Origin: Xenophilus sp. Marseille-Q4582
Lineage (GTDB): Bacteria; Pseudomonadota; Gammaproteobacteria; Burkholderiales; Burkholderiaceae_C
DNA: 64,000 nt
Assembly: GCF_916700565.1 (NCBI RefSeq)
Contig: NZ_CAKAKO010000003.1
Span: forward strand, 310,001 to 374,000
Reading direction: 5' to 3'
Shown here: positions 1 through 64,000 of the stretch, piece after piece
Position numbering within the stretch: the first letter of the stretch is position 1
Layout of the letters: each line of letters starts with the position of its first letter
Program-made: the position numbers and the translations under genes
Notes under the pieces: generated by a model
What the model was told of the DNA's origin: nothing
What the model saw: the letters and a program-made list of their open reading frames with translations, nothing else
The model's database searches: none

Positions 1-1262
1 ATCTGGCCGAGAACGAGCTGCGCGGCGGCCTGACCTTCATCGAGCGGGCGTTGGGCATCGAGAAGGCGCGCGAGTTCTACGAGCAGGAAAGCGGCCAGGC
101 GCTGTCGCAGAGCGAACTCGCGCGGCGGCTGACTGCCGACGGTTATCCGGTGCCGCAGTCACACATCAGCCGCATGAACGATGCGGTGCGCTATCTGCTG
201 CCGGCGATCCCGACGCTGTTGTACGGCGGATTGGGCCGGCATCAGGTGGACCGGCTCGCGGTGCTGCGCAAGGCGTGCGAGCGCACCTGGGAGCGGCGTG
301 CGCTGGGCCGCACCGTGGCCATGGACTTCGCCACCTTGTTTCAGGACGTGCTGACGCAGTTCGACACACAGCCGGACGATTTCTCGCCGCAGCGGGTGCA
401 GGACGAGCTGGTGGGCCAGATGGCCGAGCTGCTGGAGGTGGACTACGACACGCTGGCGCTGGAGATCAACGACAGCGAAAGCCGCCAGCGTGCGCTGACC
501 AGCGAACCAGCGGTGCCGACGCCACCGGCAGCGCCTGTCGTGCCTGCTGCTCCTCCCCCGCCGGTCTCCACGCCTCAGCAGCCACCCGCCTCGTCTGTGC
601 CGCGCGACGCCACGCCGGTCGCGCCTCCGGCGCCAGCAGCAACACCGCCTGCACCGACCGGAGCGCCGGAGGAACAGTACGGGCAACGCGACGAGCGTCT
701 GCAAGGGCACATCGTGACACCGGCACCGACCACCGAGCGCCTGCTGTCCATCCAACGGATGGTCGCGGACCAGCTCGGCGACAAGCTGCCCGACTTCGAG
801 GCCGACGCGCTGCGTGCGATCCCCGTGCAGGCTGGCGGGCTCTATCCCATCTCGGACGTCTGGTATATCGAGCCGGGGCTGGACGCGCCGGATCGCCTGC
901 GCGTGCACATCGCGCAGTTCGCGCGCGAGATCGGCGAGGAAGCGGCGGTCGCCGACCACATCGAGGCCAGCGTCGGCGGCATCGGCTTCGTCTGCGTGGC
1001 ACCGGCCGTGGGCCAGGCGAAGGCGCTGCCGGCGTTCGCGCGGGCGGTGCTGACCCTGCTGCATGTGCTGAGTGCGGCTCCGCCCTCCGCGAACGGATTG
1101 GACCGCGCGCGGCTGGCCGACGAGCTGGCGGCGCTGCTGCATGGCCACGGCGGCTCGGCCACACGCCTGAGCGATGCTGCGCTGGTGAAGCTGTTCCGTC
1201 TGCTGCGCCTGGCGCGCCGGCTGCTGGATCTGGAAGCCGGCGTAGCGAGCCAGGATTCCTGA
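1..1262 (+). CDS. parB: ParB family protein of PFGI-1 class ICE (5' partial)
   Basis: The gene runs off the left edge. The open frame begins at base 3 and 419 codons remain. The visible N-terminal part contains the HTH-like core of the ICE ParB family: helices around SQSELARRLTADGYPVPQS followed by a segment resembling ParB DNA-contact helices. A long Pro/Ala-rich linker (about residues 175-225 of the visible part) joins it to a C-terminal domain of about 190 residues. In this class ParB works with ParA in maintenance of the excised element. The DUF2857 gene starts 17 nt downstream, matching the usual ICE order. Family assignment is from recognised sequence and context. The missing N-terminus should hold the ParB/Srx nuclease-like motifs. 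Confidence 0.85.
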   Translation, partial: LAENELRGGLTFIERALGIEKAREFYEQESGQALSQSELARRLTADGYPVPQSHISRMNDAVRYLLPAIPTLLYGGLGRHQVDRLAVLRKACERTWERRALGRTVAMDFATLFQDVLTQFDTQPDDFSPQRVQDELVGQMAELLEVDYDTLALEINDSESRQRALTSEPAVPTPPAAPVVPAAPPPPVSTPQQPPASSVPRDATPVAPPAPAATPPAPTGAPEEQYGQRDERLQGHIVTPAPTTERLLSIQRMVADQLGDKLPDFEADALRAIPVQAGGLYPISDVWYIEPGLDAPDRLRVHIAQFAREIGEEAAVADHIEASVGGIGFVCVAPAVGQAKALPAFARAVLTLLHVLSAAPPSANGLDRARLADELAALLHGHGGSATRLSDAALVKLFRLLRLARRLLDLEAGVASQDS

Positions 1263-1279
1263 GCGCAGGAGGCTCCCGC

Positions 1280-1840
1280 ATGTCGGCACCGCACCCACTC
1301 AACCAGGCCGTGATCGCCCAGGCCCTGCATGACCTGCGCAACGGCCAGTTGCGCCGCTGCAAGGCCATGGGCTTCGGCGAGGAGGAGCTGGATGCGCTGA
1401 AGCACCCCGAACTCGTGAGCATGCTGGTGAATGCCACGGTGTCGTGGTGTTCGGTGTCGGTGAACCGGGAAGTGTTGAAGCGGCTGCTGAGCCAGGTGCA
1501 CGACGTGGAGCGGGAGATCGCCACGGTGGACCGCATGCTGCGCCTGGGGGCGAGCACGGAGATGGTCAGCAAGTTCTACGGCCTCACGCATCAGGAAGTG
1601 GCGCTGCGCCGCGACATCCTCGGGCTGCCCAAGCGCAAGGGCCGGCATCCGGTGCTCGACGAGGCGCAGGACGTGGCCTTGTGGGAGCGCTGGAAGGCCG
1701 GCGTCTCCGAGCGCCATATCGCCCTGACCGACGACATGGCGATGCTGGCGCTGACCATGGATCTGGCCGAGGCGCTGAGCCTGCCGATGTCGGTGGTGTG
1801 GGCGGCGATACGCAACTGGATCGACCAGGGGCTGGTGTAG
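1280..1840 (+). CDS. DUF2857 family protein
   Basis: A 186-residue protein starting at ATG 1280, preceded by GCAGGAGG. The sequence is helical and charged and matches my recollection of the DUF2857 family, a conserved neighbour of parB in PFGI-1/ICEclc elements. A segment around LGASTEMVSKFYGLTHQEVALRR resembles a helix-turn-helix, so it may be a small DNA-binding regulator. That is inference; no function is established that I can name. The stop lies 3 nt before the next start, indicating co-transcription with the replication gene. Confidence 0.7.
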   Translation: MSAPHPLNQAVIAQALHDLRNGQLRRCKAMGFGEEELDALKHPELVSMLVNATVSWCSVSVNREVLKRLLSQVHDVEREIATVDRMLRLGASTEMVSKFYGLTHQEVALRRDILGLPKRKGRHPVLDEAQDVALWERWKAGVSERHIALTDDMAMLALTMDLAEALSLPMSVVWAAIRNWIDQGLV

Positions 1841-1843
1841 GCC

Positions 1844-3028
1844 ATGACCACGGGTGGCGCACCACGGCGCGAAGGCCCGGTTGCGCTGTCGGCGTTGTTC
1901 GACGAGGCGCTGCGGCACCTTGAGCCGAAGGAACCGGCGCAGGGCACGGCGCCGAGCCAGGACGGCTTTCTCTACAGCGGCAACCGCCATGAGAGCGTGC
2001 CGCGCCGACTGTTCCTCGACCGGCGCCTGACCCCGCTGGAACGCAACGCCTGGCAGGTGTTCCGCCTGCAGCTCAACGACGACGGCGTGACCGCCTTTCC
2101 CACCTACGACCAGCTCCGCCCATATCTGGCGTCCATGCCCTGTGCGGCGCAAGCCTCGCACGAGACCGTGGCGCGCGCCTTGACGCTGCTGCGGCTGACG
2201 CGCTGGCTCAGCCTGGTGCGGCGGCGGCGCGATCCCAAGACCGGCCGCATCCAGGGGAACCTCTACGTGCTGCACGACGAACCGCTGTCGCCCTTCGAGG
2301 CGATGCAGCTCGACCCCGACTATCTGGGCCTGGTGAGCCAAGCGCTCACGCACGCGGCGAAGGCGGTGCAGGTCGTGGGCATGAACACGCTGCGAGAGAT
2401 CGCCGAAGACCCGCTGCTCAGCGGGCGCACGCTGCCGACCCGCCTGCAGGTGCTCGCGCAGCGCATGGCACGGCATGGCTGGACGACGCCAGGTTATCCA
2501 CAGGAGGGTGCGGACCACGAATCCGAAGAAGGCCAGGAAGCCCTGCTTCGGAATGGCGCGCGCCCGTCTTCGGAATCCGAAGCAGGGCCGAAACCCGCGC
2601 CGGACGGCTCTCTTCGGATTCCGAAGGAGGACCGTACAGTACGTAATGATCGTATAAATGAAGTACGTACAGTACCGCGCGCGAGGGCCTTGCAGAACCT
2701 GCGGCTGCCCGAGCGTTTCCTGCGCTTGAAGGACGAGCAGCAGGCCGGCGCGCTGGTGGCGCTGCAGCAGGTGGACGAGGCGCAGAGGCAGGCCGTTCTC
2801 GACGAGTGGGCGGCACGCTGCCACAACAGCGCGGTACGCAACCCGGCCGGCTACCTGTTTGGCATCATCCAGAAGGCGATCCGCGGGGAGTTCAAGGCCT
2901 GGGCCGGAGAAAGTGCATCGGCGGCGCCAGCGTCCCCGCCGTCGTCACCACCGGCATCCCGTGCGGCTGACCCCGAGGTGGCACGTGCCTACCTGGCACA
3001 GCTCCGAGAAGCCTTGCGTGATCGCTGA
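1844..3028 (+). CDS. STY4528-family pathogenicity-island replication protein
   Basis: A 394-residue protein of the STY4528 family, found in Salmonella SPI-7-like and PFGI-1-like ICEs and annotated as a replication protein. The N-terminal 200 residues carry the conserved core (for example RRLFLDRRLTPLERNAWQVF and a winged-helix-like stretch with SHETVARALTLLRLTRWLSL). Residues about 215-285 are a low-complexity linker, followed by a conserved C-terminal region (PERFLRLKDEQQ to the end). The linker-coding DNA holds a DnaA box, palindromes and an AT-rich repeat segment (see separate feature), suggesting that the gene contains its own origin. It starts 3 nt after DUF2857. Confidence 0.8.
   Translation: MTTGGAPRREGPVALSALFDEALRHLEPKEPAQGTAPSQDGFLYSGNRHESVPRRLFLDRRLTPLERNAWQVFRLQLNDDGVTAFPTYDQLRPYLASMPCAAQASHETVARALTLLRLTRWLSLVRRRRDPKTGRIQGNLYVLHDEPLSPFEAMQLDPDYLGLVSQALTHAAKAVQVVGMNTLREIAEDPLLSGRTLPTRLQVLAQRMARHGWTTPGYPQEGADHESEEGQEALLRNGARPSSESEAGPKPAPDGSLRIPKEDRTVRNDRINEVRTVPRARALQNLRLPERFLRLKDEQQAGALVALQQVDEAQRQAVLDEWAARCHNSAVRNPAGYLFGIIQKAIRGEFKAWAGESASAAPASPPSSPPASRAADPEVARAYLAQLREALRDR
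2494..2675 (+). other. Candidate intragenic replication origin (oriV-like cluster)
   Basis: Within the STY4528-type gene. A perfect DnaA box TTATCCACA lies at 2494-2502. Half sites AATCCGAAG (2520-2528) and CTTCGGAAT (2546-2554) follow, then two perfect 15-bp palindromes, CTTCGGAATCCGAAG (2568-2582) and CTTCGGATTCCGAAG (2612-2626). An AT-rich segment comes next, bracketed by the direct repeat GTACAGTAC at 2634-2642 and 2667-2675 (33 bp apart, about three helical turns). DnaA box, iteron-like sites and AT-rich DNA are the usual parts of an origin. Function is inferred. Confidence 0.5.
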
Positions 3029-3034
3029 TGTTGA

Positions 3035-3051
3035 CTATCCCCAGGGGATAG
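3035..3051. promoter_or_regulatory. 17-bp palindrome, copy 1
   Basis: CTATCCCCAGGGGATAG is a perfect dyad with 8-bp arms and a single central base. The loop is too short for an RNA hairpin, so a protein-binding operator is more likely. It lies 6 bp after the replication gene and about 105 bp before the LOTUS-domain gene. Bases after it (GCTGGAACAGACACCTTTCC) resemble those after copy 2, so the conserved unit may be longer than the dyad. Confidence 0.6.
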
Positions 3052-3155
3052 CTGGAACAGACACCTTTCCGCCGCGCTCAATTGTCGTCCGCCGAACGAC
3101 AGGCGAAACTGTCGCCTGTGAATCAGACGAGGACAGCCACGCACGAGCCCGGCCG

Positions 3156-4019
3156 ATGATGGACATGACGACTTCCCCCGTCACAAACGTACTGCAACCA
3201 CTGCAGCGAGACGTTCAGCGCTTGCTGGGCAGATGCCTGTTGCGCCTTCAACAATACGAGCGCCTCATGAAAGCCATCGTGGCGCACCACGAGATTTCAG
3301 GCCCGGCGCATTCGCTGGAGGCCATTCGCACAGCGCGGATCGAAGATGCCGCGACCAAGACCCTGGGCACGTTGGTCGGACAACTGTTTGGTTCGTATGT
3401 GGTCACCGATGGAAATGGTGGCAAGGAACGCGACAACGATCTTCCCGGCGACGTGATTTCCTTTCGCACGCGCGTGCAACTGAGCCTGTCTGCGCAGGAC
3501 TACGCCAAAACCCAGGCCGACCTCAAAGACCTGGTATCGCTGCGCAACACCCTGGTGCACCACTTCATCGACCAGCACGATCTATGGACCGTGGACGGGT
3601 GTCGCGCTGCACAGGACGAACTCGGTTCCGCCTACACGCGCATCGATCAACACTTTGAGCAGCTGCGCGGCTGGGCCGAGCACATGGATCAGGCGCGGCG
3701 CCTGGCAGCGGAGTTCGTCCAGTCGGATGTGTTCCACGACCTGGTGGTCAATGGCATCGCGCCGGACGGCACGGTGGACTGGCCGGCCGCCGGCATCGTT
3801 CGCGCGCTGCGCGAGGCCGCCGCGCAGTTGGCCGTCGAGGGCTGGACACCCATTGCCGCCGCTGGCCGCTGGATCGCGGACCAGCATCCCGAGCAGCTTC
3901 CAGCCAAGTACGGCTGCAGCAGTTGGCGGCAGGTGGTGCACGAGTGCCGCCTGTTCGAGCTTCGCTACCGTGAGGTGGAGGGGCAACGGGCCGCCTGGTA
4001 CAGACCTCGCGAGGCATAG
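3156..4019 (+). CDS. OST-HTH/LOTUS-domain-like protein
   Basis: A 287-residue protein with ATG at 3156; ATG 3159 and 3165 are possible alternatives. The last 65 residues (GWTPIAAAGRWIADQHPEQL, then KYGCSSWRQVV, ending in FELRYRE) fit the pattern of an OST-HTH/LOTUS domain, a winged-helix fold that binds RNA, often G-quadruplex RNA. The N-terminal 200 residues are helical, with DLVSLRNTLVHHF resembling the RNxxxH motif of HEPN-like proteins, which raises a possible RNA-processing role. I see no closer family. It stands alone, flanked on both sides by the 17-bp palindrome. Confidence 0.6.
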   Translation: MMDMTTSPVTNVLQPLQRDVQRLLGRCLLRLQQYERLMKAIVAHHEISGPAHSLEAIRTARIEDAATKTLGTLVGQLFGSYVVTDGNGGKERDNDLPGDVISFRTRVQLSLSAQDYAKTQADLKDLVSLRNTLVHHFIDQHDLWTVDGCRAAQDELGSAYTRIDQHFEQLRGWAEHMDQARRLAAEFVQSDVFHDLVVNGIAPDGTVDWPAAGIVRALREAAAQLAVEGWTPIAAAGRWIADQHPEQLPAKYGCSSWRQVVHECRLFELRYREVEGQRAAWYRPREA

Positions 4020-4069
4020 CCCCGCAACGCGGTCTCACCTCCGCGCGAGCCGCGAACAACTCCGCCGAG

Positions 4070-4086
4070 CTATCCCCAGGGGATAG
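4070..4086. promoter_or_regulatory. 17-bp palindrome, copy 2
   Basis: An identical CTATCCCCAGGGGATAG, 50 bp after the LOTUS-domain gene and about 120 bp before the PFL_4669 gene. It is followed by CCGGCACACACAGCC, similar to the sequence after copy 1. Its position suggests control of the PFL_4669-DUF3158-ssb operon. Confidence 0.6.
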
Positions 4087-4207
4087 CCGGCACACACAGC
4101 CTTCCGTGCGGAACAAACCGGGCGCGCATGGGCTGCGGTTTGTTGACTGACAGCCTTCCGGCCGATGCCGATGCTGGCGACTCGCCCCTTCACCGCGAGT
4201 CGCTCCA

Positions 4208-4996
4208 ATGGCCAACGAACGCACAGAACCCCTGCAACTGAATCTCGGATCGCTGCGCAGCGCGATGTCGCTGACGCTGCACACGCACCACGCTTCGCGC
4301 ATCTGGCACGGCCGCGCGCCGACCGAGGGGCGCCCCGGCATCATCGGTCTCAACGGCTTCATCGGCGCCATGAACAAGATGAAGCGCGGCGCCGAGCAGG
4401 ACGACCCGTACTCGGATTGGTGGATGTTGCGGATCGAGGACAAGCTCGCCGACACCAAGACCCGCCTGCAGACCCTGCGCGAACAGGTCGACCAGGCCCT
4501 GGCCGACGTGCCACCGGCGCTGTCGCTGGGCGAGAACATGAATGTGCAGCCGGTGAAGCTGCCGCTGTTCGTGAATGCACAGCTCGGCTTCATGGCGGTG
4601 TACCTGCTGGCCGACTACGACGACCTGGCGCGCAAACTCATCCTGGCGCACCACACGGCGCTGATCGACCGCAGCACCTTGGAGCGCTGGCTCAATGATG
4701 GCGCGCACGCGCTGCGCAGCCTGTTCTCGCTCGCCCAGCAGTACCGCTACTCGGGCACGACGCGCGACGACTTCGCGGCGAAGAACGCCGCGGCGCGAGC
4801 GGCGCTGGAGAAGTTCGGCGAGCTGCCGCAAGACGTGCTGGAAGGCACGCGCCGCTCGCGCTTCGCGCCACCGATCGCGCGGCGGACGACCAAGCCCGGC
4901 ACGCCGCCTGCTGCGCCCGCCATTGAGCCCGATGCGCCGGCTCACACGGATGGCGCAGCCAATCCAGCGACGGGTAATGAGGGTGCTGACGCATGA
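4208..4996 (+). CDS. Integrating conjugative element protein, PFL_4669 family
   Basis: A 262-residue protein matching the PFL_4669 family (TIGR03761), a conserved early-block ICE gene of unknown function. The conserved body is about residues 1-225 (LGSLRSAMSLTLHTHHAS, GIIGLNGFIGAMNKMKRGAEQ, FVNAQLGFMAVYLLADYDDL). The last 40 residues are a Pro/Ala-rich, probably disordered tail. It is first of a three-gene unit: its stop overlaps the DUF3158 start by 4 nt, and ssb follows with the same overlap. Co-expression with ssb suggests a role in single-stranded DNA or replication handling; this is inference. Confidence 0.85.
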   Translation: MANERTEPLQLNLGSLRSAMSLTLHTHHASRIWHGRAPTEGRPGIIGLNGFIGAMNKMKRGAEQDDPYSDWWMLRIEDKLADTKTRLQTLREQVDQALADVPPALSLGENMNVQPVKLPLFVNAQLGFMAVYLLADYDDLARKLILAHHTALIDRSTLERWLNDGAHALRSLFSLAQQYRYSGTTRDDFAAKNAAARAALEKFGELPQDVLEGTRRSRFAPPIARRTTKPGTPPAAPAIEPDAPAHTDGAANPATGNEGADA

Positions 4997-5541
4997 CGGC
5001 ATCGCCCCCCATCAGTCACTCCACGCGCTTCGTGACGCTGGAACAGGCGGACTTCCAGCGGCTGGAACACGCAGGCTACCTAAAAGGCCTTTTACAGCCT
5101 TTTAAGGGTAAGGGGAGTCTGGAGACCTGGGCCAGCCAGTGCGCAGCGCTGCGCGACGACGTGATTGGCCTGGCGCAGCGGCGTGTGCTGCCCCAGGCAC
5201 GCGCCTACCCCTTCAGCCTGCTCGACGTGCAACTGGCCCAGCAGGCCACTGGCGCAGGGACGACCTTCCTGCGCTGGCGCAACCTCGACCGTTCCTCCAT
5301 GGGCGTGGCGTTGTGGGAGGCCCTGCTGGCCAACCCCGCGACGCCGGCCTCGCTGATCGACGAGCTGTACGCGATCGAACTGCAGCGCATCGTGCTGAAC
5401 ATGCAGATCAGCCTGACCCACAGCATCGCTCGCCAAGCCCTGGAATGCGCCAGCAAGGCCGCCCAGGCCGAAGCGGCTTACCTGCGGCGTGTCCACGGGC
5501 ATACCGCGGCCGTTCCACCCACCACCAAGGAGTCACCATGA
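4993..5541 (+). CDS. DUF3158 family protein
   Basis: A 182-residue DUF3158 family protein, with start overlapping the previous stop (ATGA). Near codon 30 the DNA is unusually AT-rich and contains the perfect palindrome TAAAAGGCCTTTTA (5081-5094), coding for the YLKGLLQPFKGKGSLE stretch. The rest is a mixed alpha/beta sequence with an acidic, aromatic-containing middle. Function unknown. It is conserved between PFL_4669 and ssb in this ICE class and translationally coupled to both. Confidence 0.75.
   Translation: MTASPPISHSTRFVTLEQADFQRLEHAGYLKGLLQPFKGKGSLETWASQCAALRDDVIGLAQRRVLPQARAYPFSLLDVQLAQQATGAGTTFLRWRNLDRSSMGVALWEALLANPATPASLIDELYAIELQRIVLNMQISLTHSIARQALECASKAAQAEAAYLRRVHGHTAAVPPTTKESP
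5081..5094. repeat. AT-rich palindrome inside DUF3158 gene
   Basis: TAAAAGGCCTTTTA is a perfect 14-bp palindrome, followed after CAG by CCTTTTAAGGG. It stands out against the GC-rich coding background. The word AAAAGGCC recurs twice (once as AAAGGCC) in the candidate oriT before the relaxase gene, so a shared binding protein is possible. Confidence 0.35.
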
Positions 5542-5921
5542 GCACGCACTTCGTCGGCGAGGGCAACATCGGTTCTGCGCCGGACTACCGCGAGTTTCCG
5601 AACGGCAACGACGAGCCGCGCCGGCTGCTTCGCCTGAACGTCTACTTCGACAACCCGATCCCGAAGAAGGACGGCGAGTACGAAGATCGCGGCGGCTTCT
5701 GGGCGCCCGTGGAGCTGTGGCACCGCGACGCCGAGCACTGGAAGACGCTGTACCAGAAAGGTATGCGGGTGCTGGTCGAGGGCCGCACCGTGCGCGACGA
5801 ATGGGAGGACGCCGACGAGAACGAGCGCGTGACGTTCAAGGTCGAGGCGCGGCGCGTGGGCATCCTGCCGTACCGCATCGAGTCGGTGGCGCTCAGCACC
5901 AAGCCGGCCGGCGGACAGTAA
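5538..5921 (+). CDS. ssb: Single-stranded DNA-binding protein (ICE type)
   Basis: A 127-residue OB-fold SSB of the short ICE type. The pattern is GNIGSAPDYREFPNG, then LRLNVYFDNP, FWAPVELWHRDAEHW, LYQKGMRVLVEGRTVRDEW and FKVEARRVGILPYRI. It lacks the long acidic-tip C-terminal tail of chromosomal SSB. It should coat the transferred or replicating single strand. ATG 5538 overlaps the DUF3158 stop. The next gene, topB, is nearly 300 bp away beyond the third 17-bp palindrome. Confidence 0.88.
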   Translation: MSTHFVGEGNIGSAPDYREFPNGNDEPRRLLRLNVYFDNPIPKKDGEYEDRGGFWAPVELWHRDAEHWKTLYQKGMRVLVEGRTVRDEWEDADENERVTFKVEARRVGILPYRIESVALSTKPAGGQ

Positions 5922-5988
5922 TTCGCCCATCGCCGTTCCCCCGAGGGCGGCTGTAGCAACCGTCATACGCCCGCGATGCACCAGCGAG

Positions 5989-6005
5989 CTATCCCCAGGG
6001 GATAG
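5989..6005. promoter_or_regulatory. 17-bp palindrome, copy 3
   Basis: The third identical CTATCCCCAGGGGATAG, 67 bp after ssb and 210 bp before topB. The remaining 200 bp before topB has no other signal I can support apart from a strong AAGGAGG ribosome-binding site just before the topB ATG. Confidence 0.6.
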
Positions 6006-6215
6006 CTCCAAGGTCGTCCACGGAGTTCCAGCCGCCCTCCCGAAACGACGCTCTTGCTGTGCCAGCTCCTGCGGTCTATGCACACCGCTGCGGCAACGGG
6101 CCGCCTGCCGATCACAAAGCGGTGTCTGCATCAATCGGCTTCCTTGCTGCCGGCATCTCCTGGCCCCGCCAAGCTGACGCCCATCCGATGAACCGCACAT
6201 TTCCAAGGAGGCTTC

Positions 6216-8231
6216 ATGCGCGTGTTCCTGTGCGAGAAGCCGTCCCAGGGCAAGGACATCGCCCGTGTGCTGGGTGCCGTTCAACGCGGCAACGGCTGCT
6301 ACAGCGGCGCGGGTGTCGTCGTGACCTGGTGCATCGGTCATCTGGTGGAGGCGGTTCCGCCCGAAGGCTACGGCGAGCAATACAAGCGCTGGGCCATCGA
6401 GCAACTGCCCATTCTTCCCGAGCGTTGGCGTGTCGAGCCCAAGGCGGCGACCGCAGCGCAATTCAAGGTCGTGCAGCAGCTCGTCGCCAAGGCGGGCGAG
6501 CTGGTGATAGCGACCGACGCCGACCGCGAGGGCGAGATGATCGCCCGCGAGATCATCGACCTGTGCGGCTACCGCGGGCCGATTCAGCGCCTGTGGCTGT
6601 CGGCGCTCAACGATGCGTCGATCCGCAAAGCGCTGCGTGCGCTCAAGCCGTCCGCCGAGACGCTGCCGCTGTATTTCTCCGCACTCGCCCGATCGCGCGC
6701 CGACTGGCTGATCGGGATGAACTTGAGCCGCTTGTTCACACTGCTGGGGCGTCAGGCCGGCTATACGGGCGTGCTGTCGGTGGGGCGCGTGCAGACGCCG
6801 ACGCTGAAGTTGGTCGTGGATCGTGATCGCGAGATCGCGCGATTCGTCTCCATGCCGTATTGGGCCGTGGATGTGCTGCTATCCCATGCCGGCCAATCCT
6901 TCACCGCGAGCTGGATACCGCCCGAAGGCAGCACGGATGCAGCGGGTCGCTGCCTTCAGCAGCCGGTGGCGCAGCAGGCTGCGGATCGCATTCGCGCGGC
7001 ACGCGATGCGCAGGTCGTGTCGGTGGACACCGAGCGCGTGCGCGAGGCACCGCCGCTGCCGTTCGACCTGGGCACGCTGCAGGAGGTGTGCTCCAAGCAG
7101 TTGGGCCTCGACGTGCAGGAGACGCTGGACATTGCCCAGGCGCTGTACGAGACGCACAAGGCGACAACGTACCCGCGCTCCGATTCGGGCTACCTGCCCG
7201 AGAGCATGCTGGCCGAGGTGCCGACCGTACTCGACAGCCTGGTCAAGACCGACCCCAGCCTGTGGCCGCTGATCGAGCGCCTGGATCGCCAACAGCGTTC
7301 GCGTGCGTGGAACGACGGCAAGGTGTCGGCTCACCACGGCATCATCCCGACGCTGGAGCCCGCCAACCTGTCGGCCATGAACGAGAAGGAGCTGGCCGTC
7401 TACCGGCTGATCCGCGCCCATTACTTCGCGCAGTTCCTCCCGCACCATGAGTTCGACCGGACGGTGGCGCAGTTCTCGTGCGGCAGTCAGTCGCTGGCGG
7501 GCGTGGGCAAGCAGATCGCCGTCATCGGCTGGCGTGAGGTGCTGGCGACGCCAGGGCCGGACGATGCCGATGGCGAGGATGCGCAGCGCAGCCAGGTGCT
7601 GCCCGCCCTGCATGCGGGCCTGTCCTGCCCGGTCGGAAAGGTGGATCTCAAGGCGCTGAAGACGCTGCCGCCCAAACCCTACACGCAGGGCGAGCTGATC
7701 AGGGCCATGAAGACCGTCGCCAAGTTCGTGACCGACCCGCGCCTGAAACAGAAGCTGCGAGATACCACCGGCATCGGCACCGAGGCGACACGCGCCAACA
7801 TCATCAACGGTCTGATCGGTCGCGGCTACCTGGTCAAGAAAGGCCGTGCCGTCCGCGCTTCCGACGCGGCATTCACGCTTATCGACGCGGTGCCCTCGGC
7901 CATCGCCGACCCCGGCACCACGGCAGTGTGGGAGCAGGCGCTCGACATGATCGAGGCCGGCCAGATGGCGCTGGACACCTTCATCGAGAAGCAGTCCGTG
8001 TGGCTCGGCCAGCTCGTGCAGCAGTATCGCGGCGCAACGCTCTCGCTCAAGCTGCCGCCGGCGCCGGCCTGCCCGCAGTGCGGCGCACCGATGCAGCAGC
8101 GCACGGGCAAGAGCGGCGCGTTCTGGTCCTGCTCGCGCTACCCGGACTGCAAGGGCACGTTGCCGATCGAGTCCCCGACGGGCCGGCGCAGCGCACCGCG
8201 CAAGCGGCGCGCTGCCTCCAAGGCGTCCTGA
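6216..8231 (+). CDS. topB: DNA topoisomerase III
   Basis: A 671-residue type IA topoisomerase III. The Toprim domain starts at the N-terminus (MRVFLCEKPSQGKDIARVLG) with the metal-binding DADREGE motif at residues 101-107. The active-site tyrosine is Y319 in TTYPRSDSGYLP. A C-terminal Cys4 zinc finger begins at CPQCGAPMQQ (about residues 620-650) and is followed by a basic tail. Length is normal for the family. The enzyme unlinks catenated or single-stranded junction DNA and is a regular ICE gene next to ssb, where it probably serves replication of the excised element. ATG 6216 follows a consensus AAGGAGG. Confidence 0.95.
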   Translation: MRVFLCEKPSQGKDIARVLGAVQRGNGCYSGAGVVVTWCIGHLVEAVPPEGYGEQYKRWAIEQLPILPERWRVEPKAATAAQFKVVQQLVAKAGELVIATDADREGEMIAREIIDLCGYRGPIQRLWLSALNDASIRKALRALKPSAETLPLYFSALARSRADWLIGMNLSRLFTLLGRQAGYTGVLSVGRVQTPTLKLVVDRDREIARFVSMPYWAVDVLLSHAGQSFTASWIPPEGSTDAAGRCLQQPVAQQAADRIRAARDAQVVSVDTERVREAPPLPFDLGTLQEVCSKQLGLDVQETLDIAQALYETHKATTYPRSDSGYLPESMLAEVPTVLDSLVKTDPSLWPLIERLDRQQRSRAWNDGKVSAHHGIIPTLEPANLSAMNEKELAVYRLIRAHYFAQFLPHHEFDRTVAQFSCGSQSLAGVGKQIAVIGWREVLATPGPDDADGEDAQRSQVLPALHAGLSCPVGKVDLKALKTLPPKPYTQGELIRAMKTVAKFVTDPRLKQKLRDTTGIGTEATRANIINGLIGRGYLVKKGRAVRASDAAFTLIDAVPSAIADPGTTAVWEQALDMIEAGQMALDTFIEKQSVWLGQLVQQYRGATLSLKLPPAPACPQCGAPMQQRTGKSGAFWSCSRYPDCKGTLPIESPTGRRSAPRKRRAASKAS

Positions 8232-8800
8232 TCCTCGCTTCCCCCTGCCGCGCCGGCCACTTCACTGGCGGCGAGGCAAACGTCCCGCACCGCGCGGGAC
8301 TCCAAAGCGCGCGTCTCCTTCTGCAACGGTGTGCGCGCCCCGTCTGCCCGCCATCGGGCGACAGGGCGAGAAGGTCATTGCTCCACGAATCGCGCCCGCC
8401 GCCATTCCCTTGATCGGTGTGCCTTGCCTCGGTCATGAGGGGCTTCCTGACGCCTTGCCGCCGCGCGAGCCGTGAGGAGGCCCCTTGGGCCGAGGGTATT
8501 CCGTGCCGGTGCCCGCCGGCGGAACAACGGGCTCCCTTTGTGTGTGGATGCACGCCAGAGGTTTCCGGCCCCAGCCACGAAACGGGCCGGGTGCGATTGC
8601 TGACGCAGCGAACGGCTTTGACGACGGCCCGCGCTGACGCAGCCCACAGGTGGTTCTCCTTCCTCTCCAGCCGAAGGCCCGCGTGGCCTTCGGCGCCCTG
8701 GTCCTTGCCTTGTCCCGTGACGCGGGCCTGCCCTAAAGCGGGCCGTCCGCGATTCGGTTTTCCCTGCGACGACAGCCATGCTTCGCGCCCATCCTCACGC
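8232..8800. other. Gene-free, hairpin-rich intergenic region after topB
   Basis: 570 bp with no convincing gene; the open frames here have Arg/Pro/Ser-rich, shadow-like composition. It holds strong dyads: GTCCCGC/GCGGGAC (8282-8300) and CCGAAGGCC/GGCCTTCGG with a 5-nt loop (8671-8693), plus GC-rich complementary stretches near 8720-8750. A structured non-coding RNA or long leader is possible. It ends where the first three-stem element begins. Confidence 0.35.
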
Positions 8801-8876
8801 CATGCGTTGCTGACAGTCGTCAGCGGCATGCCCTGGCAGTCTCGGTCTTCAAGACTGCAACGCGGTTCGCCGCGTT
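8801..8876 (+). promoter_or_regulatory. Three-stem structured element, copy 1
   Basis: P1: outer CATGC/GCATG (8801-8805 with 8826-8830) enclosing GCTGAC/GTCAGC with loop AGTC. P2: GCAGTC (8836-8841) with GACTGC (8853-8858), 11-nt loop ending CTTCAA. P3: AACGCGG-TTCG-CCGCGTT (8859-8876), a UUCG tetraloop in RNA form. The same architecture recurs at 10743, 12262 and 51198 with compensatory changes. Confidence 0.75.
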
Positions 8877-8955
8877 GACCGATCCAGTCCGCTTCGCATC
8901 GCCCACCGCGGACGCTCGCCGGCCTGGCGACGATGCACTTTTCTCAACCACCCGA

Positions 8956-8989
8956 GGGGAACCCATCCCCTGCGGGATGCGTGCTCCCC
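8956..8989 (+). promoter_or_regulatory. Leader hairpin, copy 1
   Basis: Outer GGGGA/TCCCC (8956-8960 with 8985-8989) and inner CATCCC-CTGC-GGGATG (8964-8979). It is preceded by CCACCC and ends 20 nt before ATG 9010. The SD AAGGAG lies in the interval. Confidence 0.65.
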
Positions 8990-9009
8990 GACCCACCAAG
9001 GAGCACGGC

Positions 9010-9246
9010 ATGTCTGAACCTTCCGCATCTTCCTCTGCAACCGCAGTGCGCAGCGGTGCGCTGGCGCTGGCCTGGACCGGCAAGCGTTTGCCGCTACAGG
9101 TGCTGCGCAGCGCGGCCGGCCACTACATCGGCACGCAAGACGACGAAGGCCCGGTATCGCGGGAGTCCGTCGAGTATTTCCCGAACCACCTCGCAGCACA
9201 GCGCGCCCTGGATACCCATGCCTGGACACAGCGCGCTCACCCCTGA
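9010..9246 (+). CDS. Small ICE protein of unknown function (78 aa)
   Basis: ATG 9010 follows AAGGAG at good spacing. It encodes 78 residues with a compact sequence (LALAWTGKRLPLQVLRSAAG, then YIGTQDDEGPVSRESVEYF and a helical C-terminus) and no signal peptide or membrane segment. I do not recognise the family. It carries both the three-stem element and the leader hairpin upstream, the same arrangement as the STY4534-type gene and radC, so it is likely regulated with them. The next gene starts 25 nt after its stop. Confidence 0.65.
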   Translation: MSEPSASSSATAVRSGALALAWTGKRLPLQVLRSAAGHYIGTQDDEGPVSRESVEYFPNHLAAQRALDTHAWTQRAHP

Positions 9247-9271
9247 TTCCCACCCTTCAAGGAGTTCTCTC

Positions 9272-9664
9272 ATGAATCTGTCTTTACCCGAAGACGTGCT
9301 CGATCAGATGGCGCTGGAACAGGCGCACTTCGACGCTGCACCGCAGGCCTTCTTCGAGGCCTGGAAGCGCGGCGCGCAGATCGCCGGCCACGAGTGGTTC
9401 GGCGACGGCACACGCGAAGGTCTGCAGCGTGCCACCACCAAGTGGGACCTGCGGCCCAACATGCTGATGCTCAACGACGCCCTGGGTGTGCTGAGCAGCG
9501 GTCAACGCATGTTCCTGTCCGCGATGGTGAGCTTCTACAACTCCCGCGAGGGCGGCGCGATGCTCAAGCGTTGCGGCTTCGAGGGGCTGTCCGACTTCGG
9601 CGGCCTCGATCTGGAACGGCGCCAGGTCATCGCCGACCTCACGCTGCACTACAACGGCTGGTGA
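9272..9664 (+). CDS. Conserved ICE hypothetical protein (130 aa)
   Basis: ATG 9272 after TTCAAGGAG. A 130-residue, mostly helical soluble protein (DVLDQMALEQAHFDAAPQAF; ANMLML-like helix; LSSGQRMFLSAMVSFYNSRE). I do not recognise a domain. It is one of few genes in this block with no leader hairpin, consistent with translation from the transcript of the gene 25 nt upstream. Confidence 0.65.
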   Translation: MNLSLPEDVLDQMALEQAHFDAAPQAFFEAWKRGAQIAGHEWFGDGTREGLQRATTKWDLRPNMLMLNDALGVLSSGQRMFLSAMVSFYNSREGGAMLKRCGFEGLSDFGGLDLERRQVIADLTLHYNGW

Positions 9665-9704
9665 GCCGCGCCTGGCAACCCACCGTTCTTTCATCCCACC
9701 CCAC

Positions 9705-9740
9705 GAGGGACATGCGTCCCCGTTCGGGGCCATGTCCCTC
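9705..9740 (+). promoter_or_regulatory. Leader hairpin, copy 2 (before a mini-ORF)
   Basis: Ten outer base pairs GAGGGACATG/CATGTCCCTC (9705-9714 with 9731-9740) and inner CCCC-GTTC-GGGG (9718-9729). It ends 21 nt before ATG 9762, the same spacing as in front of full-length genes. Confidence 0.7.
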
Positions 9741-9761
9741 CTTCCTTTCGCAGGAGCGGCC

Positions 9762-9788
9762 ATGTCCCGAATCACCATCTTCCACTGA
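9762..9788 (+). CDS. Mini-ORF MSRITIFH (8 aa) or remnant gene start
   Basis: ATG 9762 is preceded by CAGGAG and by a complete leader hairpin at the standard distance, yet the frame closes after eight codons (MSRITIFH). Either the leader and start of a gene survive and the rest was lost or frameshifted, or this is a genuine micro-peptide. The following 125 bp contains no coding sequence I can support, only a second leader hairpin for the next gene. Confidence 0.35.
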   Translation: MSRITIFH

Positions 9789-9857
9789 CCTGCACCGCCC
9801 GCCACCAGGGCGGCCCGACGCCGCGGCCGGCTGACCGGTTGCCACTTCATCCACTCG

Positions 9858-9891
9858 CTGGGGTTCAATCCCCGGCAGGGGATTGCCTCGG
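9858..9891 (+). promoter_or_regulatory. Leader hairpin, copy 3
   Basis: Inner AATCCCC-GGCA-GGGGATT (9867-9884) and outer CTGGGG/CCTCGG with two G-T pairs (9858-9863 with 9886-9891). It ends 23 nt before ATG 9915; the SD is TGGAGGAAT. Confidence 0.65.
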
Positions 9892-9914
9892 CCATCCTCT
9901 GCTGGAGGAATCCC

Positions 9915-10631
9915 ATGTCTCATTCCAAAAACCCCTTCGTCCGCGGCTACGATGGCCTGTCCGTGCAGCGGCTGCTGGCGATTTCCTACGACGACGACTG
10001 CCCGCTGAGCTATCTGCCGCTGCACGTCTCGCAGTCGCATCTGCCGGACAGCCAGGTCGAGCGCCATGCCTGCGTCTTCTGCGACGACTTCGCGCTGATC
10101 ACCGAGGGCCAGAACGTGCCGCCCGAGCTGCACGCGCAGTGCCCCAGCCACGGTATCGCCCGAAACCTCGTCTACGCCGTCATGGCCGAAGAAGCCGGCC
10201 AGCCACTGCACGTCGGCGATACCTACTCCGAGGAAGCCGCGCGCGAGGTGGTCCGCCGCCTGCGCTTCGAGACCGGCTTCTACAGCCGTGCCTGGGAAAT
10301 CAGCTCGGCGCACATCACCGAGGAGGCCGGCCGCTTCCTCGCCGAACTGGCGGACATCGCCACGCCGAGCGGTTTCTTGTTCGTGGCCTTCCGCATTCCC
10401 TACAGCCCGGCGGTCGGCGTGAAGCTGATCGCCACGCCCTGGACGGATGCGAACCTGCAGCATGTCGAGGGCATCACCGCCGAAGAGCTGCGGCAGGAGC
10501 ACCGGGCCAAGGGCGTGCCGGAGTCCCTGGTGGAAGTGTTGCACCTGGCTGCGCTCGCTGACGTTCGCATGTTGGTGTTCGATGCCGACGCGCCCGTGCT
10601 GGACGGGCTGACGCTCTACGACGACGAGTAA
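9915..10631 (+). CDS. Conserved ICE hypothetical protein, possibly DUF5983-like
   Basis: A 238-residue soluble protein. The N-terminal half includes AISYDDDCPLSYLPLHVSQS and a His/Cys-containing stretch (RHACVFCDDF) that could bind metal. The C-terminal half (ISSAHITEEAGRFLAELAD to the end, with VRMLVFDADAPVLDGLTLYD) reminds me of DUF5983 proteins. That is a weak recollection and no function follows from it. It is a monocistronic unit with its own leader hairpin upstream and a terminator-like hairpin 14 bp downstream. Confidence 0.65.
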   Translation: MSHSKNPFVRGYDGLSVQRLLAISYDDDCPLSYLPLHVSQSHLPDSQVERHACVFCDDFALITEGQNVPPELHAQCPSHGIARNLVYAVMAEEAGQPLHVGDTYSEEAAREVVRRLRFETGFYSRAWEISSAHITEEAGRFLAELADIATPSGFLFVAFRIPYSPAVGVKLIATPWTDANLQHVEGITAEELRQEHRAKGVPESLVEVLHLAALADVRMLVFDADAPVLDGLTLYDDE

Positions 10632-10645
10632 CCCGCAACCCATTC

Positions 10646-10674
10646 GAGCCCCCACGTCGGGGCTCTTCTTTTTC
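10646..10674 (+). terminator. Rho-independent terminator-like hairpin
   Basis: Stem GAGCCCC/GGGGCTC (10646-10652 with 10659-10665) followed by TTCTTTTT, directly after the gene ending at 10631. Confidence 0.65.
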
Positions 10675-10742
10675 GCGGAACGCGGTGCCGGCGCATTGCC
10701 GATTCCCAACGGACGGCCGCCGCCATGTGCCGCACGCTGGCC

Positions 10743-10816
10743 GCATGTTCGCTGGCGTTGCCGGCAGCATGCCCAGGCAGTCGAGACCTTCAAGACTGCG
10801 GCGCGGTTCGCCGTGC
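10743..10816 (+). promoter_or_regulatory. Three-stem structured element, copy 2
   Basis: P1: outer GCATG/CATGC (10743-10747 with 10768-10772) and inner GCTGGC/GCCGGC (one G-T pair, loop GTT). P2: GCAGTC (10777-10782) with GACTGC (10794-10799), 11-nt loop ending CTTCAA. P3: GCGCGG-TTCG-CCGTGC (10801-10816, one G-T pair). Confidence 0.72.
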
Positions 10817-10863
10817 TGGTTGCTTCGTTCTCCGGGCGCACCCGCGTCCATCCACCTCACCCT

Positions 10864-10900
10864 CAAGGGACAGACCTCCCTTGCGGGCGGGAGTCCCTTG
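10864..10900 (+). promoter_or_regulatory. Leader hairpin, copy 4
   Basis: Outer CAAGGGAC/GTCCCTTG (10864-10871 with 10893-10900), inner CCC-TTGC-GGG (10878-10887). It ends 21 nt before ATG 10922; the SD is AAGGAG. Confidence 0.65.
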
Positions 10901-10921
10901 GTTGCCACAAGGAGTCTCCCC

Positions 10922-11719
10922 ATGGATACCCAAGCCATCCGTGCACAGATGCCAACGCTTGTTGTCGGTCATGTGCCTTCCAACGTCCGTTCGTTCAAGT
11001 TCAACATCTTCGACGGCCAGCCCAAGGTTTCGACGCTGGGCTTTCACATCGACCCGAAGCCTTTCGAGGGCAAGGTCATCGCCACCACCGACGAGGCAAT
11101 CGTCGTCAAGACGGGGCGAGCCGAGTTCGCGGTGCTCGATCGCACGCTCGTGACTGAGGTGCCCGACGAGGGCGCCAAGGTGCAGGTCGAACCCTATGTC
11201 AGACGCCGCTTCGACGGTCAGCGAGCGGACACGCCCGAGGAGCAGACCGAGTTCACCGCCGACGGCCAGCCCTACACGGTGAAGCGGTTGGTGCTCGGGT
11301 CCGCACCGGCGAAGCTGCCGATTCCCAAGCCTCGCTGCCCCGAGCTGCAGGAACTGGTCAACCAACTGGAGCAGTTGCCCGCTCCCGACGGTTTCCGGCG
11401 CGTCACCCACATGCTGGTGGATGCCGGCGCGCGGGACATCACCTGGGTCGATCCGCTGCCCGCCGACATCATCCGCACACCGCCGGCCATCGGCTTCACC
11501 GTCGCCACGACGAAGTTCCACGGTCGCGTCACCGTGCTGTATGAGCGTGGCCTCGACCTCTACGCGGTGGAGCTGCGCCGCGACGGCGAGCTGATCGAAC
11601 GGGTCGATGAGGTGTTCTTCGACACCCTCGGCGAGACGCTGGAACGGCTGATCGACGACGGGAGTTGGCGGCGCATCCGCGTGCAGTGCCTGTCGTGTCG
11701 TAAGGCTATCCGGCACTGA
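10922..11719 (+). CDS. Conserved ICE hypothetical protein (265 aa)
   Basis: ATG 10922 after AAGGAG. A 265-residue protein without signal or membrane segments. The conserved-looking core contains VPSNVRSFKFNIFDGQPKVS, DEAIVVKTGRAEFAVLDR and a C-terminal GFTVATTKFHGRVTVLYERG. It is rich in beta-strand patterns. I do not recognise the family; I recall homologues at this position in Pseudomonas and Xanthomonas ICEs. Upstream are a three-stem element and leader hairpin, and downstream a terminator, so it is an independently controlled unit. Confidence 0.7.
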   Translation: MDTQAIRAQMPTLVVGHVPSNVRSFKFNIFDGQPKVSTLGFHIDPKPFEGKVIATTDEAIVVKTGRAEFAVLDRTLVTEVPDEGAKVQVEPYVRRRFDGQRADTPEEQTEFTADGQPYTVKRLVLGSAPAKLPIPKPRCPELQELVNQLEQLPAPDGFRRVTHMLVDAGARDITWVDPLPADIIRTPPAIGFTVATTKFHGRVTVLYERGLDLYAVELRRDGELIERVDEVFFDTLGETLERLIDDGSWRRIRVQCLSCRKAIRH

Positions 11720-11729
11720 TCTCACAGCA

Positions 11730-11761
11730 GCTTCCCGCCCTCGCGGCGGGAAGCCGTTTTT
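11730..11761 (+). terminator. Rho-independent terminator
   Basis: Ten-bp stem GCTTCCCGCC/GGCGGGAAGC (11730-11739 with 11745-11754), 5-nt loop, then CG and TTTTT. It lies 10 bp after the preceding stop and 23 bp before the next ATG. Confidence 0.75.
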
Positions 11762-11784
11762 CCTGCCCCCTGGAGATCACACTC

Positions 11785-12150
11785 ATGACTGTTCGATTCA
11801 AAGGCACGGAGCTGCGGCCCGTGCTCGCCGAAGCGGTGGCGAATCAATGCCGCGTCATCCTGGTCAAGGATCAGGGCGTGTACTTCCTGGCCGAGTGCGG
11901 CGAGCGCCGACCCGATGGTCGCCAGAAGACCATCGCCTATGCCGCCGGTTGCAACCCGGATGTCGATGCCTTCGACGACTGGTGGGAACTGGCGCGTGCC
12001 GAGTTCGGTGGCGACGACTTCGGCGAGTTCTTCGATCCGCAGGAGGGCGTGTTTGCGCGCATCCTGCGCAGCGAGGACGACCTCGACGTGTCCGCCACCG
12101 CGACACACCTGTCGCTGCAGGCGGTTCCTCCCACGCCCAGCGGTAACTGA
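11785..12150 (+). CDS. DUF3085 family protein
   Basis: A 121-residue protein fitting the DUF3085 family as I recall it (RFKGTELRPVLAEAVANQCR, VILVKDQGVYFLAECGE, YAAGCNPDVDAFDDWWELAR, GGDDFGEFFDPQEGVFARIL). Function unknown; it is a small acidic protein common in conjugative elements. ATG 11785 follows TGGAG. There is no leader hairpin here; only the terminator of the previous gene lies between, so reading through that terminator or a compact promoter must supply transcription. Confidence 0.7.
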   Translation: MTVRFKGTELRPVLAEAVANQCRVILVKDQGVYFLAECGERRPDGRQKTIAYAAGCNPDVDAFDDWWELARAEFGGDDFGEFFDPQEGVFARILRSEDDLDVSATATHLSLQAVPPTPSGN

Positions 12151-12162
12151 CCGCCCATCCCT

Positions 12163-12190
12163 GGTCCCCGCTCCGGGGGCCTCTTTCTTC
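12163..12190 (+). terminator. Terminator-like hairpin
   Basis: Stem GGTCCCC/GGGGGCC (12163-12169 with 12175-12181, one G-T pair) followed by TCTTTCTT, just after the DUF3085 gene. Confidence 0.5.
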
Positions 12191-12261
12191 CCGGCAATGC
12201 GGACAGCCGCGAGTGCCGATTGCCGCTCGCCTGCGCGCCGTCCCGGCGCCACGCTTCCGGC

Positions 12262-12339
12262 CATGTTCCGCTGACGTCCGTCAGCGACATGCCCAGGCAG
12301 CCACGATCTTCAAGGCTGCGACGCGGTTCCGACCGCGTT
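12262..12339 (+). promoter_or_regulatory. Three-stem structured element, copy 3
   Basis: P1: outer CATGT/ACATG (12262-12266 with 12287-12291) and inner CGCTGAC/GTCAGCG, loop GTCC. P2: GCAGCC (12297-12302) with GGCTGC (12314-12319), 11-nt loop ending CTTCAA. P3: ACGCGGT-TCCG-ACCGCGT (12321-12338), a UNCG-type loop. Relative to copy 1, P1 and P2 each show paired base changes. It fills much of the 343-bp gap before the STY4534-type gene. Confidence 0.75.
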
Positions 12340-12424
12340 GATCACCCCAGTTCGCACCGGCATCCATGCGCGAACGGCCATCGGTTTTCGATGGCGATGC
12401 CACCAAGCTGTTCCATCAACCCGC

Positions 12425-12469
12425 GCGGGGGTTCCACACCTTCCCCGCCTGGGTCGGGTGTGTCTCCGC
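12425..12469 (+). promoter_or_regulatory. Leader hairpin, copy 5
   Basis: Outer GCGGGGG/TCTCCGC type pairing (12425-12431 with 12463-12469, two G-T), then CACACC/GGTGTG (12435-12440 with 12457-12462), and inner CCC-GCCT-GGG. It ends 24 nt before ATG 12494; the SD is CAGGAG. Confidence 0.65.
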
Positions 12470-12493
12470 CTCATTGTTCTCAGGAGATTCACC

Positions 12494-13045
12494 ATGACCA
12501 CTTCCACCGAAAAGTCCTACTTCGATCTGCACATCACCGGCCTCGGGTATCTCAATCGCATCCGCGAAGTGAAGCCCAAGAAAGGCGATGCGTTCCTGGC
12601 CTGCGACATCGCGGCTCTGAACGGTCCCAGCGATGACGTCTCGTATGTGCGTTTCGACACGCGCGTATCGGGTTCGGAAGCGCAGCACCTGGTGCGCCGC
12701 TGCATTCAGGCGGTCGACGCCGAGAAGAAGGTGATGATCGGCTTCCGCATGGGCGACCTGTGGACCGACACCTTCACCTACTCCAAGGGCAAGCGTGCCG
12801 GCGAGCAGGGTGTGAGCCTCAAGGCCCGCCTGCTGTTCGTCAGTTGGATCAAGGTCGACGGCAAGCTCGTCTACAAGGCCGAACCCAAGCCGACCGAGAC
12901 CGACGAGCGCGAGCCGGAAGTCCCTGTGACGTCCGACGCGCCCGCTGCGCAGCAAGCCTCGGCACCGGAGCCTTCCAAGCCCGTCGCCGATGCTGCCGAC
13001 GACGCTGCCGACGCCCCCGCATTGGCCGTTGCCGAGTCGTTCTGA
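12494..13045 (+). CDS. STY4534-family ICE replication protein (DUF3577)
   Basis: A 183-residue protein of the STY4534/DUF3577 family. Core residues 5-125 (KSYFDLHITGLGYLNRIREV, PKKGDAFLACDIAALNGPSD, VRFDTRVSGSEAQHLVRRC, MGDLWTDTFTYSKGKRAG) resemble an SSB-like OB fold. The last 55 residues are an acidic Pro/Ala tail, as in single-strand binding proteins that recruit partners. It probably acts in ICE replication; the family name is established, the mechanism is not. The upstream region holds both RNA-like elements, and a terminator-like hairpin follows. Confidence 0.82.
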   Translation: MTTSTEKSYFDLHITGLGYLNRIREVKPKKGDAFLACDIAALNGPSDDVSYVRFDTRVSGSEAQHLVRRCIQAVDAEKKVMIGFRMGDLWTDTFTYSKGKRAGEQGVSLKARLLFVSWIKVDGKLVYKAEPKPTETDEREPEVPVTSDAPAAQQASAPEPSKPVADAADDAADAPALAVAESF

Positions 13046-13050
13046 TCCGC

Positions 13051-13085
13051 AAGGCCCCATCCCCGGGGCCTTGTCTTCTCTTCGT
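13051..13085 (+). terminator. Terminator-like hairpin
   Basis: Stem AAGGCCCC/GGGGCCTT (13051-13058 with 13065-13072) followed by GTCTTCTCTTC. It lies in the 55-bp gap between the STY4534-type gene and DUF3275; the T-run is interrupted, so it may only attenuate. Confidence 0.5.
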
Positions 13086-13100
13086 CAGCAGGAGACCTTC

Positions 13101-13712
13101 ATGATCACCATCCCCGGCCAACTGGCCATCAAGACCATCCACGGCCGCAACGGCGATTTCAACGTCGGCCGCCTGGCGACCTCCATCGGCGAGTTCGTCG
13201 TGAAGAACGCCGAACTCGATCAGTACCGCGAGGGCAAGTACGACGGTGATTTCGTCATCGTCGAGATTCGCCCCTCCACGTACAACGCCAACGGCCGCAT
13301 GGTCATCGAGATCCGCGCCCATCTGGGCGGGATGACACTGTCCAACATCGACGCCCTGAGCCGCGACGAAGCCCGCCGGCTGAGTCCGCAGGAAGTCGAT
13401 CCGATCGACGAGGAGGCGCAGACGCCCGTGCCGGCAACGCGCCCGGTCAAGCCGAAGGCGAAGCCGCGCAGTCCGCGCGATCCCCTGGTCGATACCACGC
13501 CGTTCGGCAGCGAACCGGCTCCCGTGTCCGCTGCGGCCTCGGCCGAGGCAGACGACGCGGCGCTGTTCGGTGCCTTGTGGCCCCTGGGCGAGACCGTGAA
13601 GCTCGACGCGACCGTGGATCGTCGTGTGCTGCGTCAGCAGCGCGACCGTCTCGACAAGCTGGGCTACGAGTTCGCTCCGTTGTCCCAGGACTGGCACCTC
13701 AAAGCTGCCTGA
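13101..13712 (+). CDS. DUF3275 family protein
   Basis: A 203-residue DUF3275 family protein. The N-terminal domain (residues 1-100) has ITIPGQLAIKTIHGRNGDFN, VGRLATSIGEFVVKN and YDGDFVIVEIRPSTYNANGR. A basic Pro-rich linker (PVKPKAKPRSPRDPL) leads to a C-terminal helical segment with RRVLRQQRDRLDKLGYEF. The first domain looks like a small beta-barrel. Function unknown. ATG 13101 follows AGGAG; it probably shares a transcript with the STY4534-type gene. Confidence 0.75.
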   Translation: MITIPGQLAIKTIHGRNGDFNVGRLATSIGEFVVKNAELDQYREGKYDGDFVIVEIRPSTYNANGRMVIEIRAHLGGMTLSNIDALSRDEARRLSPQEVDPIDEEAQTPVPATRPVKPKAKPRSPRDPLVDTTPFGSEPAPVSAAASAEADDAALFGALWPLGETVKLDATVDRRVLRQQRDRLDKLGYEFAPLSQDWHLKAA

Positions 13713-13746
13713 TCCATCCGCCGCCTCGCGCGGCATTCCGCCACCC

Positions 13747-13780
13747 GCCGGGGTCCTCCCCCGACGGGGAGGGCTCCGGC
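13747..13780 (+). promoter_or_regulatory. Leader hairpin, copy 6
   Basis: Ten outer pairs GCCGGGGTCC/GGGCTCCGGC (13747-13756 with 13771-13780, two G-T) and inner CCCC-GAC-GGGG (13759-13769). It is preceded by CCACCC, ends 21 nt before ATG 13802; the SD is AAGGAG. Confidence 0.7.
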
Positions 13781-13801
13781 CATTTCTTCAAGGAGACCCT
13801 C

Positions 13802-14167
13802 ATGGGCTGGACCTTCGTTCGTCAGACGCGCGATCAGTTGATCCGCGAGCTGCTCGCTCCGCAGGCGTCCGAACGCGCTTGCTGCGAAGTCATCGACCAC
13901 ACACTGGACGGCGACGTTCTGTGGACCGTGGTTCGCGTCACCGCCAGGCAGGCGGGCGTCATGGGCCTCGCGGCCGGTGAGTCCGTCTGCTACATCGGCT
14001 GCCATCTGTTGGAAAGCGCGGGCTTTGAGTGGGGCTACAAGTCCCTCGATGAGTCCGTGCATCCGTACTACTACTCGTGCCCGCTGCGCTATCTCGACAT
14101 GGCGCCGGTGCAAAGCCCCGAGTGGCGCGAGCGGGTTCACCGCTTCCACGCGGGGCGCGCTGCCTAG
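13802..14167 (+). CDS. Conserved ICE hypothetical protein (121 aa)
   Basis: A 121-residue soluble protein (MGWTFVRQTRDQLIRELL; CCEVIDHTLDGDVLWTVVRV; VCYIGCHLLESAGFEWGYKS; HPYYYSCPLRYLDMAP). Several Cys and aromatic residues are spaced through the second half. It looks like a small beta-rich domain of the type seen in many plasmid and ICE accessory proteins. I do not recognise a named family. Monocistronic with its own leader hairpin. Confidence 0.65.
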   Translation: MGWTFVRQTRDQLIRELLAPQASERACCEVIDHTLDGDVLWTVVRVTARQAGVMGLAAGESVCYIGCHLLESAGFEWGYKSLDESVHPYYYSCPLRYLDMAPVQSPEWRERVHRFHAGRAA

Positions 14168-14189
14168 CGGCACGCATCTTCCTTCACCC

Positions 14190-14227
14190 AACCGGGGCGA
14201 GCACTGCCCCACGGGCTGTGGTTGCTC
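14190..14227 (+). promoter_or_regulatory. Leader hairpin, copy 7
   Basis: Outer GAGCA/TGCTC (14199-14203 with 14223-14227), inner GCCC-CAC-GGGC (14206-14216). A competing fold GGGGC/GCCCC (14194-14198 with 14206-14210) is possible. It ends 24 nt before ATG 14252; CACCC precedes it. Confidence 0.5.
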
Positions 14228-14251
14228 CTTCATTTCCAAGAGGACATCACC

Positions 14252-14902
14252 ATGCCTGCACCTTCTTCCGCGAAACCGCTGTACCGCATCGACGAATGCC
14301 CCGACCTCATGGCCGACGGTTGCGTCGGTGACGAGCAGGGCAATCTCGTCTTTCTCTCGATCTGGGCGCGCGACACCGCCGTTCAGGAGTTCCTCGCTCG
14401 CCTGACCCTCGGCCGGGATGAACAGGGACTGGATCAGTTCCACGTCATCACCGAGCAGGGCGCATCCATCCCGGTCTTCGTCGGCAACGTCGAGAACCTG
14501 GAAAAGCGCATCACCCGCGCCTATCGGCGAACGCTGTTCGGTTCGCTGACGAATGTGTGGCTGTTCGATCGTCGCTGCGTGAAGCCAGACAAGGCCAACG
14601 CCAGCGCGCTGGCGCTTCTGCCCAGGGATTCCGCTTACCGGCTCGACCGGCTGTGGACGCTGGTGCAGGACACCTGCCCGCTGCCACTGCTCGACCACTG
14701 GCGCGACACCGTGCTGGAGCTGTTGCAGACACGGCGGATGCTGACCGGTCTTCCCTTGGCCCTCGGGCCGCTGGAAGGCCATCGGCTGGCCCTCGATGTC
14801 CCGGCGCTGACGAAGGCGCTGGGCGAGCTGATCCGCAACGGCACCATCGGTGCCACGCAGTACGAACTGGCCGCGAACGCACCGCTTCGGCGTGTGGCGT
14901 GA
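14252..14902 (+). CDS. Conserved ICE hypothetical protein (216 aa)
   Basis: A 216-residue protein with no signal peptide. The first half contains GNLVFLSIWARDTAVQEFLA, FHVITEQGASIPVFVGN and LTNVWLFDRRCVKPDKAN. The second half is helical (LDRLWTLVQDTCPLPLLDHW, VLELLQTRRML). I recognise no domain. It is positioned directly before the DUF6094-type methyltransferase gene, 65 bp away. ATG 14252 follows AGAGGA. Confidence 0.65.
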   Translation: MPAPSSAKPLYRIDECPDLMADGCVGDEQGNLVFLSIWARDTAVQEFLARLTLGRDEQGLDQFHVITEQGASIPVFVGNVENLEKRITRAYRRTLFGSLTNVWLFDRRCVKPDKANASALALLPRDSAYRLDRLWTLVQDTCPLPLLDHWRDTVLELLQTRRMLTGLPLALGPLEGHRLALDVPALTKALGELIRNGTIGATQYELAANAPLRRVA

Positions 14903-14912
14903 GCCATTCCCA

Positions 14913-14937
14913 CGGGCATGCGCGCCGCGCGTGCCCG
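14913..14937 (+). promoter_or_regulatory. Leader hairpin, copy 8
   Basis: A continuous 11-bp stem CGGGCATGCGC/GCGCGTGCCCG with loop GCC (14913-14937, one T-G pair). It is shorter and without the internal loop of the others, and ends 30 nt before ATG 14968. Confidence 0.5.
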
Positions 14938-14967
14938 CCTTCCCTCATCCATCATCAGGAGAAATCC

Positions 14968-16077
14968 ATGGCACTCATGTTTCCGCGCCTGGCGCGCAAT
15001 TTCATCCGTAACGGCTACTTCCCCACCGACGAGCCGACGCTGGAGCGCGCCTTGTCCGCACTGGCACCGTCTCCCGGCTCCATGTCCATCCTCGATCCCT
15101 GCGCCGGCGAAGGCGTGGCGATTGCTGAAGCCGCCCACGCCCTCGGGCGCGAGCAGGTCCAGGCCTTCGCCGTCGAGTACGACGCCGAGCGTGCCCGCCA
15201 CGCACGGCACCTGGTCGATCGCTGCATCCACGGTGACCTGATGGACACGCTGATCTCGCGCCAGTCATTCGGGCTGCTGTGGCTGAACCCGCCGTATGGC
15301 GATCTGAGCAAGGACGTGAACGGCAACATCGGCTATCAGGGCCAGGGCCGTGCGCGGCTGGAAAAGCTGTTCTATCAGCGCGCGCTGCCGCTGCTGCAGT
15401 ACGGCGGCGTGCTGATCTTCATCGTGCCGTCCTACGTGCTCGACGCCGAGCTGGTCGGATGGCTGACGCGCCACTTCGCCGACCTGCGCATCTACCGTGC
15501 GGTGGAAACGCAGTTCAAGCAGGTGGTGATCTTCGGCCGCCGGGTTCGCCAGCGCGACCAGGCGTCGGAGTCGGCCAAGGCCCTGCGTGGTCTGCTGCTG
15601 CAGATCGGTCAGGGCGACGCCGAAGCCGAGGAACTGCCGCTCGAATGGCCGTTCCTGCCGTACACCGTCCCTGCCAGCCCGGCCGAGCCGGAGCACTTCT
15701 ATCGCGTGACGATGGAGCCCGAGCAGTTCGCCGATGAAGTCGGCCGGCTGCAAGGACTCTGGCCGGCGCTCGATACGCACCTGGGGGGCGCGCAGCAGTC
15801 GCTGCGGCCACCGGCGCGGGCCTTGTCGCACTGGCATCTCGCCCTGGCCTTGGCCGCGGGCGCAATCTCGGGCGTCGTGACCTCCAAGAGCGGCAGAACG
15901 CTCGTCGTGAAAGGTGACACCCACAAGGAGAAAACGCTCCAGACAGAATACACCGAGCGCGACGACGGGTCTGTCGCCGAGACACGCATCCTCACCGACA
16001 AGTTCGTGCCGGTCATCCGCGCCTGGGACATGACGCCGGGCTCCGCCACGCGGGGCGAGGTGCTGACCATTCGCTGA
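14968..16077 (+). CDS. DUF6094-type N6-adenine DNA methyltransferase-like protein
   Basis: A 369-residue protein with a Rossmann methyltransferase fold. Motif I (SAM binding) is DPCAGEG at residues 43-49; motif IV is NPPYGD at 107-112, the signature of N6-adenine DNA methyltransferases. YGGVLIFIVPSYVLDAEL and VEYDAERARH (motif II region) fit. The last 130 residues (from about 235) are a separate domain without known motifs. The family is conserved in this ICE class beside an SNF2-type helicase. It may modify ICE DNA to evade restriction, or act with the helicase in DNA processing; both are inferences. No restriction endonuclease is nearby. ATG 14968 follows CAGGAG. Confidence 0.78.
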   Translation: MALMFPRLARNFIRNGYFPTDEPTLERALSALAPSPGSMSILDPCAGEGVAIAEAAHALGREQVQAFAVEYDAERARHARHLVDRCIHGDLMDTLISRQSFGLLWLNPPYGDLSKDVNGNIGYQGQGRARLEKLFYQRALPLLQYGGVLIFIVPSYVLDAELVGWLTRHFADLRIYRAVETQFKQVVIFGRRVRQRDQASESAKALRGLLLQIGQGDAEAEELPLEWPFLPYTVPASPAEPEHFYRVTMEPEQFADEVGRLQGLWPALDTHLGGAQQSLRPPARALSHWHLALALAAGAISGVVTSKSGRTLVVKGDTHKEKTLQTEYTERDDGSVAETRILTDKFVPVIRAWDMTPGSATRGEVLTIR

Positions 16078-16134
16078 TCGTCGTTCCTCGACGGCAAGCC
16101 GCCAGTGCTTCGCCGCCTTCTTTGTCCACCCACC

Positions 16135-16169
16135 GGGGTCATGTCGCCCCGATGGGGCGCCGTGGCCTC
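16135..16169 (+). promoter_or_regulatory. Leader hairpin, copy 9
   Basis: Nine outer pairs GGGGTCATG/CGTGGCCTC (16135-16143 with 16161-16169, three G-T) and inner GCCCC-GAT-GGGGC (16146-16158). It is followed by TTTTT, so it could also terminate transcription. CCACCCA precedes it; it ends 23 nt before ATG 16193. Confidence 0.7.
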
Positions 16170-16192
16170 TTTTTCCTGAAGGAGAAATCACC

Positions 16193-16495
16193 ATGGCACT
16201 CGCTGTTCTCAACCTCGTGTCGCAACCACGGTTCCCATCCGGGCAAGTGGTCATGACCGCCGGTATCAACGATCTGGTCCACCAGGGCCAGTTCAATCCG
16301 GTGCCTTATCTGCGTCGCCACCTTCGTGGTGACTGGGGCGATCTCGACGACTGCGACCGGCGTTCCAACGATGCCGCGTTGAAGTCCGGAGATCGTCTGT
16401 TCTCGTCCTACCAGGTCACGCCGACCTTGAATCTCTGGATCATCACCGAGTGGGACCGCAGCGTCACCACGCTGTTGCTGCCATCCGAGTACTGA
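16193..16495 (+). CDS. Small ICE protein of unknown function (100 aa)
   Basis: ATG 16193 after GAAGGAG; 100 residues. The sequence MALAVLNLVSQPRFPSGQVV, TAGINDLVHQGQFNPVPYLR, RRHLRGDWGDLDDCDR and LKSGDRLFSSYQVTPTLNLW is well ordered, with a basic-then-acidic middle. I recall similar small plasmid-related proteins but no named domain or function. It carries its own leader hairpin and lies between the methyltransferase and helicase genes. Confidence 0.65.
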   Translation: MALAVLNLVSQPRFPSGQVVMTAGINDLVHQGQFNPVPYLRRHLRGDWGDLDDCDRRSNDAALKSGDRLFSSYQVTPTLNLWIITEWDRSVTTLLLPSEY

Positions 16496-16525
16496 TCGTC
16501 ATCTGACCGTTCTCTTCCCACCCCT

Positions 16526-16564
16526 GGGGCATGCCATCGCCCCGCAGGGGTCGGTGCATGCCCC
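16526..16564 (+). promoter_or_regulatory. Leader hairpin, copy 10
   Basis: Outer GGGGCATG/CATGCCCC (16526-16533 with 16557-16564) and inner CCCC-GCA-GGGG (16540-16550) separated by internal loops. CCCACC precedes it; it ends 20 nt before ATG 16585. Confidence 0.7.
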
Positions 16565-16584
16565 ATCTTCATTGGAGCATCACC

Positions 16585-18858
16585 ATGTCCCTCGATCTTG
16601 AAACTGTTCCCGAAACCGCTGTGCAGGGCGACCTGCTCGAAGCGGCCGCTTCACCCCTCACGCTCAGCCTGCAGGACTTCGTATCGGAGTTCGGCGACGA
16701 GCTGCTCGACTCACTCAACCGCGCCAATCCTCCGGTCTACACCGGCCAGGTGCGGGTGCATCGGCAACTGATCCTCGCCACGCTCAAGCGCAAGCTGTTC
16801 CCGGCGCAAGCCGATGTGGTCCATGCCGTCACCGAGCTGTTGGTCGATCGTGGCGAACGCGCCGCGATCGTCAATGGCGAGATGGGCTGCGGCAAGACGA
16901 CGGTGGGTATTGCCACCGCCGCCGTGCTCAATGCCGAAGGCTACCGCCGTACCTTGGTTCTGTCTCCGCCGCACCTAGTCTACAAGTGGCGGCGCGAAAT
17001 CCAGGAGACGGTGGCCGGTGCCAAGGTCTGGGTGCTCAATGGCCCGGACACGCTGGTCAAGCTGCTGAAACTGCGCGAGCAGTTGGGCGTGCCGGCGCAG
17101 GGCCAGGAGTTCTTCGTCCTGGGCCGCGTGCGGATGCGGATGGGGTTCCACTGGAAACCTGTCTTCGTTCGCCGGCGCACGCCTCACGGTGACGTGGGGG
17201 CCTGCCCGGATTGCGGGCATGTCATCACCGACCTCGACGGCGAGCCGATCAACCCGGTCGAACTCGAAGCCGAGGAGTCCCGCCGCAAGTGCAGCCACTG
17301 CCGTGCACCGCTGTGGTCGTTGATCCGTCCGAGAGGCCTGTCCGCCAGCGACCAGTCCTCGACCGTGCTCAAGGCACTGAAGCGTATTCCAACCATCGGG
17401 GAAGTCACCGCGCAGAAGCTGATGCAGAAGTTCGGCGACGCCTTCCTCGCGTCGATGCTCGGGGACAACATCCACGAGTTCATCAACCTGATGGATGGCA
17501 ACGGCGAGCTGGTCTTCTCGGACCGGCAAGCCCATCGGATGGAACGTGCGATGGCCAACATGGAGTTCGGCTTCGGCGAGGGCGGCTACCAGCCGTCCGA
17601 GTTCATCAAGAGGCAGCTTCCCCAAGGCACGTTCGACCTGCTCATCGCCGACGAGGCACACGAGTACAAGAACGGCGGCTCCGCACAGGGCCAGGCCATG
17701 GGGGTGTTGGCGGCCAAGGCGCGCAAGACGCTGCTGCTCACCGGCACACTGATGGGCGGCTACGGCGACGACCTGTTCCACCTGCTGTTCCGAGCCCTGC
17801 CGGGGCGGATGATCGAAGACGGCTACCGGCCGACGAAGAGCGGCAGCATGACCTCGGCCGCGATGGCGTTCATGCGCGATCACGGCGTGCTCAAGGACAT
17901 CTATTCCGAGAGCACGGGCACGGCGCACAAGACGGCCAAGGGCACCAAGGTATCGGTGCGCACGGTCAAGGCGCCGGGGTTCGGTCCCAAGGGCGTGCTG
18001 CGTTGCGTCCTGCCGTTCACGGTCTTCCTCAAGCTGAAGGACATCGGTGGCAACGTGCTGCCGCCCTACGACGAGGAGTTCCGCGAAGTCGCGATGGACA
18101 CGGCGCAAGCCGCGGCCTACCGCGATCTGGCGGGTCGGCTGACCCAGGAGCTGAAGCAGGCCCTGGCGAAGCGCGACACGACGCTGCTCGGTGTGGTCCT
18201 CAACGTGCTGCTGGCCTGGCCGGACTGCTGCTTCCGGTCGGAAACCGTGGTGCATCCGCGCACGCGCAATACCTTGGCGTTCGTTCCGGCTCAGTTCAAC
18301 GAGCTGGAGGTGATGCCCAAGGAACGCGAGCTGATCGAGATCTGCAAGCAGGAGAAGGCAGAAGGGCGCAAGACCCTGGTCTATTCGGTCTACACCGGCA
18401 CGCGCGACACCACGTCGCGTTTGAAGGTGCTGCTGGAGCAGGAAGGCTTCAAGGTGGCGGTACTGCGCGCGAGCGTGGATGCCTCCCGCCGCGAGGACTG
18501 GATCGCCGAGCAGTTGGACCGCGGCATCGACGTGCTCATCACCAATCCCGAGCTGGTGAAAACCGGCCTGGACTTGCTGGAGTTCCCGACCATCGTGTTC
18601 CTCCAGTCCGGCTACAACGTGTATTCGTTGCAGCAGGCCGCCCGGCGCTCATGGCGCATCGGCCAGAAGCAGCCGGTGCGCGTGATCTACCTCGGCTACG
18701 CCAACTCCTCGCAGATGACCTGCCTGGGGTTGATGGCCCGGAAGATCATGGTGTCGCAGAGCACGTCGGGCGACGTGCCCGAGTCCGGACTCGATGTCCT
18801 GAACCAGGACGGCGACTCGGTGGAGGTGGCACTGGCACGGCAGCTTGTCACGGTCTGA
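16585..18858 (+). CDS. SNF2-type DEAH helicase of ICE
   Basis: A 757-residue superfamily 2 ATPase. Walker A is GEMGCGKTT near residues 97-105, and the DEAH box is in LLIADEAHEYKN near 356-359. A Cys4 zinc ribbon (CPDCGHVI and CSHC, about residues 210-240) and a helix-hairpin-like segment (RIPTIGEVTAQKLMQKFGDA) are inserted between them. The C-terminal helicase lobe includes DVLITNPELVKTGLDLLEF and ARRSWRIGQKQPVRVIYL, the SNF2 motif VI arginines. ATG 16585 is preceded by TTGGAG and a leader hairpin. It is conserved beside the DUF6094-type methyltransferase; its role is unknown, perhaps DNA remodelling in ICE replication or defence. Confidence 0.85.
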   Translation: MSLDLETVPETAVQGDLLEAAASPLTLSLQDFVSEFGDELLDSLNRANPPVYTGQVRVHRQLILATLKRKLFPAQADVVHAVTELLVDRGERAAIVNGEMGCGKTTVGIATAAVLNAEGYRRTLVLSPPHLVYKWRREIQETVAGAKVWVLNGPDTLVKLLKLREQLGVPAQGQEFFVLGRVRMRMGFHWKPVFVRRRTPHGDVGACPDCGHVITDLDGEPINPVELEAEESRRKCSHCRAPLWSLIRPRGLSASDQSSTVLKALKRIPTIGEVTAQKLMQKFGDAFLASMLGDNIHEFINLMDGNGELVFSDRQAHRMERAMANMEFGFGEGGYQPSEFIKRQLPQGTFDLLIADEAHEYKNGGSAQGQAMGVLAAKARKTLLLTGTLMGGYGDDLFHLLFRALPGRMIEDGYRPTKSGSMTSAAMAFMRDHGVLKDIYSESTGTAHKTAKGTKVSVRTVKAPGFGPKGVLRCVLPFTVFLKLKDIGGNVLPPYDEEFREVAMDTAQAAAYRDLAGRLTQELKQALAKRDTTLLGVVLNVLLAWPDCCFRSETVVHPRTRNTLAFVPAQFNELEVMPKERELIEICKQEKAEGRKTLVYSVYTGTRDTTSRLKVLLEQEGFKVAVLRASVDASRREDWIAEQLDRGIDVLITNPELVKTGLDLLEFPTIVFLQSGYNVYSLQQAARRSWRIGQKQPVRVIYLGYANSSQMTCLGLMARKIMVSQSTSGDVPESGLDVLNQDGDSVEVALARQLVTV

Positions 18859-18871
18859 TCCATGTGCTCAT

Positions 18872-18928
18872 GCCGGCGGCCCCTCGGGGTCGCCGGCTAC
18901 TTTCCACGGCCCTTCGGGGCCGTTTTTC
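18872..18928 (+). terminator. Double hairpin terminator after helicase gene
   Basis: The first stem-loop is centred on CCCC-TC-GGGG with flanking GCCGGC/GCCGGC (18872-18897). The second is ACGGCCC-TTCG-GGGCCGT (18906-18923) followed directly by TTTTTC. It separates the accessory block from the transfer genes. Confidence 0.75.
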
Positions 18929-19055
18929 TTGGGCGTATGACAGTCCATGGCGCCGCCCGCCATGTATTCGGGCGGGCGTCAGTGCGTTTTGTTTGCTGCC
19001 CGCAGGCCAAGCGGCGGCGATGGTGAGGGCTCCGTGTTCCAGGGAAGCGCCCTCC

Positions 19056-19634
19056 ATGCAACCATCCATCTGCGCTGTTCACCGCCTGGCCCTCGCCGCT
19101 GGCTTGCTGGCCGGTAGCCTGTTGGCCGCCGGCTGCGCCACGACCGCCACGACCGCCACGCCGTCTGTGCCAGCGGTGCCGGCCGCATCGCCAACCGCCG
19201 TCGCGCCGGAGCCGGGTTTCGTTCCGGTGGCCCGCTATGGCCGCTACACCCTGATCGAGCTGGTGCCGGAACCTGCGCAGCGTGATCTCTTGCAGCAGGC
19301 GGTGGAGGTGTCTATTCCGCCCACGCTCGATGCCAGCGTGGGCGATGCCATGCGCCATGTGCTCCTGCGCTCCGGCTACCGGCTTTGCGATGCGGCCGAA
19401 GCCGCCACGCTCTACGCGCTGCCGCTGCCTGCCGCACACCTGCGCCTGGGCCCGCTGATGCTGCGCGATGCCTTGCTGACCCTTGCCGGCCCGGCCTGGG
19501 AGCTGTCGGTCGATGACTTGAGCCGCCAGGTCTGCTTCAGCCGGCACGGTGCTCCCACCTTCCTTTCCGCCAACCCGCCCGGCGCCGCCCCGCCCGTGCC
19601 GGACGCCGACCGGCCCGAGGAGATGCAGCCATGA
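19056..19634 (+). CDS. PilL-like ICE lipoprotein (PFGI-1 class)
   Basis: A 192-residue lipoprotein. The signal peptide with lipobox LAAGC lies near residue 25, so it should be anchored in the outer membrane. An Ala/Thr/Pro spacer follows, then a periplasmic domain (PVARYGRYTLIELVPEPAQR, IPPTLDASVGDAMRHVLLRSGYRL, LPAAHLRLGPLMLRDALLTL) matching the PilL_N family of integrating elements (TIGR03748). It resembles secretin N-domains. No other pil genes are present, so it probably serves the transfer apparatus rather than a type IVb pilus. Its stop overlaps the next start. Confidence 0.75.
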   Translation: MQPSICAVHRLALAAGLLAGSLLAAGCATTATTATPSVPAVPAASPTAVAPEPGFVPVARYGRYTLIELVPEPAQRDLLQQAVEVSIPPTLDASVGDAMRHVLLRSGYRLCDAAEAATLYALPLPAAHLRLGPLMLRDALLTLAGPAWELSVDDLSRQVCFSRHGAPTFLSANPPGAAPPVPDADRPEEMQP

Positions 19635-20278
19635 CCTTTCCCCAAGCGCCATCCGAGCGCAATTCCCGCACGCGCTGGCTCAAGATCGCCGCGGCCTTCT
19701 GGCTGCTGCTCATCAGTGCCGTGGCACTCATCAACAGCGTCGGCCTGTCGCGGCTCGCCGAGCAGACCCAGAGCAGCGCACAGGATGCGCAGTTCAAGGC
19801 GCTGGGCTTGCGCATGGCCGATCTCGAACAACAGGCCGATGCGGACAAGCGGCGGCCGGCGCCGATCAGCCAGGCCGAATTCGCCACCGCGCGGCAGGCG
19901 CTGGACGAACGGATGATGCGCCTCGAAGAGGCCGACGAGGCGAGGGCCTTGGCCATCGACCTGCAGACGCTACAGACGCGCGTGAACGGAATCGAGACTC
20001 GCCTGGAGAAGACCCGGCAGGTGGCATCCGCCGCTCGCCCGCGCGCGCCGGTTGTGACGAAGCCCAAGGTGCCGGAGCCGCCGTTCCGGGTGCTCGGCGT
20101 GGAGCTGCGGGGAGGCGAGCGCTTTCTGTCGATCACCTCCACCGCCGCGCCCTCGCTCGCGGGCGCCCGGCTGCTGCGCGAGGGCGATGCCGAGGGCGGC
20201 TGGCAACTGCAGTCGATCGAGGCGCAGGCGGGCGTGTTCCAGGTGAACGGCCAGACGCAGCGCGTCGCGGTGCCGTAG
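19631..20278 (+). CDS. Inner-membrane coiled-coil transfer protein
   Basis: A 215-residue bitopic protein. A hydrophobic segment at about residues 17-38 (IAAAFWLLLISAVALINSVG) is followed by a predicted coiled coil (about 40-130, with heptad-like LxxLxxR patterns) and a small C-terminal periplasmic domain (FRVLGVELRGGERFLSIT). It is part of the transfer operon; I know it as a conserved ICE hypothetical without an assigned role. It overlaps the upstream gene by 4 nt. Confidence 0.65.
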   Translation: MTFPQAPSERNSRTRWLKIAAAFWLLLISAVALINSVGLSRLAEQTQSSAQDAQFKALGLRMADLEQQADADKRRPAPISQAEFATARQALDERMMRLEEADEARALAIDLQTLQTRVNGIETRLEKTRQVASAARPRAPVVTKPKVPEPPFRVLGVELRGGERFLSITSTAAPSLAGARLLREGDAEGGWQLQSIEAQAGVFQVNGQTQRVAVP

Positions 20279-20287
20279 GAGGTCGCC

Positions 20288-21007
20288 ATGAACCTGCGGC
20301 CGTTGCTCGCTGCCGTCGTCCTGTTCGCCACTTTCGGCGCATCCGCCCAACCGGCCCCGGTGACGAACTCGCGCATGGTGCCCGCCCAGGTGCAGCCGGG
20401 CACTGATGCCGCGCTCGACGAGAGGCAGGCGCGGGAGTGGGGGCTTCAGCCCGAGGAGTGGGCACGTTACCGGCAACTGATGCAGGGGCCGCTCGGGGTC
20501 TATTCGCCCCAGCTCGATCCGCTCACGGCGCTGGGCATCGAGGCCCGCAGCGAGGAGGAGCGCAGGCGCTACGCGGAGTTGCAAGTGCAGGCCGAGGCCC
20601 GGCGCGTCGGCAAAACGCTGGCTTACCAGCGGGCCTACGACGCGGCGTGGCAGCGCCTGTTTCCCGGCCAGCCGCGCGTGAGCCTGCCCGGTGCCAAGGC
20701 GCCGGGTGCCGGCAACACCGGCTCCGGGCGCCTGGCGGTCTTCGTCAAGGCCGACTGCGCACCGTGCGCGCAGCGCGTGCAGCAGTTGCAGGCGGCCGGC
20801 ACGGCCTTCGATCTCTACATGGTCGGCAGCCGTCAGGACGACGCGCGCATCCGGCAGTGGGCCACCCGGGCGGGCATCGACCCGGCCAGGGTGCGCGCCC
20901 GCACCATCACGCTCAACCACGATGCCGGGCGCTGGCTGTCGCTCGGCCTGCCCGGCGATCTGCCGGCCGTGGTGCGCGAGGTGAACGGCCAATGGCAGCG
21001 GCAATAG
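20288..21007 (+). CDS. Integrating conjugative element protein, PFL_4693 family
   Basis: A 239-residue protein of the TIGR03759/PFL_4693 family. A cleavable signal peptide (to about residue 20, ASA-QP) is followed by the conserved QAREWGLQPEEWARYRQLMQ and GPLGVYSPQLDPLTALGIEA. The C-terminal domain (FVKADCAPCAQRVQQLQAAG) has a CAPC thioredoxin-like motif, suggesting a periplasmic redox or disulfide role in assembling the transfer channel. The next gene starts 16 nt inside its 3' end. Confidence 0.85.
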   Translation: MNLRPLLAAVVLFATFGASAQPAPVTNSRMVPAQVQPGTDAALDERQAREWGLQPEEWARYRQLMQGPLGVYSPQLDPLTALGIEARSEEERRRYAELQVQAEARRVGKTLAYQRAYDAAWQRLFPGQPRVSLPGAKAPGAGNTGSGRLAVFVKADCAPCAQRVQQLQAAGTAFDLYMVGSRQDDARIRQWATRAGIDPARVRARTITLNHDAGRWLSLGLPGDLPAVVREVNGQWQRQ

Positions 21008-21612
21008 GTGCTCCGGGCCGGGAGCGTCGGCCGTCCCGCGTCGCCATCCGCTGCGCCAGCGCCGTGCTGCTGCTCACCACCGGCGGCTGGGCACTGGCCG
21101 CCCTGGCGCGGGAAGTGCCGCCGCCGGCCTATCAACTGGCGGCGCATCGTGCAGACGTGCCGGCGGCGGTGCTGTACGCGGTGGCCTTGCAGGAGAGCGG
21201 CGCCATGCTGCGCGGGCGCCTGATCCCCTGGCCGTGGACGCTCAACGTCGCCGGCTCGCCACAGCGCTACGCCACCCGCGCCGAGGCCTGCGCGGGGCTG
21301 CACCGTGCGCTCGCCCACACGCCGGCCAATCGCATCGACGCCGGCCTCGGCCAGGTCAATCTCGGCTACCACGCGCATCGCTACACGCAGCCCTGCGAGC
21401 TGCTGGACCCGTACCGCAACCTCGCCATCGCCGCGGAAATCCTGCGCGAACAGCACACGCCGGGCGAGGACTGGCTCCTTGCCATCGGCCGCTACCACCG
21501 GCCCGCCGGCGGGGCACCCGCGGCGCGCTACCGGCGCAGTGTGCATCGGCACCTGATCCGCGTGCTCGACCCCGGCGTTCCCGTTTCAACCCTTCAGGCC
21601 ACCACGCCATGA
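20992..21612 (+). CDS. Lytic transglycosylase (SLT domain)
   Basis: A 206-residue protein. ATG 20992 lies inside the end of the previous gene and is the only ATG preceding the conserved region. It has a signal anchor (about 20-40), then an SLT fold: AHRADVPAAVLYAVALQESG with the catalytic Glu in QESG, NRIDAGLGQVNLGYHAHRY and LLDPYRNLAIAAEILREQH. It should open peptidoglycan locally for the transfer apparatus. It is in the expected place between the PFL_4693 and PFL_4695 genes. Confidence 0.85.
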   Translation: MAAAIGAPGRERRPSRVAIRCASAVLLLTTGGWALAALAREVPPPAYQLAAHRADVPAAVLYAVALQESGAMLRGRLIPWPWTLNVAGSPQRYATRAEACAGLHRALAHTPANRIDAGLGQVNLGYHAHRYTQPCELLDPYRNLAIAAEILREQHTPGEDWLLAIGRYHRPAGGAPAARYRRSVHRHLIRVLDPGVPVSTLQATTP

Positions 21613-22130
21613 ACCACATCGTCCTCATCGCCGCCATCGGGCTGCTGTCCACGACCGCCGTCTTCGCGCAGACCACCTCCGCACCGCTGATCGTCGTCGA
21701 AGACCGTGGCGGCGACTCCGCGCCGCCGTACTACCAGTCGCTGAATCCTCAGCTGGATCAGGCCACACCGCCGGCCCCTCGCGTGGGCAACGCGGCCGAC
21801 GCCGAAGCCGCCATGCTGCCGGTGCGCTCGACGCAACTGTCGCCGGGCGAGGTGCAGCGCCGCGTCATCCGGGCGCCGGGCCTGACGGCGCTGTTCCTGA
21901 TCGGCGATGACGAGCGGTCGCGTGCCTGGCTGCGGCAGCGGCAGGCGGAGCTGCGAGAGCTGCAGGCCGTGGGCCTGGTGGTCAACGTGGAGTCGATGGC
22001 CGCGCTGACGGCGCTGCGCAGGCTGGCTCCCGGTCTGACCCTCTCGCCGGCCTCCGGCGACGACCTGGCCCAGCGCCTGGGCCTGCGCCACTACCCGGTG
22101 CTCATCACGTCCACCGGCGTCGAGCAGTAG
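21609..22130 (+). CDS. Integrating conjugative element protein, PFL_4695 family
   Basis: A 173-residue secreted protein of the TIGR03765/PFL_4695 family. Signal peptide to about residue 20 (VFAQ), then DRGGDSAPPYYQSLNP and a C-terminal region with LTALFLIGDDERSRAWLRQR and QAVGLVVNVESMAALTALRR. Probably periplasmic. The ATG overlaps the transglycosylase stop. The traD start is 8 nt after its stop. Confidence 0.85.
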   Translation: MNHIVLIAAIGLLSTTAVFAQTTSAPLIVVEDRGGDSAPPYYQSLNPQLDQATPPAPRVGNAADAEAAMLPVRSTQLSPGEVQRRVIRAPGLTALFLIGDDERSRAWLRQRQAELRELQAVGLVVNVESMAALTALRRLAPGLTLSPASGDDLAQRLGLRHYPVLITSTGVEQ

Positions 22131-22138
22131 GTGCGCAA

Positions 22139-24295
22139 ATGGCCCAACCGCACGCGGTCGAGGTTCTGCTGCGGCCAGCGGTGGAGCTTTACACCGTGGC
22201 GGTCTGCACCGGCGCCGCGATTCTGTGCCTGGTGGCACCGTGGTCGCTCGCGCTGAACCCGCTGCTCGGCCTGGGCTCGGCGCTGGCTTTCCTGACCTTC
22301 GGCGCGATTCGCCTGCGCGATGCCTGGGCGATCCTGCGCTATCGCCGCAACATCCGCCGCCTGCCGCGTTACGTGATGACCAGCCGCGACGTGCCGGTGA
22401 GTCAGCAACGGCTGTTCGTCGGCCGGGGCTTCCGCTGGGAGCAGCGACACACGCACCGGCTGATGCAGACCTACCGGCCGGAGTTCCGCCGCTATGTCGA
22501 GCCGACGGCGATCTACCGGGCCGCCCGGCGGCTGGAGGAGCGGCTTGAGTTCGCGCCGTTTCCTGTCTCGAAGCTGGCGCGCGCGCTGGCCTGGGACAGC
22601 CCGCTCAACCCGGCGCGGCCGCTGCCGCCGGTCGGCGGACTGCCGCGCCTGCATGGCATCGAGCCGCACGAGGTCGACGTCACCCTGCCGCTGGGCGAGC
22701 GCGTCGGCCACAGCCTGGTGCTGGGCACCACGCGCGTGGGCAAGACGCGGCTGGCCGAGCTGTTCATCACCCAGGACATCCGCCGCAAGGTTCGCGGCGA
22801 GCACGAGGTGGTGATCGTCTTCGACCCCAAGGGCGACGCCGACCTGTTGAAGCGCATGTACGTCGAGGCCAAGCGCGCCGGGCGCGAAGGCGAGTTCTAC
22901 GTGTTTCATCTGGGCTGGCCGGACATCTCGGCGCGCTACAACGCCGTGGGCCGGTTCGGGCGGATCTCCGAGGTGGCAACGCGCATCGCCGGACAGCTCT
23001 CGGGCGAAGGCAACAGCGCCGCGTTCCGCGAATTCGCCTGGCGCTTCGTCAACATCATCGCGCGCGCCCTGGTCGAGCTGGGGCAGCGGCCGGACTACCT
23101 GCTGATCCAGCGCCACGTCATCAACATCGACGCGCTGTTCATCGAGTACGCCCAGCACTACTTCGCCAAGAACGAGCCGAAGGTCTGGGAGGTCATCGTC
23201 CAGCTCGAAGCGAAGCTGAACGACAAGAACATCCCGCGCAACATGATCGGGCGAGAGAAGCGCGTGGTGGCCCTCGAACAGTACCTGTCCCAGGTGCGCA
23301 TCTATGACCCGGTGCTCGACGGCCTGCGCAGCGCCGTGCGCTACGACCGGACGTACTTCGACAAGATCGTCGCTTCGCTGCTGCCGCTGCTGGAGAAGCT
23401 CACCACCGGCAAGATCGCGCAACTGCTCGCACCGAACTATTCCGACCTGTCCGACCCGCGGCCGATCTTCGACTGGATGCAGGTGATCCGCAAACGCGCG
23501 GTGGTCTACGTGGGGCTGGATGCACTGTCCGACGCCGAAGTCGCGGCGGCGGTGGGCAACTCGATGTTCAGCGACCTGGTCTCGGTCGCCGGTCACATCT
23601 ACAAGTTCGGCATCGACGACGGGCTGCCCGGCGCCGCGGTGGGCGCCAAGATTCCGATCAACGTCCACGCCGACGAATTCAATGAACTCATGGGCGACGA
23701 GTTCATTCCGATGGTCAACAAGGGCGGCGGTGCCGGCGTGCAGGTGACGGCCTACACGCAGACCTTGAGCGACATCGAGGCGCGCATCGGCAACCGTGCC
23801 AAGGCCGGCCAGGTCGTCGGCAACTTCAACAACCTGTTCATGCTGCGCGTGCGCGAGACCGCCACCGCCGAACTGCTGACGCGACAACTGCCCAAGGTTG
23901 AGGTGTATGCCACGGCACTGATGAGCGGCGCCACCGACAGCTCCGACCCGCACGGCAATACCGCGTTCACGTCCAACACCCAGGACCGCATCAGCAGCAA
24001 CAGCGTGCCGTTGATCGAGCCGGCGCATGTGGTGGCGCTGCCCAAGGGGCAGTGCTTCGCGCTGACCGAGGGCGGCAACCTCTGGAAAGTCCGCATGCCG
24101 CTGCCGGCACCCGACCCCGACGAAGCCATGCCGAAGGATCTGCAGGAGCTGGCCGGCTACATGCGACAGCACTACGTCGAGGCGGGAGACTGGTGGGAGA
24201 ACCAGGGCATCCCCGGCCTGCAGGACAAGGCGCTGCCCGACGACCTGCTGGACGACTTCAAGCAGATGGCCGCCGCTGAAGAGGCCGAAGCATGA
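22139..24295 (+). CDS. traD: Type IV coupling protein TraD (SXT/ICE subfamily)
   Basis: A 718-residue coupling ATPase. Two N-terminal membrane segments lie at about 15-60 (TVAVCTGAAILCLVAPWSLA and LNPLLGLGSALAFLTFGAIR). Walker A is LGTTRVGKTRL at about 195-204; Walker B-like VIVFDPKGDADLL is at about 223-235. A second acidic motif (NVHADEFNELM) and QVTAYTQTLSDIEARIG complete the RecA/FtsK-like domain. It links the MobH relaxosome to the secretion channel. It overlaps the PFL_4697-family gene by 4 nt. Confidence 0.95.
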   Translation: MAQPHAVEVLLRPAVELYTVAVCTGAAILCLVAPWSLALNPLLGLGSALAFLTFGAIRLRDAWAILRYRRNIRRLPRYVMTSRDVPVSQQRLFVGRGFRWEQRHTHRLMQTYRPEFRRYVEPTAIYRAARRLEERLEFAPFPVSKLARALAWDSPLNPARPLPPVGGLPRLHGIEPHEVDVTLPLGERVGHSLVLGTTRVGKTRLAELFITQDIRRKVRGEHEVVIVFDPKGDADLLKRMYVEAKRAGREGEFYVFHLGWPDISARYNAVGRFGRISEVATRIAGQLSGEGNSAAFREFAWRFVNIIARALVELGQRPDYLLIQRHVINIDALFIEYAQHYFAKNEPKVWEVIVQLEAKLNDKNIPRNMIGREKRVVALEQYLSQVRIYDPVLDGLRSAVRYDRTYFDKIVASLLPLLEKLTTGKIAQLLAPNYSDLSDPRPIFDWMQVIRKRAVVYVGLDALSDAEVAAAVGNSMFSDLVSVAGHIYKFGIDDGLPGAAVGAKIPINVHADEFNELMGDEFIPMVNKGGGAGVQVTAYTQTLSDIEARIGNRAKAGQVVGNFNNLFMLRVRETATAELLTRQLPKVEVYATALMSGATDSSDPHGNTAFTSNTQDRISSNSVPLIEPAHVVALPKGQCFALTEGGNLWKVRMPLPAPDPDEAMPKDLQELAGYMRQHYVEAGDWWENQGIPGLQDKALPDDLLDDFKQMAAAEEAEA

Positions 24296-25041
24296 GCGAT
24301 CCGGCCGTCGCGGCACAGCGCCAGCAGCAACGACAGCAGGGGCTGATCGCCGGCCTCATCACGCTGCCGTTCCGCTTCTTCGGCGTGCTGTGCGGCGCGC
24401 TGCTGCTGTGCATCCTGATCGAATGCGTCGGCATGCACTTCTTCTGGCCCGATCAGGGCTGGCGCCACGCGCAGGGCATGCTGCACTACGAGCTGGATCA
24501 GCTCTCCACGCATTTCACGCGCAGCGCGCTGGTGCAGGAGCCAGGGCGCACCGCGCACCGGCTGGTCGAGCAGGGCTACGACTGTCTGTTCGTGAAGAGC
24601 GGTCTGCTGGACTGGATACGCGACGCCTCGACGCAGGCCAGCGCCGGCAGCCATCGCCCGACCAAGGATTTCCGCTACTACATCGGCTTGGTCTACGTGA
24701 ACGTGGAGAGCTACCTGATCGCGGCGGCCTACACGACGCTGGTCTTCCTCGTGCGGCTGCTGGTGCTGTGCCTGACCCTGCCGCTGTTCCTGATGGCCGC
24801 CTTCGTCGGGCTGGTGGACGGCCTGGTGCGCCGGGACATCCGCCGCTTCGGCGCGGGACGCGAATCGGGGTTCATCTATCACCGCGCCAGGGCCAGCCTG
24901 ATCCCGCTGGCCGTACTGCCGTGGGTGACTTACCTGGCACTGCCGGTCAGCGTGAACCCGCTGCTGATCCTGCTGCCCAGCGCCGCATTGCTCGGCGTGG
25001 CGGTGTGCATTGCGGCGGCAACGTTCAAGAAGTACCTGTAG
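24292..25041 (+). CDS. ICE membrane protein, PFL_4697 family
   Basis: A 249-residue inner-membrane protein of the TIGR03747 family, with about four hydrophobic segments: LITLPFRFFGVLCGALLLCI; the VESYLIAAAYTTLVFLVRLL to LPLFLMAAFVGLVDGLV stretch; and the C-terminal pair from about residue 202. It is co-translated with TraD. It is the last transfer gene before the cargo insertion; foreign DNA starts within 90 bp of its stop. Confidence 0.85.
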   Translation: MSDPAVAAQRQQQRQQGLIAGLITLPFRFFGVLCGALLLCILIECVGMHFFWPDQGWRHAQGMLHYELDQLSTHFTRSALVQEPGRTAHRLVEQGYDCLFVKSGLLDWIRDASTQASAGSHRPTKDFRYYIGLVYVNVESYLIAAAYTTLVFLVRLLVLCLTLPLFLMAAFVGLVDGLVRRDIRRFGAGRESGFIYHRARASLIPLAVLPWVTYLALPVSVNPLLILLPSAALLGVAVCIAAATFKKYL

Positions 25042-25132
25042 CTGCAGCCCTGCGCCAGGTCAGATAAACGATGCCATAGTTTCGGTGCTCTGCTTCGTCA
25101 AGAACGTCAGCATTGGCGCGAACAAACACGTT

Positions 25133-26143
25133 TCAAGCAATCTTCTTCTGCCTGTCTCGCAGAGACGCGGCCCAGTCCTTCAAAGCCTGGATGTCCTGAA
25201 AGAGATCAGTAGGTGGTGGCGGCGCGGCATTCCTACCGCTGGACGGATCGTGTGCGTCAACAATGTCGCAGCACTTCTTGAATCCGGCGGCGAAAGCATC
25301 GCAGTCAGCCTCGTTGAGCGCACTGACCTTCTTCAGGTCCTTGGCGTTGATGTAGTCCCTGTGGCGTTGAATAACGCGGACGAAAGCGATGTCCTCCAGG
25401 CCGCGCTCCCATGTGGCGCGCAGCGAGTTGTAGAGCTTTGCCACCTCGACCGCGTACTCGTCTTCCTGGTTGTTGTCATGCAGCAGCTTTGCCGCACGCG
25501 CCGCCTTCTCCAGCTTGTCGATGCGATCTTCGACGCTCTGGGCCTTCCAGGGCAGGCCGTCGGCCACCATACCGGCTCCTGCGGCGCCACGACTGAGCGT
25601 CGTGAGCCGCACGGCCTGCCCGGTCTTCGTCGCGTGGTCATTCAGATCGTTCACGAACACCAGATCATGCGTGAAGACGATGACCTGGCGGTTCTCCGCT
25701 TCTTCCACGAGACGCTTGGCCACCTGCCCGCGCCAGCGATGGTCCAATGAGGACACCGGGTCATCGAAGACCAGAGCAGAGCGGTGCATCGCGGTGGCAA
25801 GCTCGGTCATGAAGGCGGCCAGCGCCACGCAGGTCTTTTCCCCTTCGCTCAGGATTTCGTGGACCTTGGCATCCGGCTTGGCGAAGAGGCGCACCTGATA
25901 CTGCGGTGAGCCGTACTTGCCGCCGGAGCGCACGATTTCGACGCGAACCTTCGAGGCCGCAAGCCGGACAATCTCTTCCTGAAATCTGTCGCGCAGCCGA
26001 GGCGTAATCACGGTGTCGGCAATGTCATTGCCCATCTTGGTGATGGTGTTCGTCGCTGTGTCGCCCGCACACTCGGTCAGAAACCGGATGGTCTTCAGCC
26101 GCTGGATTTCGTCAGTGACGACCGGCAGGCTTGCGCCCAGACA
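25133..26143 (-). pseudogene. SMC-like AAA ATPase, C-terminal fragment
   Basis: Only the C-terminal half of a RecF/Septu-like ABC-type ATPase remains. Visible are the signature LSEGEKTCVALAAFM, the Walker B and D-loop LVFDDPVSSLDHR and the H-switch QVIVFTHDLVF. A coiled-coil/helical tail ends at KDWAASLRDRQKKIA. No Walker A or Q-loop is present. The frame stays open upstream of ATG 26035 as far as a stop at 26144-26146, where it abuts an unrelated reading frame on the other strand. Such ATPases are common in anti-phage systems. The junction suggests deletion or recombination. Confidence 0.65.
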
Positions 26144-26502
26144 TCATCCGTGTGCTGCTGGACAGTGGTCGGGGAATGACCCAAGACGAGGCGGCCCAAC
26201 TGGCCTGTAAATGGGGGGTCTCTCCGGCGGACTTCGTCGGCCAGCCACTTCGGTCTGCGATGCCGGCACTGTGCGCGACGGGCAAGCTCCAGTTACCGAA
26301 CAACCCTGAGGCGGTAGACGTGCCGTTTGCCTTTGCGTCCCTGTTTGCGGGCATTGCGGGCTTCATGATGCTGTTGAAAGACCTTGCTGCTGAAGAGGCG
26401 CCAAGCGAAGCCTGGACCCAGCACAACTTCAAGTCACCTACGCCATTGCTGTTGAGGCAGAGGCTGAACCGCCCCGGTTTTCGCGGAGGCTGGTTGGCTT
26501 GA
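26131..26502 (+). pseudogene. Possible ThiF/E1-like C-terminal fragment
   Basis: The open frame from about 26131 has no plausible start and runs into the left end of the IS3-family element at 26465. The stretch CATGKLQLPNNPEAVDVPFA, FASLFAGIAGFMMLLKDL and WTQHNFKSPTPL resembles the C-terminal crossover region of ThiF/E1-like adenylyltransferases, as found in some defence operons. That assignment is from weak pattern memory. It is truncated on both sides: by the AAA-ATPase junction and by the IS. Confidence 0.35.
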
Positions 26503-26503
26503 G

Positions 26504-27412
26504 TCAGGCCGAGCTGGCCTGCCGCTCAAGATTGCGATAGTAGGTGGTCTCGAACTCGGCGGGCGGCACGTAGCCCAGCGGGGCCATCAGCCGATGGTTG
26601 TTGAACCAGGACACCCACTCCAAGGTCGCCAGCTCGACAGCCTCCCGGGTCTTCCAGGGCGCCCGGCGATGGATCAACTCGGCCTTGTACAACCCGTTGA
26701 TCGTCTCGGCCAGAGCGTTGTCGTAGGAGTCACCCTTGCTGCCCACCGAGGGCTCGATGCCGGCCTCGGTCAACCGCTCGGTGTAGCGAATGCTGACGTA
26801 TTGCGACCCGCGGTCGCTGTGACACACGAGCGAGCCCTCCTGGCCGGGCTGACGGGCGTACAGGGCCTGCTCCAGCGCGTCGAGCACGAAGTCCGTGCTC
26901 ATGCTCGTGCTCACCCGCCAGCCCACGATGCGCCGCGAGAACACGTCGATCACGAAGGCCACGTACAGCCAGCCCTGCCAGGTGGACACGTACGTGAAGT
27001 CGCTCACCCACAGCTGGTTCGGGCGCTGCGCGCTGAACTGCCGGTTGACCAGGTCCTGCGGGCATGGCGCTCGCGCATCGCCGATCGTTGTGCGCACCAC
27101 TTTGCCGCGCACGACCCCACGCAGCCCCATGCGGCGCATCAGGCGCTCGACGGTGCAGCGCGCCACCGTGTGGCCTTCGCGTTGCAGTTGCCGCCAGACC
27201 TTGTCAGCGCCGTAGACCCGCAGGTTGGCCTGCCACACCCGTTCGATGTGGGCCATCAGTTCCTGGTCTCGCTGGGCTCGGCCGCTGAGCAAGGCCGCAT
27301 CGCGCTGCCGGGCAGCGTGCCGCCGGTAGGCCGATGGGGCGATCTGCAGCAGCCTGCAGATCGGCTCGACCCCATGCCGCTGGCGGTGCCGGTCCACGAA
27401 GGCGTACATCAC
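26504..27412 (-). CDS. IS3-family transposase OrfB
   Basis: A 302-residue DDE integrase-type transposase. HTH_21-like N-terminus ([20 protein letters not shown]), then catalytic residues in [10 protein letters not shown] (D), [12 protein letters not shown] (D) and [18 protein letters not shown] (E). All three catalytic residues and the C-terminus ([20 protein letters not shown]) are intact, so it may be active. The start GTG 27412 (or ATG 27409) overlaps the OrfA stop; expression by programmed frameshift from OrfA is usual in the family. Confidence 0.92.
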
Positions 27413-27729
27413 TTCAGCCGGCGGTCGAGCTCCGCCTGGGCGAAAAACGCGCTGGCCAGCTTGAGGATCTCGTTGGCGCGGCGAAGCTCGCGCACTTCGC
27501 GCTCCAGTTCCTTGACGCGCTTGGCCTCGGCCGTGGTCACGCCTTCGCGTTGACCCGTGTCACGCTCGTGCTGACGCACCCAGTTCAGCAGCGTCTGCGG
27601 CGTGCTGCCGATCTTGCCGGCGATCGATACAACCGCCGCCCATTGCGATTCGTGCTCCTCTCGGTGCTCGAACACCATGCGCACCGCACGCTCGCGAACC
27701 TCCGGCGAAAACTTCACTGACTTCCTCAT
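27409..27729 (-). CDS. IS3-family transposase OrfA
   Basis: 106 residues: an N-terminal helix-turn-helix ([39 protein letters not shown]) and a leucine-zipper-like C-terminus ([20 protein letters not shown]). It ends [12 protein letters not shown], typical of the IS407/IS51 branch. It binds the IS ends and supplies the N-terminus of the OrfAB fusion. Confidence 0.9.
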
Positions 27730-27843
27730 GATGGCTCCATCTTCTCAAACGAGGGAGCCTCCGCGAAAACCGGGGCGGTTCACCACCGGTCATCTGGAGA
27801 AGATGGAGAAACCCAGGCGTACGCTCTGCTTCGATCATGGCTA

Positions 27844-28380
27844 TCAACCCACGGTGGATTCAACCTCAAGGTTAACGGTATCTCCAACCCGTAGCACGCC
27901 ACCTTCAACGATCCGTGCCGTGGCGCCCCCGTGACCACGCAGCGCGGCGTAACCGCCTTCACCGAGCTCGTCCTCCATGCGTGAACAAGGAGGACATGGC
28001 CCCGTGATTTCAATGCGGACCGATCCGCCAATTCGCCAGACAAAGCTTTCTTCCCGGAAAGGTGAATGCATTGCGGCGATGTTGATCCCCGAGATCACGA
28101 GGTTGCGCCGCAAACGCTCCGGGGCAACTGGAGCTTGCCCCGTCCAGACCCCGAGCAAGCTGAGGTGCTCAGCCTGGATCAGACTCAGCTCGCGATGGCG
28201 TTGCGCATCCGACTGCCGAAGCCGCAGGGAGCGGTGATCGCCAATCAGCCCGAGACCCGGTTCGGCCCTGGCTTCATGCACGGACACCGCGTCCTTGAGG
28301 CGATCCGGGCGCAGAACGATGGCATCAAGTCGACCTGTGCCATGAAAGCGCCGGACCAGGTCGCGCAGCGTGCTGCCCAT
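27844..28380 (-). CDS. MOSC domain protein
   Basis: A 178-residue stand-alone MOSC (molybdenum cofactor sulfurase C-terminal) domain. Conserved features are GLIGDHRSLRLRQS, VAPERLRRNLVISGINI, FRIG-like VWRIGGSVRIEITGPCPPCS with the family cysteine in GPC, and LRGHGGATARIVEGG. MOSC proteins bind sulfur carried on cysteine and act with Mo enzymes. Here it is the last gene of the leftward redox operon, which also encodes a sulfite-oxidase-like Mo enzyme. It ends 61 bp before the IS3 element. Confidence 0.82.
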   Translation of the reverse strand: MGSTLRDLVRRFHGTGRLDAIVLRPDRLKDAVSVHEARAEPGLGLIGDHRSLRLRQSDAQRHRELSLIQAEHLSLLGVWTGQAPVAPERLRRNLVISGINIAAMHSPFREESFVWRIGGSVRIEITGPCPPCSRMEDELGEGGYAALRGHGGATARIVEGGVLRVGDTVNLEVESTVG

Positions 28381-28403
28381 CGTTCAGACTCGAATGAGGT
28401 GCA

Positions 28404-28850
28404 TCACAAGACTTCCTCGATGTGCAGTTCGCGTTGCCGGAAGCTGACAACATCACCGGCTCGGGCATCTGCGATCGCTGCGTAGATGGGCGCCTGGGTG
28501 GAAATTCCCATGTAGGTGTTGCCGTCGCACTGGAAGGCATCGCTAGCAACCGCAATCACGAACCAACGCCCGTCGATGCGAACCACGGCGCCTGTCTCCA
28601 CCGAATCCCGGGGACCGAAATCGATCTGACGCAAGACTTCCAGGGCCTCCTGATGATCGTGAATGGGGCATTCGAACGCCTGCGCCAGAGCGGCATTGTT
28701 GACGGCCCGCGACGCCGCATCGCTTTCACTGGGTTCATCTCCGCGGCCCGCCGCACCGACCAGGTATTGCGCATAGGTCTGTTCAGCAAACCGCAGGCGC
28801 CCTTCGGCAAGGTCCAGCATGGTCTGGCGCAGATGGGTCTTGTTGCTCAT
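28404..28850 (-). CDS. GreA/GreB-like C-terminal domain protein
   Basis: 148 residues. The second half (VETGAVVRIDGRWFVIAVAS, CDGNTYMGISTQAPIYAAIA, AGDVVSFRQRELHIEEVL) matches the FKBP-like C-terminal domain of GreA/GreB elongation factors. The N-terminal helices (MSNKTHLRQTMLDLAEGRLR, then FAEQTYAQY) could be a short coiled-coil hairpin. It may act on RNA polymerase during stress, as other Gre-domain proteins do; function is inferred. It sits 13 nt after egtD and 23 nt before the MOSC gene. Confidence 0.65.
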   Translation of the reverse strand: MSNKTHLRQTMLDLAEGRLRFAEQTYAQYLVGAAGRGDEPSESDAASRAVNNAALAQAFECPIHDHQEALEVLRQIDFGPRDSVETGAVVRIDGRWFVIAVASDAFQCDGNTYMGISTQAPIYAAIADARAGDVVSFRQRELHIEEVL

Positions 28851-28863
28851 TAGGGCTCCTATG

Positions 28864-29841
28864 TCAGATCGACGTTTGTTGCGATGGGGTGAACGGTAGG
28901 CGGTGCCAGACGGTGATGGCGTACCAGCCTCGGGCGTCGGTCAGGGTGCAGGTGTTGTCAAACCCGCTTCGGCGTGCGAGGTGTTCGATCGAAGCCATGG
29001 AGTATTTCTGGGATTGCTCTGTATAGATGGTCTCCCCCGCATGGAACACGAACCCTCGGTCAAGGGTTTTGCTGTGGACCACCTGGTCAACCTGGCTCAC
29101 CAGAAAGCTTCTGGCCACGTGTTCCAACGGACAGTAGCTGGCGTAATGTCGAAACTTCGTCAGATCGAAGTCCATGCCCAATTCGCGATTTAGCCGCGTC
29201 AGCAGGTTCAGATTGAACGCAGCAGTCACGCCCTGGGAGTCATCGTAAGCTGCGCGCAACATGGCCGGGTCCTTGACCAGATCCAGACCAAGCAGCACAA
29301 GGTCACCCGGGCGCAAATGCGAATGCACCCGCTGCAGCAGCTTGACGGCACCGTGTTCGTCCAGGTTGCCCAGATTGCTGCCCAGCAACATTGCAACCTG
29401 GCGTCGCCCTTCGGCAATCTGCGGCCAATGCTCGAAATAGTCTCCCAGCACCGGTTCGATGGCCATGCGGGGGAGGTACGTGTCAAAGCGGCGGCTCAGA
29501 TCCGCTAGGGCGTGTGCGGACACATCCATAGGCCTGTAGATGCAATCCACTTCACGTTGCGCCAGTGCCTGGCACAGCGACAGCGTTTTGGCCCCGTCGC
29601 CGCTGCCCAGTTCAATCAGATCGATCGGGCTGCACCGAGGATCTATCCACCGGGAAAGCTCATCCGCGCGTGAGCGCAGCAGCTCGTGCTCAAGGCGTGT
29701 GAGGTAGTACTCGGGCAGCGCCATGATCTGCTGAAACAGGCGCGAGCCCTCATCGTCGTAGAACCAAGCGGATGAGAGCGCCTTCTGTGGTCGTGTCAAC
29801 CCTTGCAGAACATGCTCTGTCAGTCTGTCCCGATCAGTCAT
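28864..29841 (-). CDS. egtD: L-histidine N(alpha)-methyltransferase EgtD
   Basis: A 325-residue SAM-dependent methyltransferase that makes hercynine (trimethylhistidine), first step of ergothioneine synthesis. Signatures: SSAWFYDDEGSRLFQQIMAL and PEYYLTRLEHELL at the N-terminus, SAM motif IELGSGDGAKTL, MLLGSNLGNL, DLVKDPAMLRAAYDDSQGVT, and the C-terminal IYTEQSQKYSMASIEHLA. Length is normal. ATG 29841 overlaps the egtB stop by 4 nt, coupling the two enzymes. Cytosolic. Confidence 0.93.
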   Translation of the reverse strand: MTDRDRLTEHVLQGLTRPQKALSSAWFYDDEGSRLFQQIMALPEYYLTRLEHELLRSRADELSRWIDPRCSPIDLIELGSGDGAKTLSLCQALAQREVDCIYRPMDVSAHALADLSRRFDTYLPRMAIEPVLGDYFEHWPQIAEGRRQVAMLLGSNLGNLDEHGAVKLLQRVHSHLRPGDLVLLGLDLVKDPAMLRAAYDDSQGVTAAFNLNLLTRLNRELGMDFDLTKFRHYASYCPLEHVARSFLVSQVDQVVHSKTLDRGFVFHAGETIYTEQSQKYSMASIEHLARRSGFDNTCTLTDARGWYAITVWHRLPFTPSQQTSI

Positions 29842-31046
29842 GCCGAGTCCCGCGAGCGAACAGGACGGATGCCCGTGAACTGCCAACGCAATGGAGCGTG
29901 AAAGAAGTTCCGGTATGTCAAACGGGCGTGGCCCGGTGATGTGGCCCAGGACGCTCCGCGCAAGACCTGCTGGTTCACCATGAACTTCCCGTTGTACTCC
30001 CCTACTGCGCCCTCGCTGCGGGCAAAACCGGGATAGGGCTGATAGGCGCTCCGCGTCCATTCCCATCGACGCCCCCAGCCGAACCGGCTTGCCGCTGCTT
30101 CCCACTCGAATTCGGTGGGCAATCTCCACCCCGCCCAATCGCAGAAAGCGTGTGCCTCGTAGTAACTGACGTGCGTGACCGGTGCCTGACTGGTCAGCGG
30201 CATCACCCCCTGGAGCGTGTAATGACCCCATCCGTCAGGCTGGTTAGGGTCGGGCTGCCAGTACATCGGCGCACGGTGTTCGAGCGTTTGCACCCAGTCC
30301 CAGCCTTCCGCATGCCAGAGCGAATGGCGCTGATATCCTCCGTCGCGCATGAACTGAAGGTATTCATCATTGGTGACTAGCGCCACACGGATGTCTACCC
30401 CTTGAATGAGCGCCAAATGCGATGGCGACTCGTTGTCGAAGGCGAACCCTGGCCCCTGGTGGCCGATGCGAATCGTCTGCCCTTCGACGCTAAGCCAATC
30501 GTCCAGGGGTGGGCAGGTGCCATCATGTTCGGCCGTCACATCTTGGGGACCGATGCCCAGAGGGTCATACGCCGGATGCAATGGGTTGTGGCCCAGGATG
30601 TACTTGATGTCTGTGATCAGCAACTCCTGATGCTGTTGTTCATGCTGCATGCCCAGCTCTACCAAAGCCGCGACCGCGGGCTCCAGTGGTTCCTTCAGCA
30701 GACGGCGCATGGACTCGTCCACATGCGCGCGGTACGCCATCACCTCAGCCACCGTCGGGCGACTCAAGCTCCCTCGTTGCGGGCGTGCCAGGTGAGCGCC
30801 CTCCGATTCGTAGTAGCTGTTGAACAGGTAGCCATACAGAGGATGGAACAGCCGATAGTCCGGCTGTTGTTTCGCGAGGACAAAAGTCTCGAAGAACCAC
30901 GTGGTGTGGGCCAAGTGCCACTTCGGCGGACTGACGTCGGAAACCGGTTGGGGAACATGGTCCTCGGCACTCAGAGGGGCACACAGACGTTCGCTGCGCG
31001 AACGGACAGAGACGTATCGGGTTAGGCGGATGTCTTCAGGTGTCAC
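29838..31046 (-). CDS. egtB: Ergothioneine sulfoxide synthase EgtB
   Basis: A 402-residue non-haem iron enzyme that couples a thiol donor to hercynine. The N-terminal DinB-like domain carries WHLAHTTWFFE (H44, H47) and the iron-binding HEQQHQE (H135, H139). The C-terminal formylglycine-generating-enzyme-like domain (from about 190) ends FFHAPLRWQFTGIRPVR. The start is GTG 31046 with no clear SD, so it may be coupled to the upstream reductase gene 21 nt away. The egtA, egtC and egtE genes are absent; the donor (gamma-Glu-Cys or Cys) cannot be told from sequence, and a host lyase is needed. Confidence 0.92.
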   Translation of the reverse strand: MTPEDIRLTRYVSVRSRSERLCAPLSAEDHVPQPVSDVSPPKWHLAHTTWFFETFVLAKQQPDYRLFHPLYGYLFNSYYESEGAHLARPQRGSLSRPTVAEVMAYRAHVDESMRRLLKEPLEPAVAALVELGMQHEQQHQELLITDIKYILGHNPLHPAYDPLGIGPQDVTAEHDGTCPPLDDWLSVEGQTIRIGHQGPGFAFDNESPSHLALIQGVDIRVALVTNDEYLQFMRDGGYQRHSLWHAEGWDWVQTLEHRAPMYWQPDPNQPDGWGHYTLQGVMPLTSQAPVTHVSYYEAHAFCDWAGWRLPTEFEWEAAASRFGWGRRWEWTRSAYQPYPGFARSEGAVGEYNGKFMVNQQVLRGASWATSPGHARLTYRNFFHAPLRWQFTGIRPVRSRDSA

Positions 31047-31067
31047 GGCAGATGAGAAAAAAGAGAG

Positions 31068-31829
31068 TCAACTTCCGAAGCGCTCGGTGCGGATGGAGGC
31101 CTCGGGCACATTCAGCCCGGTGACCATATGAACGATGGACTCGACAAAGTCATTACGCCCGCAGATGAAAACCTGCGCAGATTCGGTCGCCACATCACCC
31201 AATTGCTGCAATGCCCAAGCAACATCGGCTCCATCAATGCGGCCAACGTGGTCCTGTGCGCGCGGGGCACAGGTATCCCGCGAGAGTGCCAGTCGGCTGC
31301 GAAACCGCGGCGTAAACGCTTCCCATCGCTGCAGGGTGGGCCAGAGCAACACTTCGTCAAGATGGCGTGCGGCAACCAACAGCGTTGTATGCGCTTGGCT
31401 GTATGCACCCACGCGTTGCGCTGCCATGGACAAAAGGGGAACGACGCCAGATCCTCCCCCAATCAGCAAGGCTGGTCGTGTGTTCGACTCGTCAAGCACA
31501 AAATGACCTCCAACCGGTCCGAGGACTTCAATCGTTTCGCCGTGCTGGGCCTTGTCGTGAAACCAGGTGGATACTTCGCCATCGTCCAAACGCTCAATGC
31601 CAAGCTCATAGAGCCCGGTACGTTGAGGAGGTGAGAGGAGTGAATAGCTCCGTTGTGCCTGATAGCCGTCTTCCGCTGTCAGTCGGACATCCAAATGCTG
31701 GCCCGGCCTCGGGCGAACCCAAATGTCGGGACGCAGCACTACCTGCATGACGCGTGGAGTCAGTGCTTGCAACGCTTCGATGCGTGCGGTCTGCCAGCTC
31801 AGCCGTTGTTGACCAACAGCCTCATCCAT
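31068..31829 (-). CDS. Ferredoxin-reductase-type FAD/NAD(P) oxidoreductase
   Basis: 253 residues. An FAD-binding barrel with RSYSLLSPPQ (the RxYS flavin motif) is followed by an NAD-binding domain with ALLIGGGSGVVPLLSMAAQR and the C-terminal VFICGRNDFVESIVHMV. No iron-sulfur or haem domain is present. Its start overlaps the stop of the sulfite-oxidase-like gene by 8 nt, so it is very probably the electron-transfer partner of that Mo enzyme. Its substrate is unknown. Confidence 0.82.
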   Translation of the reverse strand: MDEAVGQQRLSWQTARIEALQALTPRVMQVVLRPDIWVRPRPGQHLDVRLTAEDGYQAQRSYSLLSPPQRTGLYELGIERLDDGEVSTWFHDKAQHGETIEVLGPVGGHFVLDESNTRPALLIGGGSGVVPLLSMAAQRVGAYSQAHTTLLVAARHLDEVLLWPTLQRWEAFTPRFRSRLALSRDTCAPRAQDHVGRIDGADVAWALQQLGDVATESAQVFICGRNDFVESIVHMVTGLNVPEASIRTERFGS

Positions 31830-32430
31830 AGCGCTCTTCCTTGAAAGGGTCGCCTCGCATGTGATAGCCCCGCAGTTCCCAGAACCCGGCCTCGTCGCGC
31901 TCGTTGAACTGAAGCGCATTGACCCACTTGGCCGACTTCCAGAAATAGAGATGCGGCACCAACAGGCGTGCCGGTCCCCCGTGCTCGGGCGCGAGCGGTC
32001 GGTCGTCGTAGTGCGTTGCGATCATTGCGCGCCCTTGTGTCAGATCGGCCAACGGCACGTTGGTGGAGTAGCCGTCCTGGGAATGCGCCAACACCCAAGG
32101 CGTGGGCGCTTCCAGTCCGGCCGCCTGCAACAAGGTGTCCAACTTCACACCGCGCCAGCGGGTGTCGAATTTCGACCAGGTGGTAACGCAATGGATATCG
32201 ACCACCTGCTCGGTCTGGGGCAGGGCCTGGAATTCGCTCCAGGTCCAAACGCGAACCGGCCGCACACCGACCTTCAAGGTCAAGCGCCAATCGCCAAGCG
32301 CCAAGGCTTTTGGGGTGGGGCCCGCAGTCAGCACGGGAAAACCTTCCGTCAGGGACTGTCCTGGCGGAAGTCGACCGCCGTGGTTGTGGACATCGCGATT
32401 GCGGCCGCTGAATGAGCGGTTGATGGGCAT
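31822..32430 (-). CDS. Cytosolic sulfite-oxidase-like molybdopterin oxidoreductase
   Basis: A 202-residue protein of the sulfite oxidase/YedY fold. The molybdenum-ligating cysteine is C81 in VDIHCVTTWSKFD; also LPPGQSLTEGFPVL, LLVPHLYFWKSAKWV and RGYHMRGDPFKEERYG at the C-terminus. There is no Tat signal (start MPINRSFSGRNRDV), so it should be cytosolic, unlike MsrP. ATG 32430 follows GGAGG at suitable spacing. With the downstream FAD/NAD reductase it may form a reductase, perhaps for sulfoxides given the neighbouring Msr genes; that is inference. Confidence 0.82.
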   Translation of the reverse strand: MPINRSFSGRNRDVHNHGGRLPPGQSLTEGFPVLTAGPTPKALALGDWRLTLKVGVRPVRVWTWSEFQALPQTEQVVDIHCVTTWSKFDTRWRGVKLDTLLQAAGLEAPTPWVLAHSQDGYSTNVPLADLTQGRAMIATHYDDRPLAPEHGGPARLLVPHLYFWKSAKWVNALQFNERDEAGFWELRGYHMRGDPFKEERYG

Positions 32431-32447
32431 GGTGTGGGTCCTCCGGC

Positions 32448-33857
32448 TCACCCAGGACTTGCGGTCAAGGGCTTGCGTCGATCAATGATGGTGGGCAGGA
32501 ACTCGGTGACCGTCGGGTGAACGGGCAATGCATCCCGGACCAACTTCCAGGTGCCGCCACTGGCCATCACCAGACCGATCGCCTGAATGATCTCGTCCGA
32601 CTGGATCCCGAGCATGGTCGCTCCGAGGAAATGACCACTGTCCTCATCGATGAGGAGCTTGATCTTGCCCACGGTTTCGCCTTCTTCCTTCGCGCGACTG
32701 ACGTCCTTCATGGCGTGAACCGCCTGGGAAATGCGTCGCCCTTCGGTCACGAGTTTTCGCGCGTCGGCCTCATAAAGACCGACGTGGGCCAGCGGAGGAT
32801 CGGTAAACATGGCATAAATGCCGACGCGCGCGGCGGCGCTGCGTTGCCCTCCGGCCAGGTTCTCCGCCACGATGTCCTGATCGTGGTAGCTGGTGTGGGT
32901 AAAGGCCCCGCGCTGATTGATGTCACCCAGCGCCCAGATGCCGGGAACCGCGGTTTCGAGCCGGTCGTTGGTGACCAGGTAGCCTCGCGCACTGACCTCC
33001 AGGCCCACCGTTTCCAGGCCCAGACAGTCGGTGTTCGGTATTCGCCCGGTGGCCACCAGCAGGTGGCTGCCATCCACGCTGCGGCCACCAGCCAACTGCA
33101 CCCGCACGCCAGCGTCGTTGTCCGCCTTGCCGACCCGCTCAATGCGCACGCCGGTGTTCACTTCGATGCCTTCCGCTGTCAGCATTCCGGTCACAGCGGC
33201 TGCAATGTCCTCGTCCTCGCGGGCCGTGAGGCGGGGCCCTGTTTCCAGAATGGCAACCTCACTTCCCAGCCGCCGAAAGATCTGAGCCATCTCCAGGCTG
33301 ATGTATCCACCGCCGATGATCACCAGCCTGGACGGTAATTCACGCAGCGCCAACAGCCGTTCGTTGTCCAGGAACGGCAGCTCGTCCAGCCCAGGCACCG
33401 GCGGAACAAAGGGACGTGTGCCGGTGTTCAGCACCACCTTGGGCGCCACCAGCTGATGCTCGCCGGCCAGCACCACGAACTGTTGGCCTTCACGGCCCGC
33501 CAGGCGACCGCGCGCCTTGATGATGGTGAGTCCTTCCAACTGGCCCAGCCAGGCCTGCAGGCCAGAGCGAGCCTCCTCCACCCGGCGTTGCATGCGCTCC
33601 ATCGCTGCCCTGAAGTTGACCTGGACCGACCCGGTTTGCACACCGAATTCGCTGGCCCGGCGCGCCATGTGAGCCACACGAGCCGACTTGCGTAGGGTCT
33701 TGGTTGGGGTGCAGCCCCGATTGACACAGGTACCACCCAGGTCACGCTCCTCGATGAGCGCCACCTTCATACCCCGGGCAACGAGTGTCGCGCCCAGAAA
33801 GGGACCGGCCTGACCGGCTCCGATCACGATCGCGTCGAACCTCTGTTCCCCGCTCAT
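32448..33857 (-). CDS. RclA/MerA-like FAD-dependent disulfide oxidoreductase
   Basis: A 469-residue class I flavoprotein disulfide reductase. FAD motif IVIGAGQAGPFLG; redox pair C44/C49 in GGTCVNRGCTPTKTL; NAD motif LVIIGGGYISLEMAQ; second FAD motif GIWALGDINQ; C-terminal dimer motif HPTVTEFLPT. It lacks the N-terminal HMA domain and C-terminal Cys pair of true mercuric reductase, so it fits RclA-like enzymes better. In the setting of Msr and OsmC genes, a reactive-chlorine or copper-linked stress role is plausible. The start overlaps the DUF427 stop by 4 nt. Confidence 0.82.
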   Translation of the reverse strand: MSGEQRFDAIVIGAGQAGPFLGATLVARGMKVALIEERDLGGTCVNRGCTPTKTLRKSARVAHMARRASEFGVQTGSVQVNFRAAMERMQRRVEEARSGLQAWLGQLEGLTIIKARGRLAGREGQQFVVLAGEHQLVAPKVVLNTGTRPFVPPVPGLDELPFLDNERLLALRELPSRLVIIGGGYISLEMAQIFRRLGSEVAILETGPRLTAREDEDIAAAVTGMLTAEGIEVNTGVRIERVGKADNDAGVRVQLAGGRSVDGSHLLVATGRIPNTDCLGLETVGLEVSARGYLVTNDRLETAVPGIWALGDINQRGAFTHTSYHDQDIVAENLAGGQRSAAARVGIYAMFTDPPLAHVGLYEADARKLVTEGRRISQAVHAMKDVSRAKEEGETVGKIKLLIDEDSGHFLGATMLGIQSDEIIQAIGLVMASGGTWKLVRDALPVHPTVTEFLPTIIDRRKPLTASPG

Positions 33858-34135
33858 GGCCGCACCTCGACACCGCGCCAGAACGCCACCCTGCCGGTCA
33901 CCGCCTCCGCACCAGCCTTGGGCGACGGGTAGTACCACGCCGCGTCAGCGTTCACGTCTTCGCCGACCACGACGTCGTAGTAGCTGGCCCGCCCCTTCCA
34001 TGGACAGGTGGTGTGCGTATCGCTTGGTTTGAAATGTTCCGGGCGCAACGCGTCGTGTGGGAAATAGGCGTTGCCTTCAACTTCCACGATGTCATCGCTC
34101 TCAGCGATGGTGGTGCCTTTCCAGATGGCTCTCAT
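33854..34135 (-). CDS. DUF427 domain protein
   Basis: A compact 93-residue DUF427 protein: MRAIWKGTTIAESDDIVEVE, GNAYFPHDALRPEHF, TTCPWKGRASYYDVVVGE and AAWYYPSPKAGAEAVTGRVA. The family is a small beta-tent fold of unknown function. Its conserved CPWKG motif is seen here. ATG 34135 is the first codon consistent with family N-termini. It overlaps the RclA-like gene and lies 32 nt after the hydrolase-OsmC gene. Confidence 0.85.
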   Translation of the reverse strand: MRAIWKGTTIAESDDIVEVEGNAYFPHDALRPEHFKPSDTHTTCPWKGRASYYDVVVGEDVNADAAWYYPSPKAGAEAVTGRVAFWRGVEVRP

Positions 34136-34167
34136 GCTCCGTCTCCTTCGTTTGTGTGTGGTTGGGA

Positions 34168-35388
34168 TCAGTCCCGAATCAGTGTGGTGGTGATCACCGG
34201 ATGGTTCTCCAGCGTTCGATGCACGGGGCAACGATCGGCGATGCGCAACAGGTCCTGTCGCTGGCTTTCACTCAACGGTCCGCTCAGCAGGAGCTGCCGC
34301 GTGACGTGGTCAACCTGTCCCGAGCGATCCCCGCACTCCTGGCAATCGGTCGCGTGCGCGCGCTCATGACGCAACCTGACCTGGACATCCTTGAGCGCAT
34401 AGCCTTTTCGCTTGGCGTACTGGCGCAATGTCATGGACGTGCAGGCGCCCAGCGACATCAGCAGAAGTTCATAAGGATCGGGCCCGCGTTCGCCACCACC
34501 CACTTCCTTGGGCTCATCGGCGTCGAGGTGGTGCGGACCTGCTCGCATCGATCGCCAGAAGGCGTGATCGTGCTCCCCCACCCACACCTCGCCCGCACGA
34601 AGGTCCGACGGCGCATCGTTTCGCTCGGCTCGCATCGGCAGAAACCGCGAGGCCCAGGCGCCAATCAGGTCAGCCGCATACTGCGCATCGGCCGGGCGCG
34701 TGAGCAGATGGTCCGCATCGTCCAGGCTGATGAAACTCTTAGGATGTCTGGCCGCCTTGAACAGGTCCTGTGCCTCGCCGATGTCCACCACCGCGTCACT
34801 TGGCGCGTGCATAACCAGCAAGGCCGCGCGAAGCCCCTTGACCGGGTTCTCGTGGGCTTGGGCCTGGAGCTCTTCAATGAAGGCCGGCGCGATCCTGAAC
34901 GCCCGGCCGCCCAGGTCGACCTGGATCTGCCCATCCTCTTCGGACTTGGTCGGACCGAAGTGACGAAGCACATGGTCGGCCGTCGCGGGTGCGCCCAGCG
35001 TGCAAACCGCCCGTATGCCGTCGAGGCGGGCAGCCGCCGCGATGGCCGCCGTCCCCCCCAGGCTGTGTCCGACCAACAGTGCAGGCATGCCGATCGTGCT
35101 CTGCATCCAGTGCACCGCCGCCACAATGTCCGCCACGCTGGACGAAAAGCCACCGCGCCCGAAGTCGCCTTCGCTCTCGCCCAGACCGGTGAAATCAAAG
35201 CGCAGCGTGGCGATGCCCTGCTGAGCCAGCGCCCGGCTGATGCGGGTCGCGGCGAGAGAGTTCTTTCCGCAGGTAAAGCAGTGGGCAAACACCGCCAGGG
35301 CTTGTAACGGTGCATGGTCCGGGCGTTCCAAGACACCCACCAGCAGACCCTGGCTGCTGCCAGCGAAGCCTACCTTTTCGCTGCTCAT
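34168..35388 (-). CDS. Bifunctional alpha/beta hydrolase-OsmC family protein
   Basis: A 406-residue fusion. Residues 1-250 are an alpha/beta hydrolase with nucleophile motif GHSLGG, oxyanion region AHCFTCGKNSLAATRISRAL, and the Asp/His pair in APSDAVVDIGEA and DDADHLL. Residues about 265-406 are an OsmC/Ohr-like domain with the conserved cysteines in LLMSLGACTSMTLRQYA and IADRCPVHRTLE, which reduce organic hydroperoxides. This fusion type is known in proteobacteria. Here it is cytosolic and part of the thiol-stress operon. It overlaps the redoxin-MsrB gene by 4 nt. Confidence 0.88.
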   Translation of the reverse strand: MSSEKVGFAGSSQGLLVGVLERPDHAPLQALAVFAHCFTCGKNSLAATRISRALAQQGIATLRFDFTGLGESEGDFGRGGFSSSVADIVAAVHWMQSTIGMPALLVGHSLGGTAAIAAAARLDGIRAVCTLGAPATADHVLRHFGPTKSEEDGQIQVDLGGRAFRIAPAFIEELQAQAHENPVKGLRAALLVMHAPSDAVVDIGEAQDLFKAARHPKSFISLDDADHLLTRPADAQYAADLIGAWASRFLPMRAERNDAPSDLRAGEVWVGEHDHAFWRSMRAGPHHLDADEPKEVGGGERGPDPYELLLMSLGACTSMTLRQYAKRKGYALKDVQVRLRHERAHATDCQECGDRSGQVDHVTRQLLLSGPLSESQRQDLLRIADRCPVHRTLENHPVITTTLIRD

Positions 35389-36356
35389 GCTTTCTCCAGT
35401 GCCAGGGCGTTGATGCAGTAGCGCAGACCGCTGGGCTTGGGTCCGTCGGGAAACACGTGACCCAGGTGGGCGTCGCAGACGTTGCACGTCGTCTCCACCC
35501 GCACCATGCCGTGGCTGTTGTCTCCGTGATAGCCCACCAGACCCGGGGCAATGGCCTGCGTGAAGCTGGGCCAGCCGCTGCGGCTGTCATATTTGGTCGA
35601 CGCATCGAATAGTTCAGTGCCGCAGCACACGCACCGGTAGATCCCGGGCGAAAACAGCGTACACATCGAGGAGCTGTGCGCCCGTTCGGTGCCCTTGAGC
35701 CGCGTGATTCGGAACTGCTCGGGCGTCAGCTGTTGGGCCCACTCGGCTTCGCTGCGCTCAACTCGGCGCGGTGGCGTCGGGTTGCCCGTTTCCACCAGTT
35801 GAATCACTCCTTTCCAAGTCAACATGTCGGGCCCAGGCTCCGGTGCCGCCGGTTCGTTTTCCAGCCGCTTGAGAAAGGTGACGAGCTTGTCGGCGTCGAT
35901 TCGGAAATGGTTGTAGACCACTCTGCCATCGGGATCGATCAGGATGAACCAGGGTGTGCCGCCGTTGCGGTAGCGGCGCATCAGCTCCGAACCCGCGCCG
36001 TCCTGTTCGTCACCGGCGTCGTGCCCGAAGGGAATGCCCAGCGCGTAGCGGGAGTGATTGGCCAGCATGCGCTCCCAGGTGTTCGAACCGAAGTCCTCGA
36101 ACACGGTCTGGACTGCGGCGAACCCGACGAAGTCGCTCCCCCGAAACGCGTCGACCACCCGGGCAAGCGCCGGAAAGCCGGTCGCATGGCACCCCGGGCA
36201 GGCGTCCTGAAAACAGAAGATGAGCTTGAACCGGCCGGGCATGCGGTCCAGGTCGAAGTGTTCCAGCGCCTGGCCCGACGCGTCCACCCACCGGGTCACA
36301 CCCAGGGGAGCGGCCGCTTCGCCAAGGACACCGGGTTCCTGTTTCGTTGTGGTCAT
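35385..36356 (-). CDS. msrB: Redoxin-MsrB fusion (peptide methionine-R-sulfoxide reductase)
   Basis: 323 residues. The N-terminal 175 residues are a thioredoxin/AhpC-like domain with CPGC in FCFQDACPGCHATGFPAL and cis-Pro in GGTPWFILIDP. The C-terminal 140 residues are MsrB: zinc pairs CVCC and CNVC, GWPSFTQAI, and catalytic Cys in GLRYCINALAL. MsrB reduces methionine-R-sulfoxide; the fused redoxin could recycle it. ATG 36356 follows AAGGAG. It lies 36 nt after selO. Confidence 0.9.
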   Translation of the reverse strand: MTTTKQEPGVLGEAAAPLGVTRWVDASGQALEHFDLDRMPGRFKLIFCFQDACPGCHATGFPALARVVDAFRGSDFVGFAAVQTVFEDFGSNTWERMLANHSRYALGIPFGHDAGDEQDGAGSELMRRYRNGGTPWFILIDPDGRVVYNHFRIDADKLVTFLKRLENEPAAPEPGPDMLTWKGVIQLVETGNPTPPRRVERSEAEWAQQLTPEQFRITRLKGTERAHSSSMCTLFSPGIYRCVCCGTELFDASTKYDSRSGWPSFTQAIAPGLVGYHGDNSHGMVRVETTCNVCDAHLGHVFPDGPKPSGLRYCINALALEKA

Positions 36357-36392
36357 GCGAAGTCTCCTTTCAGAAATCGTTGGGTACCCCAA

Positions 36393-37925
36393 TCAGGTGC
36401 CGCAGAAGGTGCGGTGGGCTGCGGCCACTTCGGGCGAGGCCGGCAGCGTGAATGGCCGCGCGGACTCCACCGTCTCGTACGGCCGCCCCAGCACCGCCAG
36501 CAGGCGCTCGAACGGACCGAGGTCGGCCTCGTCCACGGCACTCGACAGCGCCGCCTCCACCTGGTGATTGCGCGGGATCACGAAGGGATTGACCGACCAC
36601 GCCGTTGCGGCGCAGTCCTGCAAGGTCCTTCCCTCCCGGGCCATGCGCTGGCGCCAGCGCGCCAGCCAGTCCGAGAGCGCCGGGCGCTCCCGTCCGAACA
36701 GGTCGTGCAGTGCGGCATCCGGCCCCGTGATGGCGTCGGACAGGAGGCGGAACGCCAGCGTGAAGTCCACCTTTTCCCGCTGCAGCAGCTGCAGGAAGTC
36801 GTCCGCCAGGGCGCGGTCGTCCGGCTCTTCAGCGGCCAAGCCCAGCTTGGCGCGCAGCTGCCCGGTCCAATGCCGGTCAAAGCGCACGGCAAACCCGGCC
36901 ACCACCTGTTCCACCCGTTCCACGACGTCGATATCGCGGGCGTCCAGAACCGGCAGCAACGCTTCGGCCAGACGGGCCAGGTTCCATTGCGCCATGGCCG
37001 GCTGCTGGCCGTAGGCATATCGCCCCTGACGGTCGATCGAGCTGAACACCGTGGCCGGATCGAAACCCTCCATGAACGCACACGGACCATAGTCGATGGT
37101 CTCGCCCGAAATGCTCATGTTGTCGGTGTTCATCACCCCGTGGATGAAGCCCACGCCCATCCAGCGTGCAATCAGCTGCGCCTGCCGCTCACAGACGGCC
37201 TCCAGCATCGGAGTGGGCTTGTCGGAAAGCTTGGCGAGGGCGGGGTCATGCCGCGCCACGGCATAGTCAAGCAGCCGCCGAAGCATCACCTCCTCCTCCC
37301 GCGCCGCGAAGAACTCAAAAGTGCCCACCCGCAAGTGGCTGGCCGCCACGCGCACCAAGATCGCCCCGGGGGGCGAGCCCTCGCGGTTCACCCGCTCACC
37401 GGTCCGGATCACCGCCAGCGCACGCGTCGTGGGAATGCCCAACGCGTGCATGGCCTCGCCCATGAGGTACTCGCGCAGCGCCGGGCCCAGTGCCGCCTTG
37501 CCATCGCCACGGCGCGAAAACGGCGTACGGCCCGACCCCTTGAGGGCCAGGTCCCGACGCTGTCCTGCCGTGTCGATGAGTTCCCCGAGCAGCAAGGCGC
37601 GGCCATCCCCCAAGTGTGGCGAGAACTGGCCGAACTGGTGTCCCGCGTAGGCCTGCGCCAGCGGCGCCGCCTCAGCCGGCATTTCCACGCCGGACAGCCA
37701 CGCCAGACCGGTCGCAGACTTCAGCGTCGCCGGCTCCAGCCCCAGCTCCAGCGCCAGGGCGTCGTTGAACTGCACCCAGGCCGGGGCCGGGGACGGCTCG
37801 GGCTTCCAAGGCACATAGAACCCCTGCATGTCCCGGAAGAAGCTGTTGTCAAACGGCAGCCGAAACGCCGGGCCCGTCCCCGGCGTCTTCGGCTCCGACA
37901 CGGCCTTTGGTGTGGACGCACGCAT
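36393..37925 (-). CDS. selO: Protein adenylyltransferase SelO (YdiU)
   Basis: A 510-residue SelO pseudokinase that transfers AMP to proteins, linked to redox stress. Seen: LAQAYAGHQFGQFSPHLGDG, RDLALKGSGRTPFSRRGDGK, EYLMGEAMHALGIPTTRAL, the active-site region VGFIHGVMNTDNMSISGETI and DYGPC, and EAALSSAVDEADLGPF. The C-terminal tail ends TFCGT, with Cys at the place where eukaryotic SELENOO carries selenocysteine. Start ATG 37925 lies 4 nt after the upstream redoxin stop. Confidence 0.92.
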   Translation of the reverse strand: MRASTPKAVSEPKTPGTGPAFRLPFDNSFFRDMQGFYVPWKPEPSPAPAWVQFNDALALELGLEPATLKSATGLAWLSGVEMPAEAAPLAQAYAGHQFGQFSPHLGDGRALLLGELIDTAGQRRDLALKGSGRTPFSRRGDGKAALGPALREYLMGEAMHALGIPTTRALAVIRTGERVNREGSPPGAILVRVAASHLRVGTFEFFAAREEEVMLRRLLDYAVARHDPALAKLSDKPTPMLEAVCERQAQLIARWMGVGFIHGVMNTDNMSISGETIDYGPCAFMEGFDPATVFSSIDRQGRYAYGQQPAMAQWNLARLAEALLPVLDARDIDVVERVEQVVAGFAVRFDRHWTGQLRAKLGLAAEEPDDRALADDFLQLLQREKVDFTLAFRLLSDAITGPDAALHDLFGRERPALSDWLARWRQRMAREGRTLQDCAATAWSVNPFVIPRNHQVEAALSSAVDEADLGPFERLLAVLGRPYETVESARPFTLPASPEVAAAHRTFCGT

Positions 37926-37929
37926 GACT

Positions 37930-38417
37930 TCAGGCCGCCTTGAGACCATCGTTCGAAGCGCCGAACGCCCCGATCAGCTGCCGCTCGTCGAGCTCGAAGT
38001 CGCTGTAGAGCACCTCGTCCAGCGGATCGATCACCAAAACCACGGCGTGCCGCGCGTCCCGTAGTCCGCCATGAGCGACGACGCGCGTCCGATCGCAGGG
38101 TCGTGTCCGAACGGAATGTTCAAGCCGTAGCGCAACTGCGTCTCGCGCAGGCGCTCGAAGGTGTTGGACTCGGCGCCCTCGAACACGGTCTGCACCGCGG
38201 CAAACGCGAAGCCGCGATCGCCCAACGCCTTGATCAGCTTCTGCAGGGTCGGAAAGCCATGGCTGTGGCAGCCCGGACACCAGTGCTGGAAGCAGAAGAT
38301 CACTTTGAACCCGTCGCCCAGATCGGACAGCTTCAGCGGTGCCATGCTGCGCCCTTCGCCGTCGATCCACCACGGCACCCGCAGCTCGGGCGCCTGTTGA
38401 ATGCACCGGGATTGCAT
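37930..38417 (-). pseudogene. Redoxin/thioredoxin-like protein, frameshifted
   Basis: Start ATG 38417 after GAGGAG. The frame gives a redoxin closely resembling the N-terminal domain of the redoxin-MsrB fusion (IFCFQHWCPGCHSHGFP, FAFAAVQTVFEGAESNTFER, YGLNIPFGHDPAIGR) but stops after GTPWFW. The expected continuation (VLVIDPLDEVLYSDFELDER, ending GLKAA at 37930) is in another frame. Adding one base in the A-run at 38036-38039 would restore about 163 residues. Either a real indel or a sequencing error. Confidence 0.8.
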
Positions 38418-38502
38418 CACCATCTCCTCAGGAAAAAAACAGACACACCGGGTCGGCCCGCCCACTGGCGCGCCGACCCCCACCGTTCTTGAGCGTTGGC
38501 CG

Positions 38503-39012
38503 TCAGCCGATCTCGCGTCGCGGCAGCTTCCAGCCCGCACGGGGGTAGTGGCAGGTGTAGCCGTTGGGGTGCTTGACCAGGTAGTCCTGATGCTCGGGCT
38601 CGGCCTCCCAGAACGGCCCCGCGGGCGCGAGCTCGGTGACCACCTTGCCCGGCCACAAACCCGAGGCATTCACATCGGCAATGGTCTGCTGCGCCGTGGC
38701 CAGCTGCTCGTCCGAGGTGTAGAAAATGGCCGACCGGTAGGAACTGCCGCGGTCATTGCCCTGGCGCCCCGGGGTGCTCGGATCGTGGATCTGGAAGAAG
38801 AACTCCAGCAGGTCGCGAAAGCTCGTCTGCGTGGGGTCGAACTCCACCTCCAACGCCTCGGCGTGGGTGCCGTGGTTGCGGTAGGTGGCGTTGGGCACAT
38901 CGCCGCCGCTGTAGCCCACACGGGTGCGCAACACGCCAGGCAGCTTGCGCACCAGGTCCTGCATGCCCCAGAAACAACCGCCGGCCAGGACTGCTTTTTC
39001 AGTCGGGTTCAT
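38503..39012 (-). CDS. msrA: Peptide methionine-S-sulfoxide reductase MsrA
   Basis: A 169-residue MsrA. Catalytic C13 lies in [13 protein letters not shown], with [57 protein letters not shown] and the C-terminal [12 protein letters not shown]. It lacks the C-terminal recycling cysteines of E. coli MsrA, so it probably uses one neighbouring redoxin or thioredoxin. ATG 39012 follows AAGGAG. Together with the MsrB fusion it covers both sulfoxide diastereomers. It is the first enzyme gene after the regulator (123-bp gap). Confidence 0.93.
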
Positions 39013-39135
39013 CGTGATCTCCTTCAAAGTTCTGCCTCAAGGCATTGAACCTGAAGTCGGGTCCGTTCGTCAAACACAACGGCATTCGGCGTCCGCATCA
39101 CGCCACCGATCGTCCAGAACCAGGGCGCGATGGAC

Positions 39136-39987
39136 CTACGGCTGACTCAGATGCTCCATCTGCCAAGCGCTGGGCGATTGCCCCGAGGCCCGTTGAAACG
39201 CTCGCGCGAATGCGGTGGCATTACCGTAGCCCACCTGAGAGGCCACCGCCTTCACTGCCTGCCCTTGCGCGAGTAGGTTGCGGGCAACCGCCATGCGCCA
39301 GTGGGTCAAGTAGGTCAACGGCGGTATGCCCACCACCTGGACAAAGCGCAGGGCAAAGGCAGACCGGGACAGGTGCGCCAGCTCCGCCATGCTGTCAAGC
39401 GTCCAGTCGTGCTCTGGCGATTCGTGCAGCATGGACAGCACCACACCCAGACGGCTGTCGACCATGGCCTCCAGCACACCGCCGGACAGCAGTTGCCGAT
39501 CAATCAGGTGACGCACAAGCACCACGAAGGTGTATTGCAGCAGGCGGTCGATCGCTGCCCGATAACCAAAAGCACGTGCCTCGGCCTCCTCGAACAGCAG
39601 CTCTACCGGTCGCTGCAGCGATGACGTGGCGGTCAAGTCAATCACCGTGACGTCCGGCAAGATCATGTCCAGCGGCGGCGCCAATTCACTGAGGGTGGCG
39701 CACATCAGGTCCACCCCCTGCGGCCCTGAGCCCTGAACCCAGTGCTCCAACGCGCGGGGAAGCAACAGCACGCTGGGCGCCCGCACGTTCAGCGGCGCAA
39801 AGCCCTTGCGCGTCAGTTGCAGCTCGCCGCGACTCAGCAGGTGCATCGTCCCCTGCTTGAGGCCGTCAGCCTCGGATCCCTGCGTCAGGGTACAGAGATT
39901 TCCCGAGAAAAACATGCGCGCCGTGGGGGTGAACCGTAACAGCTGGTTCAGCAGAGAGGCGTTCGGCAAGGGAGTGCTTTGGTTCAA
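39136..39987 (-). CDS. AraC-family regulator, RclR-like
   Basis: 283 residues. The N-terminal cupin_6-type sensor domain has cysteines C32 and C96, and the C-terminal double HTH (LSRSAFALRFVQVVGIPPLT; AVASQVGYGNATAFARAFQR) is AraC type. E. coli RclR, also AraC with a cupin_6 domain, senses hypochlorous acid through two cysteines a similar distance apart, so a redox sensor is likely by analogy. The start is TTG 39987; the next in-frame ATG would remove part of the sensor domain. It heads the leftward operon and is divergent from glnS across 69 bp. Confidence 0.82.
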   Translation of the reverse strand: MNQSTPLPNASLLNQLLRFTPTARMFFSGNLCTLTQGSEADGLKQGTMHLLSRGELQLTRKGFAPLNVRAPSVLLLPRALEHWVQGSGPQGVDLMCATLSELAPPLDMILPDVTVIDLTATSSLQRPVELLFEEAEARAFGYRAAIDRLLQYTFVVLVRHLIDRQLLSGGVLEAMVDSRLGVVLSMLHESPEHDWTLDSMAELAHLSRSAFALRFVQVVGIPPLTYLTHWRMAVARNLLAQGQAVKAVASQVGYGNATAFARAFQRASGQSPSAWQMEHLSQP

Positions 39988-40056
39988 GCGCGTGACACCT
40001 GTTGTGGGTTAGACCTTGATTATCTTGGAGCTTCCGCCTCTCCTTAGAATGACTGC

Positions 40057-41916
<1,860 letters not shown>

Positions 41917-42735
41917 TCGCTATTCCCACTCTGTGCTTGCTTAATGCCTCGTACAAATCGTCTTTGTTGAAGACATCGCCTTGCACCACTTCACTCTCAG
42001 AATCTGGGGGTAGCTATCTACTCCGTTTTGGCGAGTAGGTGAACAGATCCGGAACAACGCGCGGTTGATACAGCCACACAGGAGTTGCTGAGCGTTTGCC
42101 CGGTAAACCTGTCTTGAATCGTCCCGAGGAGATTCGAACGCGCTGCCTAAAGCAACCACGCAAGCAACGTGAGCCGTTTTTCGACACCGACGAATCTGTG
42201 CATGCGCTGGTTATGGTCGAAAAGTGAGGCGCTCTACCAAACCGCAAAGACGGCTGGAAGTACAGGGGTGTATGGCATACCTACCCCGACAACAGGGCGC
42301 ACGCTCGACGACAAGTTGATGCGGTGTCTGGGCGAGATTGCCCATTGAAGATCAGCGTGGCTCTGGCTTCGCCATGTAGGCGTACCGTTCAACGGTGGAC
42401 CGGACACGAGTGTGGGCTGGGAATCGGCTCGTAGCCTAGATCGACAGTCACGAGTCGAAAAGTGAGCCGTCACGTTTTTTTCACTTTTCCTGGCAAGGAT
42501 TCCGGCTTTTTTCATGATCCGTGTCACACGGGACTTGGTCGCTGACAAGGTTGCTGAAAAACCCCTTGTAAATCAACGGGTCACTTTTCACTTTCCCTGT
42601 CTTCCGACAAAGCATTGCGTGAATGCTGGCCAGCGCGACCAACAAATCCGGTCATGCCGTAGTTCCCATTCCCTGCGGCGCAAAGCGAGAGCGCGCCACA
42701 GCATCTGGCCATCCGCTTCAACGGGGAATGGCACG
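41917..42735. other. Gene-poor junction region with remnants
   Basis: 820 bp between glnS and the resumed transfer operon with no intact gene. On the minus strand, 41930-42000 can be read as SESEVVQGDVFNKDDLYEAL, resembling an NAD(P)-binding epimerase fragment cut by a stop. Minus-strand 42420-42548 reads RVTRIMKKAGILARKSEKN, resembling the middle of an IS3-type OrfB, with frames degrading further on. Words CACTTTTCGAC and TCACTTTTC recur. I take this as the scarred right boundary of the cargo. Confidence 0.4.
42420..42548 (-). pseudogene. Possible degraded IS3-type transposase remnant
   Basis: SRVTRIMKKAGILARKSEKN fits the HTH_21-like region of IS3 OrfB proteins, which usually read like RVARLMREAGLRARR. 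After that the frame loses family resemblance. No intact catalytic motif, start or inverted repeat is visible. Confidence 0.35.
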
Positions 42736-43101
42736 ATGGGACAGACCAACCGCCGCACATCCGCATGGCCTGCGCTTGCCGTGGTGTTGGCTGTCTCGTT
42801 CTCGACGCTACAGCCTGCCGTCGCCGCCGACAGCCTCGCCTCGGAGCGTGAGCAGCTCGCCGCGCTCGCCCGCCAACTCGACCTGATCGACCACCTCGCC
42901 GAGCACGCCGCCAATACCGCTCCGCAGGAACGCGCCCGCTACCACTTCGACTACGCCCGACTGCGCGCAGACCTGAAGCGCGTTCGCACCGGCCTGCAGG
43001 ACTACCTCGTGCCCCAGCGCGCCCAGCCGCGCGATCCCGTCCCGCTGGCCGGCGATTACGTCCGCCGCGACCGCGCCGACGACGAGGAGCGGTCACCATG
43101 A
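42736..43101 (+). CDS. RAQPRD family ICE protein
   Basis: A 121-residue secreted protein, recognised by QRAQPRDPVPLAGDY (the RAQPRD signature, TIGR01690). Signal peptide to about residue 30 (QPAVA-AD); helical mature part (LASEREQLAALARQLDLIDH, RYHFDYARLRADLKRVRTGL). It is a periplasmic component of the ICE transfer system. It marks the return of the transfer operon after the cargo and overlaps the next gene by 4 nt. Confidence 0.88.
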   Translation: MGQTNRRTSAWPALAVVLAVSFSTLQPAVAADSLASEREQLAALARQLDLIDHLAEHAANTAPQERARYHFDYARLRADLKRVRTGLQDYLVPQRAQPRDPVPLAGDYVRRDRADDEERSP

Positions 43102-43337
43102 CGCCCTCTGCCGATCAGGTCGCCGCCTTCCAGGCCAACGGCGGCTTTGCGCCTTCGGCCGTCTCTGCCGTGGTGCTCGCTTTCGTGTTCGCCGTGTTGC
43201 TGCTGTGGGGCGTGTGGGCCATGCGCACCGCCTACGTCGGCTGGGCCGAGCACCGCATCACTGAACGTCAGTTCCTCGCCGTCGTCGTGCGCTTCGTGGC
43301 GATGTACCTGGTGCTGACCTTCTTCCTCCTCTCCTGA
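43098..43337 (+). CDS. ICE protein, PFL_4701 family (TIGR03758)
   Basis: A 79-residue small inner-membrane protein with two hydrophobic segments (SAVVLAFVFAVLLLWGVWAM and FVAMYLVLTFFLLS). Matches the PFL_4701 family. Small proteins of this kind sit next to pilin-like genes in MPF-G systems. Overlaps the RAQPRD gene by 4 nt. Confidence 0.85.
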   Translation: MTPSADQVAAFQANGGFAPSAVSAVVLAFVFAVLLLWGVWAMRTAYVGWAEHRITERQFLAVVVRFVAMYLVLTFFLLS

Positions 43338-43359
43338 CCGTCACGAAAGGCCATACGCC

Positions 43360-43728
43360 ATGAACATGCCACCGACACCCCATCGCATTTCGTCCCGCAT
43401 CGCCGCACCGCTGCTGCCGCTGGCGCTCGCAGGCCTGCCGCTGTCGGCCTTCGCGCAGGGCCTGCCGACCATGGAAGACCCATCGCGCGGCCAGGGCAGC
43501 GGCATCCTGCAGACCTTGCAGAACTACGGCTACGACATCGTGCTGCTGATCGCGCTGCTCGTGGTCGCCTCGATGTTCGTCGGTGTCTGCTATCACGCCT
43601 ACACGCGCTACTCGGAGATCCACACCGGCCGCGCCACCTGGGGCCAGTTCGGCCTGACGGTCGCCGTGGGCGCGATCCTGCTGGTGGTCGGCATCTGGCT
43701 GCTCACCAAGGCCACCGGCGTGCTGTGA
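43360..43728 (+). CDS. ICE membrane protein, PFL_4702 family (TIGR03745)
   Basis: 122 residues: signal peptide to about 35 (LSAFAQG), mature helix GILQTLQNYGYDIVLLIALL and VVASMFVGV, second hydrophobic segment VAVGAILLVVGIWLL. The size and topology resemble a VirB2/TraA-type pilin subunit, a role often inferred for this family. ATG 43360 lies 22 nt after the previous stop. Confidence 0.85.
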   Translation: MNMPPTPHRISSRIAAPLLPLALAGLPLSAFAQGLPTMEDPSRGQGSGILQTLQNYGYDIVLLIALLVVASMFVGVCYHAYTRYSEIHTGRATWGQFGLTVAVGAILLVVGIWLLTKATGVL

Positions 43729-43740
43729 GGGCGGCAAGCG

Positions 43741-44151
43741 ATGGCCGTCCCTTCGGAGACCCCGCAAGACACGCTGGTGACGTTCCTGCCGCACCGGCTG
43801 AACCGCCAGCCGGTGGTCGTGCGCGGGCTGACCGCCGACGAGTTGTGGATCTGCGCCGGCCTGTCGGCCGCAGCCGGGTTCGCGCTCGGCCTGCCGCTGG
43901 CCTGGCTCACGCACAGCATCGCCATGGTGCCCACGCTGATCGTCGCCGGCATCGCGCTGGGCGTCTTCGTCGGCGGTGGTTTCCTGCGCGCGCAGAAGCG
44001 CGGCCGGCCCGACACCTGGCTGTACCGGCAGCTCCAGTGGCGGCTGGCCCTGCGGCACCCGGCGCTGGCAGCGCTCCTGGGCGGCCGGCGCCTCATCACC
44101 CGCTCGGGCTACTGGACGACCCGGCGCAACGCCGATCGAGGGGCGCCATGA
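43741..44151 (+). CDS. Conjugative transfer protein, TIGR03750 family
   Basis: A 136-residue membrane protein (TIGR03750): LVTFLPHRLNRQPVVVRGLT, ADELWICAGLSAAAGFALGL, two adjacent hydrophobic segments, and a basic C-terminal half (KRGRPDTWLYRQLQWRLALR). By size and order it is comparable to TraL/VirB3-type proteins. Overlaps the next gene by 4 nt. Confidence 0.85.
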   Translation: MAVPSETPQDTLVTFLPHRLNRQPVVVRGLTADELWICAGLSAAAGFALGLPLAWLTHSIAMVPTLIVAGIALGVFVGGGFLRAQKRGRPDTWLYRQLQWRLALRHPALAALLGGRRLITRSGYWTTRRNADRGAP

Positions 44152-44840
44152 GCCGTTTCAGGAACGAGGTTGCGCACCTGCAGGCGCATGTGAAGACGCT
44201 GCGTCTGGGGGCCGGCGCACTGTTCGTGGTGGCGCTGCTGCTCGGCTTCGGTTGGTGGAGTGCGCCGAAGAGTCTGACCATCCATGTGCCGCCGGACCTG
44301 CGCTCGGGCAGCACGCGCAAGTGGTGGGACGTGCCGCCCGAGAGCGTGTATGCCTTCTCGTTCTACATCTGGCAGCAGGTGCAGCGCTGGCCCACGAACG
44401 GCGAAGAAGACTATCCGCGCAACCTGCGCGCGCTGTCGGCCTACCTGACGCCGGGCTGCCGGGCCTTCCTGCAGCAGGACTACGAGTACCGGCGCGCCAG
44501 TGGCGAGCTGCGTCAGCGCGTGCGCGGCATCTACGAGATTCCCGGCCGCGGCTACGGCGATGATCCGGCCACGCGCGTCAAGGTGGTCTCCGACCGCGAC
44601 TGGATCGTCACGCTCGACGTGAGCGCGGACGAATACTACGGCTCCGAGCAGGTCAAGCGCGCCCTGGTGCGCTACCCCATCAAGGTCGTCCGGCTGGACA
44701 TCGACCCCGAGCGCAACCCCTTCGGCCTGGCGCTGGACTGCTACGCCAGCGCACCCCAGCGCATCGAACCGCCGCCGACGCCGACCCAGGCCGGCGTGCC
44801 CGCCAACGCCCCCGGCCACCTGCAGGGAGACTCCCCATGA
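44148..44840 (+). CDS. ICE protein, PFL_4703 family (TIGR03746)
   Basis: 230 residues with one N-terminal transmembrane helix (LRLGAGALFVVALLLGFGWW) and a periplasmic domain (LTIHVPPDLRSGSTRKWWDV, VYAFSFYIWQQVQRWPTNGE, DYPRNLRALSAYLTPGCRAF). Topology and order match TraE/VirB8-like scaffold proteins. The final 20 residues are Pro-rich. Overlaps its neighbours by 4 nt on both sides. Confidence 0.87.
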   Translation: MSRFRNEVAHLQAHVKTLRLGAGALFVVALLLGFGWWSAPKSLTIHVPPDLRSGSTRKWWDVPPESVYAFSFYIWQQVQRWPTNGEEDYPRNLRALSAYLTPGCRAFLQQDYEYRRASGELRQRVRGIYEIPGRGYGDDPATRVKVVSDRDWIVTLDVSADEYYGSEQVKRALVRYPIKVVRLDIDPERNPFGLALDCYASAPQRIEPPPTPTQAGVPANAPGHLQGDSP

Positions 44841-45751
44841 AGCCCGTTGCCTTGTCGGCCCTGGCCAGCGTCCTGCTGATCCTCGGTGTCGTGCCGGCCA
44901 GCCAGGCCGTGGAAATCCTGCGCTGGGAGCGGCTGCCCCTGCCGGTGCCGCTGGTGGTCGGCCAGGAGCGCGTGGTCTTCATCGACCGCAATGTGCGCGT
45001 CGGCGTACCGGCCAGCGTCGGCGACCATCTGCGCGTGCAGAGTGCGGGCGGCGCGATCTACCTGCGGGCGAGCGAGCCGATTCCGCCCACGCGGCTGCAA
45101 CTGCAGGACGTGGAATCCGGCGCGCTGATCCTGCTCGACATCGCCGCCGAGCCGGCGAAGGACGGCCAGGCGCCGCTGGAGCCGGTGCGCATCGTGGAAG
45201 CGGAGGCCCCCGCGAAGCGCTACGGCGGCGGTGCAGCAAGTGGCGCGGACGAGCAGGCCGATGCGCCCGCAGACAAATCCGTTCCCCGGCGCGAAACGCC
45301 GGTATCGGTCGTGCTGACGCGCCATGCCGCGCAGAACCTGTACGCGCCGCTGCGCACCGTCGAGCCGGTCGCCGGCATCGGCCGCGCAAACCTGCGCCGC
45401 GGCCTCGCGCTGGACACCTTGCTGCCGACACTGCCGGTGCATGCGCGGGCACTGGCCGCGTGGCGCCTGGAAGACCAGTGGGTGACGGCCGTGCGGCTCA
45501 CCAATACCTCGGCGCGCTGGCTCGACCTCGACCCGCGCGCCCTGCAGGGGAACTTCGTGGCGGCGACCTTCCAGCATCCGAACCTGGGGCCGGCCGGCAC
45601 CGCGTCCGACACCACGGTGCTCTACCTGGTCACGCGCGGCCACGGCCTGGCCGAGTCGCTGCTGCCGGCGCTGAGCCCGATCGACGCCACCGTGAACCTG
45701 CCGCCGGCCGCTGCGGCCGGTTCGACCGGAGGAGCGCGCGATGAAGAGTAA
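44837..45751 (+). CDS. ICE protein, PFL_4704 family (TIGR03749)
   Basis: A 304-residue exported protein. Signal peptide to about 24 (VVPASQAVE), TraK/VirB9-like N-terminal domain (LRWERLPLPVPLVVGQERVV, FIDRNVRVGVPASVGDHLRV), variable middle, and C-terminal domain with LAAWRLEDQWVTAVRLTNTS and LDLDPRALQGNFVAATFQHP. It should be part of the outer-membrane core complex. Overlaps the next gene by 11 nt. Confidence 0.87.
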   Translation: MKPVALSALASVLLILGVVPASQAVEILRWERLPLPVPLVVGQERVVFIDRNVRVGVPASVGDHLRVQSAGGAIYLRASEPIPPTRLQLQDVESGALILLDIAAEPAKDGQAPLEPVRIVEAEAPAKRYGGGAASGADEQADAPADKSVPRRETPVSVVLTRHAAQNLYAPLRTVEPVAGIGRANLRRGLALDTLLPTLPVHARALAAWRLEDQWVTAVRLTNTSARWLDLDPRALQGNFVAATFQHPNLGPAGTASDTTVLYLVTRGHGLAESLLPALSPIDATVNLPPAAAAGSTGGARDEE

Positions 45752-47174
45752 TCCGCTGCTCAAGTGGCTGCTGATCCCGATGGCGCTGCTGCTGGTGTTC
45801 GTCGGCATCAAGCTGTTCTCCGGCGCCCCCGGCGGCCAGCCCGCCCCCAAGGGCGCGGCCAGTACGCTCACGCCCGAGGAGATGAAAGCCCTGGGCATCG
45901 CAGGCGACACGCCGCGCGATACCGTCGCCACGCTGGTGGCCCAGGTGAAGCAGTTGCGCACCGAGCTGCAAAGCGCGCTCGGCGACAACAAGCAGCACAA
46001 GGCCGAGAACGAGCGCCTGCGTGCCCGGGAAAGCGCGATCGACCAACGCATCCAGAGCGCGCTGGAAGGCGAACGCAACCGCCTGGAGCAGGAGCGTAAC
46101 CAGGTGGCCAGCGACAGGCAGCAGACCCAGGGGCTGCTGCAGGATCTGCAGCGGCAACTGGACGGTCTTTCCGGCAAGGGTGGCCCGTCCGACCTGCCCG
46201 TCGGGCTGGGACTGGAAGAGGGTGACGGCAAGCGCTTCAACCGCGGCGTCGGTGGCACGCAGTGGGTCGAGCCCGACGATGCCAAGGTCGACGCCAAGAA
46301 CGGCAGCAAGGAGCCGAGCTTTCCCCTGAGCTTCGGGCCGGCCCAGAAGAGCCTGTCGGCCGCAGTGGAATCCGTCGCCGACGTCGGCAGCCGCGCCGTG
46401 GGCGCATCCACGAAGGCTGTCTACACCGTGCCGTCGAACTCGACGCTCATGGGGTCGATTGCCATGACGGCGCTGATCGGGCGCGTGCCGATCGATGGAA
46501 CCGTCAACGACCCGTACCCGTTCAAGGTGCTGATCGGCCCGGACAACCTCACGGCCAACGGCATCGACATCCCCGACGTGGCCGGCGCCGTGGTCAGCGG
46601 CACGGCCTCGGGCGACTGGACGCTCTCGTGCGTGCGCGGGCAAATCCGCTCGGTCACGTTCGTGTTCCAGGACGGCACCATCCGCACGGTGCCGGAGGAC
46701 AGCAGCAAGGGCAGTAGCAGCGGCGGCAACTCGGGGCACAACGGCGCCAGCATCCAAGGCGGCCTGGGCTGGATCAGCGACCCCTACGGCATTCCCTGCG
46801 TCAGCGGCGAGCGGCGCAGCAACGCCCAGCAGTACCTGGGCAGCCAGGCACTCATCACCGCGGCCGGCGCCGGCGCCGCTTCGCTCATCAAGTCCGACAA
46901 CGGCAGCGTGGCCGTGGTCGCCAACAGCAACGGCTCGCTGGGCACCGTCGGCATCAGCGGCAACGAAGCGATGGGCCGCATCCTCGCGGGCGGCGTGCGC
47001 GACATGGCCGATTGGGTCAACAAGCTCTACGGCCAGGCCTTCGCGGCGGTCTACGTGCAGCCCGGCGCCAGGGTGGCCGTGCATCTGGAGCAGCCGCTCG
47101 ACATCGACTACGACGCCAAGGGGCGTCGGGTCCACCACCGCACCGGAGAAGCCCATGCCTCGGATCTGGATTGA
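45741..47174 (+). CDS. ICE protein, PFL_4705 family (TIGR03752), TraB-like
   Basis: 477 residues: N-terminal transmembrane helix (LLKWLLIPMALLLVFVGIKL), coiled coil at about 65-145 (VKQLRTELQSALGDNKQHKA; RLEQERNQVASDRQQTQ), linker, then a TraB/VirB10-like beta-barrel domain (AVYTVPSNSTLMGSIAMTAL-like start, GSIAMTALIGRVPIDGTVND, GEAFAAVYVQPG-like end). It spans the envelope as the VirB10 equivalent. Overlaps the lipoprotein gene by 20 nt. Confidence 0.88.
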   Translation: MKSNPLLKWLLIPMALLLVFVGIKLFSGAPGGQPAPKGAASTLTPEEMKALGIAGDTPRDTVATLVAQVKQLRTELQSALGDNKQHKAENERLRARESAIDQRIQSALEGERNRLEQERNQVASDRQQTQGLLQDLQRQLDGLSGKGGPSDLPVGLGLEEGDGKRFNRGVGGTQWVEPDDAKVDAKNGSKEPSFPLSFGPAQKSLSAAVESVADVGSRAVGASTKAVYTVPSNSTLMGSIAMTALIGRVPIDGTVNDPYPFKVLIGPDNLTANGIDIPDVAGAVVSGTASGDWTLSCVRGQIRSVTFVFQDGTIRTVPEDSSKGSSSGGNSGHNGASIQGGLGWISDPYGIPCVSGERRSNAQQYLGSQALITAAGAGAASLIKSDNGSVAVVANSNGSLGTVGISGNEAMGRILAGGVRDMADWVNKLYGQAFAAVYVQPGARVAVHLEQPLDIDYDAKGRRVHHRTGEAHASDLD

Positions 47175-47589
47175 CGCGGCCGCCGTGCTGCTGGCGGCCA
47201 CCCTGCTCGGCGGCTGCGCCACCAGCAAGGAGAAGCTGCTGCCACACGGCGACAGCACCATGCTCGACATCTGGCATCAGGAGACCGGCGGCAGCGCGGG
47301 CGGCGGCCAGGCCGCGCGGCAACTGCTCGATGCGCGCCAGGGCCTGCGCCGGCCGCTGGCCGATGCCGATGTGCAGGCGGCGCCCGGCGTGCAGGCGCGC
47401 TACACCCGTACCGCGCAGAACGAGATCTACCGCCAGTTCCACCGCCTGCCGAACCCCGACCTAGTGATGTACGTGTTCCCGCACCTGGCGGGCACCGACC
47501 CGGTGCCGGTGCCCGGCTACAGCACGGTGTTCCCGCTCTACCAGCGCGTGCAGTACGCGATGCCGGGCGAGCGCGTGGAGGACTACTGA
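47155..47589 (+). CDS. Conjugative transfer lipoprotein, TIGR03751 family
   Basis: A 144-residue lipoprotein. Signal peptide with lipobox LLGGC (Cys about 22), then ATSKEKLLPHGDSTMLDIWH typical of TIGR03751, and a C-terminal stretch with YRQFHRLPNPDLVMYVFPHL. It has the role and position of a TraV/VirB7-type outer-membrane core lipoprotein. Its stop shares a base with the next start. Confidence 0.87.
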   Translation: MPRIWIDAAAVLLAATLLGGCATSKEKLLPHGDSTMLDIWHQETGGSAGGGQAARQLLDARQGLRRPLADADVQAAPGVQARYTRTAQNEIYRQFHRLPNPDLVMYVFPHLAGTDPVPVPGYSTVFPLYQRVQYAMPGERVEDY

Positions 47590-50477
47590 TGGCCTGGTCG
47601 CTGCCGTGGTCACGCAAGCCCGGCGCATCGCCTGTTGACGCCGCGGATGCGACCGATGATGCCTGGGCACGGCACGTAACGGCCTTGGCGGCACAGGGTG
47701 TCGCCGAGCCGGGCAGCGCGCTCGGCCGGGGCCGGCGCAGGCCGGCCACCCAGGCCGACCACGATGCGCTCTATGGCGTCGCGCCGTCGTTCGCGGACTT
47801 GCTGCCCTGGGTCGAGTACCTGCCCGGCAGCAAGTGCATGTTGCTGGAAGACGGCCAGTCGGTGGCGGCCTTCTTCGAGCTGGCGCCGGTCGGCACCGAG
47901 GGCCGTGAGATAGCCTGGCTGTGGCAGGCGCGCGATGCGCTGGAGAACGCCCTGCAGGACTCCTTCGACGAGTTGGACGACAACCCTTGGGTGGTGCAGC
48001 TCTACGCCCAGGACGAGGCCGGCTGGGACAACTATCTGCGCTCCCTGGCGAACTATCTGCAGCCGCGTGCGCAGGACAGCGCGTTCAGCGACTTCTACCT
48101 GCGCTTCTTCGCCCATCACCTGCGGGCCATCGCCAAGCCGGGTGGCCTGTTCGAGGACACCACGGTGACGCGCCTGCCGTGGCGCGGCCAGGTCCGGCGC
48201 GTGCGCATGGTGGTCTACCGGCGCACGTCCGCAGCCCCGGCCCCGCGGCGCGGCCAGTCGCCCGAGCAGGCGCTGACCACGATCTGCGACCGCCTCGCCG
48301 GCGGGCTGGCGAATGCCGGCGTGAAAGCCCGGCGTCTCGGCGCGGCGGACATCCACGCCTGGCTGCTGCGCTGGTTCAACCCGAATCCGACTTTGCTCGG
48401 CGCCACTGCCGAAGATCGGGAACGCTTCTACGCGCTGACCCGCTACCCGGAAGAGCGGGAGGAGGGCGAGATCGAACTCGCCAGCGGCACCGACTTCGCA
48501 CAACGGCTGTTCTTCGGCCAGCCATGCTCGGACGTGCCCAACGGCCTGTGGTTCTTCGACGGCATGCCGCATCGGGTGATCGTGATGGATCGTCTGCGCA
48601 CGCCACCCGTGACGGGCCATCTGACGGGCGAGACGCGCAAGGGCGGCGATGCCATGAACGCGCTGTTCGATCAGATGCCCGAGGACACGGTGATGTGCCT
48701 GACGCTGGTCGCCACGCCCCAGGACGTGCTGGAGGCGCACCTCAACCACCTCGCCAGGAAGGCCGTCGGCGAGACCCTGGCCTCGGAGCAGACCCGGCAG
48801 GACGTGCAGCAGGCGCGCGGCCTGATCGGCAGCGCGCACAAGCTCTACCGCGGCGCGCTGGCGTTCTACCTGCGCGGCCGCGACCTGGCCCAGCTCGATG
48901 CGCGCGGCCTGCAGCTCGTCAACGTGATGCTCAACGCCGGCCTGCAACCGGTACGCGAAGAGGACGAGGTGGCGCCGCTGAACAGCTATTTGCGCTGGCT
49001 GCCGTGCGTGTTCGATCCGGCTTCCGACAAGCGCCAGTGGTACACACAGCTCATGTTCGCGCAACACGTGGCGAACCTGGCGCCGGTCTGGGGCCGCAGT
49101 CAGGGCACGGGGCATCCGGGCATCACGTTCTTCAACCGCGGCGGGGGCCCGATCACCTTCGATCCGTTGAACCGCCTCGACCGGCAGATGAACGCGCACC
49201 TGTTCCTGTTCGGCCCCACGGGTTCGGGCAAGAGCGCGACGCTCAACAACATCCTGAACCAGGTCACGGCGATCTATCGGCCGCGCCTGTTCATCGTCGA
49301 GGCGGGCAACAGCTTCGGCCTGTTTGGCGACTTCGCGGCACGGCTGGGTCTCACCGTGCATCGGGTGAAACTTGCACCCGGCGCGGGCGTCAGTCTGGCT
49401 CCGTTCGCCGACGCCTGGCGCCTGGTCGATACGCCGAGCCAGGTACAGACGCTGGACGCCGATGCGCTCGACGAAGACCAGACCGATGCCGGCATGGCCG
49501 TGGAGGGCGACGAGCAGCGCGACGTGCTCGGCGAGCTGGAGATCACTGCACGACTGATGATCACCGGCGGCGAGGACAAGGAAGAAGCGCGCATGACGCG
49601 CGCCGACCGCAGTCTGATCCGCCAGTGCATTCTCGATGCGGCACAGCGCTGCGTAGCGGAGAAGCGCACGGTACTGACCCGCGATGTGCGCGACGCGCTG
49701 CGCGAGCGCGCCCGCGATGCGACGCTGCCGGAGATGCGGCGCGCACGGCTGCTGGAGATGGCCGACGCCATGGATATGTTCTGCCAGGGCGTGGACGGCG
49801 AGATGTTCGACCGGTCCGGCACGCCGTGGCCCGAGGCGGACATCACCATCGTGGATCTCGCCACCTTCGCGCGCGAGGGCTACAACGCCCAACTCTCGAT
49901 TGCCTACATCTCGCTCATCAACACCGTCAACAACATCGCCGAGCGCGACCAGTTCCTGGGCCGCCCGATCATCAACGTGACGGACGAAGGCCACATCATC
50001 ACGAAGAACCTGCTGCTTGCGCCCTACGTGGTCAAGATCACCAAGATGTGGCGCAAGCTCGGCGCCTGGTTCTGGCTCGCCACGCAGAACCTGGACGACC
50101 TGCCGAAAGCGGCCGAGCCCATGCTCAACATGATCGAGTGGTGGATCTGCCTGTCGATGCCACCCGATGAAGTCGAGAAGATCGCGCGCTTCCGCGAACT
50201 CAACGCTTCGCAGAAGGCGCTGATGCTCTCGGCACGCAAGGAGGCCGGCAAGTTCAGCGAGGGCGTCATCCTGTCCAAGTCGATGGAAGTGCTGTTCCGC
50301 GCTGTGCCGCCCAGCCTCTACCTGGCGATGGCGATGACCGAACCCGAGGAGAAGGCCGAACGCTTCCAGTTGATGCAGCAGCACGGCATCAGCGAGCTGG
50401 ATGCCGCCTTCCGCGTGGCCGACAAGATCGACCGTGCGCGGGGCATCGAACCCCTGGCGCTGGACACGTTGGCCTGA
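47589..50477 (+). CDS. traC: Conjugative transfer ATPase, PFL_4706 family (TraC/VirB4-like)
   Basis: 962 residues. Walker A LFGPTGSGKSATLNN at about 541-549, and Walker B PIINVTDEGHIIT near 795. ATQNLDDLPKAAEPMLNMIE is a conserved arginine-finger-side motif, and the N-terminal TraC-type domain contains SFADLLPWVEYLPGSKCMLL. An insertion with EDKEEARMTRADRSLIRQC matches the family. It powers assembly of the transfer apparatus at the inner membrane. Length is normal. Confidence 0.95.
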   Translation: MAWSLPWSRKPGASPVDAADATDDAWARHVTALAAQGVAEPGSALGRGRRRPATQADHDALYGVAPSFADLLPWVEYLPGSKCMLLEDGQSVAAFFELAPVGTEGREIAWLWQARDALENALQDSFDELDDNPWVVQLYAQDEAGWDNYLRSLANYLQPRAQDSAFSDFYLRFFAHHLRAIAKPGGLFEDTTVTRLPWRGQVRRVRMVVYRRTSAAPAPRRGQSPEQALTTICDRLAGGLANAGVKARRLGAADIHAWLLRWFNPNPTLLGATAEDRERFYALTRYPEEREEGEIELASGTDFAQRLFFGQPCSDVPNGLWFFDGMPHRVIVMDRLRTPPVTGHLTGETRKGGDAMNALFDQMPEDTVMCLTLVATPQDVLEAHLNHLARKAVGETLASEQTRQDVQQARGLIGSAHKLYRGALAFYLRGRDLAQLDARGLQLVNVMLNAGLQPVREEDEVAPLNSYLRWLPCVFDPASDKRQWYTQLMFAQHVANLAPVWGRSQGTGHPGITFFNRGGGPITFDPLNRLDRQMNAHLFLFGPTGSGKSATLNNILNQVTAIYRPRLFIVEAGNSFGLFGDFAARLGLTVHRVKLAPGAGVSLAPFADAWRLVDTPSQVQTLDADALDEDQTDAGMAVEGDEQRDVLGELEITARLMITGGEDKEEARMTRADRSLIRQCILDAAQRCVAEKRTVLTRDVRDALRERARDATLPEMRRARLLEMADAMDMFCQGVDGEMFDRSGTPWPEADITIVDLATFAREGYNAQLSIAYISLINTVNNIAERDQFLGRPIINVTDEGHIITKNLLLAPYVVKITKMWRKLGAWFWLATQNLDDLPKAAEPMLNMIEWWICLSMPPDEVEKIARFRELNASQKALMLSARKEAGKFSEGVILSKSMEVLFRAVPPSLYLAMAMTEPEEKAERFQLMQQHGISELDAAFRVADKIDRARGIEPLALDTLA

Positions 50478-50490
50478 CGGGAGCAACACG

Positions 50491-51234
50491 ATGCGCCTGC
50501 CTTCATTCGCCCGCCGTCATCCCTGGATCGGTCTGCTGATCGTGGCGACGATTGCAGTGGCCTCGTGGATGCTGCTGCGCGCGCCGCATCCGGCAACCGA
50601 GCCCATGTCCCCGGCCGCCGCCGGTTTCGAAGCGTCGAAACCGGCTGGCCCGCCCTGGCTGTATGGCCGTGCCGATGCGCGCTTCACGGTGGTCGGGTAC
50701 GCCGACCTGGAGTGTCCGTACTGCCGGGCCTACTTCCCCGAACTCAAGCGCTGGATCGACGCCCATCCCGAGGTGAACTGGCAGTGGCACCACCTGCCGC
50801 TGTCCATGCACGAGCCGGCTGCGACTGCCGGGGCACGCCTGGCCGAGTGCGCGGGCGAGACGGGCGGGCATGCCACGTTCTGGCAAGCCGTGGCGTGGCT
50901 CTACGCGAACACCCGTGGCGACGGCCAGGGCCTGCCGGAAGGCCTGCGCTATCCCGACCTCACGCCAGCCATGCAGGGTTGTCTCGACAGCGATCGCCCC
51001 GATGCCGTCATCCGTGCCCAGGCGGCGGAAGCGGCACAGCAGGGCATCGCGGCCACGCCGGCCCTGCAACTGCGCGACCGCGAGTCCGGCAAGACCCTCC
51101 TGCTGCACGGCCCCGTCGAAGGCGATGCCTTGCTGTCGGCCATCGACCTGCTCGCCGCCGGCAACACGACCGCAGCCGAACCTGCCCATTCCCCAGACAT
51201 GCCCGCCGGCGTTGCCGGTGACATGCCCAGGTAG
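50491..51234 (+). CDS. DsbA-like thioredoxin-fold protein
   Basis: 247 residues with an N-terminal signal anchor (IGLLIVATIAVASWMLL) and a periplasmic DsbA/DsbG-like domain: VVGYADLECPYCRAYFPELK carries the CPYC active site, and cis-Pro is in GIAATPALQLRD. It probably forms disulfides in transfer proteins such as the TraU- and TraH-like products encoded downstream. The last 12 codons overlap P1 of a three-stem element, so the C-terminus (SPDMPAGVAGDMPR) is shaped by a nucleic-acid signal. Confidence 0.87.
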   Translation: MRLPSFARRHPWIGLLIVATIAVASWMLLRAPHPATEPMSPAAAGFEASKPAGPPWLYGRADARFTVVGYADLECPYCRAYFPELKRWIDAHPEVNWQWHHLPLSMHEPAATAGARLAECAGETGGHATFWQAVAWLYANTRGDGQGLPEGLRYPDLTPAMQGCLDSDRPDAVIRAQAAEAAQQGIAATPALQLRDRESGKTLLLHGPVEGDALLSAIDLLAAGNTTAAEPAHSPDMPAGVAGDMPR

Positions 51235-51272
51235 CCATCGATCTTCAAGGCTGCGGCGCGGCTCGTCCGCGT
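51198..51272 (+). promoter_or_regulatory. Three-stem structured element, copy 4
   Basis: P1: outer CATG/CATG (51198-51201 with 51222-51225) and inner CCGGC-GTT-GCCGG (51206-51218). P2: GTAGCC (51231-51236) with GGCTGC (51249-51254, one T-G pair), 12-nt loop ending CTTCAA. P3: GCGCGG/CCGCGT (51256-51261 with 51267-51272). It overlaps the end of the DsbA-like gene. Confidence 0.7.
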
Positions 51273-51372
51273 TGATCGAAACCCGTTCGCATCGCATCCC
51301 TTGACGCGAACAGCCACCGCATCCGCGGTGGTGGATGCCCGCTCGTCACCTGTTCCATCCCCATCGTCCCCA

Positions 51373-51405
51373 GGAGGGTTTGCCCTCCAGGGGCAGGCGC
51401 CCTCC
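51373..51405 (+). promoter_or_regulatory. Leader hairpin, copy 11
   Basis: Outer GGAGGG/CCCTCC (51373-51378 with 51400-51405) and inner GCCC/GGGC (51382-51385 with 51391-51394). It ends 24 nt before the radC-like ATG 51430; the SD is TTGGAGG. Confidence 0.6.
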
Positions 51406-51429
51406 GATCTCATCCATTGGAGGTTCGCC

Positions 51430-51924
51430 ATGTCTCTCGTCATCGCCGACTCCCGCCCGGAGTCGCTCACCCTGATCGCCGCCCAGCACGAAGACTGGAT
51501 CATCCGGCAGGCCATCACCCTGCTGGAGAACCGCGTGTTCAAGGCCGGTCCGGCGCTGGGCAGTCCCGCCGCCGTGCGCGACTACCTGCGCCTGAAACTG
51601 GTCGCGGAGCCGAACGAAATCTTCGCCGTCGTGTTTCTCGACAACCAGCACCAGGTGCTCGCCTTCGAGCCGCTGTTCAAGGGCACGGTCGACCAGACTT
51701 CGGTGTATCCGAGGGTGGTGGTCCAGCGTGCGCTGGCGCTCAACGCTTCGGCGCTGATCCTGGCGCATCAGCACCCCTCGGGGAACACCGAGCCCTCGGC
51801 CGCTGATCGTGCGATCACCGAGCGGCTGAAGAGCGCCCTGGCCACCGTCGATGTCCGGGTGCTGGACCACTTCATCGTCGGCAAGGGCAGCCCGTACTCG
51901 TTCGCCGAAGCCGGCTTGTTGTAG
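51430..51924 (+). CDS. radC: RadC family JAB-domain protein
   Basis: A 164-residue RadC-type protein. The JAMM zinc motif is [14 protein letters not shown] (H113, H115, D126) with an upstream acidic residue in [13 protein letters not shown]. It lacks the N-terminal helix-hairpin-helix of chromosomal RadC, as usual for mobile-element copies. Function is unclear; proposed roles include DNA processing or anti-restriction. It interrupts the otherwise structural transfer operon and carries its own three-stem element, leader hairpin and terminator. Confidence 0.88.
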
Positions 51925-51957
51925 CAGCACCAGCCGACGCGCATTCATGTCATCACC

Positions 51958-51985
51958 ACGGGAGCCCTTGGCTCCCGTTTCCTTT
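51958..51985 (+). terminator. Terminator after radC
   Basis: Nine-bp stem ACGGGAGCC-CTT-GGCTCCCGT (51958-51978) followed by TTCCTTT. Confidence 0.65.
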
Positions 51986-52092
51986 CGCCGACCCGCAGAG
52001 AAATCGGGACTGACCGGTTTCGGTTTCTTTGTCGTCCCCTGATCTGCGTTGCGCTCGACTACGAGTCTGCATCGACTCCGCGGAGGCGCGAC

Positions 52093-52542
52093 ATGCCGGC
52101 TCATTCCCTCAACCTTCCTGCCGCCTCGCGGCGCCTCCTGGCCGCCCGGCTGGCCGCTGGACTGTGCGCCGCGCTGCTCGGTCCCATCGCGGCGGCCGCC
52201 GATGTGCTCGTCGTCACCGACAGCCGTCATCCGGTGCAGGCCCCGGCCGGCGTGCGGATCATCGAGCTGGACCAGGCCACGCGCATCGAGGTCGAACTCG
52301 CCGCGCACCTGCCGGCCGACCCGCAACAGGCCGCAGCCGTGGTGCGGCAGCGGTTGCATGACGGCGGCGAGGCGCTGCAGCGCCGCATCGGCCATGCCTA
52401 TCAAGGTGTCGCGGATGCCTGGGGACTGGGCATCGCCAAGATTCCCGCCGTGGTGGTCGATCGACGCTACGTGGTCTACGGCGAGCCCGACGTGTCCCGC
52501 GCCGTCGCGCGCATCGACGCCTACCGGAGCACGCAGCCATGA
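52093..52542 (+). CDS. ICE protein, PFL_4709 family (TIGR03757)
   Basis: A 149-residue exported protein of TIGR03757. Signal peptide to about 35 (IAAAADV), then VLVVTDSRHPVQAPAGVRII, ELAAHLPADPQQAAAVVRQR and the end KIPAVVVDRRYVVYGEPDVS. The thioredoxin-like pattern without a CxxC suggests a TrbC/TraW-like partner of TraU. Overlaps the next gene by 4 nt. Confidence 0.87.
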   Translation: MPAHSLNLPAASRRLLAARLAAGLCAALLGPIAAAADVLVVTDSRHPVQAPAGVRIIELDQATRIEVELAAHLPADPQQAAAVVRQRLHDGGEALQRRIGHAYQGVADAWGLGIAKIPAVVVDRRYVVYGEPDVSRAVARIDAYRSTQP

Positions 52543-53483
52543 GCCTCCTGCTGGCGTCCCGGCGTCTGCGCGCCACCGCCGCCTCGCTGCTGCTGGGCGC
52601 GGCCACGTCGACGTTCGCCCTGGACACCGCCACCATCGTCTCGTCGGCGCTGTCCCCCGACTGCCTCGAATACCGCGTGGTCGGAATCTGCTACTGGCTG
52701 TACTGCACGCCCTTCGGCTGCTCGGTTCGCACTTCCGTCAAGGTGCGCCACTACGTCCCCGATGCGGTGGTGTCGAGCTACTCGAACACCGGAGAAAACC
52801 CGTGGCAGGAAGTCAGGGCGATGAGCATGCCCAACCCGACCGCCAAGGCTGGCGGTGACGGCACGACCAATCACGACAACGAGAACAACCTCGCCAAGTT
52901 CAAGAACGCCGATGTCATCGGCCATCCGGCCGGGATGGTGTTCAGCCAGTTCGCCAGCGCCTCCGGCTACACCTGCGAAGGCGCTGGCACGGCCTTCATG
53001 CCGTATCTGCTGAGCACGCTCGACACGATCGCCTGGCGCTACAACATCCCGGAAGCGTTCTACCCCGAAGCGCTCATCCCCGGCCGGCGCGAAATCGGTA
53101 CGCGCACCGGCCTGAACCTCTGGGGCAACGTGTATCCCCGCGGTGGCTTCCTGCACCAGACCGACGACCACAAGAGCGGCGCCGTGGTCGCGCAGCGCGC
53201 GGGCGACATCGTGACGCGCCGCAACCAGATTCACGTGTACCAGCCCCTGCTGGCCAACGCCCGCGACGGGTACTGGCCGGCCGGCGCGCTGATGGAGACC
53301 GACGCCTCGACGGGCAAGTGGCAGGAGCTGACGCCCACGCTCTCGAACAGTTGCGTGGTTTTCCCGCACAGCCGCACCCGCGTGCAGGCCCAGCAGGGCG
53401 ACTACGCCTGGGCCTTGTGGCGGCCGTACTCCTGCTGCCGGCGCCGTGGCCAGGTCTTCCTCGGCAGCGTCGATTTCATGTGA
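52539..53483 (+). CDS. ICE protein, PFL_4710 family (TIGR03756), TraU-like
   Basis: A 314-residue periplasmic protein rich in cysteine. Signal peptide to about 27 (TSTFALDT), then SPDCLEYRVVGICYWLYCTP, CSVRTSVKVRHYVPDAVVSS, a long middle and the C-terminal WRPYSCCRRRGQVFLGSVDF. TraU-like proteins act in pilus assembly and DNA transfer. The many Cys explain the DsbA-like gene in the operon. Confidence 0.88.
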   Translation: MSLLLASRRLRATAASLLLGAATSTFALDTATIVSSALSPDCLEYRVVGICYWLYCTPFGCSVRTSVKVRHYVPDAVVSSYSNTGENPWQEVRAMSMPNPTAKAGGDGTTNHDNENNLAKFKNADVIGHPAGMVFSQFASASGYTCEGAGTAFMPYLLSTLDTIAWRYNIPEAFYPEALIPGRREIGTRTGLNLWGNVYPRGGFLHQTDDHKSGAVVAQRAGDIVTRRNQIHVYQPLLANARDGYWPAGALMETDASTGKWQELTPTLSNSCVVFPHSRTRVQAQQGDYAWALWRPYSCCRRRGQVFLGSVDFM

Positions 53484-53493
53484 GGAACCCACG

Positions 53494-54900
53494 ATGAACG
53501 CCTCCCTCCCTGACTTCCTGCGCCGCGCGAAGTCGCCCCTGCGGGCCACGCTGCTCGTGGCGGCCATCACGCTGGCCGTCGGCGTCGCCTGGGCGCAGAC
53601 CCGCATCGACCCCAATGGCGTGAACGTCAGCGGCAGCGTGATCGGCGACGACGTGCTCTACAGCATCGGCGGCGGCCGGGCCGTGTCGATGGGTGGTGCC
53701 GGCAACATGCAGAGCATCGGCGTCGGCGTCGGCTGGAACAGCAACCTGATCTGCGGCGACATGAGCATCACCACGACGCTGCAGAACCAGCTCAACGGCA
53801 TCACCAACGGCTTCCAGACGATCATGAGCAACGTGATCCAGAACGCCACCAGCGCCGTGGCCTCGCTGCCGGCGCTGATCATCCAGCGCGCCGACCCGGG
53901 CCTGTACAACCTGCTCACCAACGGCATCCTGCAGGCGCGCCTGGATTTCGACCGCTCGAAGATGACCTGCCGCGCCATCGCCAATCGCATGGCGGACATG
54001 GCCGGCGGCCAGGCCGGCTGGGACCAGCTCGCCGAAGGGATGGCGCTGCGGGATGCGGTCAGCAGCACCGATGCCGTCTCCGCCATCGAGCAGGCCGAGT
54101 CCAACAAAGGAAACAACGGCGTGCCATGGGTCGGCGGCGGCAACGCGGGCGGCTCCGGTCAGAGTTCGATCAAGGTGGTCGGCGACGTGACGCGCGCGGG
54201 CTACAACCTGCTCAACGGGCGCAGCGCCACCGATACCTCGTCGATCGCGCGCAGCGCCTGCGGCAACCGCCTGACCTGCCAAACCTGGTCCTCGCCCCAG
54301 GCGGCCGCGGACTGGGCGACCCGCGTGTTGGGCGAACGCGAGCAGCGCACCTGCGAAAACTGCACGAAGACCGAGACCACGCCTGGCGTCGGGCTGACGC
54401 CAATGATCCAGGAAGAGTACGAGACCAAGCTGCAGGCGCTGCAGGAACTGGTGACGGGCGCCCGGCCGACGACGCTGGCCAATCTCGACGCAGCCGGCAG
54501 CAGCTCGCTGCCGATCACGCGCGGCGTGATCGAGGCCCTGCGTGACGAACCCGACCAGGACGTGCTGGGCCGGCGCCTCGCGTCCGAGGCTGCGCTGTCC
54601 AGCGTGCTGGAGAAGGCCCTGCTGCTGCAACGCACGTTGCTGACCGGCAAGAAGGAGCCGAACGTCGCCGCCAACGAGCTCGCCGTGCAGGCGGTGGACC
54701 AGGAGAACAGCGCGCTGGAGCAGGAGATCAACAACCTCAAGACCGAGCTGGAGCTGCGCCGCACGCTGGCCGGCAACTCGGCGATGGCGATCATCCAGCG
54801 CCACAGCACCCGCGCTGCCGGCTCGCGCGGCGTCTTCGAGGGCGACACCACGCGCGACCGTCTGCGGGAAGTCCAGAAGCCGCGGAGCGGCACGCCATGA
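53494..54900 (+). CDS. ICE protein, PFL_4711 family (TIGR03755), TraH-like
   Basis: A 468-residue exported protein: signal peptide to about 35 (VAWAQTR), VSIGGG-type glycine-rich start (DDVLYSIGGGRAVSMGGAGN), IGVGVGWNSNLICGDMSITT, NRMADMAGGQAGWDQLAEGM, and a helical C-terminal half with coiled coil (ELAVQAVDQENSALEQEINN). ATG 53494 follows GAGGAAC. It overlaps the next gene by 4 nt. Confidence 0.86.
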   Translation: MNASLPDFLRRAKSPLRATLLVAAITLAVGVAWAQTRIDPNGVNVSGSVIGDDVLYSIGGGRAVSMGGAGNMQSIGVGVGWNSNLICGDMSITTTLQNQLNGITNGFQTIMSNVIQNATSAVASLPALIIQRADPGLYNLLTNGILQARLDFDRSKMTCRAIANRMADMAGGQAGWDQLAEGMALRDAVSSTDAVSAIEQAESNKGNNGVPWVGGGNAGGSGQSSIKVVGDVTRAGYNLLNGRSATDTSSIARSACGNRLTCQTWSSPQAAADWATRVLGEREQRTCENCTKTETTPGVGLTPMIQEEYETKLQALQELVTGARPTTLANLDAAGSSSLPITRGVIEALRDEPDQDVLGRRLASEAALSSVLEKALLLQRTLLTGKKEPNVAANELAVQAVDQENSALEQEINNLKTELELRRTLAGNSAMAIIQRHSTRAAGSRGVFEGDTTRDRLREVQKPRSGTP

Positions 54901-55250
54901 GCCGGCTCGCCTGGCTGTGGCTGCCATGGCTGTTCAACCGCCGCGTCGGCGTGGCGCTGCTGTGGACCTTGCTGGTGGTCGCCGCCGCGGTGGCGGTGAA
55001 CATCGCCGGCATCCACGTGGTCGGCGGCGTCGAGGGCTGGCAGCACTGGCTGCAGGCGCACGCCGGCCACTTCTTCGTGTGGCGTCTGTGCCTCTACGGA
55101 GCGACGGCTTACGGCTGGTGGTGGATGCGTCGGCGCCTGTTGCGGCGGGAGCCGTCCCGCGAAACGCATCAGCGCCTGCTGCGCACGGAGATCGCTGCCG
55201 TGATCGCCGTGGTCGCGCTGGAAGCCAGCCAATTGTTGCGGCACGGCTGA
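54897..55250 (+). CDS. Small inner-membrane transfer protein
   Basis: 117 residues with two hydrophobic segments (GVALLWTLLVVAAAVAVNIA and HFFVWRLCLYGATAYGWWWM), a basic loop (RRRLLRREPSRETHQRLLR) and a third weak C-terminal helix. It lies between the TraH-like and TraG-like genes, as in related ICEs. I know no function. Confidence 0.7.
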   Translation: MSRLAWLWLPWLFNRRVGVALLWTLLVVAAAVAVNIAGIHVVGGVEGWQHWLQAHAGHFFVWRLCLYGATAYGWWWMRRRLLRREPSRETHQRLLRTEIAAVIAVVALEASQLLRHG

Positions 55251-55265
55251 GACCGGGAGGCAGGC

Positions 55266-56798
55266 ATGACGCTCTACACCACGGACTACCTGGAGTATTA
55301 CCTGACCCTGGTGGCTTGGGTGGTCAACAACGGCATCTGGAGCATTCTCGTGGCCAGCGGCGTGTTCGCGCTGCCGTTCGTGGCCATCGTGATCCAGGAA
55401 TGGCTCAAGGCCCGCAGCGAGGGTGCGGACGAAGGCAACAAGGGCGTGCTGTCGTCGATGCGCATCGAGAACCGGGTGTGGGTGGCGATCGTGGTCATCA
55501 TGTTCGCCGGCATCCCGTTCATCCCGGTGGATCTCGCCACGATCAAGTTCGACACCACGCGCTCCGCGCAATGCCAGGTCAACGTCCCGTTGCCCAACGA
55601 CACGGGCTGGTCCAACGTCTACACGGCGCTCAACGACCAGAGCGCGCTGGTGCCGGTGTGGTGGTTCTTCATGCACGCGCTGTCGAAAGCCGTGACGGGC
55701 TCCGCGGTGGCGGCGATCCCCTGCGGCACGGACCTGCGTCAGATTCGCATGGATGTGGATGCCACGCGCATCGACGATCCGGTGCTGGCACAGGAGGTCG
55801 CCGACTTCACGCACGACTGCTACGGGCCGTCGCGCGCCAAGCTGTTCATGAACCGGCCGACGCTCTCCGACGAGCAGATGAACGACGTCACCTGGATCGG
55901 GTCGAGTTACTTCCTCGACACGCCCGGCTTCTATGACACCTATCGCGCCAAGACCCCACGCACGGCCTGGCCCTACGACGCGACCCGCGATGCGGGGCTG
56001 GCACAGGTGGACAGCGGCGGCGGCTATCCGTCCTGCCGGCAGTGGTGGGCCGATGGCGGCCAGGGACTGCACAGCCGGCTGCTGGCACAGGTGGACCCGG
56101 ACCTGCTGACCCGCATCGGGCGCTGGGTGGGCTTCCTGTCGTCGAGCGAGGTCAATGACTCCGTGATCCGCGCCGTGGTCTCACCGAGGCAGCAGAAGAT
56201 GAACCAGGGCGCCGTCTACACCGACTACGGCGGCCAGATCGACAAGACGCTGCCGAACGTCGTCACGCGCGGCGCGAGCGACCTGGGGCTGACCGTCGGC
56301 TCACTGGGCTTTTTTCCGGCGATGGACGTGGTGCGCCAGGCGCTGCCGATGGTGCTGACGATGCTCAAGATGGCGCTCGTCATCTGCATCCCGCTGGTGC
56401 TGCTGATCGGCACCTACGACCTGAAGACGGTGGTGACGGTGAGCTGCGTCCAGTTCGCGCTGTTCTTCGTGGACTTCTGGTTCCAGCTCGCGCGCTGGAT
56501 CGACAGCACGATCCTGGACGCGCTCTACGGCTGGGGGTTTGGCGCGGACAGGCCGCACACGAACTTCGATCCGCTGATCGGCTTGAACAACGCCTTTGGC
56601 GACATGCTGCTCAACTTCGTCATGGCGATGATGTTCATCGTGCTGCCGACGTTTTGGGTGATGGCACTGGCCTGGGCTGGTGTACGGGCAGGCAATATTC
56701 TTGGAGCGCTTACCGTCGCTACCGGCGACGCAAAGGCGGCTGGAGGTAGTGGCTCTCGCCTTGCGATGACGGCTGCGTCGAAAGGCGGCGCGAAGTAA
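55266..56798 (+). CDS. traG: TraG N-terminal domain protein (mating-pair stabilisation)
   Basis: A 510-residue polytopic membrane protein of the TraG_N family. Hydrophobic segments near 15-45 (LVAWVVNNGIWSILVASGVF) and 75-95 (VWVAIVVIMFAGIPFIPVDL), a large periplasmic loop (LAQEVADFTHDCYGPSRAKL-like), and a C-terminal membrane cluster (MLKMALVICIPLVLLIGTYD; FVMAMMFIVLPTFWVMALAW). It stabilises mating pairs or forms the inner channel. Last gene of the rightward transfer operon. Confidence 0.88.
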   Translation: MTLYTTDYLEYYLTLVAWVVNNGIWSILVASGVFALPFVAIVIQEWLKARSEGADEGNKGVLSSMRIENRVWVAIVVIMFAGIPFIPVDLATIKFDTTRSAQCQVNVPLPNDTGWSNVYTALNDQSALVPVWWFFMHALSKAVTGSAVAAIPCGTDLRQIRMDVDATRIDDPVLAQEVADFTHDCYGPSRAKLFMNRPTLSDEQMNDVTWIGSSYFLDTPGFYDTYRAKTPRTAWPYDATRDAGLAQVDSGGGYPSCRQWWADGGQGLHSRLLAQVDPDLLTRIGRWVGFLSSSEVNDSVIRAVVSPRQQKMNQGAVYTDYGGQIDKTLPNVVTRGASDLGLTVGSLGFFPAMDVVRQALPMVLTMLKMALVICIPLVLLIGTYDLKTVVTVSCVQFALFFVDFWFQLARWIDSTILDALYGWGFGADRPHTNFDPLIGLNNAFGDMLLNFVMAMMFIVLPTFWVMALAWAGVRAGNILGALTVATGDAKAAGGSGSRLAMTAASKGGAK

Positions 56799-56826
56799 GG
56801 CGCATCCTTTCGCACCGATGGGGCAG

Positions 56827-57195
56827 CTACGACTCGTCAGAGTCGCCCATGTCGTGGCGCCACTCGTTCTTGTCGTACAGACCATGGCCGGAGTGTCCTT
56901 CACGCCACTCTGGCTGGTTCTCATCATCCGCATCGGCGTTCCGCGCGAGCCATGCGGCGACCACCGCAAAGGCAAGCAGCAGGACGAGCCAGGATACGGT
57001 GTAGAGCAGCACGCCAAGTACGGCCAGCTTGACGATCCAGAGCACCGCCGTGATCGCGCCCGCAGGCACCCCGCGCGTCACCAGCCAGCCGGCTACACGC
57101 TGCTCGCGGCGCAGGTATCCACGCCAGGCACGGCCAGCCCCCCGGCCCAGCCGGTGGCTCCAGCGCCCGTTGTGCGTGTTGGTGGTCATGCTCAT
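56827..57195 (-). CDS. DUF3742 family protein
   Basis: 122 residues: basic N-terminus (RWSHRLGRGAGRAWRGYLRR), two adjacent hydrophobic segments (GAITAVLWIVKLAVLGVLLY; WLVLLLAFAVVAAWLARN) and an acidic, polar C-terminus (WREGHSGHGLYDKNEWRHDM). DUF3742 is a regular ICE gene convergent with TraG_N. Function unknown. ATG 57195 (GAGG upstream) or 57189 may be the start. Confidence 0.82.
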   Translation of the reverse strand: MSMTTNTHNGRWSHRLGRGAGRAWRGYLRREQRVAGWLVTRGVPAGAITAVLWIVKLAVLGVLLYTVSWLVLLLAFAVVAAWLARNADADDENQPEWREGHSGHGLYDKNEWRHDMGDSDES

Positions 57196-57403
57196 ATGCC
57201 TCGGCTTCAGTGGTGCCTCACCTCGCGGAGCGGCCGGTCGTGGCCTGCCCTCCAGCATAGACCGCGATCAGGAGGGCGGGTTGCGGCCGGCAGAGCCGGG
57301 TTGGCTCGGGTCGCAGATCGATTAGATTCTGCACGATAAATCAAACCTAATGCTACTTTCCATGCACGTTCTTGCAATGGCTCTAGGGGTAGATTGGATT
57401 CTG

Positions 57404-57418
57404 TGTTATTTTTATAAC

Positions 57419-57419
<1 letters not shown>
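57404..57419. promoter_or_regulatory. Candidate AbiEi operator
   Basis: Inverted repeat TGTTAT-TTTT-ATAACA overlapping the first base of the AbiEi start codon. AbiEi antitoxins are known autoregulators that bind inverted repeats at their promoter; the position fits. The 220 bp between DUF3742 and abiEi is otherwise AT-richer than its surroundings, suggesting imported DNA. Confidence 0.4.
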
Positions 57420-60079
<2,660 letters not shown>

Positions 60080-60280
60080 GATACAAGCACCGCGCACAAG
60101 CAGTTTCTGAGCGGGCTGGCGCGCGCAGAACCGGACTGGTCGCTGGTGCAATGCCAGCACGCCGCGCAACTGCCGGCACTGCGCTGGAAGCTCGCCAATC
60201 TCGAAACCTTCCGCAAGCGCCGTCCCGACGACTTCGCAGCGCAATCCGCCGCCCTCGACACCGGCTTGGGCCAGAGCTGA
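60080..60280 (+). pseudogene. abiEii: AbiEii toxin, 3' part
   Basis: 66 codons in frame with the 5' part once the IS is removed: DTSTAHKQFLSGLARAEPDW, SLVQCQHAAQLPALRWKLAN and LETFRKRRPDDFAAQ. This is the helical C-terminus usual in AbiEii proteins. The repaired toxin would be 309 residues, a normal length. There is no start codon of its own in a sensible place. Confidence 0.88.
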
Positions 60281-60351
60281 CGAACATCCCGCAGCTTCCG
60301 GCTTGCCGGGATTGCCCCATGCCGCATTCATCGTGGCACCCGCGCAGCAGC

Positions 60352-60455
60352 GGCCCTATACCCAAAAGCTTCCGACAAAGGCCAAAGGGCTGGGAAGGGG
60401 CAAAGGAAGGGCGCCAAGGGGAAAGGCCCTATCCTGAAAAGGCCAAAAGGCGCCC
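60352..60455 (+). other. Candidate origin of transfer (oriT)
   Basis: Just before the relaxase gene. Direct repeats GGCCCTAT (60352-60359 and 60425-60432); A-rich repeats AAAGGCCAAAGGG (60377-60389) and AAAAGGCCAAAAGG (60437-60450); inverted repeat GGGCGCC/GGCGCCC (60409-60415 with 60449-60455) framing the second set. Repeats next to a relaxase gene are typical of oriT. The nick site cannot be placed. Confidence 0.45.
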
Positions 60456-60483
60456 CCGAGCAGCCCGTCATCCGGGGTTCGCC

Positions 60484-62322
60484 ATGCTCTCGCTGTTCCA
60501 GCGCAAAAGGGTGCCACCCACCGCCGGCACGCCGCCCACCTCCGCCATCGAAACTCCGAAAGGGTCGATGCGGCCGGAGTCGGCCGCATCGCTGCTGGCC
60601 ACGCCGCGCCGGCAGAAACTGCTGGAACACATCTGGCAGCGCACATCGCTCTCGCGCCGGCAGTTCGCCACGCTCTACCTCGCCCCACTGGAGCGCTACG
60701 CCGAGCTGGTCCAGCAGTTCCCGGCCTCCGAGAACCACCACCATGCCTATCCGGGCGGCATGCTGGACCACGGCCTGGAGATCGTCGCCTATGCGCTGAA
60801 GCTGCGGCAGTCATACCTGCTGCCTGCGGGCGTCACGCCAGAGGCACAGGCAGCCCAGGCCGAGGCCTGGACTGCAGGCACGGCCTACGCGGCCCTGCTG
60901 CACGACATCGGCAAGATTGCCGTCGATCTGCACGTCGAGCATGCCGACGGCAGCGTCTGGCATCCCTGGCACGGCCCGCTGCGAAAGCCCTACCGCTTCC
61001 GTTACCGAAAGGAGCGCGAGTACCGCCTGCATAGCGCCGCCACCGGGCTGCTCTACGCGCGCCTTCTCGATCGGGACATCTTCGACTGGCTCAGCGGCTA
61101 TCCCGACCTCTGGGCCGCGCTGCTGTACGTGCTGGCCGGCCAGTACGAGCACGCCGGCACGCTCGGCGAGCTGGTCGTGCAGGCCGACCAGGCATCGGTC
61201 GCCCAAGAACTCGGCTGCGATCCCAGCAAGGCGCTGGCGGCGCCCAAGCATGCGCTGCAACGCAAATTGCTCGACGGCTTGCGCTACCTGCTCAAGGAAG
61301 AATTCAAGTTGAACCAGGCCGGCCCGGCGGACGGTTGGCTGACCCAAGACGCCCTGTGGCTGGTGAGCAAGACCGTCTCCGACAAGCTGCGCGCACATCT
61401 GCTGTCGCAGGGCATCGACGGCATCCCGGCGAGCAACACGGCGGTGTTCAACGTGCTGCAGGATCACGGCATCGTGCAACCGACGCCGGATGGCAAGGCG
61501 ATCTGGAAGGCTGCCGTCACCAGCGACGCCGGCTGGTCGCACGCCTTTACCTTCCTGAAACTCTCGCCGGCGATGATCTGGGATGCCGTCGACCGGCCGG
61601 CGCCGTTCGCAGGCCGTGTGCAGGTCGAAGAGGAACAGGCGGAGCCGCCGCCGCTGGCGCCGGCGGTGGCCGATGGGCCGCGCGTGGAAGGCACCGAAGC
61701 TGCACCCGCGAGCACGGCGCCGATCGCATCCGCAGCCACGGACATCGGCGTGGCCGCGCTGCTCGACCTGCTGGGCGACACTGCTCCATCCACAGCGCCG
61801 GAGATCGCCGAGGCCGAGCCGGCCCCTTCGACCGTGCCCCCGCCGCAGATGAGCCTCGCGCCTTCCCAGGATCGCGCGGAGCCCTCCGGGGCGCACTTCA
61901 TGGCCTGGCTGAGTCAGAGCATCCAGACGCGCAAGCTCATCATCAACGACGCCAAGGCCCTGGTGCATACCGTCGCCGGTACGACCTATCTCGTCAGCCC
62001 CGGCGTGTTCCAGCGCTACGCGCAGGAGTACCTTCAAGTCGCCGCGCTGGCCAAGCAGGAGAAGCTGGAGGGGTGGCAGTGGGTACAGAAGCGCTTCGAG
62101 AAGCTGGGACAGCACCGCAAGCAGCCGAGCGGGCTGAACATCTGGACCTGCGAAGTCACGGGGCCGCGCAAGTCGCGCCGGCTGCACGGCTATCTGCTCG
62201 CCAGCCCGGAGGCGCTGTTCCGGGAGACGCCGCCAGACAACCCATACCTGCGGCTCCTCAACGAGGCCGCAAAGCGCGAAGATTCAGCCCTTGGGGGCAA
62301 GGACAACGACGATCAAGGGTAG
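60484..62322 (+). CDS. traI: MobH family relaxase TraI of PFGI-1 class ICE
   Basis: A 612-residue MobH relaxase (TIGR03760). The N-terminal TraI_2 domain carries HHHAYPGGMLDHGLE (H85-H87, H96) and the HD motif LLHDIGK (H140, D141), the signature of these metal-dependent, tyrosine-independent relaxases. Residues about 380-480 are a Pro/Ala/Glu linker. The C-terminal TraI_2_C domain (FMAWLSQSIQTRKLIINDAK, VHTVAGTTYLVSPGVFQRYA, EGWQWVQKRFEKLGQHRKQP) follows. It nicks oriT and pilots the strand through TraD. ATG 60484 matches the family start MLSLFQRKR. Confidence 0.94.
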   Translation: MLSLFQRKRVPPTAGTPPTSAIETPKGSMRPESAASLLATPRRQKLLEHIWQRTSLSRRQFATLYLAPLERYAELVQQFPASENHHHAYPGGMLDHGLEIVAYALKLRQSYLLPAGVTPEAQAAQAEAWTAGTAYAALLHDIGKIAVDLHVEHADGSVWHPWHGPLRKPYRFRYRKEREYRLHSAATGLLYARLLDRDIFDWLSGYPDLWAALLYVLAGQYEHAGTLGELVVQADQASVAQELGCDPSKALAAPKHALQRKLLDGLRYLLKEEFKLNQAGPADGWLTQDALWLVSKTVSDKLRAHLLSQGIDGIPASNTAVFNVLQDHGIVQPTPDGKAIWKAAVTSDAGWSHAFTFLKLSPAMIWDAVDRPAPFAGRVQVEEEQAEPPPLAPAVADGPRVEGTEAAPASTAPIASAATDIGVAALLDLLGDTAPSTAPEIAEAEPAPSTVPPPQMSLAPSQDRAEPSGAHFMAWLSQSIQTRKLIINDAKALVHTVAGTTYLVSPGVFQRYAQEYLQVAALAKQEKLEGWQWVQKRFEKLGQHRKQPSGLNIWTCEVTGPRKSRRLHGYLLASPEALFRETPPDNPYLRLLNEAAKREDSALGGKDNDDQG

Positions 62323-62348
62323 CCGTGCGGCCGCTGCGCAGGCCGGCT

Positions 62349-62648
62349 TCAATCCGCGGATGGGGCCGACTCTGCCAGCTTGGCTTCGGTCAGAGTCATC
62401 AAGTGGGCGGAACTGCATTTCAGCGCACGGGCGATCTTGAGGATGAGGGGGAGCGTGGGGACATGCTCGCCGCGCTCGATCTTGCCCATGTGAGACCGCT
62501 CGATGCCGGCCATGTGAGCCAGCGTTTCCTGAGCGATACCCTGGTTGGTTCTCTCTTCCCGCACGGCAGCCCCAAACGCGATGGCTGGTTCCGCTTCGTA
62601 GGTAGTGGTGCCGGTGGGGCGGCCCCTTTGGATCGAACGCTTTGGCAT
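62349..62648 (-). CDS. XRE-family HTH regulator
   Basis: 99 residues from ATG 62648. One HTH_3 domain at about 27-85: FGAAVREERTNQGIAQETLA, HMAGIERSHMGKIERGEHVP, TLPLILKIARALKCSSAHLM. The basic N-terminal arm (MPKRSIQRGRPTGT) may contact the minor groove. Convergent with traI (26 bp between stops) and divergent from the LysR-like gene, about 106 bp between starts. Probably a local repressor in the ICE end region. Confidence 0.88.
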   Translation of the reverse strand: MPKRSIQRGRPTGTTTYEAEPAIAFGAAVREERTNQGIAQETLAHMAGIERSHMGKIERGEHVPTLPLILKIARALKCSSAHLMTLTEAKLAESAPSAD

Positions 62649-62754
62649 TGCCAAGAGCGTCGAACACGGTCACGATTTAAACCACGTTAAACTTAACTCA
62701 TTCAACGGCTTCGAGATCAGTTGCCACGAGTTCACCGCCTGGGGGGAGCTGGAC

Positions 62755-63381
62755 GTGGAATCGAGTGACATCACCGCCGAAATTCGCATGGCCGTCCTCG
62801 GCGAATGGGTGCCTCCCCAGCTCGCCGACGTGCTCGCCCTGCAGCGTGCCGAAGAGCCGGAGACTCATGCCGTCCTGGCCGGATGGACAGATCCCGTTCG
62901 AGGCGCGGAGCTGCCGGGCGACGGCTTCGATTTCGCCTTGTCTGCGGTTGCCCGGCAGTGGCCTGGCTGGGTATGCGAGCCGCTGTGGCATGACACGCTG
63001 GCGGTCGCCGTGGCCAAGCGCTCCCACCTGCTGGCCTACCGTGAAGTGCCGTGCGAGGAAGTGCTCAAGCAGCCCTTGATCTGCTCGCAGTCCACGGCCG
63101 ATGAACCATGGCGCATGACCGTGCAGCGCGTGTTCGAGAACGCGCTGCAGGAGCGGGAGCAAACGGTGGAGACATTCGATGTGGCGATAACGCTGGTTGC
63201 CGCCGGGTACGGGATCGCCATTGCGCCTGCCGCGAGACTGGCGAGCTACCTACGCCGAGGCATCGCCATGCGGCCGCTGGCCGGCGCACCAATGATCGTG
63301 ATGGCTTACCTGCTCCGCCGCAACGCTACCTTGTCGGACACCCAGGCAAGATTCGCCCGCCGCGCGCGCTTGGTGTCCTGA
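62755..63381 (+). CDS. LysR substrate-binding-domain protein lacking HTH
   Basis: About 208 residues if GTG 62755 (preceded by GGGGGGAG) is the start. ATG 62788 is an alternative, and the frame is open back to about 62605. The content matches a LysR effector domain: WVCEPLWHDTLAVAVAKRSH, PLICSQSTADEPWRMTVQRV, VAITLVAAGYGIAIAPAARL. No LysR HTH is present anywhere upstream. The divergent XRE protein could supply DNA binding. It ends 50 bp before the IS5-family element. Confidence 0.7.
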   Translation: MESSDITAEIRMAVLGEWVPPQLADVLALQRAEEPETHAVLAGWTDPVRGAELPGDGFDFALSAVARQWPGWVCEPLWHDTLAVAVAKRSHLLAYREVPCEEVLKQPLICSQSTADEPWRMTVQRVFENALQEREQTVETFDVAITLVAAGYGIAIAPAARLASYLRRGIAMRPLAGAPMIVMAYLLRRNATLSDTQARFARRARLVS

Positions 63382-63431
63382 CAGAGGCGCGGGGATCGGG
63401 GTTTCGCCACGATCCCGCATTCCTGCTGCTA

Positions 63432-64000
63432 GGGTCTGTTAACACTACGTGCTAACATACTGCGCATGGAACTTACGCCTGCGCAATTCGCGCGTATCGA
63501 GGATTGCCTGCCGCGGCAGCGGGGCAATGTGTCGCTGGACAACCTTCAAGTGCTCAACGCGATCCTGTTCGTGGCCGAAAATGGCTGCAAGTGGCGGGCC
63601 CTGCCCAAGCGGTTCGGCAACTGGCACACGATCTACACGCGGATGAACCGGTGGGCCAAGGCCGGGGTCCTGGATCGGGTCTTCGAGCGCATGCAGGCCG
63701 AACAGCTGGTCCGGGTGCGGCTGGAGGCGGTCAGCCTGGACAGTACGATCGTCAAGGTCCACCCGGACGGCACCGGCGCACGAAAAAAAACGGCCCGCAG
63801 GCCATCGGCCGCTCCCGCGGAGGCTGGACCACCAAAATTCATATGGCTGCCGCGGATTCCCGCTGCGCGTTAGCCTTCTCGCTTTCGCCGGGCCAGGCGG
63901 GCGATGCCCCAGCCGGTCGCGCCCTGCTGCATGCCCTGCCACCCCTGCCCGCGCGCTGCCATCTGGTCATGGATCGCGCCTACGAGGGCAATGAAACCCG
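63432..64000 (+). mobile_element. IS5-family insertion sequence (left part; runs off window)
   Basis: The left end is at GGGTCTGTTAACACTACG, directly after CTA (63429-63431), consistent with the YTAR targets of IS5 elements. The transposase starts 34 bp inside. The right end is outside the window. Confidence 0.8.
63466..64000 (+). CDS. IS5-family transposase with programmed frameshift (3' partial)
   Basis: OrfA from ATG 63466: LTPAQFARIEDCLPRQRGNV, GCKWRALPKRFGNWHTIYTR and the first catalytic Asp in VSLDSTIVKVHPDG. Zero frame would stop at 63873. At an eight-A run (63783-63790) a -1 shift gives OrfB, NGPQAIGRSRGGWTTKIHMA, continuing to MDRAYEGNET (second Asp region) at the window edge. This is the known frameshift design of the IS427 group of IS5. 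Confidence 0.85.

Follow-up and report, generated by a model that had tools for sequence, protein, structure and literature searches.

radC RNAs as candidate twice-pseudoknotted leaders of transfer operons in ICEclc-type conjugative elements

radC RNA (Rfam RF01754) is a structured RNA family described by Weinberg et al. 2010 (PMC2864571), characterised by a P1/P2/P3 architecture with covariation and by a cis-regulatory placement 5′ of genes in Proteobacteria. A CaCoFold re-analysis (PMC7657543) names it among the families with more covarying pairs than the database structure, and one or both of the pseudoknots reported below may already be in the supplement of that paper or in ZWD. PMC9286271 and PMC2892462 describe the ICEclc transfer-competence regulon through its promoters and a 27-bp DNA motif. 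The main text of PMC9286271 uses none of the words radC, untranslated or leader, and our literature searches found no paper tying radC RNA to this regulon. The current analysis of the window, a 64,000-nt stretch of a Xenophilus contig, and of the ICEclc-like element of LB400 adds an RNA leader to that description. We propose, with a probability of roughly 0.6, that radC RNA is a ~140-nt, twice-pseudoknotted leader acting in cis at the 5′ end of ICEclc-type transfer operons.

The element that carries the window copies has the marks of the ICEclc/PFGI-1 class, i.e. a MobH/PFGI-1 relaxase, TraD, a TraC ATPase, TIGR0374x/375x proteins, STY4528, STY4534 and PFL_4669. In a covariance-model search with a gathering cut-off of 40 bits, all four copies of the repeated folded element match RF01754 on the forward strand, with the model aligned over its full length (1-149 of 149) in each; copy 4 scores 138.2 bits, copy 3 131.0, copy 1 121.8 and copy 2 100.2 (E-values 1.7e-26 to 7.3e-18). 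Scores so far over the cut-off make a chance match no serious option, and the element is therefore radC RNA, an already described family and not a new one. Five further copies over the cut-off are present on contig C6 of the same genome; the viral contigs searched gave no match, nor did a scan of genome sequence for CTTCAAG combined with the inrR promoter. The sequence-only reading had likened the element to STAXI, which shares with it nearby DNA-handling mobile-element genes, UUCG loops and pseudoknots. STAXI, however, is a single pseudoknot in two to three tandem repeats in Enterobacteriales, whereas the window radC RNAs are lone copies 1.5-39 kb apart. At the gathering threshold RF01728 (STAXI) gave no match anywhere in the window, and at E ≤ 10 it gave none within positions 8600-12800, which hold copies 1-3; with this absence and that of tandem pseudoknots, the identity was rejected. 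A duplicated coding or transposon fragment was also rejected, as the types have diverged and every type has its own gene family.

Sequence inspection agrees with the sequence-only reading on the position of the four copies, on P1/P1b, P2 (loop ending CTTCAA) and P3, and on their distance from start codons, claimed as ~105-160 nt and measured as 106-158 nt from the interval ends. The three stems it described are real but make up only the 5′ half of the element: copies 1, 3 and 4 extend 60-66 nt further 3′ into a second structured domain, the pseudoknot P4/P5, and in all four copies the P2 loop pairs with a segment 3′ of P3, forming the pseudoknot PK1. Copy 1 (8801-8936; helices located computationally, the 5′ strand of P6 by eye) consists of P1 (8801-8804/8827-8830), P1b (8809-8814/8819-8824), P2 (8836-8841/8853-8858), PK1 (8843-8847/8877-8881), P3 (8859-8865/8870-8876), P4 (8887-8892/8908-8913), P5 (8896-8901/8931-8936) and P6 (8916-8920/8926-8930). 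Upstream of it lie a -10-like hexamer, CATCCT (8790-8795), 5 nt from P1 and similar to the published PinR -10, and a diverged TGCCG[AT]TT block (8750-8764; this and the other window blocks were placed by eye from the type consensus); downstream lies a 78-aa gene (9010-9246) with no PADLOC or Pfam match. Copy 2 (10744-10821) is a variant that lacks the P4/P5 domain, with the 5′ strand of P1 at 10744-10747, P2 at 10777-10782/10794-10799, P3 at 10800-10806/10811-10817 and PK1 at 10785-10788/10818-10821 (3′ strand by eye). It is preceded by a terminator-like hairpin with a T-rich tail (10646-10675), a TGCCGATT block (10697-10704) and the -10-like CACGCT (10733-10738), and followed by a 265-aa gene (10922-11719) whose sole match is a weak KfrB hit under the cut-off (E 0.0013). 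Copy 3 (12262-12401) has a similar approach, i.e. a terminator-like hairpin with a T-rich tail (12163-12191), TGCCGATT (12214-12221) and CACGCT (12250-12255), and is formed by P1 (12262-12265/12288-12291), P1b (12270-12275/12280-12285), P2 (12297-12302/12314-12319), PK1 (12305-12308/12340-12343), P3 (12321-12326/12333-12338), P4 (12350-12355/12370-12375), P5 (12359-12364/12396-12401) and P6 (12378-12383/12389-12394); the gene behind it is an STY4534-family (DUF3577) ICE replication gene (12494-13045; NF040584, 202.5 bits; PF12101). Copy 4 (51198-51338) belongs to the RadC type and lacks a -10-like hexamer; its 5′ end overlaps the 3′ end of the ORF at 50401-51234. Its helices are P1 (51198-51201/51222-51225), P1b (51205-51210/51214-51219), P2 (51231-51236/51249-51254), PK1 (51239-51243/51274-51278), P3 (51255-51261/51267-51273), P4 (51285-51290/51306-51311), P5 (51294-51299/51333-51338) and P6 (51314-51320/51325-51331). 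Between it and the RadC/JAB-domain gene (51430-51924; PF04002, E 3.4e-43) are leader hairpins (51370-51429, coordinates by eye) in which the Shine-Dalgarno GGAGG is predicted to be paired. The leader hairpin that the sequence-only reading placed behind each copy is distinct from the RNA itself and varies with the type.

The structure is conserved beyond the window. Across 133 distinct relatives whose alignment used no structural information, and from which one minus-strand match (26.8 bits, probably false) was left out, P4 and PK1 keep their pairing while the letters change, in agreement with the earlier claim of selection on structure. The P4 variants are GTTCGC/GCGAAC (48 copies), GTCCGC/GCGGAC (24) and GCTCGC/GCGAGC (23), with GATCGC/GCGATC, GACCGC/GCGGTC and GTGCGC/GCGCAC in three copies each; those of PK1 are GATC/GATC (52), GGTC/GACC (43) and GACC with GGTT or GGTC (19). 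At least five of the six P4 pairs form in 115 of the 133 copies, the 18 failures being 14 of the 265-aa type and four with no assigned type. Tree-based counts of compensatory events exceeded all 400 simulations for P2, P3, P5 and P6, while the observed number was reached in 3 of 400 simulations for PK1 and 10 of 400 for P4; in a low-powered, R-scape-like pairwise test, which counts against the model, only 4 of the 48 proposed pairs were significant, all in P5/P6, and none outside the structure. In both tests the alignment model had been fitted to P5 and P6, which bears on their counts, and not to P4 or PK1. The expected covariation of the family is found in P2, P3 and P1b, while the invariant CAUG pairs of P1 give zero compensatory events. 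The structure printed by Infernal for Rfam contains neither pseudoknot; it has in its 3′ part a 3-bp outer helix that shows no covariation (73.6% paired), and its pairing is supplanted or supplemented by P4/P5 and PK1. The loop ending CTTCAA, constant within the window, is less so among relatives, where the last A may also follow CTTCG, CATCG or CCTCA. The UNCG-type loops hold up: of 109 distinct aligned copies, 57 cap P3 with UNCG or with UNCG and one added pair, and four with GNRA. On the gene-sense strand G-U is better tolerated than A-C, modestly so at the event level (73:27 versus 276:177 in slid controls, p=0.014).

Of 128 distinct upstream regions outside the RadC type, 122 have a -10-like hexamer 4-7 nt ahead of P1 (mean of 3.3% in shuffles), and of the nine RadC-type regions none does; these 137 remained from 170 elements after 13 with no ATG where P1 was sought, nine of them type 89247, had been dropped and identical upstream stretches collapsed. 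With a fixed anchor, 10 of the 11 type 89247 copies also have the hexamer. In 18 of 20 plasmid relatives TTGAC is found at -41 to -34, 17 nt above the hexamer, and an upstream block is conserved in all types but RadC. In non-RadC types the apparent -10 element falls within positions 1-10 of the RF01754 model. Given the hexamer, and TTGAC on plasmids, just before P1, most copies should be 5′-terminal mRNA leaders rather than promoters or single-stranded DNA signals. Counting against such leaders, no transcription start mapped on any radC RNA was found in the published data consulted; 5′-RACE failed at ORF81655, 88400, 58432 and three other places. In favour of them, PMC2892462 reports a 5′ end ~250 nt before ORF81655 from a very weak primer extension product; P1 in LB400 lies 225 nt upstream of the ORF81655 ATG. 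This product, the hexamer and the G-U preference bear indirectly on whether the element works as an RNA in the cell. According to PMC3460626, Rfam-positive 5′ UTRs of P. aeruginosa PA14, a host of PAPI-1, are catalogued in its Table S3.

The relatives are carried by ICEs or plasmids in Pseudomonas, Stutzerimonas, Enterobacter, Xanthomonas, Cupriavidus and other genera, and 156 of 170 distinct elements are followed, 21-114 nt on, by a same-strand gene of a reference family; behind each of the remaining 14, an ORF of 50 aa or more begins no further than 138 nt away. For this count eight reference proteins were used (the 78-aa reference translated from 9011, the gene start being 9010), and 20 of 229 rows, incomplete matches or duplicates, were left out by eye. 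The Shine-Dalgarno is predicted to be masked in all 104 scored RadC, STY4534 and 265-aa leaders (mean P(unpaired) 0.0 for nine RadC-type leaders). Against the model, masking fails elsewhere, being predicted in 38% of the 16 scored 78-aa leaders (of 40) and in none of the 10 scored type 89247 leaders (of 11), and it is also predicted in 41% of 17 control genes, seven of 24 having been dropped for want of a Shine-Dalgarno.

In the ICEclc-like element of LB400, radC RNAs precede ORF89247, 88400, 84835, 81655 and RadC/58432, and the promoter regions of 88400, 81655 and 58432 described for ICEclc (PMC9286271, PMC2892462) correspond to genes headed by a radC RNA in LB400. Among 21 dot-blot probes in PMC2892462, only ORF81655, 84835 and 87986 rise more than 10-fold by 24 h of stationary phase, each being the first or second gene after a radC RNA in LB400. 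Also for the leader model, reads in PMC9286271 are densest upstream of ORF81655, with no matching rise in reporter protein. Against the model, genes further along the led operons (75419, 73029, 68987, 83350) and ORF53587, far behind RadC, show no comparable rise in the same blots, and in the tiling arrays transcripts with no radC RNA also go up (log2 5.6 and 5.8). Also against it are results in PMC9286271, where deletion of ORF88400-84388 or ORF81655-75419 caused no measurable change in transfer or in the proportion of competent cells. In that study the reporter fragments upstream of ORF84835 and 89247 showed no activity and the one for ORF58432 was weakly active; the first two types nonetheless carry the -10 and upstream block, and the RadC type nonetheless lacks the hexamer, which again does not favour the model. 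The promoters are BisDC-activated in ICEclc, and their putative counterpart in the window is the conserved upstream block only.

Other functions have been weighed against this evidence. That the fold is a metabolite riboswitch, binding a small molecule that reports stationary phase or carbon state and so freeing the Shine-Dalgarno, is unlikely: the elaborate conserved fold, the predicted masking in three of five gene types and three transcripts whose high induction was confined to cells grown on 3-chlorobenzoate or fructose (PMC2892462), headed by radC RNA in LB400, would fit, but BisDC promoter control accounts for the same induction, the downstream genes have mobile-element functions with no evident common metabolic pathway, and there is no common expression platform, the 78-aa and 89247 types being mostly unmasked. 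The put and EAR families are processive antitermination RNAs. A similar role, letting polymerase pass strong terminator-like hairpins within operons, is quite unlikely here. It would suit the 5′-terminal position, the strong terminator-like sites after led-operon genes at 11730, 13049, 13747, 18906 and 51958, and the 14.3-kb unit 68241-81655 (8.5 kb on the Northern) of PMC2892462; mRNA nevertheless falls steeply past the first gene (at 24 h, 168 for 81655 and 11 for 75419; 9.5 for 84835 and 0.9 for 83350), indicating that most messages stop or decay, and terminator-like sites also stand directly before copies 2 and 3. A source of trans-acting small RNA is very unlikely; read coverage in PMC9286271 is highest of all upstream of ORF81655, out of step with reporter protein, which is not higher, but all 170 distinct copies shortly precede a same-strand ORF.

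Two readings place the function in DNA. A double-stranded promoter or BisDC-binding element wrongly filed as RNA is highly improbable, even though the 27-bp motif of PMC9286271 occurs in eight of nine bimodal promoters, including 88400, 81655 and 58432, and for 81655 and 58432 our own motif search settled on P1b of the RNA; owing to these P1b picks the published motif may be mixed. In the same search, run with no shuffled control, the inrR site ended ~151 bp from the mapped start, against a published 152, and for 88400 the choice fell on the GCCGTTTT block, which precedes the RNA; moreover, the RadC type lacks block and hexamer, plasmid relatives retain the fold with a TTGAC-type promoter, and changes keep pairing, not sequence. 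Solutions 1-2 score units lower pick a different inrR site. The idea that the published motif is P2 of the RNA was rejected, as the distance-fitting inrR site is an upstream block. The sequence-only reading had left open an RNA regulator or a folded single-stranded DNA signal in conjugation; the former is supported, and the latter, given the -10 and TTGAC, is unlikely for most copies and the least probable reading of all. The one-strand occurrence in several copies per element, on ICEs as well as plasmids, would suit it, within a set of loci mostly chosen via an ICE gene; the near-fixed distance of the hexamer from P1 and the upstream block in non-RadC types speak against it, as does the preference for G-U over A-C, which fits the gene-sense strand but is still compatible with same-sense DNA.

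We therefore return to the cis-acting leader. The conserved -10 position suggests that transcription would start at or a few bases from P1, so that the 5′ end of the mRNA would be buried in folded structure; the RadC copy is internal to an operon and may indicate where processing occurs. We infer that the leader acts in cis, shielding the 5′ end of the message and gating translation, and the outcome would be strong accumulation of the first genes in the few transfer-competent, stationary-phase cells. More tentatively, the two-pseudoknot leader could possibly respond to a small molecule or an InrR-like protein, any such partner being putative, and could form a post-transcriptional checkpoint in the bistable transfer competence of ICEclc-, pKLC102/PAPI- and related elements. 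For an orphan RNA family from 2010, the analysis provides a revised fold, a predicted start of transcription and a setting within a differentiation programme open to genetics, that of ICEclc in Pseudomonas putida, and the link makes radC RNA function testable in a well-studied model element. As the same leader is found on ICEs or plasmids of several genera, one function could explain post-transcriptional control in many conjugative elements.

The four-copy structured repeat described by the sequence-only reading was a good observation of an already known orphan RNA family, the radC RNA (RF01754). All four copies lie on the plus strand and score 100.2-138.2 bits against the Rfam covariance-model cut-off of 40 bits: copy 1, ahead of the 78-aa gene (8791-8936, 121.8 bits), copy 2, ahead of the 265-aa gene (10734-10890, 100.2 bits), copy 3, ahead of STY4534 (12252-12400, 131 bits) and copy 4, ahead of RadC (51188-51338, 138.2 bits). 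PMC2864571 lists the family in a table row. The genome holds nine above-cut-off copies, four in the window and five at 132772-162957 of another contig, apparently in a second ICE nearer the LB400 subtype. In evenly drawn samples, own genome included, RF01754 is present in 9/399 genomes of the order and 2/369 of the class. The window element carries MobH relaxase, TraD, TraC, topoisomerase III, STY4528, STY4534 and PFL_4669, and belongs to the ICEclc/PFGI-1 class of ICEs; related elements include those named pKLC102/PAPI-type. Its cargo at 28867-41913 resembles an oxidative or reactive-chlorine stress set by its model matches, with EgtD, MsrB, YdiU/SelO and full glutamine-tRNA ligase above cut-off, and RclA/MerA-like FAD oxidoreductase, OsmC-like and RclR-like matches below. 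An ALIL frameshift pseudoknot (RF01497, 27335-27451, minus strand, 108.7 bits) spans ORFs 26504-27412 and 27409-27729 in an apparent IS3-type element; at 1e-10 NCBIfam gives no match for the smaller of the two. An IS5-family transposase ORF at 63466-63873 covers only model positions 4-114 of 258.

The first model search returned 229 matches from 97 sources, of which 209, or 170 distinct elements, were carried on. One of eight reference proteins follows 156 of the 170 on the same strand, 21-114 nt past the modelled end, and the other 14 have an ORF of 50 aa or more beginning within 138 nt; these counts are no gauge of the setting's exclusivity, because most loci were picked via the STY4534 gene or RF01754 itself. 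In plasmid relatives the genes behind the same RNA include one for an Rpn-family nuclease; the leader is therefore a module common to different genes and promoter types. Three loci (L138, 3330-3506; L142, 8159-8335; L143, 8331-8507) contain a 177-bp ORF labelled OXA-573 beta-lactamase (PLSDB/RGI), probably an artefact, since the ORF is shorter than 60 aa. Wobble changes are biased towards the gene-sense strand: G-U events outnumber A-C events 73 to 27 (276:177 in slid controls; p=0.014), and the count by cells is 240:54.

The Rfam pairing printed by Infernal comprises P1, P2 and P3 plus a hairpin on the 3' side whose outer helix has 3 bp. Covariation is absent from that outer helix, in which 73.6% of cells pair and the 109 distinct rows contain no double change; other pairings, P4, P5 and PK1, do covary. 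P4 (G[TC][TC]CGC with GCG[AG][AG]C) and P5 (GCATCn with nGATGC) interleave as an H-type pseudoknot enclosing hairpin P6, and PK1 joins four P2-loop bases to bases 3' of P3. On an alignment from model R1, which lacked P4 and PK1, P4 was 96.1% and PK1 90.9% paired; 44 rows lack the fifth PK1 pair, and the four-base core is broken in 4 cells. When 133 distinct copies were aligned with MAFFT without structural input, pairing reached 97.7% for PK1 (128 ungapped rows), 98.7% for P5 (only 53 rows) and 89.8% for P4 (133 rows). At least five of six P4 pairs form in 115/133 copies; of the other 18, 14 belong to the 265-aa type and 4 have no assigned type. Compensatory branch events on the tree numbered 8 for P2, 16 for P3, 14 for P5 and 12 for P6, each unequalled in 400 simulated controls; PK1, P1b and P4 had 3 each (3, 9 and 10 of 400 simulations as high), and P1, whose CAUG is nearly invariant, had none. 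When pairs were tested more strictly, by an R-scape-like pairwise method, 4 of 11,325 were significant; all four lie in P5/P6, helices that were built into the aligning model. CaCoFold already flags extra covariation in RF01754 (PMC7657543); in the literature searched, the family surfaced only there and in PMC2864571, and the pseudoknots and ICEclc link may already be known elsewhere.

Immediately 5' of P1 ends a block, AAnnnGG ... TGCCG[AT]TT ... CAnnCT, common in varying forms to the non-RadC types, its middle part being weaker in type 89247 (named after the ICEclc ORF). A [CG]ANN[CA]T hexamer stands 4-7 nt 5' of P1 in 122/128 distinct upstream regions of the non-RadC types, against a mean of 3.3% and a maximum of 7.8% after shuffling, and in 0/9 RadC-type regions. 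Most type 89247 regions escaped that count; 10 of 11 have the hexamer. The motif is similar to the published ICEclc PinR promoter -10, TGTCGATCCT, with its start 7 nt on. Of 20 distinct plasmid copies (Stutzerimonas and Pseudomonas), TTGAC is present at -41 to -34 in 18 (at -34 in 14), and in 14 of these 18 a NANNNT hexamer follows 17 nt 3' of the box. An RNA start at P1 would be the natural reading, because of the hexamer and these TTGAC boxes. The RadC copy starts within the preceding ORF, 50401-51234. In the ICEclc reports, the region before ORF58432 shows no read drop and was judged a weak or not independent promoter (PMC9286271), and a separate 4.7-kb Northern band is described there (PMC2892462); the two would be compatible if the RNA were processed close to the internal copy. 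The window also has a PinR-like promoter at 4142-4174, TTGACT-N17-TGCCGATGCT, and the recurrence of its boxes and much of its spacer (GACnGCCTTCCG) in many related loci suggests a putative protein site.

The link to a studied regulon runs through the P. xenovorans LB400 element, whose ORF ends match ICEclc ORF numbers 91884, 94175, 96323, 89746, 81655, 67231, 66625, 58432 and 50240 by arithmetic with two constant offsets, not by alignment to the B13 sequence. The LB400 PinR boxes do not differ from those published for ICEclc, and, again in agreement with the published data, there is a T 25 nt 5' of the ORF95213 start. This ICE also contains group II intron domains (RF02001, RF01998), at 4056-4347 of locus L129. 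Its five above-cut-off radC RNAs precede ORF89247, 88400, 84835, 81655 and 58432 (RadC). BisDC acts in an FlhDC-like manner. In PMC9286271, ORF88400 and 81655 are regulon members by BisDC and InrR dependence, ORF84835 and 89247 reporter fragments gave no signal, and neither transfer nor the competent-cell share was measurably altered when ORF88400-84388 or ORF81655-75419 was deleted. By 24 h of stationary phase, according to PMC2892462, RNA rose from 10.2 to 168 for ORF81655, from 0.4 to 9.5 for ORF84835 and from 5 to 64.5 for ORF87986, and by at most about 1.5-fold for the remaining 18 of 21 probes, which include later genes of radC-led operons. These data are only suggestive for radC RNA, because other ICEclc transcripts also rise on the tiling arrays (PMC2892462).

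The Shine-Dalgarno sequence is predicted to be masked in all 104 scored RadC, STY4534 and 265-aa leaders, in 38% of 16 78-aa leaders and in 0/10 of type 89247, as also in 41% of 17 control genes. The mostly unmasked 78-aa and 89247 leaders and the masked controls count against a single translation switch. The put and EAR RNAs act in antitermination. Strong intergenic terminator-like hairpins lie 3' of the radC RNAs at 11730, 13049, 13747, 18906 and 51958, where long transcripts are reported for ICEclc (PMC2892462). From the fold, its place at the 5' terminus, the build-up of first-gene RNA and the predicted masking, we infer that the radC leader may exert post-transcriptional control in cis. 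Three things are new here: the fold has been refined, a 5'-terminal position is predicted, and the family is tied to a studied regulon.
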